DNA of 64,000 nucleotides from Chamaelirium japonicum. Its lineage: Eukaryota > Streptophyta > Magnoliopsida > Liliales > Melanthiaceae. Positions 1-64,000 of this stretch are shown piece by piece. Position 1 is the first letter of the stretch; each line of letters starts with the position of its first letter. The notes under the pieces are model-generated. The model did no database searches and was not told the origin of the DNA. It worked only from the letters and a program-made list of their open reading frames with translations. A program made the position numbers and the translations under genes. The DNA lies in assembly GCA_947650365.1 (NCBI GenBank), contig CANTAL010000002.1, positions 3,045,501-3,109,500 of the forward strand, written 5' to 3'.

Positions 1-685
1 ATCTATTCTAATTCATTCGTACGATCCATTCTAATTCATTCACACGAATGTATCCATTCTAATTCATTCGTACGATCCATTCTAATTCATTTGTATGAAT
101 GTATCCACTCTAATTCATTCGTATGATCCATTCTAATTCATTCGCACGAATGTATCCATTCTAATTCATTCGTACGATCCATTCTAATTCCTTCGTATGA
201 TCCATTCTAATTCATTCGCACGAATGTATCCATTCTAATTCATTCGTACGATCCATTCTAATTAATTCGTACGATCCATTCTAATTCCTTCGTATGATCC
301 ATTCTAATTCATTCGCACGAATGTATCCATTCTAATTCTTTCGTACGATCTATTCTAATTTATTCGTATGATCCATTCTAAATCCTTCGTATGATCCATT
401 CTAATTCATTCGTACGATCAATTCTAATTCATACGATCCATTCTAATTCATTCGCACAATCTATTCTAATTCATTCGTACGATCCATTCTAATTCATTCG
501 TACGATCCATTCTAATTCATTCGTACGATCCATTCTATTTCATTCATACGATCCATTTTAATTCATTCGCACGATCCATTCTAATTCATTCATACGATCC
601 ATTCTAATTCATTCGTACGATCCATTCTAATTTCTTCGTATGATCTATTCTAATTCCTTCGTACGATCCATTCTAATTCCTTCGT
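1..685 (+). repeat. Satellite block F1
   Basis: Array enters from the left edge. The 28-bp variant alternates with 23-bp units up to about 330, then 23-bp units dominate. A 19-bp unit lies near 428-446. Ends on a CGTACG palindrome (683-688). Confidence 0.92.
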
Positions 686-1399
686 ACGAATGAATTAGAA
701 TGGATCATACGAATGAATTAGAATGGATACATTCATGCGAATGAATTAGAATGGATCATACGAATGAATTAGAATGCATTCATTCGTGCGAATGAATTAG
801 AATGGATCGTACGAATGAGTAAGAATGGATCGTACGAATGAATTAGAATGGATTGAATTAGAATGAATCGTACGAATGAATTAGAATGGATCGTACGAAT
901 GAATTGGAATGGATACATTCGTGCGAATGAATTAGAATGGATCGTATGAATGAATTAGAGTGGATACATCCTACAAATGAATTAGAATAGATCGTATGAA
1001 TGAATTAGAATGGATACATTCGTGCGAATGAATTAGAATGGATCATATGAACGAATTAGAATGGATCGTTTGAGTGAATGCGAATGGATCGTGCGAATGA
1101 ATTAGAATGGATTGTACGAATGAATTAGAATGGACCATACGAATGAATTAGAATGGATACATTCGTGCGAATGAATTAGAATGGATCGTATGAATGAATT
1201 AGAATGAATCGTACGAATGAATTAGAATGGATCGTACGAATGAATTAGAATGGATAGTACAAATGAATTAGAATGGATTGAATTAGAATGAATCGTACGA
1301 ATGAATTAGAATGAATCATACCGTACGAATGAATTAGAATGGATCATATGAATGAATTAGAATGGATCGTACGAATGAATTAGAAAGGATACATTCGAA
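686..1399 (-). repeat. Satellite block R1
   Basis: Contains the CGTTTGAGTGAATGCG variant at 1068-1083, a fused truncated unit GGATTGAATTAGAATGAATC, and a module B anchor (GAATCATACCGTACG, 1313-1327). Switches to F on GAATTC at 1397-1402, a junction repeated near 44,474. Confidence 0.92.
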
Positions 1400-1527
1400 T
1401 TCATTCGTACGATCCATTCTAGTTCCTTCGTACGATCCATATTCTAATTCATTCGCACGATCCATTCTAATTCATTCGCACGATCCATTCTAATTCATTC
1501 GTACGATCCATTCTTACTCATCGTATG
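1400..1527 (+). repeat. Satellite block F2 (short)
   Basis: Five to six monomers only. Ends through a CTTACTC unit into ATGCAT (1525-1530); the same junction CATCGTATGCATG ends block F6 at 5742-5747. Confidence 0.88.
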
Positions 1528-1846
1528 CATGAATTAGAATGGATCGTGCGAATGAATTAGAATGGATCGTACGAATGAATTAGAATGGATCGAACGAATG
1601 AATTAGAATGGATACATTCGTGCAAAAGAAATAGAATGGATTGTATGAATGAATTAGAATGGATCGTGCGAATGAATTAGAATGGATCGTACGAATGAAT
1701 TAGAATGGATACATTCGTGCGAAAGAATTAGAATAGATCGTATGAATGAATTAGAATGGATCGTATGAATGAAATAGAATGGATCGTACGAATGAATTAG
1801 AATGGATCGTACGAAGGAATTAGAATGGATCGTACGAATGAATTCG
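1528..1846 (-). repeat. Satellite block R2
   Basis: Holds the GTGCAAAAGAA variant (about 1620) that recurs at 21.1, 38.8, 44.4 and 63.8 kb in the same orientation, so it shares ancestry with those stretches. Right junction GAATTCGAATATAGCCTTTC is a mutated form of the GAATTCGAATGTATCCTTTC junction. Confidence 0.88.
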
Positions 1847-2231
1847 AATATAGCCTTTCTAAATCATTCGTATGATCCATTCTAATTCCTTCGTACGATC
1901 CATTCAAATTCATTCGCACGAATCTATCCATTCTAATTCATTCGTACGATCCATTCTAATTCATTCGCACGATCCATTCTAATTCATTAATACGATCCAA
2001 TCTAATTCCTTTGTATGATCCATTCTAATTCATTAGTACGATTCATTCTAATTCAATACATTCTAATTCATTCGTACGATCCATTCTGACTCATTCGTAC
2101 GATCCATTCTAATTCATTCGCACGAATGAATCCATGCTAATTCATTCGTACAATCTATTCTAATTCATTCGCACGAATGAATTCATTCTAATTCATTCGT
2201 ACGTAATTCAATTCATTCGCACGATCCATTC
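1847..2231 (+). repeat. Satellite block F3
   Basis: Mixed 23-bp and 28-bp units, one AATTCAATACATTC truncated unit near 2044-2060. Ends CCATTCGAATTAGAATG, where F and R halves share GAAT. Confidence 0.88.
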
Positions 2232-2388
2232 GAATTAGAATGAATCGTACGAATGAATTAGAATGAATCATACCGTACGAATGAATTAGAATGGATCGTA
2301 CGAATGAATTAGAATGGATCGTATGAATGAATTAGAATGGATCGTGCGAATGAATTAGAATGGATCGTACGAATGAAATAGAATGGAT
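2232..2388 (-). repeat. Satellite block R3 (short)
   Basis: About seven monomers, starting with a module B anchor at 2265-2279 and ending at the junction GAATGGATTCGCACGAATG, the most frequent R-to-F junction of the window (about 12 occurrences). Confidence 0.88.
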
Positions 2389-3311
2389 TCGCACGAATGT
2401 ATCCATTCTAATTCATTCGTACGATCCATTCTAATTCATTCGTACAATCCATTCTAATTCATTCGCACGATCCATTCGCATTCACTCAAACGACCCATTC
2501 TAATTCATAAGTACGATCCATTCTAATTCATTCAAACGATCCATTCTAATTCATTCGTACGATCCATTCTAATTCATTCGGACGAATGTATCCATTCTAA
2601 TTCATTCGTACGATCCATTCTAATTCATTTGTACGAATGTATCCATTCTAATTCATTCGTTCGATCCATTCTAATTCATTTGTACGAATGTATCCTTTCT
2701 AATTCATTCGTACGATCCATTCTAATTTATTCGCACAATCTATTCTAATTTATTAGTACGATCCATTCTAATTCATTCGTACGATCCATTCTAATTCATT
2801 CGTACGATCCATTCTAATTCATTCGTACGATCCATTCTAATTTATTCGCACAATCTATTCTAATACATTCGTACGATCCATTCTAATTTATTCGCACGAT
2901 ACATTCTAATTCATTCATATGATCCATTCTAATTCATTCGCACGAATGTATCCATTCTAATTCATTCGTACGATCCATTCTAATTCATTCGCACAATCTA
3001 TTCTAATTCATTCATACGATCCATTCTAATTTATTCGCACGATCCATTCTAATTCATTCATACGATCCATTCTAATTCATTCATATGATCCATTCTAATT
3101 CATTCGCACGATCATTCTTGCTCATTCGTACGATCCATTCTAATTCATTCGCACGATCCATTCTAATTCATTAATACGATCCATTCTAATTCATTCGCAC
3201 GATCCATTCTAATTCATTCACACTCATACGATCCATATTCTAATTCATTCGTACGATCCATTCTAATTCGTTTGTACGATCCTTTCTAATTCCTTCGTAC
3301 GATTCATTCGC
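2389..3311 (+). repeat. Satellite block F4
   Basis: Begins with 28-bp units; the CGCATTCACTCAAACG variant lies near 2475-2492, as in every block that follows the GATTCGCACGAATG junction. A CACACTCATACGATCC irregular unit lies near 3218-3235. Ends on CATTCGCACGAATG (3305-3318), a perfect inverted repeat with a CA centre. Confidence 0.9.
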
Positions 3312-3734
3312 ACGAATGGATCGTACGAATGAGTAAGAATGGATCGTACGAATGAAATAGAATGGATCGTATGAATGAATTAGAATGGATCATGAGAATG
3401 AATTAGAATGGATCGTACGAATGAATTAGAATGGATCGTACGATGGAATTAGAATGGATCGTACGAAGGAATTAGAATGGATAGTACGAATGAATTAGAA
3501 TGGATACCTTCGTGCAAATGAATTATAATGGATCGTACGAATGAGTAAGAATGGATCGTACGAATGAAATAGAATGGATCGTATGAATGAATTAGAATGG
3601 ATCGTGCGAATGAATTAGAATGGATCGTACGAATGAATTAGAATGGATCGTAGTAATGAATTAGAATGGATCGTGCGAATGAATTAGAATATGGATCGTA
3701 CGAAGGAATTAGAATGGATTGTACGAATGAATTC
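3312..3734 (-). repeat. Satellite block R4
   Basis: Carries GAGTAAG (CTTACTC) units twice and the GATACCTTCGTGCAAATG unit near 3481-3520, a module B component. Ends at GAATTCGAATG leading into ATCCTTTC. Confidence 0.9.
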
Positions 3735-4237
3735 GAATGCATCCTTTCTAATTCATTCGTACGATCCATTCTAATTCCTTCGTACGATCCATTATAATTC
3801 ATTCGCACGATCCATTCTAATTCATTCGTACGATCCATTCTATTTCATTCATACGATCCATTCTAATTCATTCAAACGATCTATTCTAATTCTTTCGCAC
3901 GAATGTATCCATTCTAATTCATTCGTACGATCCATTCTAATTCATTCGCACGATCCATTCTAATTCATTCAAACAATCCATTCTAATTCTTTTGCACGAA
4001 TGTATCCATTCTAATTCATTCGTTCGATCAATTCTAATTCATTCGTACGATCCATTCTAATTCATTCGCACGATCCATTCTAATTCATGCATACGATCCA
4101 ATCTAATTCATTCATACGATCCATTCTTATTCATTCGCACGATCTAATTCATTCATACGATCCATTCTGATTCATTCGTACGATCTATTCTAATTCATTC
4201 ATACGATCCATTCTAATTCATACAATCTATTCTAATT
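3735..4237 (+). repeat. Satellite block F5
   Basis: Similar in order of variants to 8407-8760, 20,461-20,900, 35,595-35,700, 54,982-55,200 and 63,134-63,590, all of which follow the same GAATTCGAATG junction. Ends TTCTAATTAAAATGG. Confidence 0.88.
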
Positions 4238-5130
4238 AAAATGGATCGTACTAATGAATTAGAATAGATTGTGCGAATGAATTAGAATGGATCGTACGAA
4301 TGAATTAGAAAGGATATATTCGTGCGAATGAATTAGAGTAGATCGTATGAATAAATTAGATTGGATCGTATTAAAGAATTAGAATGGATCGTGCGAATGA
4401 ATTAGAATGTATGTTACGAATGAATTAGAAAGGATAGATTCGTGCGAATGAATTTGAATGGATCGTACGAAGGAATTAGAATGGATCGTACGAAGGAATT
4501 AGAATAGATCATACGAAGAAATTAGAATGGATCGTACGAATGAATTAGAATGGATCGTATGAATGAATTAGAATGGATCGTGCGAATGAATTAAAATGGA
4601 TCGTATGAATGAAATAGAATGGATCGTATGAATTAGAATGGATCGTAAGAATGAAATAGAATGGATCGTACGAATGAATTAGAATAGATTGTGCAAATGG
4701 ATTAGAATGGATCATACGATTGAGTAAGAATGGATTGTACGAATGAAATAGAATAGATCGTACGAATGAATTAAGATGGATCATGCTAATGAATTAGAAT
4801 TGATCGTACGAATGAATTAGAATAGATTGTGCGAATGAATTGGAATGGATCGTACGAATGAATTGGAATGGATACATTCGTGCGAATGATTTAGAATGGA
4901 TCGTATGAATGAATTAGAGTGGATACATTCGTACAAATGAATTAGAATGGATCGTACGAATGAATTAGAATGGATACATTCGTACGAATGAATTAGAATG
5001 GATCATATGAATGAATTAGAATGGATCGTTTGAGTGAATGCGAATGGATCGTGCGAATGAATTAGAATGGATTGTACGAATGAATTAGAATGGATCGTAC
5101 GAATGAATTAGAATGGATACATTCGTGCGA
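4238..5130 (-). repeat. Satellite block R5
   Basis: Contains module A in reverse (4545-4784) and the CGTTTGAGTGAATGCG variant near 5028-5043. Ends at the junction ATTCGTGCGAATCCATTC, which recurs at 10.4, 12.65, 15.8, 18.0, 23.85, 24.9 and 53.9 kb. Confidence 0.9.
4545..4784 (-). repeat. Module A copy (reverse)
   Basis: Ten-monomer module, 240 bp, recognised by an ordered set of variants: CATGATCC start, CTATTTC unit, CTTACTCAATCGTATG, AATCCATTCGCACAATC, a 19-bp unit and CATTTTAATTC. An open frame of 79 codons spans it (repeat translation, starting MIHLNSF). Confidence 0.9.
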
Positions 5131-5744
5131 ATCCATTCTATTTCATTAGTACGATCCATTCTAATTCATTCGCACGATCCATTCTAATTCATTCATACGA
5201 TCCATTCTAATTCATTCGTACGATCCATTCTAATTCATTCGTACGATCCATTCTAATTCATTCGCACAATCTATTCTAATTCATTCGTACGATCCATTCT
5301 AATTCATTCGCACGATCCATTCTAATTCATTCATACGATCCATTCTATTTCATTCGTACGATCCATTCTTACTCATTCGTACGATCCATTCTAATTCATT
5401 TGCACGAAGGTATCCATTCTAATTCATTCGTACTATCCATTCTAATTCCTTCGTACGATCCATTCTAATTCCTTCGTACGATCCATTCTAATTCATTCGT
5501 ACGATCCATTCTAATTCATTCGTACGATCCATTCTAATTCCTTCGTATGATCCATTCTAATTCATTCGTACGGTATGATTCATTCTAATTCATTCGTACG
5601 ATTCATTCTAATTCAATCCATTCTAATTCATTCGTACGATCCATTCTAATTCATTCGTACAATCCATTCTAATTCATTCGTATGATTCATTCTAATTCAA
5701 TCCATTCTAATTCATTCGTATGATCCATTCTTACTCATCGTATG
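5131..5744 (+). repeat. Satellite block F6
   Basis: Full forward module B: CTTACTC unit, TTTGCACGAAGGTATCC, GTACTATCC, CCTTCG units, then the anchor CGTACGGTATGATTC at 5567-5581 and truncated AATTCAATCC units. Ends on ATGCAT (5742-5747). Confidence 0.9.
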
Positions 5745-6103
5745 CATGAATTAGAATGGGTCATGCGAATGAATTAGAATGGATCGTACGAATGAAATAG
5801 AATGGATCGCACGAATGAATTAGAATGGATACATTCGTGCGAATGAATTAGAATGGATCATACGAATGAGTAAGAATGGATCGTACGAATGAAATAGAAT
5901 GGATTGTACGAATGAATTAGAATGGATCGTACGAATGAATTAGCATTGATTGTGCTAATGAATTAGAATGGAACGTACGAATGAATTAGAATGGATCGTA
6001 GAATGGATCGTATGAATGAATTAAATTGGATCGTACGAATGAGTAAGAATGGATCATACGAATGAATTAGAATAGATCGTACGAATGAATTAGAATGGAT
6101 ACA
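5745..6103 (-). repeat. Satellite block R6
   Basis: Ordinary 23-bp units with two GAGTAAG units. Ends GATACATTTCGTATGATCC, a junction I see only here. Confidence 0.85.
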
Positions 6104-6180
6104 TTTCGTATGATCCATTCTAATTCATTCGTACGATCTATTCTAATTCATTCATGCAATCCATTCTAATTCATTCGAAC
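6104..6180 (+). repeat. Satellite block F7 (about three monomers)
   Basis: One of the two shortest forward islands. Left edge ACATTTCGTATG, right edge CATTCGAACGAAGG, a near-palindrome on TTCGAACGAA. Both edges are unique in the window, so it may be a recent local event. Confidence 0.82.
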
Positions 6181-8406
6181 GAAGGAATTAGAAAGGATCG
6201 TATGAATTAATTAGAATGGATCGTACGAATGAAATAGAATGGATCGTACTTATGAATTAGAATGGATCGTACGAATGAACTAGAATGGATCGTACGAATG
6301 AATTAGAATAGATTGTGCGAATGAATTAGAATGGATCGTACGAATGAATTAGAATGGATAAATTCGTGCAAATGAATTAGAATGGATTGTATGAATGAAT
6401 TAGATTGGATCGTATAAATGAATTAGAATGGATCGTACGAATGAATTAGAATAGATCGTACGAATGAATTAGAATGGATACGAATGGATCGTACGAATGA
6501 GTAAGAATGGATCGTACGAATGAAATAGAATGGATTGTACGAATAATTAGAATGGATACATTCGTGCGAATGAATTAGGATGGATCGTATGAATGAATTA
6601 GAATAGATTGTGCGAATGAATTAGAATGGATCATACAAATGAATTAGAATTGATAGATTCGTGCGAATAAATTTGAATGGATCGTACGAATGAGTAAGAA
6701 TGGATTGAATTAGAATGAATTAGAATGGATCGTACGAATGAATTAGAATGGATCGTATGAATGAATTAGAATAGATCGTGCGAATGAATTAGAATGGATC
6801 GTGCGAATGAATTAGAATGGATCGTACGAATGAATTAGAATGGATCGTATGAATGAATTAGATTGGATCGTATTAATGAATTAGAATGGATCGTACGAAT
6901 GAATTAGAATAGATCGTACGAATGAATTAGAATGGATACGAATGGATCGTACGAATGAGTAAGAATGGATCGTACGAATGAAATAGAATGGATTGTACGA
7001 ATGAATTAGAATGGATACATTCGTGCGAATGAATTAGGATGGATCATATGAATGAATTAGAATAGATTATGCGAATGAATTATAATGGATCGTACGAATG
7101 AATTAGAATGGATACATTCATGTGAATGAATTAGAATGGATCGTATGAATGAATTAGAATGGATCGTATGAATGAATTAGAATGGATACGAAGGAATTAG
7201 AATGGATCGTACGAAGGAATTAGATTGGAGAATGGATCGTGCGAATGAATTAGAATGGATCATGCGATAAGAATGGATCGTACGAATGAAATAGAATAGA
7301 TCGTATGGATAATGTAATTTGGATCGTGCTAATGAATTAGAATAGATCGTACGAAAGAATTAGAATGGATCGTACTAATGAATTAGAATAGATTGTGCGA
7401 ATGAATTAGAATGGATCGTACGAATGAATTAGAAAGGATATATTCGTGCGAATGAATTAGAATAGATCGTATGAATGAATTAGATTGGATCGTATTAATG
7501 AATTAGAATGGATCGTGCGAATGAATTAGAATGGATCGTATGAATGAATTAGAATGGATCGTGCGAATGAATTAGAATGGATCGTACGAATGAATTAGAA
7601 TCGATTGTACGAATGAATTAGAATGGATCATGCGAATGAATTAGAATGGATCGTGCGAATGAATTAGAATGGATCGTACGAATGAAATAGAATGGATTGT
7701 ACGAATGAGATAGAATGGATCGTACTAATGAATTAGAATGGATACATTCATGCGAATGAATTAGAATGGATCATACGAATGAATTAGAATGGATTCATTC
7801 GTGCGAATGAATTAGAATGGATCGTACGAATGAGTAAAAATGGATCGTACGAATGAATTAGAATGGAATGAATTAGAATGGATCGTACGAATGAATTAGA
7901 ATGGATTGAATTAGAATGAATCGTACGAATGAATTAGAATGAATCATACCGTACGAATGAATTAGAATGGATCATACGAAGGAATTAGAATGGATCGTAC
8001 GAATGAATTAGAATGGATCGTACAAATGAATTAGAATGGATCGTACGAAGGAATTAGAATGGATCGTACGAAGGAATTAGAATGGATAGTACGAATGAAT
8101 TAGAATGGATACCTTCGTGCAAATGAATTAGAATGGATCGTACGAATGAGTAAGAATGGATCATACGAATGAAATAGAATGGATCGTATGAATGAATTAG
8201 AATGGATCGTGCGAATGAATTAGAATGGATCGTACGAATGAATTAGAATAGATTGTGCGAATGAATTAGAATGGATCGTACGAATGAATTAGAATAGATC
8301 GTACGAATGACTTAGAATGGATCGTAAGAATGAATTAGAATGGATCGTACGAATGAATTAGAATATGGATCGTACGAAGGAATTAGAATGGATCGTAAGA
8401 ATGAAT
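6181..8406 (-). repeat. Satellite block R7
   Basis: A long reverse block. It includes an internal near-repeat (about 6400-6600 versus 6850-7060), a decayed module C copy (GGATAATGTAATTTGG, 7307-7322) and a module B copy with anchor at 7941-7955. Ends at GAATTCGAATGTATCC. Confidence 0.92.
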
Positions 8407-9877
8407 TCGAATGTATCCTTTCTAATTCATTCGTACGGTCCATTCTAATTCCTTCGTACGATCCATTCTAATTCATTCGTACGATCCATTCTAATTCATT
8501 CGCACGATCCATTCTAATTCATTCGTACGATCCATTCTATTTCATTCATACGATCCATTCTAATTCATTCATACGATCTATTCTAATTCTTTCGCACGAA
8601 TGTATCCATTCTAATTCATTCGTACGATCCATTATAATTCATTCGGACGATCCATTCTAATTCATTCATACAATCCATTCTAATTCTTTTGCACGAATAT
8701 ATCCATTCTAATTCATTCGTTCGATCCATTCTAATTCATTCGTACGATCCATTCTAATTCATTCGCACGATCCATTCGTATTCACTCAAACGATCCATTC
8801 TAATTCATTCATATGATCCATTCTAATTCATTCGCACGAATGTATCCATTCTAATTCATTCGTACGATCCATTCTAATTCATTTGTACGAATGTATCCAC
8901 TCTAATTCATTCATATGATCCATTCTAATTCATTCGCACGAATGTATCCATTCCAATTCATTCGTACGATCCATTCTAATTCATTCGCACAATCTATTCT
9001 AATTCATTCCTACGATCAATTCTAATTCATTAGCATGATCCATTCTAATTCATTCGTACGATCTATTCTATTTCATTCGTACAATCCATTCTTACTCAAT
9101 CATATGATCCATTCGAATCCATTCACACAATCTATTCTAATTCATTCGTACGATCCATTCTATTTCATTCGTACGATACATTCTAATTCATACGATCCAT
9201 TCTATTTCATTCATACGATCCATTTTAATTCATTCGCACTATCCATTCTAATTCATTCGTACGATCCATTCTATTTCATTCGTACGATCCATTCTAATTC
9301 ATACGATCCATTCTATTTCATTCATACGATCCATTTTAATTCATTCGCACGATCCATTCTAATTCATTCATACGATCCATTCTAATTCATTCGTACGATC
9401 CATTCTAATTTCTTCGTATGATCTATTCTAATTCCTTCGTACGATCCATTCTAATTCCTTCGTACGATCCATTCAAATTCATTCGCACGAATCTATCCAT
9501 TCTAATTTATTCGTACGATCCATTCTAATTCATTCGCACGATCCATTCTAATTCATTAATACGATCCAACCTAATTCATTCATACGATCTATTCTAATTC
9601 ATTCGCACGAATATATCCTTTCTAATTCATTCGTACGATCCATTCTAATTCATTCGCACAATCTATTCTAATTAATTAGTACGATCCATTCTAATTCACT
9701 CGTACGATCCATTCTAATTCATTAGCACGATCCAAATTCATTTATCCGTACGATCTATTCTATTTCATTCGTACGATCCATTCTTATCGCACGATCCATT
9801 CTAATTCATTCGCACGATCCATTCTCTATTCTAATTCCTTCGTACAATCCATTCTAATTCCTTCGTATCCATTTCGT
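8407..9877 (+). repeat. Satellite block F8
   Basis: Contains the CGTATTCACTCAAACG variant (about 8776), module A in an expanded form (9035-9385) and module C (9732-9747). Its part from 9019 belongs to the first copy of the 5,347-bp duplication. Ends on CGTACG (9875-9880). Confidence 0.92.
9035..9385 (+). repeat. Module A copy, internally expanded
   Basis: As the module at 4545 but with a 111-bp internal duplication (four 23-bp units and one 19-bp unit), which lengthens the open frame to 116 codons because 111 is a multiple of 3. Confidence 0.9.
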
Positions 9878-10434
9878 ACGAATGAATTAGAATGGATCGT
9901 ACGAAGGAATTAGAATGGATCGTACGAAGGAATTAGAATGGATAGTACGAATGAATTAGAATGGATACCTTCGTGCAAATGAATTAGAATGGATCGTACG
10001 AATGAGTAAGAATGGATCGTACGAATGAAATAGAATGGATCGTATGAATGAATTAGAATGGATCGTGCGAATGAATTAGAATGGATCGTACGAATGAATT
10101 AGAATAGATTGTGCGAATGAATTAGAATGGATCGTACGAATGAATTAGAATGGATCGTACGAATGAATTGGAATGGATACATTCGTGCGAATGAATTAGA
10201 ATGGATCGTATGAATGAATTAAAGTGGATACATTCGTACAAATGAATTAGAATGGATCGTACGAATGAATTAGAATGGATACATTCGTGCGAATGAATTA
10301 GAATGGATCATATGAATAAATTAGAATGGATCGTTTGAGTGAATGCGAATGGATCGTGTGAATGAATTAGAATGGATTGTACGAATGAATTAGAATGGAT
10401 CGTACGAATGAATTAGAATGGATACATTCGTGCG
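9878..10434 (-). repeat. Satellite block R8
   Basis: Inside copy 1 of the 5,347-bp unit. Starts with CCTTCG-type and GATACCTTCGTGCAAATG units (module B remnant) and carries CGTTTGAGTGAATGCG near 10,331-10,346. Confidence 0.92.
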
Positions 10435-10735
10435 AATCCATTCTATTTCATTCGTACGATCCATTCTAATTCATTCGCCCGATCCATTCTAATTCATTCA
10501 TACGATCCATTCTAATTAATTCGTACGATCCATTCTAATTCATTCGTACGATCCATTCTAATTCATTCGCATAATCTATTCTAATTCATTCGTGCGATCC
10601 ATTCTAATTCATTCGCACGATCCATTCTAATTCATTCATACGATCCATTCTATTTCATTCATATGATCCATTCTAATTCATTCGCACGATTCATTCTAAT
10701 TCATTAGCATGAAAAAACACGATCCACTCACATAC
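10435..10735 (+). repeat. Satellite block F9
   Basis: Thirteen or so units with CGCCCG, CGCATA and CGTGCG rarities that are shared exactly with 15,782-16,082. Ends with the A6 marker. Confidence 0.92.
10711..10730 (+). repeat. A6 junction marker
   Basis: GAAAAAACACGATCCACTCA is the only clear departure from the unit sequence in the window. It joins an F block to an R block that starts CATACGAATAAATTAG. Confidence 0.9.
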
Positions 10736-12653
10736 GAATAAATTAGAATGAATTAGAATGGATAGTACGAATGAATTAGAATGGATTGAATTAGAATGGA
10801 TCGTGCGAATGAATTAGAATGGATCGTACGAATGAATTAGATTGGATCGTATGAATGAATTAGAATGGATCATGCGAATGAATTAGAATGGATCGTACGA
10901 ATGAATTAGAATGGATCGTTTGAATGAATTAGAATGGATCGTACTTATGAATTAGAATGGGTCGTTTGAGTGAATGCGAATGGATCGTGCAAATGAATTA
11001 GAATGGATTGTACGAATGAATTAGAATGGATTGTACGAATGAATTAGAATGGATCGTGCGAATGAATTAGAATGGATCGTACGAATGAATTAGAATGGAT
11101 CGTTTGAATGAATTAGAATGGATCGTACTTATGAATTAGAATGGGTCGTTTGAGTGAATGCGAATGGATCGTGCGAATGAATTAGAATGGATTGTACGAA
11201 TGAAATAGAATGGATCGTACGAAGGAATTAGAATGGATACCTTCGTGCAAATGAATTAGAATGGATTGAATTAGAATGAATCGTACGAATGAATTAGAAT
11301 GAATTATACCGTACGAATGAATTAGAATGGATCATACGATGGAATTAGAATGGATCGTACGAATGAATTAGAATGGATCGTACGAATGAATTAGAATGGA
11401 TCGTACGAAGGAATTAGAATGGATCGTACGAAGGAATTAGAATGGATAGTACGAATGAATTAGAATGGATACCTTCGTGCAAATGAATTAGAATGGATCG
11501 TACGAATGAGTAAGAATGGATCGTACGAATGAAATAGAATGGATCGTATGAATGAATTAGAATGGATCGTGCGAATGAATTAGAATGGATCGTACGAATG
11601 AATTAGAATAGATTGTGCGAATGAATTGGAATGGATCGTACGAATGAATTGGAATGGATCGTACGAATGAATTAGAATGGATCGTATGAATGAATTAGAA
11701 TGGATCGTGCGAATGAATTAGAATGGATCGTACGAATGAATTAGAATGGATAGATTCATGCGAATGAATTTAAATGGATCGTACGAAGGAATTAGAATGG
11801 ATCGTACGAAGGAATTAGAATAGATCATACGAAGAAATTAGAGTGGATCGTACGAATGAATTAGAATGGATCGTATGAATGAATTAGAATGGATCGTGCG
11901 AATGAATTAAAATGGATTGTATGAATGAAATAGAATGGATCGTATGAATTAGAATGGATCGTACGAATGAAATAGAATGGATCGTACGAATGAATTAGAA
12001 TAGATTGTGCGAATGGATTAGAATGGATCATACGATTGAGTAAGAATTGATTGTACGAATGAAATAGAATAGATCGTACGAATGAATTAGAATGGATCAT
12101 GCTAATGAATTAGAATTGATCGTACGAATGAATTAGAATAGATTGTGCGAATGAATTAGAATGGATCGTACGAATGAATTGGAATGGATACATTCGTGTG
12201 AATGAATTAGAATGGATCGTATGAATTAGAATGGATCGTACGATTGAGTAAGAATGGATTGTACGAATGAAATAGGATAGATCTTACGAATGAATTAGAA
12301 TGGATCATGCTAATGAATTAGAATTGATCGTACGAATGAATTAGAATAGATTGTGCGAATGAATTAGAATGGATCGTACGAATGAATTGGAATGGATACA
12401 TTCGTGCGAATGAATTAGAATGGATCGTATGAATGAATTAGAGTGGATACATTCGTACAAATGAATTAGAATGGATCGTACGAATGAATTAAATGGATAC
12501 ATTCGTGCGAATGAATTAGAATGGATCATATGAATGAATTAAAATGGATCGTTTGAGTGAATGCGAATGGATCGTGCGAATGAATTAGAATGGATTGTAC
12601 GAATGAATTAGAATGGATCGTACGAATAAATCAGAATGGATACATTCGTGCGA
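10736..12653 (-). repeat. Satellite block R9
   Basis: Contains two GTACTTATG-CGTTTGAGTG stretches in tandem (about 10,915-11,000 and 11,100-11,175), a module B anchor variant GAATTATACC (11,301-11,315), module A (11,861-12,100) and a partial second module A (about 12,220-12,318) made by a roughly 211-bp local duplication. Confidence 0.92.
11861..12100 (-). repeat. Module A copy (reverse)
   Basis: 240 bp. A partial duplicate of its right half lies at about 12,220-12,318. Confidence 0.9.
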
Positions 12654-13471
12654 ATCCATTCTATTTCATTCGTACGATCCATTCTAATTCATTCGCACGA
12701 TCCATTCTAATTCATTCATACGATCCATTCTAATTCATTCGTACGATCCATTCTAATTCATTTGTACGATCCATTCTAATTCATTCGCACAATCTATTCT
12801 AATTCATTCGTACAATCCATTCTAATTCATTCGCACGATCCATTCTAATTCATTCATATGATCCATTCTATTTCATTCGTACGATCCATTCTTACTCATT
12901 CGTACGATCCATTCTAATTCATTTGCACGAAGGTATCCATTCTAATTCAGTCGTACTATCCATTCTAATTCCTTCGTACGATCCATTCTAATTCCTTCGT
13001 ACGATCCATTCTAATTCATTCGTACGATCCATTCTAATTCCTTCGTATGATCCATTCTAATTCATTCGTACGGTATGATTCATTCTAATTCATTCGTACG
13101 ATTCATTCTAATTCAATCCATTCTAATTCATTCGTACGATCCATTCTAATTCATTCGTACGATCCATTCTAATTCATTCGTACGATTCATTCTAATTCAA
13201 TCCATTCTAATTCATTCGTACGATCCATTCTTACTCATTCGTACGATCCATTCTAATTCATTCACACGAATGAATCCATTCTAATTCATTCGTATGATCC
13301 ATTCTAATTCATTCGCATGAATGTATCCATTCTAATTCATTCGTACAATCCATTCTATCTCATTCGTACAATCCATTCTATTTCATTCGTACGATCCATT
13401 CTAATTCATTCGCACGATCCATTCTATGTCATTCGCACGATCTATTCTAATTCATTAGCACGATCATTCAT
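12654..13471 (+). repeat. Satellite block F10
   Basis: Forward module B with anchor at 13,067-13,081 and CTATCTC/CTATTTC units after it. Ends on the perfect 16-bp palindrome TCATTCATATGAATGA (13,464-13,479). Confidence 0.92.
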
Positions 13472-13479
13472 ATGAATGA
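13464..13479. repeat. 16-bp palindrome TCATTCATATGAATGA at an F-to-R switch
   Basis: Perfect palindrome centred on CATATG, the same centre as the 142-bp palindrome but with opposite block order. Confidence 0.93.
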
Positions 13480-14010
13480 ATTAAAATGGATCGTATGAAT
13501 GAATTAGAATGGATCGTATGAATGAATTAGAATGGATCGTACGAATGAATTAGAATGGATCGTGCGAATGAATTAGAATGGATCGTGCGAATGAATTAGA
13601 ATGGATCGTACGAATGAATTAGAATGGATCGTATGAATGAATTAGAATGGATCATACGAATGAATTAGAATGGATACATTCGTGCGAATGAATTAGAATG
13701 GATCGTGCGAATGAAATAAAATGGATACATTCGTGCGAATGAATTAGAATGGATCGTGCGAATGAATTAGAATGGATCGTACGAATGAGTAAGAATGGAT
13801 CGTACGAATGAAATAAAATGGATCGTATGAATGAATTAGAATGGATCGTGCGAATGAATTAGAATGGATCGTGCGAATGAATTAGAATGGATCGTACGAA
13901 TGAATTAGAATGGATCGTACGAATGAATTAGAATGGATCGTACGAATGAATTAGAATGGATCGTGCGAATGAATTAGAATGGATCGTACGAATGAAATAG
14001 AATGGATTCG
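13472..14010 (-). repeat. Satellite block R10
   Basis: Homogeneous 23-bp units close to consensus with a few 28-bp ones. Ends at GAATGGATTCGCACGAATG. Confidence 0.92.
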
Positions 14011-15224
14011 CACGAATGTATCCATTCTAATTCATTCATACGATCCATTCTAATTCATTCGTACAATCCATTCTAATTCATTCGCACGATCCATTCGTAT
14101 TCACTCAAACGATCCATTCTAATTCATTCATAAGATCCATTCTAATTCATTCGCACGAATGTATCCATTCTAATTCATTCGCACGAATGTATCCATTCTA
14201 ATTCATTCGTACGATCCATTCTAATTCATTTGTACGAATGTATCCACTCTAATTCATTCATACGATCCATTCTAATTCATTCGCACGAATGTATCCATTC
14301 TAATTCATTCGTACGATCCATTCTAATTCATTCGCACAATCTATTCTAATTCATTCGTACGATCTATTCTAATTCATTAGCATGATCCATTCTAATTCAT
14401 TCGTACGATCTATTCTATTTCATTCGTACAATCCATTCTTACTCAATCATATGATCCATTCGAATCCATTCACACAATCTATTCTAATTCATTCGTACGA
14501 TCCATTCTATTTCATTCGTACGATACATTCTAATTCATACGATCCATTCTATTTCATTCATACGATCCATTTTAATTCATTCGCACTATCCATTCTAATT
14601 CATTCGTACGATCCATTCTATTTCATTCGTACGATCCATTCTAATTCATACGATCCATTCTATTTCATTCATACGATCCATTTTAATTCATTCGCACGAT
14701 CCATTCTAATTCATTCATACGATCCATTCTAATTCATTCGTACGATCCATTCTAATTTCTTCGTATGATCTATTCTAATTCCTTCGTACGATCCATTCTA
14801 ATTCCTTCGTACGATCCATTCAAATTCATTCGCACGAATCTATCCATTCTAATTTATTCGTACGATCCATTCTAATTCATTCGCACGATCCATTCTAATT
14901 CATTAATACGATCCAACCTAATTCATTCATACGATCTATTCTAATTCATTCGCACGAATATATCCTTTCTAATTCATTCGTACGATCCATTCTAATTCAT
15001 TCGCACAATCTATTCTAATTAATTAGTACGATCCATTCTAATTCACTCGTACGATCCATTCTAATTCATTAGCACGATCCAAATTCATTTATCCGTACGA
15101 TCTATTCTATTTCATTCGTACGATCCATTCTTATCGCACGATCCATTCTAATTCATTCGCACGATCCATTCTCTATTCTAATTCCTTCGTACAATCCATT
15201 CTAATTCCTTCGTATCCATTTCGT
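14011..15224 (+). repeat. Satellite block F11
   Basis: Spans the boundary between the two copies of the 5,347-bp unit (about 14,366). Carries an expanded module A (14,382-14,732) and module C (15,079-15,094). Confidence 0.92.
14382..14732 (+). repeat. Module A copy, internally expanded
   Basis: Identical translation to the 9035 copy; part of the 5,347-bp duplication. Confidence 0.9.
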
Positions 15225-15781
15225 ACGAATGAATTAGAATGGATCGTACGAAGGAATTAGAATGGATCGTACGAAGGAATTAGAATGGATAGTACGAATG
15301 AATTAGAATGGATACCTTCGTGCAAATGAATTAGAATGGATCGTACGAATGAGTAAGAATGGATCGTACGAATGAAATAGAATGGATCGTATGAATGAAT
15401 TAGAATGGATCGTGCGAATGAATTAGAATGGATCGTACGAATGAATTAGAATAGATTGTGCGAATGAATTAGAATGGATCGTACGAATGAATTAGAATGG
15501 ATCGTACGAATGAATTGGAATGGATACATTCGTGCGAATGAATTAGAATGGATCGTATGAATGAATTAAAGTGGATACATTCGTACAAATGAATTAGAAT
15601 GGATCGTACGAATGAATTAGAATGGATACATTCGTGCGAATGAATTAGAATGGATCATATGAATAAATTAGAATGGATCGTTTGAGTGAATGCGAATGGA
15701 TCGTGTGAATGAATTAGAATGGATTGTACGAATGAATTAGAATGGATCGTACGAATGAATTAGAATGGATACATTCGTGCG
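15225..15781 (-). repeat. Satellite block R11
   Basis: Copy-2 counterpart of R8, offset 5,347 bp, with the same rare variants (AATTAAAGTGG, CGTGTGAATG). Confidence 0.92.
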
Positions 15782-16082
15782 AATCCATTCTATTTCATTC
15801 GTACGATCCATTCTAATTCATTCGCCCGATCCATTCTAATTCATTCATACGATCCATTCTAATTAATTCGTACGATCCATTCTAATTCATTCGTACGATC
15901 CATTCTAATTCATTCGCATAATCTATTCTAATTCATTCGTGCGATCCATTCTAATTCATTCGCACGATCCATTCTAATTCATTCATACGATCCATTCTAT
16001 TTCATTCATATGATCCATTCTAATTCATTCGCACGATTCATTCTAATTCATTAGCATGAAAAAACACGATCCACTCACATAC
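15782..16082 (+). repeat. Satellite block F12
   Basis: Copy-2 counterpart of F9; ends with the A6 marker at 16,058-16,077. Confidence 0.92.
16058..16077 (+). repeat. A6 junction marker
   Basis: Copy at +5,347 bp, preceded by TTAGCAT as at 10,704. Confidence 0.9.
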
Positions 16083-18000
16083 GAATAAATTAGAATGAAT
16101 TAGAATGGATAGTACGAATGAATTAGAATGGATTGAATTAGAATGGATCGTGCGAATGAATTAGAATGGATCGTACGAATGAATTAGATTGGATCGTATG
16201 AATGAATTAGAATGGATCATGCGAATGAATTAGAATGGATCGTACGAATGAATTAGAATGGATCGTTTGAATGAATTAGAATGGATCGTACTTATGAATT
16301 AGAATGGGTCGTTTGAGTGAATGCGAATGGATCGTGCAAATGAATTAGAATGGATTGTACGAATGAATTAGAATGGATTGTACGAATGAATTAGAATGGA
16401 TCGTGCGAATGAATTAGAATGGATCGTACGAATGAATTAGAATGGATCGTTTGAATGAATTAGAATGGATCGTACTTATGAATTAGAATGGGTCGTTTGA
16501 GTGAATGCGAATGGATCGTGCGAATGAATTAGAATGGATTGTACGAATGAAATAGAATGGATCGTACGAAGGAATTAGAATGGATACCTTCGTGCAAATG
16601 AATTAGAATGGATTGAATTAGAATGAATCGTACGAATGAATTAGAATGAATTATACCGTACGAATGAATTAGAATGGATCATACGATGGAATTAGAATGG
16701 ATCGTACGAATGAATTAGAATGGATCGTACGAATGAATTAGAATGGATCGTACGAAGGAATTAGAATGGATCGTACGAAGGAATTAGAATGGATAGTACG
16801 AATGAATTAGAATGGATACCTTCGTGCAAATGAATTAGAATGGATCGTACGAATGAGTAAGAATGGATCGTACGAATGAAATAGAATGGATCGTATGAAT
16901 GAATTAGAATGGATCGTGCGAATGAATTAGAATGGATCGTACGAATGAATTAGAATAGATTGTGCGAATGAATTGGAATGGATCGTACGAATGAATTGGA
17001 ATGGATCGTACGAATGAATTAGAATGGATCGTATGAATGAATTAGAATGGATCGTGCGAATGAATTAGAATGGATCGTACGAATGAATTAGAATGGATAG
17101 ATTCATGCGAATGAATTTAAATGGATCGTACGAAGGAATTAGAATGGATCGTACGAAGGAATTAGAATAGATCATACGAAGAAATTAGAGTGGATCGTAC
17201 GAATGAATTAGAATGGATCGTATGAATGAATTAGAATGGATCGTGCGAATGAATTAAAATGGATTGTATGAATGAAATAGAATGGATCGTATGAATTAGA
17301 ATGGATCGTACGAATGAAATAGAATGGATCGTACGAATGAATTAGAATAGATTGTGCGAATGGATTAGAATGGATCATACGATTGAGTAAGAATTGATTG
17401 TACGAATGAAATAGAATAGATCGTACGAATGAATTAGAATGGATCATGCTAATGAATTAGAATTGATCGTACGAATGAATTAGAATAGATTGTGCGAATG
17501 AATTAGAATGGATCGTACGAATGAATTGGAATGGATACATTCGTGTGAATGAATTAGAATGGATCGTATGAATTAGAATGGATCGTACGATTGAGTAAGA
17601 ATGGATTGTACGAATGAAATAGGATAGATCTTACGAATGAATTAGAATGGATCATGCTAATGAATTAGAATTGATCGTACGAATGAATTAGAATAGATTG
17701 TGCGAATGAATTAGAATGGATCGTACGAATGAATTGGAATGGATACATTCGTGCGAATGAATTAGAATGGATCGTATGAATGAATTAGAGTGGATACATT
17801 CGTACAAATGAATTAGAATGGATCGTACGAATGAATTAAATGGATACATTCGTGCGAATGAATTAGAATGGATCATATGAATGAATTAAAATGGATCGTT
17901 TGAGTGAATGCGAATGGATCGTGCGAATGAATTAGAATGGATTGTACGAATGAATTAGAATGGATCGTACGAATAAATCAGAATGGATACATTCGTGCGA
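16083..18000 (-). repeat. Satellite block R12
   Basis: Copy-2 counterpart of R9, including the module B anchor variant (16,648-16,662), module A (17,208-17,447) and its partial duplicate. Confidence 0.92.
17208..17447 (-). repeat. Module A copy (reverse)
   Basis: Identical translation to the 11,861 copy, 5,347 bp away. Confidence 0.9.
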
Positions 18001-18818
18001 ATCCATTCTATTTCATTCGTACGATCCATTCTAATTCATTCGCACGATCCATTCTAATTCATTCATACGATCCATTCTAATTCATTCGTACGATCCATTC
18101 TAATTCATTTGTACGATCCATTCTAATTCATTCGCACAATCTATTCTAATTCATTCGTACAATCCATTCTAATTCATTCGCACGATCCATTCTAATTCAT
18201 TCATATGATCCATTCTATTTCATTCGTACGATCCATTCTTACTCATTCGTACGATCCATTCTAATTCATTTGCACGAAGGTATCCATTCTAATTCAGTCG
18301 TACTATCCATTCTAATTCCTTCGTACGATCCATTCTAATTCCTTCGTACGATCCATTCTAATTCATTCGTACGATCCATTCTAATTCCTTCGTATGATCC
18401 ATTCTAATTCATTCGTACGGTATGATTCATTCTAATTCATTCGTACGATTCATTCTAATTCAATCCATTCTAATTCATTCGTACGATCCATTCTAATTCA
18501 TTCGTACGATCCATTCTAATTCATTCGTACGATTCATTCTAATTCAATCCATTCTAATTCATTCGTACGATCCATTCTTACTCATTCGTACGATCCATTC
18601 TAATTCATTCACACGAATGAATCCATTCTAATTCATTCGTATGATCCATTCTAATTCATTCGCATGAATGTATCCATTCTAATTCATTCGTACAATCCAT
18701 TCTATCTCATTCGTACAATCCATTCTATTTCATTCGTACGATCCATTCTAATTCATTCGCACGATCCATTCTATGTCATTCGCACGATCTATTCTAATTC
18801 ATTAGCACGATCATTCAT
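18001..18818 (+). repeat. Satellite block F13
   Basis: Copy-2 counterpart of F10; module B anchor at 18,414-18,428; ends on the palindrome TCATTCATATGAATGA at 18,811-18,826. Confidence 0.92.
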
Positions 18819-18826
18819 ATGAATGA
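18811..18826. repeat. 16-bp palindrome TCATTCATATGAATGA at an F-to-R switch
   Basis: Copy-2 counterpart within the 5,347-bp duplication. Confidence 0.93.
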
Positions 18827-19357
18827 ATTAAAATGGATCGTATGAATGAATTAGAATGGATCGTATGAATGAATTAGAATGGATCGTACGAATGAATTAG
18901 AATGGATCGTGCGAATGAATTAGAATGGATCGTGCGAATGAATTAGAATGGATCGTACGAATGAATTAGAATGGATCGTATGAATGAATTAGAATGGATC
19001 ATACGAATGAATTAGAATGGATACATTCGTGCGAATGAATTAGAATGGATCGTGCGAATGAAATAAAATGGATACATTCGTGCGAATGAATTAGAATGGA
19101 TCGTGCGAATGAATTAGAATGGATCGTACGAATGAGTAAGAATGGATCGTACGAATGAAATAAAATGGATCGTATGAATGAATTAGAATGGATCGTGCGA
19201 ATGAATTAGAATGGATCGTGCGAATGAATTAGAATGGATCGTACGAATGAATTAGAATGGATCGTACGAATGAATTAGAATGGATCGTACGAATGAATTA
19301 GAATGGATCGTGCGAATGAATTAGAATGGATCGTACGAATGAAATAGAATGGATTCG
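18819..19357 (-). repeat. Satellite block R13
   Basis: Copy-2 counterpart of R10, ending at the same GATTCGCACGAATG junction. Confidence 0.92.
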
Positions 19358-20914
19358 CACGAATGTATCCATTCTAATTCATTCATACGATCCATTCTAA
19401 TTCATTCGTACAATCCATTCTAATTCATTCGCACGATCCATTCGTATTCACTCAAACGATCCATTCTAATTCATTCATAAGATCCATTCTAATTCATTCG
19501 CACGAATGTATCCATTCTAATTCATTCGCACGAATGTATCCATTCTAATTCATTCGTACGATCCATTCTAATTCATTTGTACGAATGTATCCACTCTAAT
19601 TCATTCATACGATCCATTCTAATTCATTCGCACGAATGTATCCATTCTAATTCATTCGTACGATCCATTCTAATTCATTCGCACAATCTATTCTAATTCA
19701 TTCGTACGATCTATTCTAATTCATTAGCATGATCCATTCTAATTCATTCGTACGATCTATTCTATTTCATTCGTACAATCCATTCTTACTCAATCGTATG
19801 ATCCATTCTAATCCATTCGCACAATCTATTCTAATTCATTCGTACGATCCATTCTATTTCATTCGTACGATCCATTCTAATTCATACGATCCATTCTATT
19901 TCATTCATACGATCCATTTTAATTCATTCGCACGATCCATTCTAATTCATTCATACGATCCATTCTAATTCATTCGTACGATCCATTCTAATTTCTTCGT
20001 ATGATCTATTCTAATTCCTTCGTACGATCCATTCTAATTCCTTCGTACGATCCATTCAAATTCATTCGCACGAATCTATCCATTCTAATTCATTCGTACG
20101 ATCCATTCTATTTCATTCACACGATCCATTCTAATTCATTAATACGATCCAATCTAATTCATTCATACGATCTATTCTAATTCATTCGCACGAATATATC
20201 CTTTCTAATTCATTCGTACGATCCAAATTCATTTATCCATACGATCTATTCTATTTCATTCGTACGATCCATTCTAATCGTACGATCCATTCTAATTCAA
20301 TCCATTCTAATTCATTCATACGATCCATTCTAATTCATTCGTACGATCCATTCTAATTCATTCATACGATTCATTCTAATTCAATCCATTCTAATTCATT
20401 CGTACGATCCATTCTATTTCATTCGTACGATCCATTCTTACTCATTCGTACGATCCATTCGTATCCTTTCTAATTCATTCCTACGATCCATTCTAATTCC
20501 TTCGTACGATCCATTCTAATTCATTCGTACGATCCATTCTAATTCATTCGCACGATCCATTCTAATTCATTCGTACGATCCATTCTATTTCATTCATACG
20601 ATCCATTCTAATTCATTCATACGATCTATTCTAATTCTTTCGCACGAATGTATCCATTCTAATTCCTTCGTACGATCCATTCTAATTCATTCGCACGATC
20701 CATTCTAATTCATTCATACAATCCATTCTAATTCTTTTGCACGAATGTATCCATTCTAATTCATTCGTTCGATCCATTCTAATTCATTCGTACGATCCAT
20801 TCTAATTCATTCGCACGATCCATTCTAATTCATGCATACGATCCAATCTAATTCATCCATACGATCCATTCTAATTCATTCGCACGAATGTATCCATTCT
20901 AATTCATTCGTACA
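19358..20914 (+). repeat. Satellite block F14
   Basis: Leaves the 5,347-bp duplication at 19,795. Module A in unexpanded form (19,729-19,968), module C (20,223-20,238). The stretch from about 20,461 matches 63,141 onward. Ends on TACATGTA (20,911-20,918). Confidence 0.92.
19729..19968 (+). repeat. Module A copy
   Basis: Lacks the 111-bp expansion of the two upstream forward copies; the divergence starts at 19,796 inside this module, marking the end of the 5,347-bp duplication. Confidence 0.9.
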
Positions 20915-21350
20915 TGTATGAATGAATTAGAATGGATCGTACGAATGAATTAGAGTTGATACATTCGTGCGAATGAAATAGAATGGATCGTACGAATGAA
21001 TTAGATTGGATCGTATGAATGAATTATAATGGATCATGCGAATGAATTAGAATAGATCATACGAATGAATTAGAATGGATCGTACGAATGAATTAGAATG
21101 GATACATTCGTGCAAAAGAATTAGAATGGATTGTATGAATGAATTAGAATGGATCGTGCGAATGAATTAGAATGGATACATTCGTGCGAATGAATTAGAA
21201 TGGATCGTATGAATGAATTAGATTGGATCGTATGAATGAATTAGAATGGATCGTATGAATGAATTAGAATGGATCATACGAATGAATTAGAATGGATCGT
21301 ACGAATGAAATAGAATGGATTGTACGAATGAGATAGAATGGATCGTACGA
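20461..21350. repeat. Segment repeated 42.7 kb away (left copy)
   Basis: Matches 63,141-64,000 at offset 42,679, across an orientation switch, with few differences; both landmarks TACATGTA (20,911, 63,590) and GTGCAAAAGAA (from ATTCG at 21,106 and 63,785) fit the same offset. Confidence 0.85.
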
Positions 21351-23847
21351 ATGAATTCGAATGGATACATTCATGCGAATGAATTAGAATGGATCATACG
21401 AATGAATTAGAATGGATTTATTCGTGCGAATGAAATAGAATGGATCGTACGAATGAGTAAGAATGGATCGTACGAATGAATTAGAATGGATTGAATTAGA
21501 ATGAATCGTACGAATGAATTAGAATGGATCGTACGAATGAATTAGAATGGATCGTACGAATGAATTAGAATGGATTGAATTAGAATGAATCGTACGAATA
21601 AATTAGAATGAATCATACCGTACAAATGAATTAGAATGGATCATACGAAGGAATTAGAATGGATCGTACGAATGAATTAGAATGGATCGTACGAATGAAT
21701 TAGAATGGATCGTACGAAGGAATTAGAATGGATAGTACGAATGAATTAGAATGGATACCTTCGTGCAAATGAATTAGAATGGATCGTACGAATGAGTAAG
21801 AATGGATCGTACGAATGAAATAGAATGGATCGTATGAATGAATTAGAATGGATCGTGCGAATGAATTAGAATGGATCGTACGAATGAATTAGAATAGATT
21901 GTGCGAATGAATTAGAATGGATCGTACGAATGAATTAGAATGGATTGAATTAGAATGAATCGTACGAATGAATTAGAATGAATCATACCGTACGAATGAA
22001 TTAGAATGGATCATACGAAGGAATTAGAATGGATCGTACGAATGAATTAGAATGGATCGTACGAATGAATTAGAATGGATCGTACGAAGGAATTAGAATG
22101 GATCGTATGAAGGAATTAGAATGGATAGTACGAAGGAATTAGAATGGATACCTTCGTGCAAATGAATTAGAATGGATCGTACGAATGAGTAAGAATGGAT
22201 CGTACGAATGAAATAGAATGGATCGTATGAATGAATTAGAATGGATCGTGCGAATGAATTAGAATGGATCGTACGTATTAATTAGAATAGATTGTGCGAA
22301 TGAATTAGAATGGATCATACGAATGAATTAGAATGGATCGTACGAATGAATTAGAATTGATCGTATGAATGAATTAGAATAGATCGTGGGAATGAATTAG
22401 AATGGATCATACGAATGAATTAGAATATGGATCGTACGAAGGAATTAGAATGGATCGTACGAATGAATTAGAATGGATCGTACGAATGAATTAGAATGGA
22501 TCGTATGAATGAATTAGAATGGATCGTACGAATGAATTAGAATGGATTGTATGAATGAATTAGAATGGATCGTATAAATGAATTAGAATGGATCGTGCGA
22601 ATAAATTAGAATGGATCGTATGAATGAATTAGAATGGATACATTCGTGCGAATGAATTAGAATGGATCATACGAAGGAATTAGAATGGATTCTTTCGTGC
22701 GAATGAATTAGAATGGATCGTACGAATGAGTAAGATTGGATCGTACGAATGAATTAGAATGGATTGAATTAGAATGAATCGTACGAATGAATTAGAATGG
22801 ATCGTACGAATGAATTAGAATGGATCGTACGATTGAATTAGAATGGATTGAATTAGAATGAATCGTACGAATGAATTAGAATGAATCATACCGTACGAAT
22901 GAATTAGAATGGATCATACGAAGGAATTAGAATGGATCGTACGAATGAATTAGAATGGATCCTACGAATGAATTAGAATGGATCGTACGAAGGAATTAGA
23001 ATGGATCGTACGAAGGAATTAGAATGGATAGTACGAATGAATTAGAATAGATACCTTCGTGCAAATGAATTAGAATGGATCGTACGAATAAGTAAGAATG
23101 GATCGTACGAATGAAATAGAATGGATCGTATGAATGAATTAGAATGGATCGTGCGAATGAATTAGAATGGATCGTACGAATGAATTAGAATAGATTGTGC
23201 GAATGAATTAGAATGGATTGTGCGAATGAATTAGAATGGATCGTACGAATGAATAAGAATAGATTGTGCGAATGAATTAGAATGGATCGTATGAATTAGA
23301 ATTGATCATACGAATGAATTAGAATGGATCATACGAAGGATTTAGAATGGATCGTACGAATGAATTAGAATGGATCGTACGAATGAATTAGAATGGATAC
23401 ATTCGTGCGAATGAATTAGAATAGATCATACGAAGGAAATAGAATGGATCTTACGAATGAATTAGAATGGATCGTACGAATGAATTAGAATGGATACATT
23501 CGTGCGAATGAATTAGAATGGATCATACGAAGGAATTAGAATGGATCGTACGAATGAATTAGAATGGATCGTACGAATGAATTAGAATGGATACATTCGT
23601 GCGAATGAATTAGAATGGATCATCCGAATGAATTTGAGTGGATACATTAGTATAAATGAATTAGAATGGATCGTACGAATGAATTAGAATGGATACATTC
23701 GTGCGAATGAATTAGAATGGATTGTACGAATGAATTAGAATGGATCGTATGAATGAATTAGAATGGATCGTGCGAATGAATTAGAATAGATTGTACGAAA
23801 GAATTAGAATGGATCGTACGAATGAATTAGAATAGATACATTCGTGC
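20915..23847 (-). repeat. Satellite block R14 (2.9 kb)
   Basis: Longest reverse block. Holds three successive module B copies (anchors 21,610-21,624, 21,980-21,994, 22,883-22,897) and the 97-bp higher-order repeat at about 23,310-23,690. Ends GTGCGAATCCATTC. Confidence 0.93.
23310..23690 (-). repeat. 97-bp higher-order repeat (23+23+23+28), first array
   Basis: ATTCGTGCGA of the 28-bp variant starts at 23,401, 23,498 and 23,595, exactly 97 bp apart, each followed by a CATACGAAGG or related unit and two consensus units. Confidence 0.88.
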
Positions 23848-24160
23848 GAATCCATTCTATTTCATTCGTACGATCCATTCTAATTCATTCGCACGATCCA
23901 TTCTAATTCATTCATACGATCCATTCTAATTCATTCGTACGATCTATTCTAATTCATTCGTACGATCCATTCTAATTCATTCGCACAATCTATTCTAATT
24001 CATTCGTACGATCCATTCTAATTCATTCGCACGACCCATTCTAATTCATTCATACGATCCATTCTATTTCATTCGTACGATCCATTCTAATTCATTCGTA
24101 CGATCCATTCTAATTCATTCGTACGATTCATTCTAATTCAATCTATTCTAATTCATTCGT
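23848..24160 (+). repeat. Satellite block F15
   Basis: Ends on a perfect 32-bp palindrome centred between 24,160 and 24,161. Its first part is repeated 1,031 bp downstream in F16. Confidence 0.92.
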
Positions 24161-24176
24161 ACGAATGAATTAGAAT
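24145..24176. repeat. Perfect 32-bp palindrome at an F-to-R switch
   Basis: Centred on CGTACG (24,158-24,163), with 16-nt arms; with one mismatch the arms reach 20 nt. It is the exact head-to-head join of two consensus units. Confidence 0.95.
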
Positions 24177-24878
24177 GGATCATGCTAATGAATTAGAATT
24201 GATCGTACGAATGAATTAGAATAGATTGTGCGAATGAATTAGAATGGATTGTGCGAATGAATTAGAATGGATCGTACGAATGAATTAGAATAGATTGTGC
24301 GAATGAATTAGAATGGATCGTATGAATTAGAATTGATCGTACGAATGAATTAGAATGGATCATACGAAGGATTTAGAATGGATCGTACGAATGAATTAGA
24401 ATGGATCGTACGAATGAATTAGAATGGATACATTCGTGCGAATGAATTAGAATAGATCATACGAAGGAATTAGAATGGATCGTACGAATGAATTAGAATG
24501 GATCGTACGAATGAATTAGAATGGGTACATTCGTGCGAATGAATTAGAATGGATCATACGAAGGAATTAGAATGGATCGTACGAATGAATTAGAATGGAT
24601 CGTACGAATGAATTAGAATGGGTACATTCGTGCGAATGAATTAGAATGGATCATACGAATGAATTAGAGTGGATACATTAGTACAAATGAATTAGAATGG
24701 ATCGTACGAATGAATTAGAATGGATACATTCGTGCGAATGAATTAGAATGGATTGTACGAATGAATTAGAATGGATCGTATGAATGAATTAGAATGGATC
24801 GTGCGAATGAATTAGAATAGATTGTACGAAAGAATTAGAATGGATCGTACGAATTAATTAGAATAGATACATTCGTGC
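24161..24878 (-). repeat. Satellite block R15
   Basis: Second copy, at +1,031 bp, of about 23,210-23,847, again with three 97-bp higher-order units. Confidence 0.92.
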
Positions 24879-25190
24879 GAATCCATTCTATTTCATTCGT
24901 ACGATCCATTCTAATTCATTCGCACGATCCATTCTAATTCATTCATACGATCCATTCTAATTCATTCGTACGATCCATTCTAATTCATTCGTACGATCCA
25001 TTCTAATTCATTCGCACAATCCATTCTAATTCATTCGCACAATCTATTCTAATTCATTCGTACGATCCATTCTAATTCATTCGCACGATCCATTCTAATT
25101 CATTCGTACGATCCATTCTAATTCATTCGTACGATCCATTCTAATTCATTCGCACAATCTATTCTAATTCATTCGTACGATCCATTCTAA
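24241..25190. repeat. 1,031-bp tandem duplication, copy 2
   Basis: Landmarks at 24,241, 24,432 and 24,872. Right edge is approximate because the following forward units are close to consensus. Confidence 0.8.
24340..24720 (-). repeat. 97-bp higher-order repeat, second array
   Basis: Same tetramer with ATTCGTGCGA at 24,432, 24,529 and 24,626; two of its units carry GGGTACATTCG. It is the duplicate of the first array at +1,031 bp. Confidence 0.88.
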
Positions 25191-25618
25191 TTCATTCGCA
25201 CGATCCATTCTAATTCATTCATACGATCCATTCTATTTCATTCGTACGATCCATTCTTACTCATTCGTACGATCCATTCTAATTCATTTGCACGAACGTA
25301 TCCATTCTAATTCATTCGTACTATCCATTCTAATTCCTTCGTACGATCCATTATAATTCCTTCGTACGATCCATTCTAATTCATTTGTACGATCCATTCT
25401 AATTCATTCGTACGATCCATTCTAATTCCTTCGTATGATCCATTCTAATTCATTCGTACGGTATGATTCATTCTAATTCATTCGTACGATTAATTCTAAT
25501 TCAATCCATTCTAATTCATTCATACGATCCATTCTAATTCATTCGTACGATCCATTCTAATTCATTCATACGATTCATTCTAATTCAATCCATTCTAATT
25601 CATTCGTACGATCCATTA
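24879..25618 (+). repeat. Satellite block F16
   Basis: Forward module B with anchor at 25,455-25,469. Ends in an inverted repeat with 18-nt perfect arms and a 2-nt centre (25,600-25,637). Confidence 0.92.
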
Positions 25619-25637
25619 GAATGGATCGTACGAATGA
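25600..25637. repeat. Inverted repeat, 18-nt perfect arms, 2-nt centre
   Basis: F meets R after ATCCATT with AG between the arms. Confidence 0.93.
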
Positions 25638-26242
25638 GTAAGAATGGATCGTACGAATGAATTAGAATGGATTGAATTAGAATGAATCGTACGAATGAAT
25701 TAGAATGGATCGTACCAATGAATTAGAATGGATCGTACGAATGAATTAGAATGGATTGAATTAGAATGAATCGTACGAATGAATTAGAATGAATCATACC
25801 GTACGAATGAATTAGAATGGATCATACGAAGGAATTAGAATGGATCGTACGAATGAATTAGAATGGATCGTACGAATGGATTAGAATGGATCGTACGAAG
25901 GAATTAGAATGGATCGTACGAAGGAATTAGAATGGATAGTACGAATGAATTAGAATGGATACCTTCGTGCAAACGAATTAGAATGGATCGTACGAATGAG
26001 TAAGAATGGATCGTACGAATGAAATAGAATGGATCGTATGAATGAATTAGAATGGATCGAGCGAATGAATTAGAATGGATCGTACGAATGAATTAGAATA
26101 GATTGTGTGAATGAATTAGAATGGATCGTACGAATGAATTAGAATGGATCGTACGAATGAATTAGAATGGGTCGTATGAATGAATTAGAATGGATCGTGC
26201 GAATGAATTAGAATGGATCGTACGAATGAAATAGAATGGATT
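25619..26242 (-). repeat. Satellite block R16
   Basis: Reverse module B (anchor 25,791-25,805), so F16 and R16 form a module B palindrome at the scale of several hundred bases. Ends GATTCGCACGAATG. Confidence 0.92.
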
Positions 26243-26993
26243 CGCACGAATGTATCCATTCTAATTCATTCGTACGATCCATTCTAATTCATTCGTACAA
26301 TCCATTCTAATTCATTCGCACGATCCATTCTAATTCATTCATACGATCCATTCTAATTCATTCGTATGATCCATTCTAATTCATTCGCACGAATGTATCC
26401 AATCTAATTCATTCGTACGATCCATTCTAATTCATTTGTACGAATGTATCCACTCTAATTCATTCGTATGATCCATTCTAATTCATTCGCACGAATGTAT
26501 CCATTCTAATTCATTCGTACGATCCATTCTAATTCATTCGTATGATCCATTATAATTCATTCGTATGATCCATTCTAATTCCTTCGTATGATCCATTCTA
26601 ATTCATTCGCACGAATGTATCCATTCTAATTCATTCGTACGATCCATTCTAATTCATTCGTACGATCCATTCTAATTCTTTCGTATGATCCATTCTAATT
26701 CATTCGCACGAATGTATCCATTCTAATTCATTCGTACGATCCATTCTAATTCATTCGTACGATCCATTCTAAATCCTTCGTATGATCCATTCTAATTCAT
26801 TCGTACGATCAATTCTAATTCATACGATCCATTCTAATTCATTCGCACAATCTATTCTAATTCTTTCGTACGATCCATTCTAAATCATTCGCACGAATGT
26901 ATCCATTCTAATTAATTCGTACGATCCATTCTAATTCATTTATACGATCTAATCTAATTCATTCATACAATCCATTCTAATTCATTCATACGA
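26243..26993 (+). repeat. Satellite block F17
   Basis: Starts with CGTATG-rich and 28-bp units; its 26,580-26,840 part resembles 180-450 of block F1. Ends on CGATCG (26,991-26,996). Confidence 0.9.
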
Positions 26994-28024
26994 TCGTACG
27001 AATGAAATAGAATGGATCGTACGAATGAATTAGAATAGATTGTGCGAATGGATTAGAATGGATCGTATGAATGAATTAGAATGGATCGTGCGAATGAATT
27101 AGAATGGATCGTGCGAATGAATTAGAATGGATCGTACGAATGAATTAGAATGGATCGTATGAATGAATTAGATTGGATCGTATTAATGAATTAGAATGGA
27201 TCGTATTAATGAATTAGAATGGATACATTCGTGCGAATGAATTAGGATGGATCGTATAAATGAATTAGAATAGATTGTGCGAATGAATTAGAATGGATCG
27301 TGCGATAAGAATGGATCGTACGAATGAAATAGAATAGATCGTACGGATAAATGAATTTGGATCGTGCTAATGAATTAGAATGGATCGTACGAATGAATTA
27401 GAATGGATCGTACTAATGAATTAGAATAGATTGTGCGAATGAATTAGAATGGATCATACGAATGAATTAGAATGGATATATTCGTGCGAATGAATTAGAA
27501 TAGATCGTATGAATGAATTAGATTGGATCGTATTAATGAATTAGAATGGATCGTGCGAATGAATTAGAATGGATCGTACGAATGAATTAGAATGGATAGA
27601 TTCGTGCGAATGAATTTGAATGGATCGTATGAGTGTGAATGAATTAGAATGGATCGTGCGAATGAATTAGAATGGATCGTATGAATGAATTAGAATGGAT
27701 CGTGCGAATGAATTAGAATGGATCGTACGAATGAATTAGAATAGATTGTGCGAATGAATTAGAATGGATCGTACGAATGAATTAGAATGGATCGTACGAA
27801 TGAATTAGAATAGATCGTACGAATGAATTAGAATGGATCGTGCGAATGAATTAGAATGGATCGTACGAATGAATTAGAATAGATTGTGCGAATGAATTAG
27901 AATGGATCGTACGAATGAATTAGAATGGATCGTACGAATGAATTAGAATGGATCGTACGAATGAATTAGAATGGATCGTGCGAATGAATTAGAATGGATC
28001 GTACGAATGAAATAGAATGGATTC
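26994..28024 (-). repeat. Satellite block R17
   Basis: Holds an intact reverse module C (27,345-27,360) followed by a GATAGATTCGTGCGAATG unit. Ends GATTCGCACGAATG. Confidence 0.92.
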
Positions 28025-28588
28025 GCACGAATGTATCCATTCTAATTCATTCGTACGATCCATTCTAATTCATTCGTACAATCCATTCTAATTCATTCGC
28101 ACGATCCATTCGCATTCACTCAAACGATCCATTCTAATTCATTCATATGATCCATTCTAATTCATTCGCACGAATGTATCCATTCTAATTCATTCGTACG
28201 ATCCATTCTAATTCATTTGTACGAATGTATCCACTCTAATTCATTCATACGATCCATTCTAATTCATTCGTACGATCCATTCTAATTCATTTGCACGAAG
28301 GTATCCATTCTATTTCATTCGTACGATCCATTCTAATTCATTCGTATGATCCATTCTAATTCATTCGCATGAATGTATCCATTCTAATTCATTCGTACGA
28401 TCCATTCTATCTCATTCGTACAATCCATTCTATTTCATTCATACGATCCATTCTATCTCATTCGTACGATCCATTCTAATTCGTTTGTACGACCCATTCT
28501 AATTCATTCGCACGATCCATTCTAATTCATTCGCACAATCTATTCTAATTCATTCGCACGAATGTATCTATTCTAATTCATTCGTACA
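28025..28588 (+). repeat. Satellite block F18
   Basis: CGCATTCACTCAAACG variant near 28,111; ends on TACATGTA (28,585-28,592), the same junction as at 20.9, 45.1 and 63.6 kb. Confidence 0.92.
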
Positions 28589-30266
28589 TGTATGAATGAA
28601 TTAGAATGGATCGTACGAATGAATTAGAGTTGATACATTCGTGCGAATGAATTAGAATGGATCGTACGAATGAATTAGATTGGATCGTATGAATGAATTA
28701 TAATGGATCATGCGAATGAATTAGAATAGATCATACGAATGAATTAGAATGGATCGTAAGAATGAATTAGAATGGATACATACGAATGAATTAGAAAGGA
28801 TACATTCGTGCGAATGAATTAGAATGGATCGTATGAGTGTGAATGAATTAGAATGGATCGTGCGAATGAATTAGAATGGATCGTACGAATGAATTAGAAT
28901 GGATACATTCGTACGAATGAAATAGAATGGATCATACGAATGAATTAGAATGGATCGTATGAATGAATTAGAGTGGATACATTCGTACGAATGAATTAGA
29001 ATGGATACATTCGTGCGAATGAATTAGAATAGATCATATGAAGGAATTACAATGGATCGTTTGAGTGAATGCGAATGGATCGTGCGAATGAATTAGAATA
29101 GATTGTACGAATGAATTAGAATGGATCGTACGAATGAATTAGAATGGATCGTACGAATGAATTAGAATGAATCGTACGAATGAATTAGAATGAATCATAC
29201 CGTACTAATGAATTAGAATGGATCATACGAAGGAATTAGAATGGATCGTACGAATGAATTAGAATGGATCGTACGAATGAATTAGAATGGATCATACGAA
29301 GAAATTAGAATGGATCGTACGAATGAATTAGAATGGATCGTATGAATGAATTAGAATGGATCGTGCGAATGAATTAAAATGGATCGTATGAATGAAATAG
29401 AATGGATCGTATGAATTAGAATGGATCGTACGATTGAAATAGAATGGATCGTATGAATGAATTAGAATAGATTGTGCGAATGGATTAGAATGGATCATAC
29501 GATTGAGTAAGAATGGATTGTACGAATGAAATAGAATAGATCGTACGAATGAATTAGAATGGATCATGCAAATGAATTAGAATTGATCGTACGAATGAAT
29601 TAGAATAGATTGTGCGAATGAATTAGAATGGATCGTACGAATGAATTGGAATGGATACATTCGTGCGAATGAATTAGAATGGATCGTATGAATGAATTAG
29701 AGTGGATACATTCGTACAAATGAATTAGAATGGATCGTACGAATGAATTAGAATGGATACATTCGTGCGAAAGAATTAGAATAGATCGTATGAATGAATT
29801 AGAATGGATCGTATGAATGAAATAGAATGGATCGTACGAATGAATTAGAATGGATCGTGCGAATGAATTAGAATGGATCATACGAATGAATATCGTACGA
29901 ATGAATTAGAATAGATCGTACGAATGAATTAGAATGGATCGTACGAAGGAATTAGAATGGATAGTACGAATGAATTAGAATGGATACCTTCGTGCAAATG
30001 AATTAGAATGGATCGTACGAATGAGTAAGAATGGATCGTACGAATGAAATAGAATGGATCGTATGAATGAATTATAATGGATCGTGCGAATGAATTAGAA
30101 TAGATTCTGCGAATGAATTAGAATGGATTGTACGAATGAATTAGAATGGATCGTACGAATGAAATAGAATGGATCGTACGAATGAATTAGAATGGATCGT
30201 ATGAATGAATTAGAATGGATCGTGCGAATGAATTAGAATGGAACGTACGAATGAAATAGAATGGAT
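28589..30266 (-). repeat. Satellite block R18
   Basis: Module B anchor at 29,192-29,206 and module A at 29,328-29,567. A small rearranged spot GAATGAATATCGTACG lies at about 29,884-29,898 and is repeated at about 61,588-61,602. Ends in a variant junction GATTCGCACCAATG. Confidence 0.92.
29328..29567 (-). repeat. Module A copy (reverse)
   Basis: 240 bp, one unit reads CGATTG instead of CGAATG. Confidence 0.9.
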
Positions 30267-31809
30267 TCGCACCAATGTATCCATTCTAATTCATTCGTAC
30301 GATCCAGTCTAATTCATTCGTACAATCCATTCTAATTCATTCGAACGATCCATTCGCATTCACTCAAACGATCCATTCTAATTCATTCATATGATCCATT
30401 CTAATTCATTCGCACGAATGTATCCATTCTAATTCATCCGTACGATCCATTCTAATTCATTTGTACGAATATATCCACTCTAACTCATTCATACGATTCA
30501 TTCTAATTCATTCGCACGAATGTATCCATTCCAATTCATTCGTACGATCCATTCTAATTCATTCGCACAATCTATTCTAATTCATTCGTACGATCAATTC
30601 TAATTCATTAGCATGATCCATTCTAATTCATTCGTACGATCTATTCTATTTTATTCGTACAATCCATTCTTACTCAATCGTATGATCCATTCTAATCCAT
30701 TCGCACAATCTATTCTAATTCATTCGTACCATCCATTCTATTTCATTCGTACGATCCATTCTAATTCGTACGATCCATTCTATTTCATTCATACGATCCA
30801 TTTTAATTCATTCGCACGATCCATTCTAATTCATTCATACGATCCATTCTAATTCATTCGTACGATCCATTCTAATTTCTTCGTATGATCTATTCTAATT
30901 CCTTCGTACGATCCATTCTAATTCCTTCGTACGATCCATTCTAATTCATTCGCACGAATCTATCCTTTCTAATTCATTCGTACGATCCATTCTAATTCAT
31001 TCGCACGATCCATTCTAATTCATTAATACGATCCAATCTAATTCATTCATACGATCTATTCTAATTCATTCGCACGAATATATCCTTTCTAATTCATTCG
31101 TACGATCCATTCTAATTAATTTGCACAATCTATTCTAATTCATTAGTACGATCCATTCTAATTCATTCGTACGATCCATTCGCACGATCCATTCTCCATT
31201 CTAATTCCTTCGTACGATCCATTCTAATTCCTTTGTATCCATTCTAATTCACTCATACGATCCATTCTAATTCATTCATACGATCCATTCTAATTCATTC
31301 GCATGAATGTATCCATTCTAATTCATTCGTACGATCCATTCTAATTCATTCGCACAATCTATTCTAATTCATTCATACGATCCATCCTAATTCATTCCCA
31401 CGAATGTATGCATTCTAATTCATTCGTACAATCCATTCTATTTCATTCGTACGATCCATTCTTACTCATTCATACGATCCATTCGTATCCATTCTAGTTC
31501 ATTCGTACGATCTATTCTAATTCATTCGTACGATCCATTCTAATTCATTAATACGATCCAATCTAATTCATTCGTACGATCCATTCTAATTCATTCATAC
31601 GATCCATTCTAATTCATTCGTACGATCCATTCTAATTCATTCGCACGATCCATTCTAATTCATTCATACGATCCATTCTAATTCATTCGCACGATCCATT
31701 CTAATTCATTCGCACGATCCATTCTAATTCATTCATACGATCCATTCTAATCCATTCGCACAATCTATTCTAATTCATTCGTACAATCCATTCTATTTCA
31801 TTCGTACGA
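30267..31809 (+). repeat. Satellite block F19
   Basis: Module A at 30,613-30,852. Near 31,180-31,230 two CGATCCATTCTCCATTC joins show deletions inside units. Ends on CGATCG (31,807-31,812). Confidence 0.92.
30613..30852 (+). repeat. Module A copy
   Basis: 240 bp with private changes (TTTTATTCG, GTACCATCC, AATTCGTACG in the 19-bp unit). Confidence 0.9.
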
Positions 31810-33461
31810 TCGTAAGAATGAATTAGAATGGATTGTATGAACGAATTAGATTAGATCGTATAAATGAATTAGAATAGATCGTACGAATGAATTAGAATGG
31901 ATACGAATGGATCGTACGAATGAGTAAGAATGGATCGTACGAATGAAATAGAATGGATTGTACGAATGAATTAGAATGGATACATTCGTGCGAATAAATT
32001 AGGATAGATCGTATGAATGAATTAGAATAGATTATGCGAATGAATTAGAATGGATCGTACGAATGAATTAGAATGGATACATTCATGCGAATGAATTAAA
32101 ATGGATCGTACGAATGAGTAAGAATGGATCGTACGAATGAATTAGAATCGATCGTACGAATGAATTAGAATTAGAATGAATTGGAATGGATCGTACGAAT
32201 GAATTAGAGTGGATCGTACGAATGAATTAGAATGGATTCATTCGTGCCAATGAATTAGAATGGATCTTACGAATGAGTAAGAATGGATCGTACGAATGAA
32301 ATAGAATGGATTGTACGAATGAATTGGAATGGATTCATTCATGCGAATGAATTAGAATGGATCGTACAAATGAATTAGAATGGATCGTACGAATGAATTA
32401 GAATGGATCGTGTGAAAGAATTAGAATGGATTGTATGAATGAATTAGAATGGATCGTATGAATGAATTAGAATGGATCGGACGAATGAATTAGAATGGAT
32501 CATACGAATGAATTAGAATGGATCGTACGAATGAATTAGAATGGATACATTCGTGCGAATGAATTAGAATGGATCATACGAATGAGTAAGAATGGATCGT
32601 ACGAATGAAATAGAATGGATCGTATGAATGAATTAGAATGGATCGTGCGAATGAATTAAAATGGATCGTATGAATGAAATAGAATGGATCGTATGAATTA
32701 GAATGGATCGTACGAATGAAATAGAATGGATCGTACGAATGAATTAGAATAGATTGTGCGAATGGATTAGAATGGATCATACGATTGAGTAAGAATGGAT
32801 TGTACGAATGAAATAGAATAGATCGTACGAATGAATTAGAATGGATCATGCTAATGAATTAGAATTGATCGTACGAATGAATTAGAATAGATTGTGCGAA
32901 TGAATTAGAATGGATCGTACGAATGAATTGGAATGGATACATTCGTGCGAATGAATTAGAATGGATCGTATGAACGAATTAGAGTGGATACATTCGTACA
33001 AATGAATTAGAATGGATCGTACGAAGTAATTAGAATGGATACATTCGTGCGAATGAATTAGAATGGATCGTATGAATGAATTAGAATCGATCGTACGAAT
33101 GAATTAGAATGGATCATGCGAATGAATTAGAATGGATCGTGCGAATGAATTAGAATGGATCGTATGAATGAAATAGAATGGATTGTACGAATGAGATAGA
33201 ATGGATCGTACGAATGAATTAGAATGGATACATTCATGCGAATGAATTAGAATGGATCATACGAATGAATAAGAATGGATTCATTCGTGCGAATGAATTA
33301 GAATGGATCGTACGAATGAGTAAGAATGGATCGTACGAATGAATTAGAATGGATTGAATTAGAATGAATCGTACGAATGAATTAGAATGGATCGTACGAA
33401 TGAATTAGAATTGATCGTGCGAATGAATTAGAATGGGTCATACGAATGAATTAGAATGGAT
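31810..33461 (-). repeat. Satellite block R19
   Basis: Module A with a longer open frame (32,574-32,849). A short direct repeat AATTAGAATTAGAATG at about 32,164 marks a local slippage. Ends GGATATACGATCCAGATCC. Confidence 0.9.
32574..32849 (-). repeat. Module A copy (reverse)
   Basis: Frame extended to 91 codons because the usual TTCTAA is replaced by a GAGTAAG-type unit next to it. Confidence 0.9.
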
Positions 33462-34512
33462 ATACGATCCAGATCCATTCTAATTCATTTGCACAATCTT
33501 TTCTAATTCATTCGTAGGATCCATTCTAATTCATTACTACGATCCATTCTAATTCATTCATACGATCCATTCTAATTCATTCGTACGGTCCATTCTAATT
33601 CATTCGCACGATCCATTCTAATTCATTCATACGATCCATTCTAATTCATTCGTATGTATCCATTCTAATTCATTCATACGATCCATTCAAATTCTACGAT
33701 CCATTCTTACTCATTCGTATTATCCATTTTAATTCATTCACACGAATGTATCAACTCTAATTCATTCGTATGATCCATTCTAATTCATTCGCACGAATGT
33801 ATCCATTCTAATTCATTCGTACGATCCATTCTAATTCATTCGTACGATCCATTCTAATTCATTCGTACGATCCATTCTAATTCATTCGTACAATCTATTC
33901 TAATTCATTCGTACGATCCATTCTAATTTATTCGTACAATCCATTCTAATTCATTCATACGATCCATTCTAATTCATTCGCACGAATGTATCCATTCTAA
34001 TTCATTCGTACGATCCATTCTAATTCATTCGTACAATCCATTCTAATTCATTCGCACGATCCATTCGTATTCACTCAAACGATCCATTCTAATTCATTTA
34101 TATGATCCATTCTAATTCATTCGCACGAATATATCCATTCTAATTCATTCGTAAGATCCATTCTAATTCATTTGTACGAATGTATCCACTCTAATTTATT
34201 CATACGATCCATTCTAATTCATTCGCACGAATGTATCCATTCCAATTCATTCGTACGATCCATTCTAATTCATTCGCACAATCTATTCTAATTCATTCGT
34301 ACGATCAATTCTAATTCATTAGCATAATCCATTCTAATTCATTCGTACTATCCATTCTAATTCCTTCGTACGATCCATTCTAATTCCTTCGTACGATCCA
34401 TTCTAATTCATTCGTACGATCCATTCTAATTCCTTCGTATGATCCATTCTAATTCATTCGTACGGTATGATTCATTCTAATTCATTCGTACGATTCATTC
34501 TAATTTCTTCGT
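33462..34512 (+). repeat. Satellite block F20
   Basis: Begins at an irregular join (ATACGATCCAGATCC). Carries the ACTCAAACG variant near 34,073-34,081 and ends in a truncated module B (anchor 34,459-34,473) that stops right after the anchor. Confidence 0.9.
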
Positions 34513-34931
34513 ATGAATGAATTAGAATGGATCGTTGGAGTGAATTAGAATGGATCGTACGAATGAATTAGAATGGATCGTACGAAGGAATTAGAATGGA
34601 TCGTACGAAGGAATTAGAATGGATAGTACGAATGAATTAGAATGGATACCTTCGTGCAAATGAATTAGAATGGATCGTACGAATGAGTAAGAATGGATCG
34701 TACGAATGAAATAGAATGGATCGTATGAATGAATTAGAATAGATCGTGCGAATGAATTAGAATGGATCGTACGAACGAATTAGAATAGATCGTGCGAACG
34801 AATTAGAATGGATCGTACGAATGAATTAGAATGGAACGTACGAATGAATTAGAATGGATCGTATGAATGAATTAGAATGGATCGTGCGAATGAATTAGAA
34901 TGGATCGTACGAATGAAATATAATGGATTCG
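34513..34931 (-). repeat. Satellite block R20
   Basis: Starts mid-module with GTTGGAGTGAATTAG, then CCTTCG-derived units, and ends at the GATTCGCACCAATG junction also seen at 30.27 kb, so R18 and R20 ends share descent. Confidence 0.9.
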
Positions 34932-35190
34932 CACCAATGTATCCATTCTAATTCATTCGTACGATCCATTCTAATTCATTCGTACAATCCATTTTAATTC
35001 ATTCGCACGATCCATTCGCATTCATTCATAAGATCCATTCTAATTCATTCGTACGATCTATTCTAATTCATTCGTACGATCCATTCTAATTCATTTTCAC
35101 GAAGGTATCCATTATAATTCATTCGTACTATCCATTCTAATTCATTCGCACGATCCATTCTAATTCATTCTAATTTATTCATATGTGAGT
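34932..35190 (+). repeat. Satellite block F21 (short)
   Basis: About eleven units. Ends at the A6 marker in reverse orientation (35,186-35,205), the only copy in that orientation. Confidence 0.88.
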
Positions 35191-35205
35191 GGATCGTGTT
35201 TTTTC
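35186..35205 (-). repeat. A6 junction marker, reverse
   Basis: Complement of the marker (TGAGTGGATCGTGTTTTTTC). Still joins F to R, as it must when a complete F-marker-R segment is turned round. Confidence 0.9.
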
Positions 35206-35594
35206 GTGCTAATGAATTAGAATAGATTGTACGAATGAATTAGAATGGATACATTCGTGCGAAAGAATTAGAATGGATCGTATGAATGAATTAGATTGGA
35301 TCGTATAAATGAATTAGAATGGATCGTACGAATGAATTAGAATGGATCGTGCTAATGAATTAGAATGGATCGTGCGAATGAATTAGAATGGATCGTACGA
35401 ATGAATTAGAATGGATCGTTCGAATGAATTAGAATAGATTGTGTGAATGAATTAGAATGGATCGTACGAATGAATTAGAATGGATCGTGCGAATAAATTA
35501 GAATGGATCGTATGAATGAATTAGAATGGATCGTGCGAATGAATTAGAATATGGATCGTACGAAGGAATTAGAATGGATCGTACGAATGAATTC
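35191..35594 (-). repeat. Satellite block R21
   Basis: Starts inside the reversed A6 marker. Ends at GAATTCGAATGTATCCTTTC. Confidence 0.9.
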
Positions 35595-36863
35595 GAATGT
35601 ATCCTTTCTAATTCATTCGTACGATCCATTCTAATTCCTTCGTACGATCCATTCTAATTCATTCGTACGATCCATTCTAATTCATTTGCACGATCCATTC
35701 TAATTCATTCGTACGATCCAATCTAATTCATTCGTACGATCCATTCTAATTCATTCGCACAATCTATTCTAATTCATTCGTACGATCCATTCTAATTCAT
35801 TCGCACGATCCATTCTAATTCATTCATACGATCCATTCTATTTCATTCGTACGATCCATTCTTACTCATTCGTACGATCCATTCTAATTCATTTGCACGA
35901 AGGTATCCATTCTAATTCATTTGTACTATCCATTCTAATTCCTTCGTACGATCCATTCTAATTAATTCGTACGATCCATTCTAATTCATTCGTACGATCC
36001 ATTCTAATTACTTCGTATGATCTATTCTAATTCATTCATACGGTATGATTCATTCTAATTCATTCGTACGATTCATTCTAATTCAATCCATTCTAATTTA
36101 TTCGTACGATCCATTCTAATTCATTCGTACGATCTATTCTAATTCATTCGTACGATTCATTCTAATTCAATCCATTCTAATTCATTCGTACGATTCATTC
36201 TTACTCATTCGTATGATCCATTCTAATTCATTCGCACGAATGAATCCATTCAAATTCATTCGTATGATCCATTCTAATTCATTCGCATGAATGTATCCAT
36301 TCTAATTCATTCGTACGATCCATTCTATCTTATTCGTAAAATCCATTCTATTTCATTCGTACGATCCATTCTAATTCATTCGCATGATACATTCTAATTC
36401 ATTCGCTTGATCCATTCTAATTCATTCATACGATCGATTCTAATTCATTCATACGATCCATTCTAATTCATTCGTACGAATGTATCCATTCTAATTCATT
36501 CGTACGATCCATTCTAATTCATTCGCACAATCTATTCTAATTCATTCATACGATCCATTCTAATTTATTCGCACGATCCATTCTAATTCCTTCGTATGAT
36601 CCATTCTAATTCATTCGTACGGTATGATTCATTCTAATTCATTCGTACGATTCATTCTAATTCAATCCATTCTAATTCATTCGTACGATCCATTCTAATT
36701 CATTCGTACGATCCATTCTAATTCATTCGTACGATTCATTCTAATTCAATCCATTCTAATTCATTCGTACGATCCATTCTTACTCATTCGTACGATCCAT
36801 TCTAATTCATTCGTACGAATGAATCCATTCTAATTCATTCGTATGATCCATTCTAATTCATTC

Positions 36864-37180
36864 GCATGAATGTATCCATTCTAATTCATTCGTACGATCC
36901 ATTCTATCTCATTCGTACAATCCATTCTATTTCATTCGTACGATCCATTCTAATTCATTCGCACGATCCATTCTAATTCATTCGCATGATCCATTCTAAT
37001 TCATTCGCATGAATGTATCCATTCTAATTCATTCGTACGATCCATTCTATCTCATTCGTACAATCCATTCTATTTCATTCGTACGATCCATTCAAATTCA
37101 TTCGTATGATCCATTCTAATTCATTCGCATGAATGTATCCATTCTAATTCATTCGTACGATCCATTCTATCTCATTCGTA
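36864..37180 (+). repeat. Local tandem of GCATGAATGTATCC modules
   Basis: GCATGAATGTATCC at 36,864, 37,007 and 37,127 (spacings 143 and 120, that is five or four 23-bp units plus one 28-bp unit), each followed by a CTATCTC unit. Confidence 0.82.
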
Positions 37181-37938
37181 CGATCTATTCTAATTCATTC
37201 GCACGAATATATCGTTTCTAATTCATTCGTACGATCCATTCTAATTCATTCGCACAATCTATTCTAATTCATTAGTACGATCCATTCTAATTCATTCGTA
37301 CGATCCATTCTAATTCATTAGCACGATCCAAATTCATTTATCCGTACGATCTATTCTATTTCATTCGTACGATCCATTCTTATCGTACGATCCATTCTAA
37401 TTCATTCGTACGATCCATTATAATTCATTTGTACGATCCATTCTAATTCATTCGTACGATTCATTCTAATTCAATCCATTCTAATTCATTCGTACGATCC
37501 ATTCTTACTCATTCGTACGATCCATTCTAATTCATTCGCACGAATGAATGCATTCTAATTCATTCGTATGATCCATTCTAATTCATTCGCATGAATGTAT
37601 CCATTCTAATTCATTCGTACGATCCATTCAATCTCATTCGTACAATCCATTCTATTTCATTCGTACGAATGTATCCATTCTAATTCATTCGTACGATCCA
37701 TTCTAATTCCTTCGTACGATCTATTCTAATTCCTTAGTACGATCCATTCTAATTCATTCCCATGAATGTATCCATTCTAATTCATTCGCACGATCCATTC
37801 TAATTCATTCACACTCATACGATCCATTCTAATTCATTCGCACGAATGTATCCTTTCTAATTCATTCGTATAATCCATTCTAATTCATTCGCACAATCTA
37901 TTCTAATTCATTCGAACGATCCATTCTAATTCATTAGC

Positions 37939-38208
37939 ATGATCTATTCTAATTCATTCGTACGATCTATTCCATTTCATTCGTACAATCCATTCTTACT
38001 CAATCGTTTGATCCATTCTAATCCATTCGCACAATCTATTCTAATTCATTCATACGATCCATTCTATTTCATTCGTACGATCGATTCTAATTCATACGAT
38101 CCATTCTATTTCATTCGCACGATCCATTCTAATTCATTCATACGATCCATTCTAATTCATTCGCACGATCCATTCTCCATTCTAATTCATTCATACGATC
38201 TATTCTAA
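37939..38208 (+). repeat. Module A copy, diverged
   Basis: Right half lacks the CATTTTAATTC unit and runs into a CATTCTCCATTC join, giving an 89-codon frame with a different end. Confidence 0.85.
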
Positions 38209-38671
38209 TTCTTTCGCACGAATGTATCCATTCTAATTCATTCGTACGATCCATTCTAATTCATTCGCAAGATCCATTCTAATTCATTAATACGATCCAT
38301 TCTAATTCTTCGCACGATCCATTCTAATTCATTCATACGATCCATTCTAATTTATTCGCACGATCCATTCTAATTCATTCATATGATCCATTCTAATTCA
38401 TTCGCACGATCCATTCTTACTCATTCGTACGATCCATTCTAATTCATTCGCACAATCCGTTCTAATTCTTTTGCACGAATGTATCCATTCTAATTCATTT
38501 GTACGATCCATTCTAATTCATTCGTATGATCTATTCTAATTCATTCGCATGATCCATTATAATTTATTCATACGATCCAATCTAATTCATTCGTATGATC
38601 CATTCTAATTCATTCGCACGAATGTATCAACTCTAATTCATTCGTACGATCCATTCTAATTCATTCATACA

Positions 38672-40228
38672 TATACGAATGAATTAGAATGCATACATTC
38701 GTGCGAATGAATTAGAATGGATCGTATGAATGAATTAGATTGGATCGTATGCATGAATTAGAATGGATCGTGCGAATGAATTAGAATGGATCGTACGAAT
38801 GAATTAGAATGGATCGAACGAATGAATTAGAATGGATACATTCGTGCAAAAGAATTAGAATGGATTGTATGAATGAATTAGAATGGATCGTGCGAATGAA
38901 TTAGAATGGATCGTACGAATGAATTAGAATAGATACATTCGTGCGAAAGAATTAGAATAGATCGTATGAATGAATTAGAATGGATCGTATGAATGAAATA
39001 GAATGGATCGTCCGAAGGAATTAGAATGGAGAATGGATCGTGCGAATGAATTAGAATGGATCGTATGAATGAATTGGAATGGATCGTGCGAATGAATTAA
39101 AATGGATCGTATGAATGGAATAGAATGGATCGTACGAATGAAATAGAATGGATCGTACGAATGAATTAAAATAGATTGTGCGAATGGATTAGAATGGATC
39201 ATACGATTGAGTAAGAATGGATTGTACGAATGAAATAGAATAGATCGTACGAATGAATTATAATGGATCATGCTAATGAATTAGAATGGATCGTTCGAAT
39301 GAATTAGAATAGATTGTACGAATGAATTAGAATGGATCGTAAGAATGAATTTGAAAGGATACATTCGTGCGAATGAATTAGAATGGATCGTATGAGTGTG
39401 AATGAATTAGAATGGATCGTGCGAATGAATTAGAATGGATCGTGCGAATGAATTAGAATGGATCGTACGAATGAAATCAAATGGATTGTATGAATGAGAT
39501 AGAATGGATCGTACGAATGAATTAGAATGGATACATTCATGCGAATGAATTAGAATAGATCATACGAATGAATTAGAATGGATTCATTCGTGCGAATGAA
39601 TTAGAATGGATCGTACGAATGAGTAAGAATGGATCGTACGAATGAATTAGAATGGATTGAATTAGAATGAATCGTACGAATGAATTAGAATGGATCGTAC
39701 GAATGAATTAGAATGGATCGTACGAATGAATTAGAATGGATTGAATTAGAATGAATCGTACGAATGAATTAGAATGAATCATACCGTACGAATGAATTAG
39801 AATGGATCATACGAAGGAATTAGAATGGATCGTACGAAGGAATTAGAATGGATCGTACGAATGAATTAGAATGGATCGTACGAAGGAATTAGAATGGATC
39901 GTACGAAGGAATTAGAATGGATAGTACGAATGAATTAGAATGGATACCTTCGTGCAAATGAATTAGAATGGATCGTACGAATGAGTAAGAATGGATCGTA
40001 CGAATGAATTAGAATGGATCGTATGAATGAATTAGAATGGATCGTGCGAATGAATTAGAATGGATCGTACGAATGAATTAGAATAGATTGTGCGAATGAA
40101 TTAGAATGGATCGTACGAATGAATTAGAATGGATCGTACGAATGAATTAGAATGGATCGTACGAATGAATTAGAATGGATCGTGCGAATGAATTAGAATG
40201 GATCGTACGAATGAAATAGAATGGATTC
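38672..40228 (-). repeat. Satellite block R22
   Basis: Module A with an insertion of GGAATTAGAATGGAGAATGG type (38,975-39,271), then module B with anchor at 39,776-39,790. Ends GATTCGCACGAATG. Confidence 0.92.
38975..39271 (-). repeat. Module A copy (reverse), diverged
   Basis: Left part replaced by GAAGGAATTAGAATGGAGAATGG, so the module is fused to another one; 98-codon frame. Confidence 0.85.
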
Positions 40229-40419
40229 GCACGAATGTATCCATTCTAATTCATTCGTACGATCCATTCTGATTCATTCGTACAATCCATTCTAATTCAT
40301 TCGTACGATCCATTCGCATTCACTCAAACTATCCATTCTAATTCATTCATATGATCCATTCTAATTCATTCGCACGAATGTATCCATTCTAATTCATTCG
40401 TACGATCTATTCTAATTCA

Positions 40420-42656
40420 TTTGCACGAATGTATCCACTCTAATTCATTCATACGATCCATTCTAATTCATTCGCACGAATGTATCCATTCCAATTCATT
40501 CGTACGATCCATTCTAATTCATTCGCACAATCTATTCTAATTCATTCGTACGATCAATTCTAATTCATTAGCATGATCCATTCTAATTCATTCGTACGAT
40601 CTATTCAATTTCATTCGTACAATCCATTCTTACTCAATCATATGATCCATTCTAATCCAATCGCACAATCTATTCTAATTCATTCGTACGATCCATTCTA
40701 TTTCATTCGTACGATCTATTCTAATTCATACGATCCATTCTATTTCATTCATACGATCCATTTTAATTCATTCGCACGATCCATTCTAATTCATTCATAC
40801 GATCCATTCTAATTCATTCGTATGATCCATTCTAATTTCTTCGTATGATCTATTCTAATTCCTTCGTACGATCCATTCTAATTCCTTCGTACGATCCATT
40901 CAAATTCATTCGCACGAATCTATCCATTCTAATTCATTCGTACGATCCATTCTAATTCATTCGCACGATCCATTCTAATTCATTAATACGATCCAATCTA
41001 ATTCATTCATACGATCTATTCTAATTCATTCGCACGAATATATCCTTTCTAATTCATTCGTACGATCCATTCTAATTCATTCGCACAATCTATTCTAATT
41101 CATTAGTACGATCCATTCTAATTCATTCGTACGATCCATTCTAATTCATTGGCACGATCCAAATTCATTTATCCGTATGATCTATTCTATTTCATTCGTA
41201 CAATCCATTCTTATCGCACGATCCATTCTAATTCATTCGCACGATCCATTCTCCATTCTAATTCCTTCGTACGATCCATTCTAATTCCTTCGTATCCATT
41301 CTAATTCACTCATACGATCCATTCTAATTCATTTATACGATCCATTCTAATTCATTTGCATGAATGTATCCATTCTAATTCATTCGTACGATCCATTTTA
41401 ATTCATTCGCACAATCTATTCTAATTCATTCATACAATCCATCCTAATTCATTCGCACGAATGTATCCATTCTAATTCATTCGTATAATCCATTCTATTT
41501 CATTCGTACGATCCATTCTTACTCATTCGTACGATCCATTCGTATCCATTCTAATTCATTCGTACGATCTATTCTAATTCATTCGTACGATCCATTCTAA
41601 TTCATTAATACGATCCAATCTAATTCATTCATACGATCCATTCTAATTCATTCGTACGATCCATTCTAATTCATTCGCCCGATCCATTCTAATTTATTCG
41701 CACGATCCATTCTAATTTATTCACACAATCCATTCTAATTCTTTTGCACGAATGTATCCATTCTAATTCATTCGTACGATCCATTCTAATTCATTCGTAC
41801 GATCCATTCTAATTCATTCGTATGATCTATTCTAATTCATTCGCATGATCCATTCTAATTCCTTCGTACGATCCATTCTAATTCATTCGTACGATCTATT
41901 CTAATTCATTCATACGATCCATTCTAATTCATTTGCACGATCCATTCTAATTCATTCGCATGATCCATTCTAATTCATTCGTACGATCGATTCTAATTCA
42001 TTCATACGATCCATTCTAATTCATTCGCACGAATGTATCCATTCTAATTTATTCGTACGATCCATTCTAATTCATTCATACGATCCATCCTAATTCATTC
42101 GCACGAATGTATCCATTCTAATTCATTCGTACAATCCATTCTATTTCATTCGTACGATCCATTCTTACTCATTCGTACGATCCATTCGTATCCATTCTAA
42201 TTCATTCGTACGATCTATTCTAATTCATTCGTACGATCCATTCTAATTCATTAATACGATCCAATCTAATTCATTCATACGATCCATTCTAATTCATTCG
42301 TACGATCCATTCTAATTCATTCGCACGATCCATTCTAATTCATTCGCACGATCCATTCTAATTCATTCATACGATCCATTCTAATTCATTTGTACGATCC
42401 ATTCTAATTCATTCGCACGATCAAATCTAATTCATTCATACGATCCATTCTAATTCATTCGTACGATCCATTCTAATTCATTCGCACGATCCATTCTAAT
42501 TCATTCGCACGATCCATTCTAATTCATTCGTACGATCCATTCTAATTCATTCGTACGATTCATTCTAATTCAATCCATTCTAATTCATTCGCACGATCCA
42601 TTCTAATTCATTCGTTCGATCCATTCTAATTCATTCGTACGATCCATTCTAATTCA
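40420..42656 (+). repeat. 2,237-bp tandem duplication, copy 1
   Basis: Shared landmarks at offset 2,237: CGAATGTATCCACTC (40,426 and 42,663), module A (40,573 and 42,810), module C, TTATCGCACG (41,211 and 43,448) and TATGATCTATT (41,821 and 44,058). Point differences and at least one 23-bp unit gain or loss show it is older than the 5,347-bp one. Outer edges are approximate. Confidence 0.85.
40573..40812 (+). repeat. Module A copy
   Basis: 240 bp, first copy within the 2,237-bp duplication. Confidence 0.9.
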
Positions 42657-44100
42657 TTTGTACGAATGTATCCACTCTAATTCATTCATACGATCCATTC
42701 TAATTCATTCGCACGAATGTATCCATTCCAATTCATTCGTACGATCCATTCTAATTCATTCGCACAATCTATTCTAATTCATTCGTACGATCAATTCTAA
42801 TTCATTAGCATGATCCATTTTTATTCATTCGTACGATCTATTCTATTTCATTCGTACAATCCATTCTAACTCAATCGTATGATCCATTCTAATCCATTCG
42901 CACAATCTATTCTAATTCATTCGTACGATCCATTCTATTTCATTCGTACGATCCATTCTAATTCATACGATCCATTCTATTTCATTCATACGATCCATTT
43001 TAATTCATTCGCACGATCCATTCTAATTCATTCATACGATCCATTCTAATTCATTCGTACGATCCATTCTAATTTCTTCGTATGATCTATTCTAATTCCT
43101 TCGTACGATCCATTCTAATTCTTTCGTACGATCCATTCAAATTCATTCGCACGAATCTATCCATTCTAATTCATTCGTACGATCCATTCTAATTCATTCG
43201 CACGATCCATTCTAATTCATTAATACGATCCAATCTAATTCATTCATACGATCTATTCTAATTCATTCGCACGAATATATCCTTTCTAATTCATTCGTAC
43301 GATCCATTCTAATTCATTCGCACAATCTATTCTAATTCATTAGTACGATCCATTCTAATTCATTCGTACGATCCTTTCTAGTTCATTAGCACGATCCAAA
43401 TTCATTTATCCGTACGATCTATTCTATTTCATTCGTACGATCCATTCTTATCGCACGATCCATTCTAATTCATTCGCACGATCCATTCTCCATTCTAATT
43501 CCTTCGTACGATCCATTCTAATTCCTTCGTATCCATTCTAATTCACTGATACGATCCATTCTAATTCATTCATACGATCCATTCTAATTCATTCGCATGA
43601 ATGTATCCATTCTAATTCATTCGTACGATCCATTCTAATTCATTCGCACAATCTATTCTAATTCATTTATACGATCCATCCTAATTCATTCGCAGGAATG
43701 TATCCATTCTAATTCATTCGTACAATCCATTCTATTTCATTCGTACGATCCATTCTTACTCATTCGTACGATCCATTCGTATCCATTCTAATTCATTCGT
43801 ACGATCTATTCTAATTCATTCGTACGATCCATTCTAATTCATTAATACGATCCAATCTAATTCATTCATACGATCCATTCTAATTCATTCGTACGATCCA
43901 TTCTAATTCATTCGCCCGATCCATTCTAATTTATTCGCACGATCCATTCTAATTTATTTATACGATCCATTCTAATTCATTCATACAATCCATTCTAATT
44001 CTTTTGCACGAATGTATCCATTCTAATTCATTCGTACGATCCATTCTAATTCATTCGTATGATCTATTCTAATTCATTCGCATGATCCATTATAATTCAT
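42657..44100 (+). repeat. 2,237-bp tandem duplication, copy 2 (partial)
   Basis: Second copy, traceable to about 44,100, after which it diverges and meets the switch at 44,205. Its module A has a TTCTAA that closes the frame which stays open in copy 1. Confidence 0.8.
42810..43049 (+). repeat. Module A copy, frame closed
   Basis: Same module 2,237 bp downstream. CTTACTC has become CTAACTC, which puts a TAA into the frame that stays open elsewhere, so the frame is not maintained. Confidence 0.9.
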
Positions 44101-44205
44101 TCATACGATCCAATCTAATTCATTCGTACGATCCATTCTAATTCATTCGCACGAATGTATCAATTCTAATTCATTCGTACGATCCATTCTAATTCATTCA
44201 TACCT

Positions 44206-44474
44206 GTACGAATGAATTAGAATGGATACATTCGTGCGAATGAATTAGAATGGATCGTATGAATGAATTAGATTGGATCGTATGCATGAATTAGAATGGA
44301 TCGTGCGAATGAATTAGAATGGATCGTACGAATGAATTAGAATGGATCGAACGAATGAATTAGAATAGATACATTCGTGCAAAAGAATTAGAATGGATTG
44401 TATGAATGAATTAGAATGGATCGTGCGAATGAATTAGAATGGATCGTACGAATGAATTAGAATGGATACATTCG
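44206..44474 (-). repeat. Satellite block R23 (short)
   Basis: About eleven units including GTGCAAAAGAA. Ends on ACATTCGAATTCATTCG as at 1.4 kb; the following GATCCATATTC unit is also shared with 1.43 kb. Confidence 0.9.
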
Positions 44475-45080
44475 AATTCATTCGTACGATCCATTCTAAT
44501 TCCTTCGTACGATCCATATTCTAATTCATTCGCACGATCCATTCTAATTCGTTTGTACGATCCATTCTAATTCATTCGCACAATCTATTCTAATTCATTC
44601 GTACGATCCATTCTAATTCATTCGCACGATCCATTCTAATTCATTCATACGATCCATTCTATTTCATTCGTACGATCCATTCTTACTCATTCGTACGATC
44701 CATTCTAATTCATTTGCACGAAGGTATCCATTCTAATTCATTCGTACTATCCATTCTAATTCCTTCGTACGATCCATTCTAATTCCTTCGTACGATCCAT
44801 TCTAATTCATTCGTACGATCCATTCTAATTCATTCGTACGATCCATTCTAATTCCTTCGTATGATCCATTCTAATTCATTCATACAATCCATTCTAATTC
44901 TTTTGCACGAATGTATCCATTCTAATTCATTCGTTCGATCCATTCTAATTCATTCGTACGATCCATTCTAATTCATTCGCACGATCCATTCTAATTCATG
45001 CATACGATCCAATCTAATTCATTCATACGATCCATTCTTATTCATTCGCACGAATGTATCCATTCTAATTCATTCGTACA
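44475..45080 (+). repeat. Satellite block F24
   Basis: Partial module B (AAGGTATCC and GTACTATCC units without the anchor) fused to a CTTTTGCACGAATG stretch. Ends TACATGTA (45,077-45,084). Confidence 0.9.
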
Positions 45081-47364
45081 TGTATGAATGAATTAGAATG
45101 GATCGTACGAATGAATTAGAGTTGATACATTCGTGCGAATGAATTAGAATGGATCGTATGAATGAATTAGATTGGATCGTATGCATGAATTAGAATGGAT
45201 CGTGCGAATGAATTAGAATGGATCGTGCGAATGAATTAGAATGGATCGTACGAATGAATTAGAATGGATCGTATGAATGAATTAGATTGGATCGTATTAA
45301 TGAATTAGAATGGATCATACGAATGAATTAGAATAGATCGTACGAATGAATTAGAATGGATACGAATGGATCGTACGAATGAGTAAGAATGGATCGTACG
45401 AATGAAATAGAATGGATTGTACGAATGAATTAGAATGGATACATTCGTGATAATGAATTAGGACGGATCGTATGAATGAATTAGAATAGATTGTGCGAAT
45501 GAGTTAGAATGGATCGTACGAACGAATTAGAATGGATTGTATTAATGAATTAGAATAGATCGTATGAATGAATTAGAATGGATCGTGCGAATGAATTAGA
45601 ATGGATCGTATGAATGAAATAGAATGGATCGTATGAATTAGAATGGATTGTACGAATGAATTAGAATGGATCATGCGTCGTACGAATGAATTAGAATGGA
45701 TCATATTAATGAATTAGAATGGATCGTATGAATGAATTAGAATGGATCGTGCGAATGAATTAAAATGGATCGTATAAATCAAATAGAATGGATCGTATGA
45801 ATTAGAATGGATCGTACGAATGAAATAGAATGGATCGTACGAATGAATTAGAATAGATTGTGCGAATGGATTAGAATGGATCATACGATTGAGTAAGATT
45901 GGATTGTACGAATGAAATAGAATAGATCGTACGAATGAATTAGAATGGATCGTATGAATGAATTATAATAGATCGTACGAATGAATTAAAATGGATCGTA
46001 TAAATGAATTAGAATGGATCGTACGAATGAGTAAGAATGGATCGTACGAATGAAATATAATGGATCGTATGAATGAATTAGAATGGATCGTGCGAATGAA
46101 TTAGAATGGATCATACGAATGAATTAGAATAGATTGTGCGAATGAATTAGAATGGATCGTACGAATGAATTAGAATTGATCGTACGAATAAATTAGAATG
46201 GATCGGGCGAATGAATTAGAATGGATCGTACGAATGAATTAGAATGGATCGTACGAATGAATTAGAATAGATTGTGTGAATGAATTAGAATGGATCGTAC
46301 GAATGAATTAGAAAGGATACATTCGTGCGAATGAATTAGAATGGATCGTATGAGTGTGAATGAATTAGAATGGATCGTGCGAATGAATTAGAATGGATCG
46401 TATTAATAAATTAGAATGGATCGTGCGAATGAATTAGAATGGATCGTACGAATGAGTACGAATGGATCGAGCGAATGAATAAGAATGGATCATATGAATG
46501 AATTAGAATGGATCGTATGAATGAATTAGAATGGATCGTGCGAATAAATTAGAATGGATCGTATGAATGAATTAGAATAGATTGTGCGAATGAATTAGAA
46601 TGGATCGTACGAATGTATTAGAATGGATACATTCGTGCGAATGAATTAGAATGGATCGTATGAATAAATTAGAATCGATCGTACGAATGAATTAGAATGG
46701 ATCATGCTAATGAATTAGAATGGATCGTGCGAATGAATTAGAATGGATCGTACGAATGAAATAGAATGGATTGTACGAATGAGATAGAATGGATCGTACG
46801 AATGAATTAGAATGGATACATTCATGCGAATGAATTAGAATGGATCATACGAATGAATTAGAATGGCTTCATTCGTGCGAATGAATTAGAATGGATCGTA
46901 CGAATGAGTAAGAATGGATCGTATGAATGAATTAGAATGGATTGAATTAGAATGAATCGTACGAATGAATTAGAATGGATCATACGAATGAATTAGAATG
47001 GATTGAATTAGAATGAATCATACGAATGAATTAGAATGAATCATACCGTACGAATGAATTAGAATGGATCATACGAAGGAATTAGAATGGATCGTACGTA
47101 TGAATTAGAATGGATCGTACGAAGGAATTAGAATGGATCGTACGAAGGAATTAGAATGGATAGTACGAATGAATTAGAATGGATACCATCGTGCAAATAA
47201 ATTAGAATGGATCGTACGAATGAGTAAGAATGGATCGTACGAATAAAATAGAATGGATCGTATGAATGAATTAGAATGAATCGTGCGAATGAATTAGAAT
47301 GGATCGTACGAATGAATTAGAATAGATTGGGTGAATGAATTAGAATGGATCGTACGAATGAATT
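45081..47364 (-). repeat. Satellite block R24
   Basis: Long reverse block with module A (45,714-45,953, frame kept only in part), GTATGAGTGTGAATG unit near 46,349 and module B (anchor 47,038-47,052). Ends GAATGAATTCTAATTCATTC, an inverted repeat with a 2-nt centre. Confidence 0.92.
45714..45953 (-). repeat. Module A copy (reverse), degraded start
   Basis: Variant order is kept, but the CATG that provides the start codon in other copies reads CGTATG. Private changes GTATAAATCAAATAG and GTAAGATTGG. Confidence 0.85.
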
Positions 47365-47436
47365 CTAATTCATTCATACGATCCATTCTAATTCATTCGT
47401 ACGATCCATTCTAATTCATTCGTACGATCCATTCTA
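47365..47436 (+). repeat. Satellite block F25 (72-bp island)
   Basis: Three consensus monomers between two reverse blocks, the shortest block of the window. Its right side forms a 51-nt perfect inverted repeat with the start of R25. Confidence 0.9.
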
Positions 47437-47487
47437 AGAATGGATCGTACGAATGAATTAGAATGGATCGTACGAATGAATTAGAAT
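47385..47487. repeat. Inverted repeat, 51-nt perfect arms, 1-nt centre
   Basis: Left arm 47,385-47,435, centre A at 47,436, right arm 47,437-47,487. I checked all 51 pairs; the first mismatch outward is C47,384 against A47,488. Confidence 0.95.
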
Positions 47488-47940
47488 AGATTGTGCGAAT
47501 GAATTAGAATGGATCGTACGAATGAATTAGAATGGATCGTACGAATGAATTAGAATGGATCGTATGAATGAATTAGAATGGATCGTGTGAATGAATTAGA
47601 ATGGATCATACGAATGAATTAGAATGGATACATTTGTGCGAATGAATTAGAATGGATCGTACGAATGAATTAGAATGAATCGTACGAAGGAATTAGAATG
47701 GATCGTACGAAGGAATTAGAAAGGATAGTACGAATGAATTAGAATGGATACCTTCGTGCAAATGAATTAGAATGGATCGTACGAATGAGTAAGAATGGAT
47801 CGTACGAATGAAATAGAATGGATCGTACGAATGAATTAGAATGGATCGTATGAATGAATTAGAATGGATCGTATGAATGAATTAGAATGGATCGTGCGAA
47901 TGAATTAGAATGGATCGTACGAATGAAATAGAATGGATTC
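47437..47940 (-). repeat. Satellite block R25
   Basis: First 51 nt are the exact complement of 47,385-47,435. Module B-type units with CCTTCG follow. Ends GATTCGCACGAATG. Confidence 0.92.
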
Positions 47941-48569
47941 GCACGAATGTATCCATTCTAATTCATTCGTACGATCCATTCTAATTGCTTCGTATGATCC
48001 ATTCTAATTCATTCGTACGGTATGATTCTTTCTAATTCATTAATACGATCCAATCTAATTCATTCATACGATCCATTCTAATTCATTCGTACGATCCATT
48101 CTAATTCATTCGCACGATCCATTCTAATTCATTCGCACGATCCATTCTAATTCATTCATACGATCCATTCTAATTCATTCGTTCGATCCATTCTAATTCA
48201 TTCGCACGATCCATTCTAATTCATTCGCACGAATGTATCCATTCTAATACATTCGTATGATCCATTCTAATTCATTCACACGATCCATTCTAATTCATTC
48301 ATACAATCCATTCTACTTCTTTTGCACGAATGTATCCATTCTAATTCATTCGTATGATCCATTCTATTTCATTCGTACAATCCATTCTAATTCATTCGTA
48401 CAATCCATTCTAATTCATTCGCACGATCTATTCGAATTCATTCGCACGAATGTATCCACTCTAATTCATTCATACGATCCATTCTAATTCCTTCGTACGA
48501 TCCATTCTATTTCATTCGTATGATCCATTCTATTTCATTCATATAATCCATTCTAATTCATTCTCACGA
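47941..48569 (+). repeat. Satellite block F26
   Basis: Starts with a shortened module B (anchor 48,014-48,028 directly after the block start). A module with open frame 48,257-48,487 follows; it is nearly the complement of 55,319-55,549. Ends CATTCTCACGACGAATGAG. Confidence 0.9.
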
Positions 48570-49463
48570 CGAATGAGATAGAATGGATCGTACGAATGAA
48601 TTAGAATGGATACATTCATGCGAATGAATTAGAATGGATCATACGAATGAATTAGAATGGATTCATACGTGCGAATGAATTAGAATGGATCGTATGAATG
48701 AATTAGAATGGATCGTGCGAATGAATTAAAATGGATCGTATGAATGAAATAGAATGGATCGTATGAATTAGAATGGATCGTACGAATGAAATAGAATGGA
48801 TCGTACGAATGAATTAGAATAGATTGTGCGAATGGATTAGAATGGATCATACGATTGAGTAAGAATGGATTGTAGGAATGAAATAGAATAGATCATACGA
48901 ATGAATTAGAATGGATCATGCTAATGAATTAGAATGGATCGTTCGAATGAATTAGAATAGATTGTGCGAATGAATTAGAATGGATCGTACGAATGAATTA
49001 GAAAGGATACATTCGTGCGAATGAATTAGAATGGATCGTATGAGTGTGAATGAATTAGAATGGATCGTGCGAATGAATTAGAATGGATTGTATTAATGAA
49101 TTAGAATGAATCGTACGAATGAATTAGAATGGATCGTATGAATGAATTAGAATGGATCGTACGAAGGAATTAGAATGGATAGTATGAATGAATTAGAATG
49201 GATACCTTCGTGCAAAAGAATTAGAATGGATCGTACGAATGAGTAAGAATGGATCGTACGAATGAAATAGAATGGATCGTATGAATGAATTAGAATGGAT
49301 CGTGCGAATGAATTAGAATGGATCGTACGAATGAATTAGAATAGATTGTGCGAATGAATTAGAAAGGATCGTACGAATGAATTAGAATGGATCGTACGAA
49401 TGAATTAGAATGGATCGTATGAATGAATTAGAATGGATCGTACGAATAAAATAGAATGGATTC
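48570..49463 (-). repeat. Satellite block R26
   Basis: Module A at 48,680-48,919 whose open frame is broken, GTATGAGTGTGAATG unit near 49,039, module B-type CCTTCG units. Ends GATTCGCACGAATG. Confidence 0.92.
48680..48919 (-). repeat. Module A copy (reverse), frame closed
   Basis: A CATACG variant in the first unit reads TTC GTA TGA on the reverse strand and stops the frame at once. This is one of the ordinary CpG-type changes of the satellite. Confidence 0.9.
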
Positions 49464-50153
49464 GCACGAATGTATCCATTCTAATTCATTCGTACGATCC
49501 ATTCTAATTCATTCGTACAATCCATTCTAATTCATTCGCACGATCCATTCGCATTCACTCAAACGATCCATTCTAATTCATTCATATGATCCATTCTAAT
49601 TCATTCGCACGAATGTATCCATTCTAATTCATTCGTACGATCCATTCTAATTCATTTGTACGAATGTATCCACTCTAATTCATTCATACGATCCATTCTA
49701 ATTCATTCGCACGAATGTATCCATTCCAATTCATTCGTACGATCCATTCTAATTCATTCGCAAAATCTATTCTAATTCATTCGTACGATCAATTCTAATT
49801 CATTAGCATGATCCATTCTAATTCATTCGTACGATCTATTCTATTTCATTCGTACAATCCATTCTTACTCAATCGTATGATCCATTCTAATCATGTCGTA
49901 CAATCTATTCTAATTCATTGGTACGATCCATTCTATTTCATTCGTACGATCCATTCTAATTCATTCGTACGATCCATTCTAATTCATTCGCACGATCCAT
50001 TCTAATTCATTCGCACGAATGTATCCATTCTAATTCATTCGTATGATCCATTCTAATTCATTCACACGATCCATTCTAATTCATTTATACAATCCATTCT
50101 ATTTCTTTTGCACGAATGTATCCATTCTAATTCATTCGTACGATCCATTCATA
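49464..50153 (+). repeat. Satellite block F27
   Basis: CGCATTCACTCAAACG variant near 49,549 and a shortened module A (49,808-50,005). Ends CATTCATAAGTATGAATG, an imperfect palindrome. Confidence 0.9.
49808..50005 (+). repeat. Module A copy, shortened
   Basis: Lacks the 19-bp unit and the CATTTTAATTC unit; AATCATGTCGTACAATC replaces the usual AATCCATTCGCACAATC. Confidence 0.85.
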
Positions 50154-50806
50154 AGTATGAATGAATTAGAATGGATCATGCTAATGAATTAGAATTGATC
50201 GTACGAATGAATTAGAATAGATTGTGCGAATGAATTAGAATGGATCGTACGAATGAATTGGAATGGATACATTCTTGCGAATGAATTAGAATGGATTGTA
50301 TGAATGAATTAGAGTGGATACATTCGTACAAATGAATTAGAATGAATCGTACGAATGAATTAGAATGGATCGTACGAATGAGTAAGAATGGATCGTACGA
50401 ATGAATTAGAATGGATTGAATTAGAATGGATCGTACGAATAAATTAGAACGGATCGTACGAAGGAATTAGAATGGATCGTACGAAGGAATTAGAATGGAT
50501 AGTACGAATGAATTAGAATGGATACCTTCATGCAAATGAATTAGAATGGATCGTACGAATGAGTAAGAATAGATCGTATGAATGAAATAGAATGGATCGT
50601 ATCAATGAATTAGAATGGATCGTGCGAATGAAGTAGAATGGATCGTACGAATGAATTAGAATAGAATGTGCGAATGAATTAGATTGGATCGTACGAATGA
50701 ATTAGAATGGATCGTACGAATTAATTAGAATGGATCGTATGAATGAATTAGAATGGATCGTGCGAATGAATTAGAATGGATTGTACGAATGAAATAGAAT
50801 GGATTC
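50154..50806 (-). repeat. Satellite block R27
   Basis: Starts in the middle of the module A right flank (CATGCTAATGAATTAGAATTGATC), then CCTTCG-type units. Ends GATTCGCACGAATG. Confidence 0.9.
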
Positions 50807-51149
50807 GCACGAATGTGTCCATTCTAATTCATTCATATGATCCATTCTAATTCTTCGTTCAATCCATTCTAATTCATTCGCACGATCCATTCACATTCAC
50901 TCAAACGATCCATTCTAATTCATTCATATGATCCATTCTAATTCATTCGCACGAATGTATCCATTCTAATTCATTCGTACGATCCATTCTAATTCATTTG
51001 TACGAATGTATCCACTCTAATTCATTCATACGATCCATTCTAATTCATTCGCACGAATGTATCCATTCCAATTCATTCGTACGATCCATTCTAATACATT
51101 CGCACAATCTATTCTAATTCATTCGTACGATCAATTCTAATTCATTAGC

Positions 51150-51389
51150 ATGATCCATTCTAATTCATTCGTACGATCTATTCTATTTCATTCGTACAAT
51201 CCATTCTTACTCAATCGTATGATCCATTCTAATCCATTCGCACAATCTATTCTAATTCACTCGTACGATCCATTCTATTTCATTCGTACGATCCATTCTA
51301 ATTCCTATGATCCATTCTATTTCATTCATACGATCCATTTTAATTCATTCGCACGATCCATTCTAATTCATTCATACGATCCATTCTAA
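51150..51389 (+). repeat. Module A copy
   Basis: 240 bp; the 19-bp unit reads AATTCCTATGATCC. Confidence 0.9.
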
Positions 51390-52587
51390 TTCATTCGTAC
51401 GATCATTCTAATTTCTTCGTAGATCCATTCTAATTCCTTCGTACGATCCATTCAAATTCATTAGCATGAATCTATCCATTCTAATTCATTCGTACGATCC
51501 ATTCTAATTCATTCGCACGATCCATTGTAATTCATTAATACGATCCAATCTAATTCATTCATACGATCTATTCTAATTCATTCGCACGAATATATCCTTT
51601 CTAATTCATTCGTACGATCCATTCTAATTCATTCGCACAATCTATTCTAATTCATTAGTACGATCCATTCTAATTCATTCGTACGATCCATTCTAATTCA
51701 TTAGCACGATCCAAATTCATTTATCCGTACGATCTATTCTATTTCATTCGTACGATCCATTCTTATCGCACGATCCATTCTAATTCATTCGCACGATCCA
51801 TTCTCCATTCTAATTCCTTCGTACGATCCATTCTAATTCCTTCGTATCCATTCTAATTCACTCATACGATCCATTCTAATTCATTCATACGATCCATTTT
51901 AATTCATTCGCATGAATGTATCCATTCTAATTCATTCGTACGATCCATTCTAATTCATTCACACAATCTATTCTAATTCATTCATACGATCCATCCTAAT
52001 TCATTCGCACGAATGTATCCATTCTAATTCATTCATACAATCCATTCTATTTCATTCGTACGATCCATTCTTACTCATTCGTACGATCCATTCGTATCCA
52101 TTCTAATTCATTCGTACGATCTATTCTAATTCATTCGTACGATCCATTCTAATTCATTAATACGATCCAATCTAATTCATTCATACGATCCATTCTAATT
52201 CATTCGTACGATCCATTCTAATTCATTCGCACGATCCATTCTAATTCATTCGCACGATCCATTCTAATTCATTCGTACGATCCATTCTAATTCATTCGTA
52301 AGATCCAATCTAATTCATTCAAACGATCCATTCTAATTCTTTCGCACGAATGTATCCTTTCTAATTCATTCGTACGATCCATTCTAATTCATTCGCACGA
52401 TCCATTCTAATTCATTCGCACGATCCATTCTATTTCATTCATACGATCCATTCTAGTTAATTTGTACGATCCATTCTAATTCATTCGTAAGATCCAATCT
52501 AATTCATTCATACAATCCATTCTAATTCTTTCGCATGAATGTATCCATTCTAATTCATTCGTACGATCCATTCTAATTCATTAGCAC

Positions 52588-52607
52588 GAAAAAACACGAT
52601 CCACTCA
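52588..52607 (+). repeat. A6 junction marker
   Basis: Preceded by TTAGCAC rather than TTAGCAT, as in the copies at 54.8 and 62.95 kb. Confidence 0.9.
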
Positions 52608-52612
52608 CATAC

Positions 52613-53895
52613 GAATAAATTAGAATGAATTAGAATGGATTGTGTGAATGAAATTGATCGTACGAATGAATTAGAATAGATTGTGCGAATGAATTAGAAT
52701 GGATCGTACGAATGAATTGGAATGGATCATACGAATGAATTAGAATGGATAGTACGAATGAATTAGAATGGATACATTCATGCGAATGAATTAGAATGGA
52801 TCGTATGAATGAATTAGAATGGATCGTATGTGTGAATTAGAATGGATACGAAGGAATTAGAATGGATCGTACGAAGGAATTAGAATGGAGAATGGATCGT
52901 GCGAATGAATTAGAATGGATCGTACGAATGAAATAGAATAGATCGTACGGATAAATGAATTTGGATCGTACTAATGAATTAGAATGGATCGTATGAATGA
53001 ATTAGAATGGATCATACTAATGAATTAGAATAGATTGTGCGAATGAATTAGAATGGATCTTACGAATGAATTAGAAAGGATATATTCGTGCGAATGAATT
53101 AGAATAGATCGTATGAGTGAATTAGATTGGATCGTATTAATGAATTAGAATGGATCGTGCGAATGAATTAGAATGGATCGTACGAATGAATTAGAATGGA
53201 TAGATTCGTGCGAATGAATTTGAATGGATCGTATGAAGGAATTAGAATGGATCGTACGAAGGAATTAGAATAGATCATACGAAGAAAATAGAATGGATCG
53301 TACGAATGAATTAGAATGGATCGTATGAATGAATTAGAATGGATCGTGCGAATGAATTAAAATGGATCGTATGAATGAAATAAAATGGATCGTATGAATT
53401 AGAATGGATCGTACGAATGAAATAGAATGGATCGTACGAATGAATTAGAATAGATTGTGCGAATGGATTAGAATGGATCATACGATTGAGTAAGAATGGA
53501 TTGTACGAATGAAATAGAATAGATCGTACGAATGAATTAGAATGGATCATGCTAATGAATTAGAATTGATCGTACGAATGAATTAGAATAGATTGTGCGA
53601 ATGAATTAGAATGGATCGTACGAATGAATTGGAATGGATACATTCGTGCGAATGAATTAGAATGGATCATATGAATGAATTAGAGTGGATACATTCGTAC
53701 AAATGAATTAGAATGGATCGTACGATTGAATTAGAATGGATACATTCGTGCGAATGAATTAGAATGGATCATATGAATAAATTAGAATGGATCGTTTAAG
53801 TGAATGCGAATGATCCTGCGAGTGAATTAGAATGGATTGTACGAATGAATTAGAATGGATCGTACGAATGAATTAGAATGGATACATTCGTGCGA
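52613..53895 (-). repeat. Satellite block R28
   Basis: Reverse module C (52,949-52,964) followed by module A (53,311-53,550), the mirror of the order in F28. Contains CGTTTAAGTGAATGCG near 53,791. Ends GTGCGAATCCATTC. Confidence 0.93.
53311..53550 (-). repeat. Module A copy (reverse)
   Basis: 240 bp, translation identical to the 51,150 copy on the other strand. Confidence 0.9.
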
Positions 53896-54820
53896 ATCCA
53901 TTCTATTTCATTCGTACGGTCCATTCTAATTCACTCGCACGATCCATTCTAATTCATTCATACGATCCATTCTAATTCATTCGTATGATCCATTCTAATT
54001 CATTCGTACGATCCATTCTAATTCATTCGCACAATCTATTCTAATTCATTCGCACGATCCATTCTAATTTATTCGCACGATCCATTCTAATTCATTCATA
54101 TGATCCATTCTATTTCATTCGTACGATCCATTCTTACTCATTCGTACGATCCATTCTAATTCATTTGCACGAAGGTATCCATTCTAATTCATTCGTACTA
54201 TCCATTCTAATTCCTTCGTACGATACATTCTAATTCCTTCGTACGATCCATTCTAATTCATTCGTACGATCCATTCTAATTTATTCGTACGATCCATTCT
54301 AATTCCTTCGTATGATCCATTCTAATTTATTCGTACGGTATGATTCATTCTAATTCATTCGTACGATTCATTCTAATTCAATCCATTCTAATTCATTCGT
54401 ACGATCCATTCTAATTCATTCGTACGATTCATTCTAATTCAATCCATTCTAATTCATTCGTACGATCCATTCTTACTCATTCGTACGATCCATTCTAATT
54501 CATTCGCACGAATGAATCCATTCTAATTCATTCGTATGATCCATTCTAATTCATTCGCATGAATGTATCCATTCTAATTCATTCGTACGATCCATTCTAT
54601 CTCATTCGTACAATCCATTCTATTTCATTCGTACGATCCATTCTAATTCATTCGCATGATCCATTCTAATTCATTCGCATGATCCATTCTAATTTATTTG
54701 CACGATCCATTCTAATTCATTCATACGATCCATTCTAATTCATTTATATGATCCATTCTAATTCATTCGTACGATCCATTCTAATTCATTAGCACGAAAA
54801 AACACGATCCACTCACATAC
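53896..54820 (+). repeat. Satellite block F29
   Basis: Forward module B with anchor at 54,332-54,346; the block and its A6 end (54,796-54,815) are repeated at about +8,155 bp in F34. Confidence 0.92.
54796..54815 (+). repeat. A6 junction marker
   Basis: Followed by CATACGAATAAATTAGAATG and a GTGTGAATG unit, shared with 62.95 kb. Confidence 0.9.
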
Positions 54821-54981
54821 GAATAAATTAGAATGAATTAGAATAGATTGTGTGAATGAATTAGAATGGATCGTATGAATGAATTAGAATGGATCGTGCG
54901 AATGAATTAGAATGGATCGTGCGAATGAATTAGAATATGGATCGTACGAAGGAATTAGAATGGATCGTACGAATGAATTCG
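54821..54981 (-). repeat. Satellite block R29 (short)
   Basis: Seven units between the A6 junction and GAATTCGAATGTATCCTTTC. Repeated as R34 at 62,976-63,133. Confidence 0.9.
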
Positions 54982-55214
54982 AATGTATCCTTTCTAATTC
55001 ATTCGTACGATCCATTCTAATTCCTTCATACGATCCATTCTAATTCATTCGTACGGTCCATTCTAATTCATTCGCACGATCCATTCTAATTCATTCGTAC
55101 GATCCATTCTATTTCATTCATACGATCCATTCTAATTCATTCATACGATCCATTCTAATTCCTTCGTAAGATCCATTCTAATTCATTCGTACGATCCATT
55201 CTTACTCAATTGTA
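54982..55214 (+). repeat. Satellite block F30 (short)
   Basis: Same start as F35 but cut short at CAATTGTACGTATGAATAAATTAG, a junction found only here, centred on TACGTA. Confidence 0.88.
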
Positions 55215-57167
55215 CGTATGAATAAATTAGAATGGATCGTGCGAATGAATTAGAATGGATTATATGAATGAAATAGAATGGATCATACGAATGAAATAGA
55301 ATGGATCGTACGAAGGAATTAGAATGGATCGTATGAATGAATTAGAGTGGATACATTCGTGCGAATGAATTCGAATAGATCGTGCGAATGAATTAGAATT
55401 GATTGTACGAATGAATTAGAATGGATCGTACGAATGAAATAGAATGGATCGTACGAATGAATTAGAATGGATACATTCGTGCAAAAGAAATAGAATGGAT
55501 TGTATGAATGAATTAGAATGGATCGTGTGAATGAATTAGAATGGATCATACGAATGAATTAGAATGGATACATTCGTGCGAATGAATTAGAATGGATCGT
55601 GCGAATGAATTAGAATGGATCGTACGAATGAATTAGAATGGATCGTACGAATGAATTAGAATGGATCGTATGAATGAATTAGAATGGATCGTGCGAATGA
55701 ATTAGAATGGATCGTGCGAATGAATTAGAATGGATCGTACGAATGAATTAGAATGGATCATATGAATGAATTAGATTGGATCGTATTAATGAATTAGAAT
55801 GGATCGTACAAATGAATTAGAATAGATCGTACGAATGAATTAGAATGGATACGAATGGATCGTACGAATGAGTAAGAATGGATCGTACGAATGAAATAGA
55901 ATAGATTGTACGAATGAATTAGAATGGATACATTCGTGCGAATGAATTAGGATGGATCGTATGAATGAATTAGAATAGATTGTGCGAATGAATTAGAATG
56001 GATCGTACGAATGAATTAGAATGGATACATTCATGCAAATGAATTAGAATGGATCGTATGAATGAATTAGAATGGATCGTATGAGTGAATTAGAATGGAT
56101 ACGAAGGAATTAGAATGGATCGTACGAAGGAATTAGAATGGAGAATGGTTCGTGCGAATGAATTAGAATGGATCGTGCGATAAGAATGGATCGTACGAAT
56201 GAAATAGAATAGATCGTACGGATAAATGAATTTGGATCGTGCTAATGAATTAGAATGGTTCGTACGAATGAATTAGAATGGGTCGTACTAATGAATTAGA
56301 ATAGATTGTGCGAATGAATTAGAATGGATCGTACGAATGAATTAGAAAGGATATATTCGTGCGAATGAATTAGAATAGATCGTATGAATGAATTAGATTG
56401 GATCGTATTAATGAATTAGAATGGATCGTGCAAATGAATTAGAATGGATCGTACGAATGAATTAGCATGGATAGATTCGTGCGAATGAATTTGAATGGAT
56501 CGTACGAAGGAATTAGAATGGATCGTACGAAGGAATTAGAAAAGATCATACGAAGAAATTAGAATGGATCGTACGAATGAATTAGAATGGATCGTATGAA
56601 TGAATTAGAATGGATCGTGCGAATGAATTAAAATGGATCGAATGAATAAAATAGAATGGATCGTATGAATTAGAATGGATCGTACGAATGAAATAGAATG
56701 GATCGTACGAATGAATTAGAATAGATTGTGCGAATGGATTAGAATGGATCATACAATTGAGTAAGAATGAATTGTACGAATGAAATAGAATAGATCGAAC
56801 GAATGAATTAGAATGGATCATTCTAATGAATTAGAATTGATCGTACGAATGAATTAGAATAGATTGTGCGAATGAATTAGAATGGATCGTACGAATGAAT
56901 TGGAATGGATACATTCGTGCGAATGAATTAGAATGGATCGTATGAATGTATTAGAGTGGATACATTCGTACAAATGAATTAGAATCGATCGTACGAATGA
57001 ATTAGAATGGATACATTCGTGCAAATGAATTAGAATGGATCATATGAATGAATTAGAATGGATCGTTTGAGTGAATGCGAATGGATCGTGCGAATGAATT
57101 AGAATGGATTGTACGAATGAATTAGAATGGATCGTACGAATGAATTAGAATGGATACATTCGTGCGA
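55215..57167 (-). repeat. Satellite block R30
   Basis: Contains the complement of the 48,257-48,487 module (55,319-55,549), reverse module C (56,220-56,235) and module A (56,582-56,821), then CGTTTGAGTGAATGCG near 57,063. Confidence 0.93.
56582..56821 (-). repeat. Module A copy (reverse)
   Basis: 240 bp with private changes (GAATGAATAAAATAG, CATACAATTGAG, CGAACGAATG). Confidence 0.9.
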
Positions 57168-57918
57168 ATTCATTCTATTTCATTCGTACGATCCATTCTA
57201 ATTCATTCGCACGATCCATTCTAATTCATTCATACGATCCATTCTAATTCATTCGTACAATCCATTCTAATTCATTCGTACGATCCATTCTAATTCATTC
57301 GCACAATCTATTCTAATTCATTCGTATGATCCATTCTAATTCATTCGCACAATCCATTCTAATTCATTCATACGATCCATTCTATTTCATTCGTACGATC
57401 CATTCTTACTCATTCGTACGATCCATTCTAATTCATTTGCACGAAGGTATCCATTCTAATTCATTCGTACTATCCATTCTAATTCCTTCGTACGATCCAT
57501 TCTAATTCCTTCGTACGATCCATTCTAATTCATTCGTACGATCCATTCTAATTCATTCGTACGATCCATTCTAATTCCTTCGTATGATCCATTCTAATTC
57601 ATTCGTATGTATGATTCATTCTAATTCATTCGTACGATTCATTCTAATTCAATCCATTCTAATTCATTCGTACGATCCATTCTAATTCATTCGCACGATC
57701 CATTCTAATTCATTCATACGATCTATTCTAATTCATTCGCACGAATGTATCCATTCTAATTCATTCGGACGATCCATTCTAATTCATTCATACAATCCAT
57801 TCTAATTCTTTTGCACGAATGTATCCATTCTAATTCATTCGTACGATCCATTCTAATTCATTCGTATGATCTATTTTAATTCATTCGCATGATCCATTAT
57901 AATTCATTCATACGATCC
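57168..57918 (+). repeat. Satellite block F31
   Basis: Module B whose anchor is decayed (CGTATGTATGATTC near 57,605). Ends abruptly at ACGATCCACGAATAAAATAG. Confidence 0.9.
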
Positions 57919-59571
57919 ACGAATAAAATAGAATGGATTAGAATGGATTAGAATAGATTGTGCGAATGAATTAGATTGGATCGTACGAATGAATTAGAAT
58001 GAATCATACCGTACGAATGAATTAGAATGGATCATACGAAGGAATTAGAACGGATCGTACGAATGAATTAGAATGGATCGTACGAATTAAATAGAATGGA
58101 TTATACGAATGAGATAGAATGGATCGTACGAATGAATTAGAATGGATACATTCATGCGAATGAATTAGAATGGATCATACGAATGAATTAGAATGGATTC
58201 ATTCATGTGAATGAATTAGAATGGATCGTACGAATGAGTAAGAATGGATCGTACGAATGAATTAGAATGGATTGAATTAGAATGAATCGTACGAATGAAT
58301 TAGAATGGATCGTACGAATGAATTAGAATGGATCGTATGAATGAATTAGAATGGATTGAATTAGAATGAATCGTACGAATGAATTAGAATGAATCATACC
58401 GTATGAATGAATTAGAATGGTTAGAATGGATAGATTCGTGCGAATGAATTTGAATGGATCGTACGAAGGAATTAGAATGGATCGTACGAAGGAATTAGAA
58501 TAGATCATACGAAGAAATTAGAATGGATCGTACGAATGAATTAGAATGGATCGTATGAATGAATTAGAATGGATCGTGCGAATGAATTAAAATGGATCGT
58601 ATGAATGAAATGGAATGGATTGTATGAATTAGAATGGATCGTACGAATAAAATAGAATGGATCGTACGAATGAATTAGAATAGATTGTGCGAATGGATTA
58701 GAATGGATCATACGATTGAGTAAGAATGGATTGTACGAATGAAATATAATAGATCGTACGAATGAATTAGAATGGATCATGCTAATGAATTAGAATTGAT
58801 CGTATGAATGAATTAGAATAGATTGTGCGAATAAATTAGAATGGATCGTACGAATGAATTAGAATGGATACATTCGTGCAAATGAATTAGAATGGATCGT
58901 ATGAATGAATTAGAGTGGATACATTCGTACAAATGAATTAGAATGGATTGTAAAGGAATTAGAATGGATCGTACGAAGGAATTAGAATGGATAGTACGAA
59001 TGAATTAGAATGGATACCTTCGTGCAAATGAATTAGAATGGATCGTACGAATGAGTACGAATGGATCGTACGAATGAAATAGAATGGATCGTATGAATGA
59101 ATTAGAATGGATCGTGCGAATAAATTAGAATGGATCGTACGAATGAATTAGAATAGATTGTGCGAATGAATTAGAATGGATCGTACGAATAAATTAGAAT
59201 GGATCGTACGAATGAATTATGAATGAATTAGAATGGATTGTACGAATGAAATAGAATAGATTGTACGAATGAATTAGAATGGATCATGCTAATGAATTAG
59301 AATGGATCGTTCGAATGAATTAGAATAGATTGTGCGAATGAATTAGAATGGATCGTACGAATGAATTTGAAAGGATAGATTGTGCGAATGAATTAGAATG
59401 GATCGTACGAATGAATTGGAATGGATACATTCGTGCGAATGAATTAGAATGGATCGTACGAATGAATTAGAATGGATCGTACGAATGAATTAGAATGGAT
59501 CGTATGAATGAATTAGAATGGATCGTGCGAATGAATTAGAATGGATCGTACGAATGAAATAGAATGGATTC
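57919..59571 (-). repeat. Satellite block R31
   Basis: Two module B anchors (58,001-58,015, 58,391-58,405) and module A (58,541-58,780). A small direct repeat GAATTATGAATGAATTAG lies near 59,215. Ends GATTCGCACGAATG. Confidence 0.92.
58541..58780 (-). repeat. Module A copy (reverse)
   Basis: 240 bp with private changes (GAAATGGAATGG, GAAATATAATAG). Confidence 0.9.
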
Positions 59572-59755
59572 GCACGAATGTATCCATTCTAATTCATTCG
59601 TACGATCCATTCTAATTCATTCGTACAATCCATTCTAATTCATTCGCACGATCCATTCGCATTCACTCAAACGATCCATTCTAATTCATTCATATGATCC
59701 ATTCTAATTCATTCGCACGATCCATTCTAATTCATTCATACGATCCATTCTAATT
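59572..59755 (+). repeat. Satellite block F32 (short)
   Basis: Eight units; CGCATTCACTCAAACG near 59,656. Ends in an inverted repeat with 15-nt arms around TC (59,740-59,771). Confidence 0.9.
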
Positions 59756-59771
59756 CATTAGAATGGATCGT
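59740..59771. repeat. Inverted repeat, 15-nt perfect arms, 2-nt centre
   Basis: F meets R around TC at 59,755-59,756 (CATTCTAAT-TC-ATTAGAATG core). Confidence 0.92.
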
Positions 59772-59844
59772 GCGAATGAATTAGAAAATGGATCGTACGA
59801 AGGAATTAGAATGGATCGTATGAATGAATTAGAATGGATCGTAG
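59756..59844 (-). repeat. Satellite block R32 (about 90 bp)
   Basis: Four units only, one with an extra AA (GAAAATGG). Ends GATCGTAGAATTCATTCG, an irregular join unique to this place. Confidence 0.87.
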
Positions 59845-60719
59845 AATTCATTCGTACGAATCTATCCATTCAATTCGTACAATCCATTCTTACTCAAACG
59901 TAAGATCCATTCTAATCCATTCGCACAATATATTCTAATTCATTCGTACGATCCATTCTATTTCATTCGTACGATCCATTCTAATTCATACGATCCATTA
60001 TATTTCATTCATACGATCCATTTTACATCATTCGCACGTTCCATTCTAATTCATTCATACGATCCATTCTAATTCATTCGTACGATCCATTCTAATTTCT
60101 TCGTATGATCTATTCTAATTCCTTCGTACGATCCATTCTAATTCCTTCGTACGATCCATTCAAATTCATTCGCACGAATCTATCCATTCTAATTCATTCG
60201 TACGATCCATTCTAATTCATTCGCACGATCCATTCTAATTCATTAATACGATCCAATCTAATTCAGTCATATGATCCATTCTAATTCATTCGTACGATCC
60301 ATTCTAATTCATTCGCACGATCCATTCTAATTCATTCGCACAATCTATTCTAATACATTCGTACGATCCATTCTAATTCATTCGTACGATCCATTCTATT
60401 TCATTCATACGATCCATTCTAATTCATTCATACGATCTATTCTAATTCTTTCGCACAAATGTATCCATTCTAATTCATTCGTACGATCCATTCTAATTCA
60501 TTCGTACGATCCATTCTAATTCATTCGCACAATCTATTCTAATTCATTCGCACGATCCATTCTAATTCATGCATACGATCCAATCTAATTCATTCGCACG
60601 AATGTATCCATTCTAATTCATTTGCACAATCTAATTCATTCATATGATCCATTCTAATTCATTCGTACGATCTATTCTAATTCATTCATACGATCAATTC
60701 TAATTCATACAATCTATTC
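59845..60719 (+). repeat. Satellite block F33
   Basis: Starts inside a 5'-truncated, mutated module A (about 59,863-60,072). Ends CTATTCAAATTAGAATGG. Confidence 0.9.
59863..60072 (+). repeat. Module A copy, truncated and mutated
   Basis: Left end removed by the irregular junction at about 59,845. Several changes (CTCAAACGTAAG, CAATATATTC, TTACATCATTCG, CGTTCC) make it the most diverged copy; no ORF survives. Confidence 0.82.
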
Positions 60720-61858
60720 AAATTAGAATGGATCGTACTAATGAATTTGAATAGATTGTGCAAATGAATTAGAATGGATCGTACGAATGAATTAGAAAGG
60801 ATATATTCATGCGAATGAATTAGAATAGATCGTATGAATGAATTAGATTGGATCGTATTAATGAATTAGAATGGATCGTGCGAATGAATTAGAATGGATC
60901 GTACGAATGAATTAGAATGGATAGATTCGTGCGAATGAATTTGAATGGATCGTACGAAGGAATTAGAATGGATCGTACGAAGGAATTAGAATAGATCATA
61001 CGAAGAAATTAGAATGGATCGTACGAATGAATTAGAATGAATCGTATGAATGAATTAGAATGGATCGTGCGAATGATGTAAAATGGATCGTATGAATGAA
61101 ATAGAATGGATTGTATGAATTAGAATGGATCATACGAATGAAATAGAATGGATTGTACGAATGAATTAGAATAGATTGTGCGAATGGGTTAGAATGGATC
61201 ATACGTTTGAGTAAGAATGGATTGTACGAATGAAATAGAATAGATCGTACGAATGAATTAGAATGGATCATGCTAATGAATTATAATTGATCATACGAAT
61301 GAATTAGAATAGATTGTGCGAATGAATTAGAATGGATCGTACGAATGAATTGGAATGGATACATTCGTGCGAATGAATTAGAATGGATCGTATGAATGAA
61401 TTAGAGTGGATATATTCGTACAAATGAATTAGAATGGATCGTACGAATGAATTAGAATGGATACATTCGTGCGAAAGAATTAGAATAGATCGTATGAATG
61501 AATTAGAATGGATCCTATGAATGAAATAGAATGGATCGTACGAATGAATTAGAATGGATCGTGCGAATGAATTAGAATGGATCGTACGAATGAATATCGT
61601 ACGAATGAATTAGAATAGATCGTACGAATGAATTAGAATGGATCGTACGAAGGAATTAGAATGGATAGTACGAATGAATTAGAATGGATACCTTCGTGCA
61701 AATGAATTAGAATGGATCGTACGAATGAGTAAGAATGGATCGTACGAATGAAATAGAATGGATCGTATGAATGAATTAGAATGGATCGTGCGAATGAATT
61801 AGAATGGATCGTACGAATGAATTAGAATGGATCGTATGAATGAATTAGAATGGATCAT
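60720..61858 (-). repeat. Satellite block R33
   Basis: Module A (61,032-61,271), the GAATGAATATCGTACG rearrangement (about 61,588) shared with R18, and module B-type CCTTCG units. Its last 71 nt pair with the start of F34. Confidence 0.93.
61032..61271 (-). repeat. Module A copy (reverse)
   Basis: 240 bp with changes GATGTAAAATGG, GGGTTAG and CGTTTGAG. Confidence 0.9.
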
Positions 61859-61929
61859 ATGATCCATTCTAATTCATTCGTACGATCCATTCTAATTCAT
61901 TCGTACGATCCATTCTAATTCATTCGCAC
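61788..61929. repeat. 142-bp spacerless palindrome at an R-to-F switch
   Basis: Centre CATATG (61,856-61,861). The 71-nt arms pair base by base with a single mismatch at the 22nd position from the centre; the inner 21 nt on each side (61,838-61,879) are perfect. Pairing continues outward with scattered mismatches. Confidence 0.95.
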
Positions 61930-62165
61930 AATCTATTCTAATTCATTCGTACGATCCATTCTAATTCACTCGCACGATCCATTCTAATTCATTCATACGA
62001 TCTATTCTATTTCATTCGTACGATCCATTCTTACTCATTCGTACGATCCATTCTAATTCATTTGCACGAAGGTATCCATTCTAATTCATTCGTACTATCC
62101 ATTCTAATTCCTTCATACGATCCATTCTAATTCCTTCGTACGATCCATTCTAATTCATTCGTACG
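61877..62165 (+). repeat. 258-bp tandem duplication
   Basis: This stretch matches positions 258 bp further on (to about 62,423), including the shared CACTCGCACG and CCTTCATACG variants. 258 equals ten 23-bp units plus one 28-bp unit, so phase is kept. Confidence 0.88.
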
Positions 62166-62950
62166 ATCCATTCTAATTCATTCGCACAATCTATTCTAAT
62201 TCATTCGTACGATCCATTCTAATTCACTCGCACGATCCATTCTAATTCATTCATACGATCTATTCTATTTCATTCGTACGATCCATTCTTACTCATTCGT
62301 ACGATCCATTCTAATTCATTTGCACGAAGGTATCCATTCTAATTCATTCGTACTATCCATTCTAATTCCTTCATACGATCCATTCTAATTCCTTCGTACG
62401 ATCCATTCTAATTCATTCGTACTATCCATTCTAATTCATTCGTACGATCCATTCTAATTCCTTCGTATGATCCATTCTAATTCATTCGTACGGTATGATT
62501 CATTCTAATTTATTCGTATGATTCATTCTAATTCAATCCATTCTAATTCATTCGTACGATCCATTCTAATTCATTCGTACGATTCATTCTAATTCAATCC
62601 ATTCTAATTCATTCGTACGATCCATTCTTACTCATTCGTACGATCCATTCTAATTCATTCGCACGAATGAATCCATTCTAATTCATTCGTATGATCCATT
62701 CTAATTCATTCGCATGAATGTATCCATTCTAATTCATTCGTACGATCCATTCTATCTCATTCGTACAATCCATTCTATTTCATTCGTACGATCCATTCTA
62801 ATTCATTCGCACGATCCATTCTAATTCATTCGCATGATACATTCTAATTTATTCGCACGATCCATTCTAATTCATTCATACAATCCATTCTAATTCATTC
62901 ATATGATCCATTCTAATTCATTCGTACGATCCATTCTAATTCATTAGCAC

Positions 62951-62970
62951 GAAAAAACACGATCCACTCA
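62951..62970 (+). repeat. A6 junction marker
   Basis: Followed by TATACG instead of CATACG, a single change. Confidence 0.9.
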
Positions 62971-62975
62971 TATAC

Positions 62976-63133
62976 GAATAAATTAGAATGAATTAGAATG
63001 GATTGTGTGAATGAATTAGAATGGATCGTATGAATGAATTAGAATGGATCGTGCGAATGAATTAGAATGGATCGTGCGAATGAATTAGAATATGGATCGT
63101 ACGAAGGAATTAGAATGGATCGTACGAATGAAT
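62976..63133 (-). repeat. Satellite block R34 (short)
   Basis: Counterpart of R29, about 8,155 bp further on, with the same ATATGGATCG unit. Confidence 0.9.
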
Positions 63134-63593
63134 TCGAATGTATCCTTTCTAATTCATTCGTACGATCCATTCTAATTCCTTCGTACGATCCATTCTAATT
63201 CATTCGTACGGTCCATTCTAATTCATTCGCACGATCCATTCTAATTCATTCGTACGATCCATTCTATTTCATTCATACGATCCATTCTAATTCATTCATA
63301 CGATCTATTCTAATTCTTTCGCATGAATGTATCCATTCTAATTCATTCGTACGATCCATTCTAATTCATTCGCACGATCCATTCTAATTCATTCATACAA
63401 TCCATTCTAATTATTTTGCACGAATGTATCCATTCTAATTAATTCGTTCGATCCATTCTAATTCATTCGTACGATCCATTCTAATTCATTCGCACGATCC
63501 ATTCTAATTCATGCATACGATCCAATCTAATTCATTCATACGATCCATTCTAATTCATTCGCACGAATGTATCCATTCTAATTCATTCGTACA
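63134..63593 (+). repeat. Satellite block F35
   Basis: Matches 20,461-20,914 at an offset of 42,679 bp. Ends TACATGTA (63,590-63,597). Confidence 0.92.
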
Positions 63594-64000
63594 TGTATGA
63601 ATGAATTAGAATGGATCGTACGAATGAATTAGAGTTGATACATTCGTGCGAATGAATTAGAATGGATCGTACGAATGAATTAGATTGGATCGTATGAATG
63701 AATTATAATGGATCATGCGAATGAATTAGAATAGATCATACGAATGAATTAGAATGGATCGTACGAATGAATTAGAATGGATACATTCGTGCAAAAGAAT
63801 TAGAATGGATTGTATGAATGAATTAGAATGGATCGTGCGAATGAATTAGAATGGATACATTCGTGCGAATGAATTAGAATGGATCGTATGAATGAATTAG
63901 ATTGGATCGTATGAATGAATTAGAATGGATCGTACGAATGAATTAGAATGGATCATACGAATGAATTAGAATGGATCGTATGAATGAATTAGAATGGATT
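63141..64000. repeat. Segment repeated 42.7 kb away (right copy)
   Basis: Right copy of the 20,461-21,350 segment, cut by the window edge. Confidence 0.85.
63594..64000 (-). repeat. Satellite block R35, running off the right edge
   Basis: Matches the start of R14 (20,915 onward) including AGAGTTGATACATTCG and GTGCAAAAGAA. The array continues beyond the window. Confidence 0.92.

What the first reader, a model, noticed from the sequence alone, without database searches (positions are those of the whole stretch)
1..64000. Satellite array with about 69 strand switches in 64 kb
The repeat family is uniform, yet the strand flips on average every 0.9 kb, with F and R totals nearly balanced (about 30 and 34 kb). 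Most described satellite arrays keep one orientation over long stretches, so such dense inversion is unusual and needs a mechanism that makes inverted junctions often (template switching, foldback repair, or a palindrome-driven process).
Basis: seen in the sequence. Interest (0 to 1): 0.8.

Follow-up and report, generated by a model that had tools for sequence, protein, structure and literature searches.

The report
Strand-flipping centromere satellite array
This stretch is part of the centromere DNA of a small lily-like plant whose chromosomes have many centromere patches; its 23-base repeat flips direction about every 0.9 kb, which was already reported, but the flip points themselves carry new clues to how such flips are made and copied.

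Summary
The array is the Chio1/Chio2 (23/28 bp) centromeric satellite of holocentric Chionographis japonica, whose mixed, "frequently alternating" orientation is already in print. Other sampled arrays of the genome switch about as often (161 in 131 kb), so this window is ordinary for its genome.

New here is the junction anatomy. The 69 switches fall into about 25-30 families. In this window and other arrays on C14, C2 and C3, reverse-to-forward junctions are few and much copied (the 28-bp core of one has 12,282 exact copies genome-wide), forward-to-reverse ones many and rare; arrays on C1, C5, C30 and C100 lack this asymmetry. Distinct junctions share short, often palindromic words above chance (15 of 67 families with 4 or more bases, against 2.2%); 7 of 67 sit exactly on the 8-bp dyad TCGTACGA. 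[quoted passage not shown] Raw reads were not available.

The parts
1..64000 (.). Chio1/Chio2 (23/28 bp) centromeric satellite array, 70 strand blocks, 69 switches
   Evidence: identity of organism
9874..15220 (.). first copy of a 5,347-bp tandem duplication with six strand blocks
   Evidence: flanks of the doubled A junctions 99.8-99.9% alike
15221..20225 (.). second copy of the tandem duplication (98.7% over 6.2 kb of aligned sequence)
2370..2429 (+). R-to-F junction family A
5087..5146 (-). R-to-F junction family A
10392..10451 (-). R-to-F junction family A
12610..12669 (-). R-to-F junction family A
13989..14048 (+). R-to-F junction family A
15739..15798 (-). R-to-F junction family A
17957..18016 (-). 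R-to-F junction family A
19336..19395 (+). R-to-F junction family A
23806..23865 (-). R-to-F junction family A
24837..24896 (-). R-to-F junction family A
26223..26282 (+). R-to-F junction family A
28004..28063 (+). R-to-F junction family A
30248..30307 (+). R-to-F junction family A
34910..34969 (+). R-to-F junction family A
40208..40267 (+). R-to-F junction family A
47920..47979 (+). R-to-F junction family A
49443..49502 (+). R-to-F junction family A
50788..50847 (+). R-to-F junction family A
53852..53911 (-). R-to-F junction family A
57124..57183 (-). R-to-F junction family A
59551..59610 (+). R-to-F junction family A
1356..1415 (-). R-to-F junction family B
1820..1879 (+). R-to-F junction family B
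3710..3769 (+). R-to-F junction family B
8384..8443 (+). R-to-F junction family B
35570..35629 (+). R-to-F junction family B
44435..44494 (-). R-to-F junction family B
54956..55015 (+). R-to-F junction family B
63111..63170 (+). R-to-F junction family B
660..712 (.). F-to-R junction with 8 shared bases at the dyad TCGTACGA
24140..24180 (.). F-to-R junction on the dyad; also the seam of a tandem duplication 23126-24156 / 24157-25152 that contains junction A (97.6%)
25018..26242 (.). fold-back-like palindrome around F-to-R junction 25614 (95.8% over the whole, 97.4% next to the centre)
20884..20943 (+). F-to-R junction family FR1, six copies in window (20913, 28587, 38670, 44203, 45079, 63592)
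10700..10759 (+). F-to-R junction family FR0 with an A6 run, six copies in window at 88% (10729, 16076, 35182, 52606, 54814, 62972)

Best explanation
The window is a piece of a Chio1/Chio2 centromere array of the holocentric plant Chionographis japonica (C14:3045501-3109500 of its HiFi/Hi-C assembly). New strand switches arise when a growing or broken strand in the satellite switches to the opposite strand at a short inverted repeat, most recognisably at the monomer's own 8-bp dyad TCGTACGA, which in adjacent monomers forms an interrupted inverted repeat (8-bp arms, 15-nt spacer). Once made, a junction is copied together with its flanks: segments of about 0.2-6 kb are duplicated within the array and between arrays, in direct and inverted orientation about equally, so a few old junctions become very common. 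Shown: the map, the junction families, the two orientations of copies, the excess of shared words at junctions, the sharing between contigs. Inferred: that the event is a replication or repair template switch, and that copying is by conversion, unequal exchange or re-insertion.
For: Identity: 23/28-bp variants that differ by one T-to-C change and 5 bp, TTCGTACGA inside the unit, a step in scaffold size after C12 (69.9 Mb) to C13 (3.9 Mb), and scaffold N50 81.11 Mb in the paper against C8 = 81,106,678 bp here. Copies: 102 direct and 101 inverted pairs of 300 bp or more at 93% or more; all 210 pairs of the 21 A copies align across the junction; A present on C14, C2, C3 and C9, its 28-bp core with 12,282 exact copies genome-wide. 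Junction words: overlap mean 2.38 bp in 51 F-to-R families and 1.84 in 16 R-to-F families against 0.66 and 0.68 in 400 synthetic joins of real sequence each (0 of 4,000 resamplings, and P = 0.0018); 12 and 3 families with 4 or more shared bases; 7 of 67 with the full TCGTACGA (P = 5e-7 against the synthetic rate of 0.7% for 6 or more, a rate that rests on about 3 of 400; P = 1.5e-4 against the consensus-phase rate of 1.7%). Seamless 22-bp junctions on the dyad are common genome-wide in both polarities: 4,823 F-to-R and 5,655 R-to-F, against 2,056 R-to-F on the 4-bp palindrome GATC. Inverted paralogous pairs exceed direct ones within 5 kb: 53 to 28 in the window, 47 to 29 outside. The dyad hairpin folds at -6.2 and -6.8 kcal/mol on the two strands.
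Against: Most junctions do not sit on the dyad: 60 of 67 families lack the full word and 22 (14 F-to-R, 8 R-to-F) have no shared base; the much-copied families A and B are among those without. Symmetric fold-back arms are rare (4 of 32). The strong asymmetry of junction families in the window and other group I arrays is not explained by a polarity-symmetric switch alone (0 of 10,098 selected simulated windows reach a difference of 11 families, observed 13); a founder effect in the copied text must be added. From 5 to 10 kb the excess of inverted pairs is gone (29 to 31 and 12 to 17). Pattern counts measure copies, not events, and three of the four comparators at 4-bp palindromes did not complete. 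No raw read was seen.
Confidence: 0.6

Rival explanations
1. Fold-back or breakage-fusion-bridge growth: each switch is an inverted duplication X|rc(X), so arms on the two sides of every new junction are copies of each other.
For: 25614 has arms 97.4% alike over about 270 bp, and 44203, 24156 and 63592 lie above the 95% point of mismatched arms; 47436 has a perfect 51-bp arm; inverted pairs are in excess within 5 kb.
Against: Only 4 of 32 F-to-R junctions with long enough arms exceed the 95% point of mismatched arms (0.904), although the best partners of 20 of 21 A copies still agree at 94% or more, so erosion is not an easy excuse. For R-to-F junctions the test is weak: 0 of 31 exceed their own 95% point, but that point (0.965) is raised by mismatched arms that are copies of A; 3 of the 31 (61854, 35599, 63140) would exceed 0.904. 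A symmetric fold-back model did not give the family asymmetry (0 of 3,028 selected windows).
Confidence: 0.15
2. Excision and re-insertion: circles or linear fragments cut from the array (eccDNA) close or re-insert by end joining in random orientation; novel junctions are unit-to-unit seams and conserved ones lie inside the unit.
For: Direct and inverted copies are equal; a tandem duplication with R and F ends (23126-25152) has a new F-to-R junction exactly at its seam; conserved R-to-F and diverse F-to-R junctions in group I fit a unit with R and F ends. Kuo et al. 2023 propose eccDNA integration or microhomology-mediated gene conversion for array growth (section 14 read).
Against: A is not a special centre: homology around A reaches about as far (median 642 bp) as around 25 control anchors (230-663 bp, two of them one base apart), and A is no more centred in it. 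Group II arrays show no such asymmetry. Microhomology at the dyad fits either route.
Confidence: 0.3
3. Assembly or library artefact: palindromic chimeric reads or misjoined repeats create false switches.
For: Megabase satellite arrays are hard to assemble, and no raw read was available here.
Against: Arms are mostly diverged, not identical as in read-level palindromes; the same junctions with the same flanks recur on different contigs; density is of the same order in all 16 sampled stretches (0.80-2.40 per kb); HiFi libraries averaged 14-26 kb (section 21 read), so one read should span many switches; the mixed orientation is published.
Confidence: 0.03

Closest known systems
Chio1/Chio2 centromeric satellites of Chionographis japonica (Kuo et al. 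2023, PMC10264360)
   Same: 23- and 28-bp monomers, 5-bp length difference plus one substitution, 8-bp dyad, mixture of forward and reverse arrays, 12 chromosomes, scaffold N50 81.11 Mb.
   Different: Nothing in the array itself. Switch counts, junction families and junction words were not in the passages and sections that I saw; supplements were not readable here.
Chama satellite of Chamaelirium luteum (Kuo et al. 2025, PMC12722358)
   Same: Sister genus, shares TTCGTACGA with Chio; centromeric.
   Different: 60-bp monomer, arrays consistently oriented, with higher-order structure over several hundred kb (passage seen). So the shared 9-mer alone is not enough to make dense switching.
Tribolium madens macro-dyad satellites TmSat1/TmSat2 (PMC13081366; passages and first part of the discussion seen)
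   Same: Strand-inverted subarrays with highly conserved inversion sites (98-99%), like junction A here.
   Different: There predominantly two subarrays, tending to symmetry, kilobases to tens of kb; here blocks average 0.9 kb, mostly without arm symmetry, with many junction families.
[quoted passage not shown]
   Same: Inverted junctions at pre-existing interrupted inverted repeats of 2-14 bp; here 0-8 shared bases.
   Different: Shown there at the yeast SUL1 region; origin dependence and extrachromosomal intermediates not testable here.

Membership tests
Chio1/Chio2 satellite of C. japonica | 23-bp and 28-bp monomers, 5 bp and one substitution apart | tested here: met
   ATCCATTCTAATTCATTCGTACG and ATCCATTCTAATTCATTCGCACGAATGT; published monomer letters are in a figure and were not seen
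Chio1/Chio2 satellite of C. japonica | contains TTCGTACGA and an 8-bp dyad | tested here: met
   sequence; for the published 9-mer; hairpin; that the published 8-bp dyad is TCGTACGA is inferred from the 9-mer and the hairpin
Chio1/Chio2 satellite of C. japonica | lies in the C. japonica assembly: 12 chromosome scaffolds, N50 81.11 Mb | tested here: met
   C8 = 81,106,678 bp; C12 69.9 Mb and C13 3.9 Mb mark the step; eight of the twelve lengths were seen
Chio1/Chio2 satellite of C. japonica | binds CENH3 | not testable with these tools
   reported in PMC10264360 for Chio arrays in general; not shown for this contig
Fold-back inverted duplication | symmetric arms around each junction | tested here: not met
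   4 of 32 F-to-R junctions above the 95% point of mismatched arms; the R-to-F control is inflated (0 of 31)
[quoted passage not shown]
   clear excess over synthetic joins and the full 8-bp dyad in 7 of 67 families, but 22 of 67 families have no shared base
[quoted passage not shown]
   needs replication mapping and circle or linear extrachromosomal DNA
Tribolium macro-dyad satellites | mostly two long symmetric inverted subarrays per array | tested here: not met
   70 blocks, median 681.5 bp; arms mostly not alike
Tribolium macro-dyad satellites | conserved inversion sites | tested here: met
   clear for R-to-F junctions of group I arrays; in group II some of both types are conserved (R-to-F up to 13 copies, F-to-R up to 6)

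The most novel reading that the evidence does not exclude
The centromere monomer carries its own inversion generator: the 8-bp dyad TCGTACGA makes replication or repair switch strands, and the resulting junctions then travel between centromere units of different chromosomes, so that junction families form fingerprints of who exchanges with whom. Junction and 60-mer sharing already split the sampled arrays into two networks (C14, C2, C3, C9; and C1, C5, C30, C100) with no multi-copy junction family in common in the sample.
Probability: 0.35. Interest if true: 0.62.

Novelty: already known. Interest (0 to 1): 0.42.

Why it matters
Satellite arrays are usually explained by unequal exchange, which keeps orientation (general knowledge). 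Here orientation flips every 0.8-0.9 kb in a centromeric satellite that makes up about 16% of a genome (published figure), while the sister genus keeps one orientation. Junctions are rare, recognisable, heritable marks in otherwise repetitive DNA, so they make it possible to ask how often inverted joins form, at which sequence, and how segments move between centromeres, which bears on how a holocentric chromosome built on a few large units arose.

Tried and rejected
Database relatives: no match in plasmids, viral contigs, bacterial and archaeal genomes, phages; no Rfam hit; a 17-base piece of the monomer is in no paper text. Papers looked into for precedents and not used: passages of PMC4022460 and PMC12597820; no passage found in PMC10880262.

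A as an amplification centre: A copies are not better centred in their homology, nor flanked by clearly longer homology, than 25 control anchors. A is as multiplied as ordinary interior sequence at +-60 bp (median 20 other copies against 19), though more so at +-100 bp (19 against 9). Rejected as a special centre.

Revision of F-to-R centres by deletion (which would fake diversity): 11 of 35 F-to-R junctions have both flanks continuing into one other junction, against 11.1 expected from mixed pairs; 23 of 34 R-to-F against 19.4. Not supported. Single cases that looked like centre deletions (681, 61854) are therefore not claimed.

A polarity rule (R-to-F always conserved): true for the window and group I (homologous pairs 0.149 R-to-F against 0.0057 F-to-R outside the window), not for group II (0.166 against 0.097, but 16 families against 13; bootstrap interval of the between-locus difference -0.04 to 0.21); seamless dyad junctions are about equal genome-wide. 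Rejected as a general law. The two groups were named after I had seen the junctions; the 60-mer grouping does not use that choice.

A first set of simulations without homologous exchange ran to about 1,000 junctions and was dropped as unrealistic; smaller and larger sets with exchange replaced it. The tandem-type model gave only 19 usable windows. Windows in these sets are not independent (several times and two places per seed). Tandem or fold-back seams were also counted by blunt coordinate matching; the rule was too loose to discriminate (tandem-type 30 of 35 and 32 of 34) and is used only for the 23126-25152 example.

Rows dropped: in the pooled census one junction of 230, within 60 bp of an end; the three A copies of the second tandem-duplication unit in the divergence profile and; 3 of 35 and 3 of 34 junctions with arms under 120 bp. 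Of 39 stretches fetched hold the satellite; L036, only partly satellite, was not mapped. At 90% identity single linkage joins 91 of 113 R-to-F junctions (A, B and others) into one family, so 16 R-to-F families is a low count (32 at 93%).


Full report
CHECK. A cyclic two-strand Viterbi map of the 23-bp unit ATCCATTCTAATTCATTCGTACG finds 69 switches, 70 blocks, F 30,327 bp and R 33,673 bp, unchanged for switch penalties of 10, 14, 20 and 30. 92.7% of bases match the consensus along the path and no 46-bp stretch is below 62%. Block lengths look exponential (mean of interior blocks 925 bp, KS P = 0.25).

WHAT IT IS. The genome search places the window at G000:C14:3045501-3109500 of a 1.52-Gb assembly in 3,253 contigs, with 863,780 + and 858,031 - exact copies of the 23-mer. 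The monomers (23 bp; 28 bp with one T-to-C change and 5 more bases), TTCGTACGA, the drop in size after the twelfth scaffold and C8 = 81,106,678 bp match the Chio1/Chio2 satellites and the assembly (scaffold N50 81.11 Mb, 12 chromosomes) of Chionographis japonica, Kuo et al. 2023, PMC10264360 (abstract, passages, sections 8, 14 and 21 seen). [quoted passage not shown] Kuo et al. 2025, PMC12722358 (passages and section 12 seen), speaks of 'frequently alternating orientation' in contrast to consistently oriented Chama arrays of the sister genus. Supplements could not be read. I saw no junction analysis in the passages that I read; that is no claim about the whole literature (searches).

THE WINDOW IS ORDINARY FOR ITS GENOME. 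Sixteen satellite stretches (in 14 of the 19 pieces) on C14, C1, C2, C3, C5, C30 and C100 hold 161 switches in 131,119 bp, one per 0.81 kb (0.80-2.40 per kb). C1 at 50, 115 and 136 Mb and the start of C9 hold 20 in 17 kb.

MANY SWITCHES, FEWER EVENTS. At 93% identity over 120 bp the 35 F-to-R junctions of the window form 23 families and the 34 R-to-F junctions 7 (20 and 5 at 90%; 22 clusters in all at 88%). R-to-F family A has 21 copies and B has 8; all 210 pairs of A align across the junction. An independent count agrees: BLAST alignments that cross a junction by 40 bp have a median of 0 at F-to-R (19 of 35 with none) and 5 at R-to-F (5 of 34 with none). Four strand-symmetric models never gave a difference of 11 or more families (0 of 10,098 selected windows, of which only 19 from the tandem model and not all independent; observed 13 with the families).

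HOW FAR THE ASYMMETRY GOES. Outside the window, group I arrays (C14, C2, C3) repeat it: 44 F-to-R families for 50 junctions, 14 R-to-F families for 49. Group II arrays (C1, C5, C30, C100) do not: 13 for 31 and 16 for 30. The groups, which I named after seeing the junctions, share no junction family with more than one copy (0 of 17 F-to-R and 0 of 8 R-to-F); shared 60-mers, which do not depend on that choice, give the same two groups, with C9 beside group I and C1:115 Mb set apart when three clusters are asked for. The 28-bp A core has 12,282 exact copies genome-wide; the capped list of places shows 21 on C1, spread from 1.75 to 134.9 Mb, before it turns to C2, where copies are dense, but it omits minus-strand copies known on C2 and is no count. 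I read the asymmetry as a founder effect: a text that happens to contain an R-to-F junction was spread in group I. By logic, because the two kinds alternate, each extra copy of A that does not carry an F-to-R junction along must create a new one.

COPIES IN BOTH ORIENTATIONS. Paralogous pairs of 300 bp or more at 93% or more are 102 direct and 101 inverted. Within 5 kb inverted pairs are in excess, 53 to 28 in the window and 47 to 29 outside, and from 5 to 10 kb they are not (29 to 31; 12 to 17); pairs are not independent, a few inverted ones are self-palindromes, and two positions share a strand with probability 0.46-0.60 at 0.5-3.5 kb. One FR-to-FR unit of 5.5 kb covers 71% of the window at 93%, five units 94.7%.

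JUNCTION WORDS. For 67 families (51 F-to-R, 16 R-to-F, pooled at 90%), bases that fit both strands at the join average 2.38 and 1.84, against 0.66 and 0.68 in synthetic joins of real sequence (0 of 4,000 resamplings; P = 0.0018). Fifteen of 67 have 4 or more (expected 2.2%), 7 of 67 the full palindrome TCGTACGA, 5 F-to-R and 2 R-to-F; two more have TCGTA, six AATT or GATC; 22 have none, A and B among them. TCGTACGA fits the 8-bp dyad that Kuo et al. singled out for hairpins; the 2025 paper suggests that TTCGTACGA could lead to fork collapse and ectopic recombination. Genome-wide, perfect 22-bp junctions on the dyad number 4,823 (F-to-R) and 5,655 (R-to-F), about polarity-neutral, against 2,056 for R-to-F on GATC; these are copies, not events. 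In neighbouring monomers the dyad forms an 8-bp stem with a 15-nt loop, -6.2 and -6.8 kcal/mol on the two strands. In yeast, ODIRA junctions lie at interrupted inverted repeats of 2-14 bp (passages seen, PMC10766183).

MECHANISM. [quoted passage not shown] Plain fold-back is a minority (4 of 32 F-to-R junctions with significant arms; the R-to-F control is inflated by copies of A, 0 of 31). Excision and re-insertion remains a serious rival for the copying step. Artefact is unlikely because arms are diverged and junctions recur on several contigs, but raw reads were not available.

VERDICT. Real, confirmed, and known in kind; the junction data are the added value.

Noticed in passing
8691-20225: Recent tandem duplication with a period of 5,347 bp (98.7% over 6.2 kb; flanks of its doubled A junctions 99.8-99.9%).
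   Followed up: yes
10729, 16076, 35182, 52606, 54814, 62972: F-to-R junction family with an A6 run (GAAAAAACACGATCCACTCACAT) that does not fit the monomer; origin unknown.
   Followed up: no
window and L001-L015, L025, L029, L032, L035/L040: Sampled arrays fall into two groups by shared 60-mers; C1:115 Mb (L029) shares little with either. Published text calls the repeats uniform across units.
   Followed up: partly
   Followed up: no
L003, L006: Satellite is interrupted by stretches without the repeat and the pieces are richer in G+C; their content was not identified.
   Followed up: no
window-wide: The 28-bp variant carries a small mirrored piece CATTCGCACGAATG, itself like a tiny F-to-R switch; junctions A and B both use its 3' end CGAATGTATCC.
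   Followed up: no
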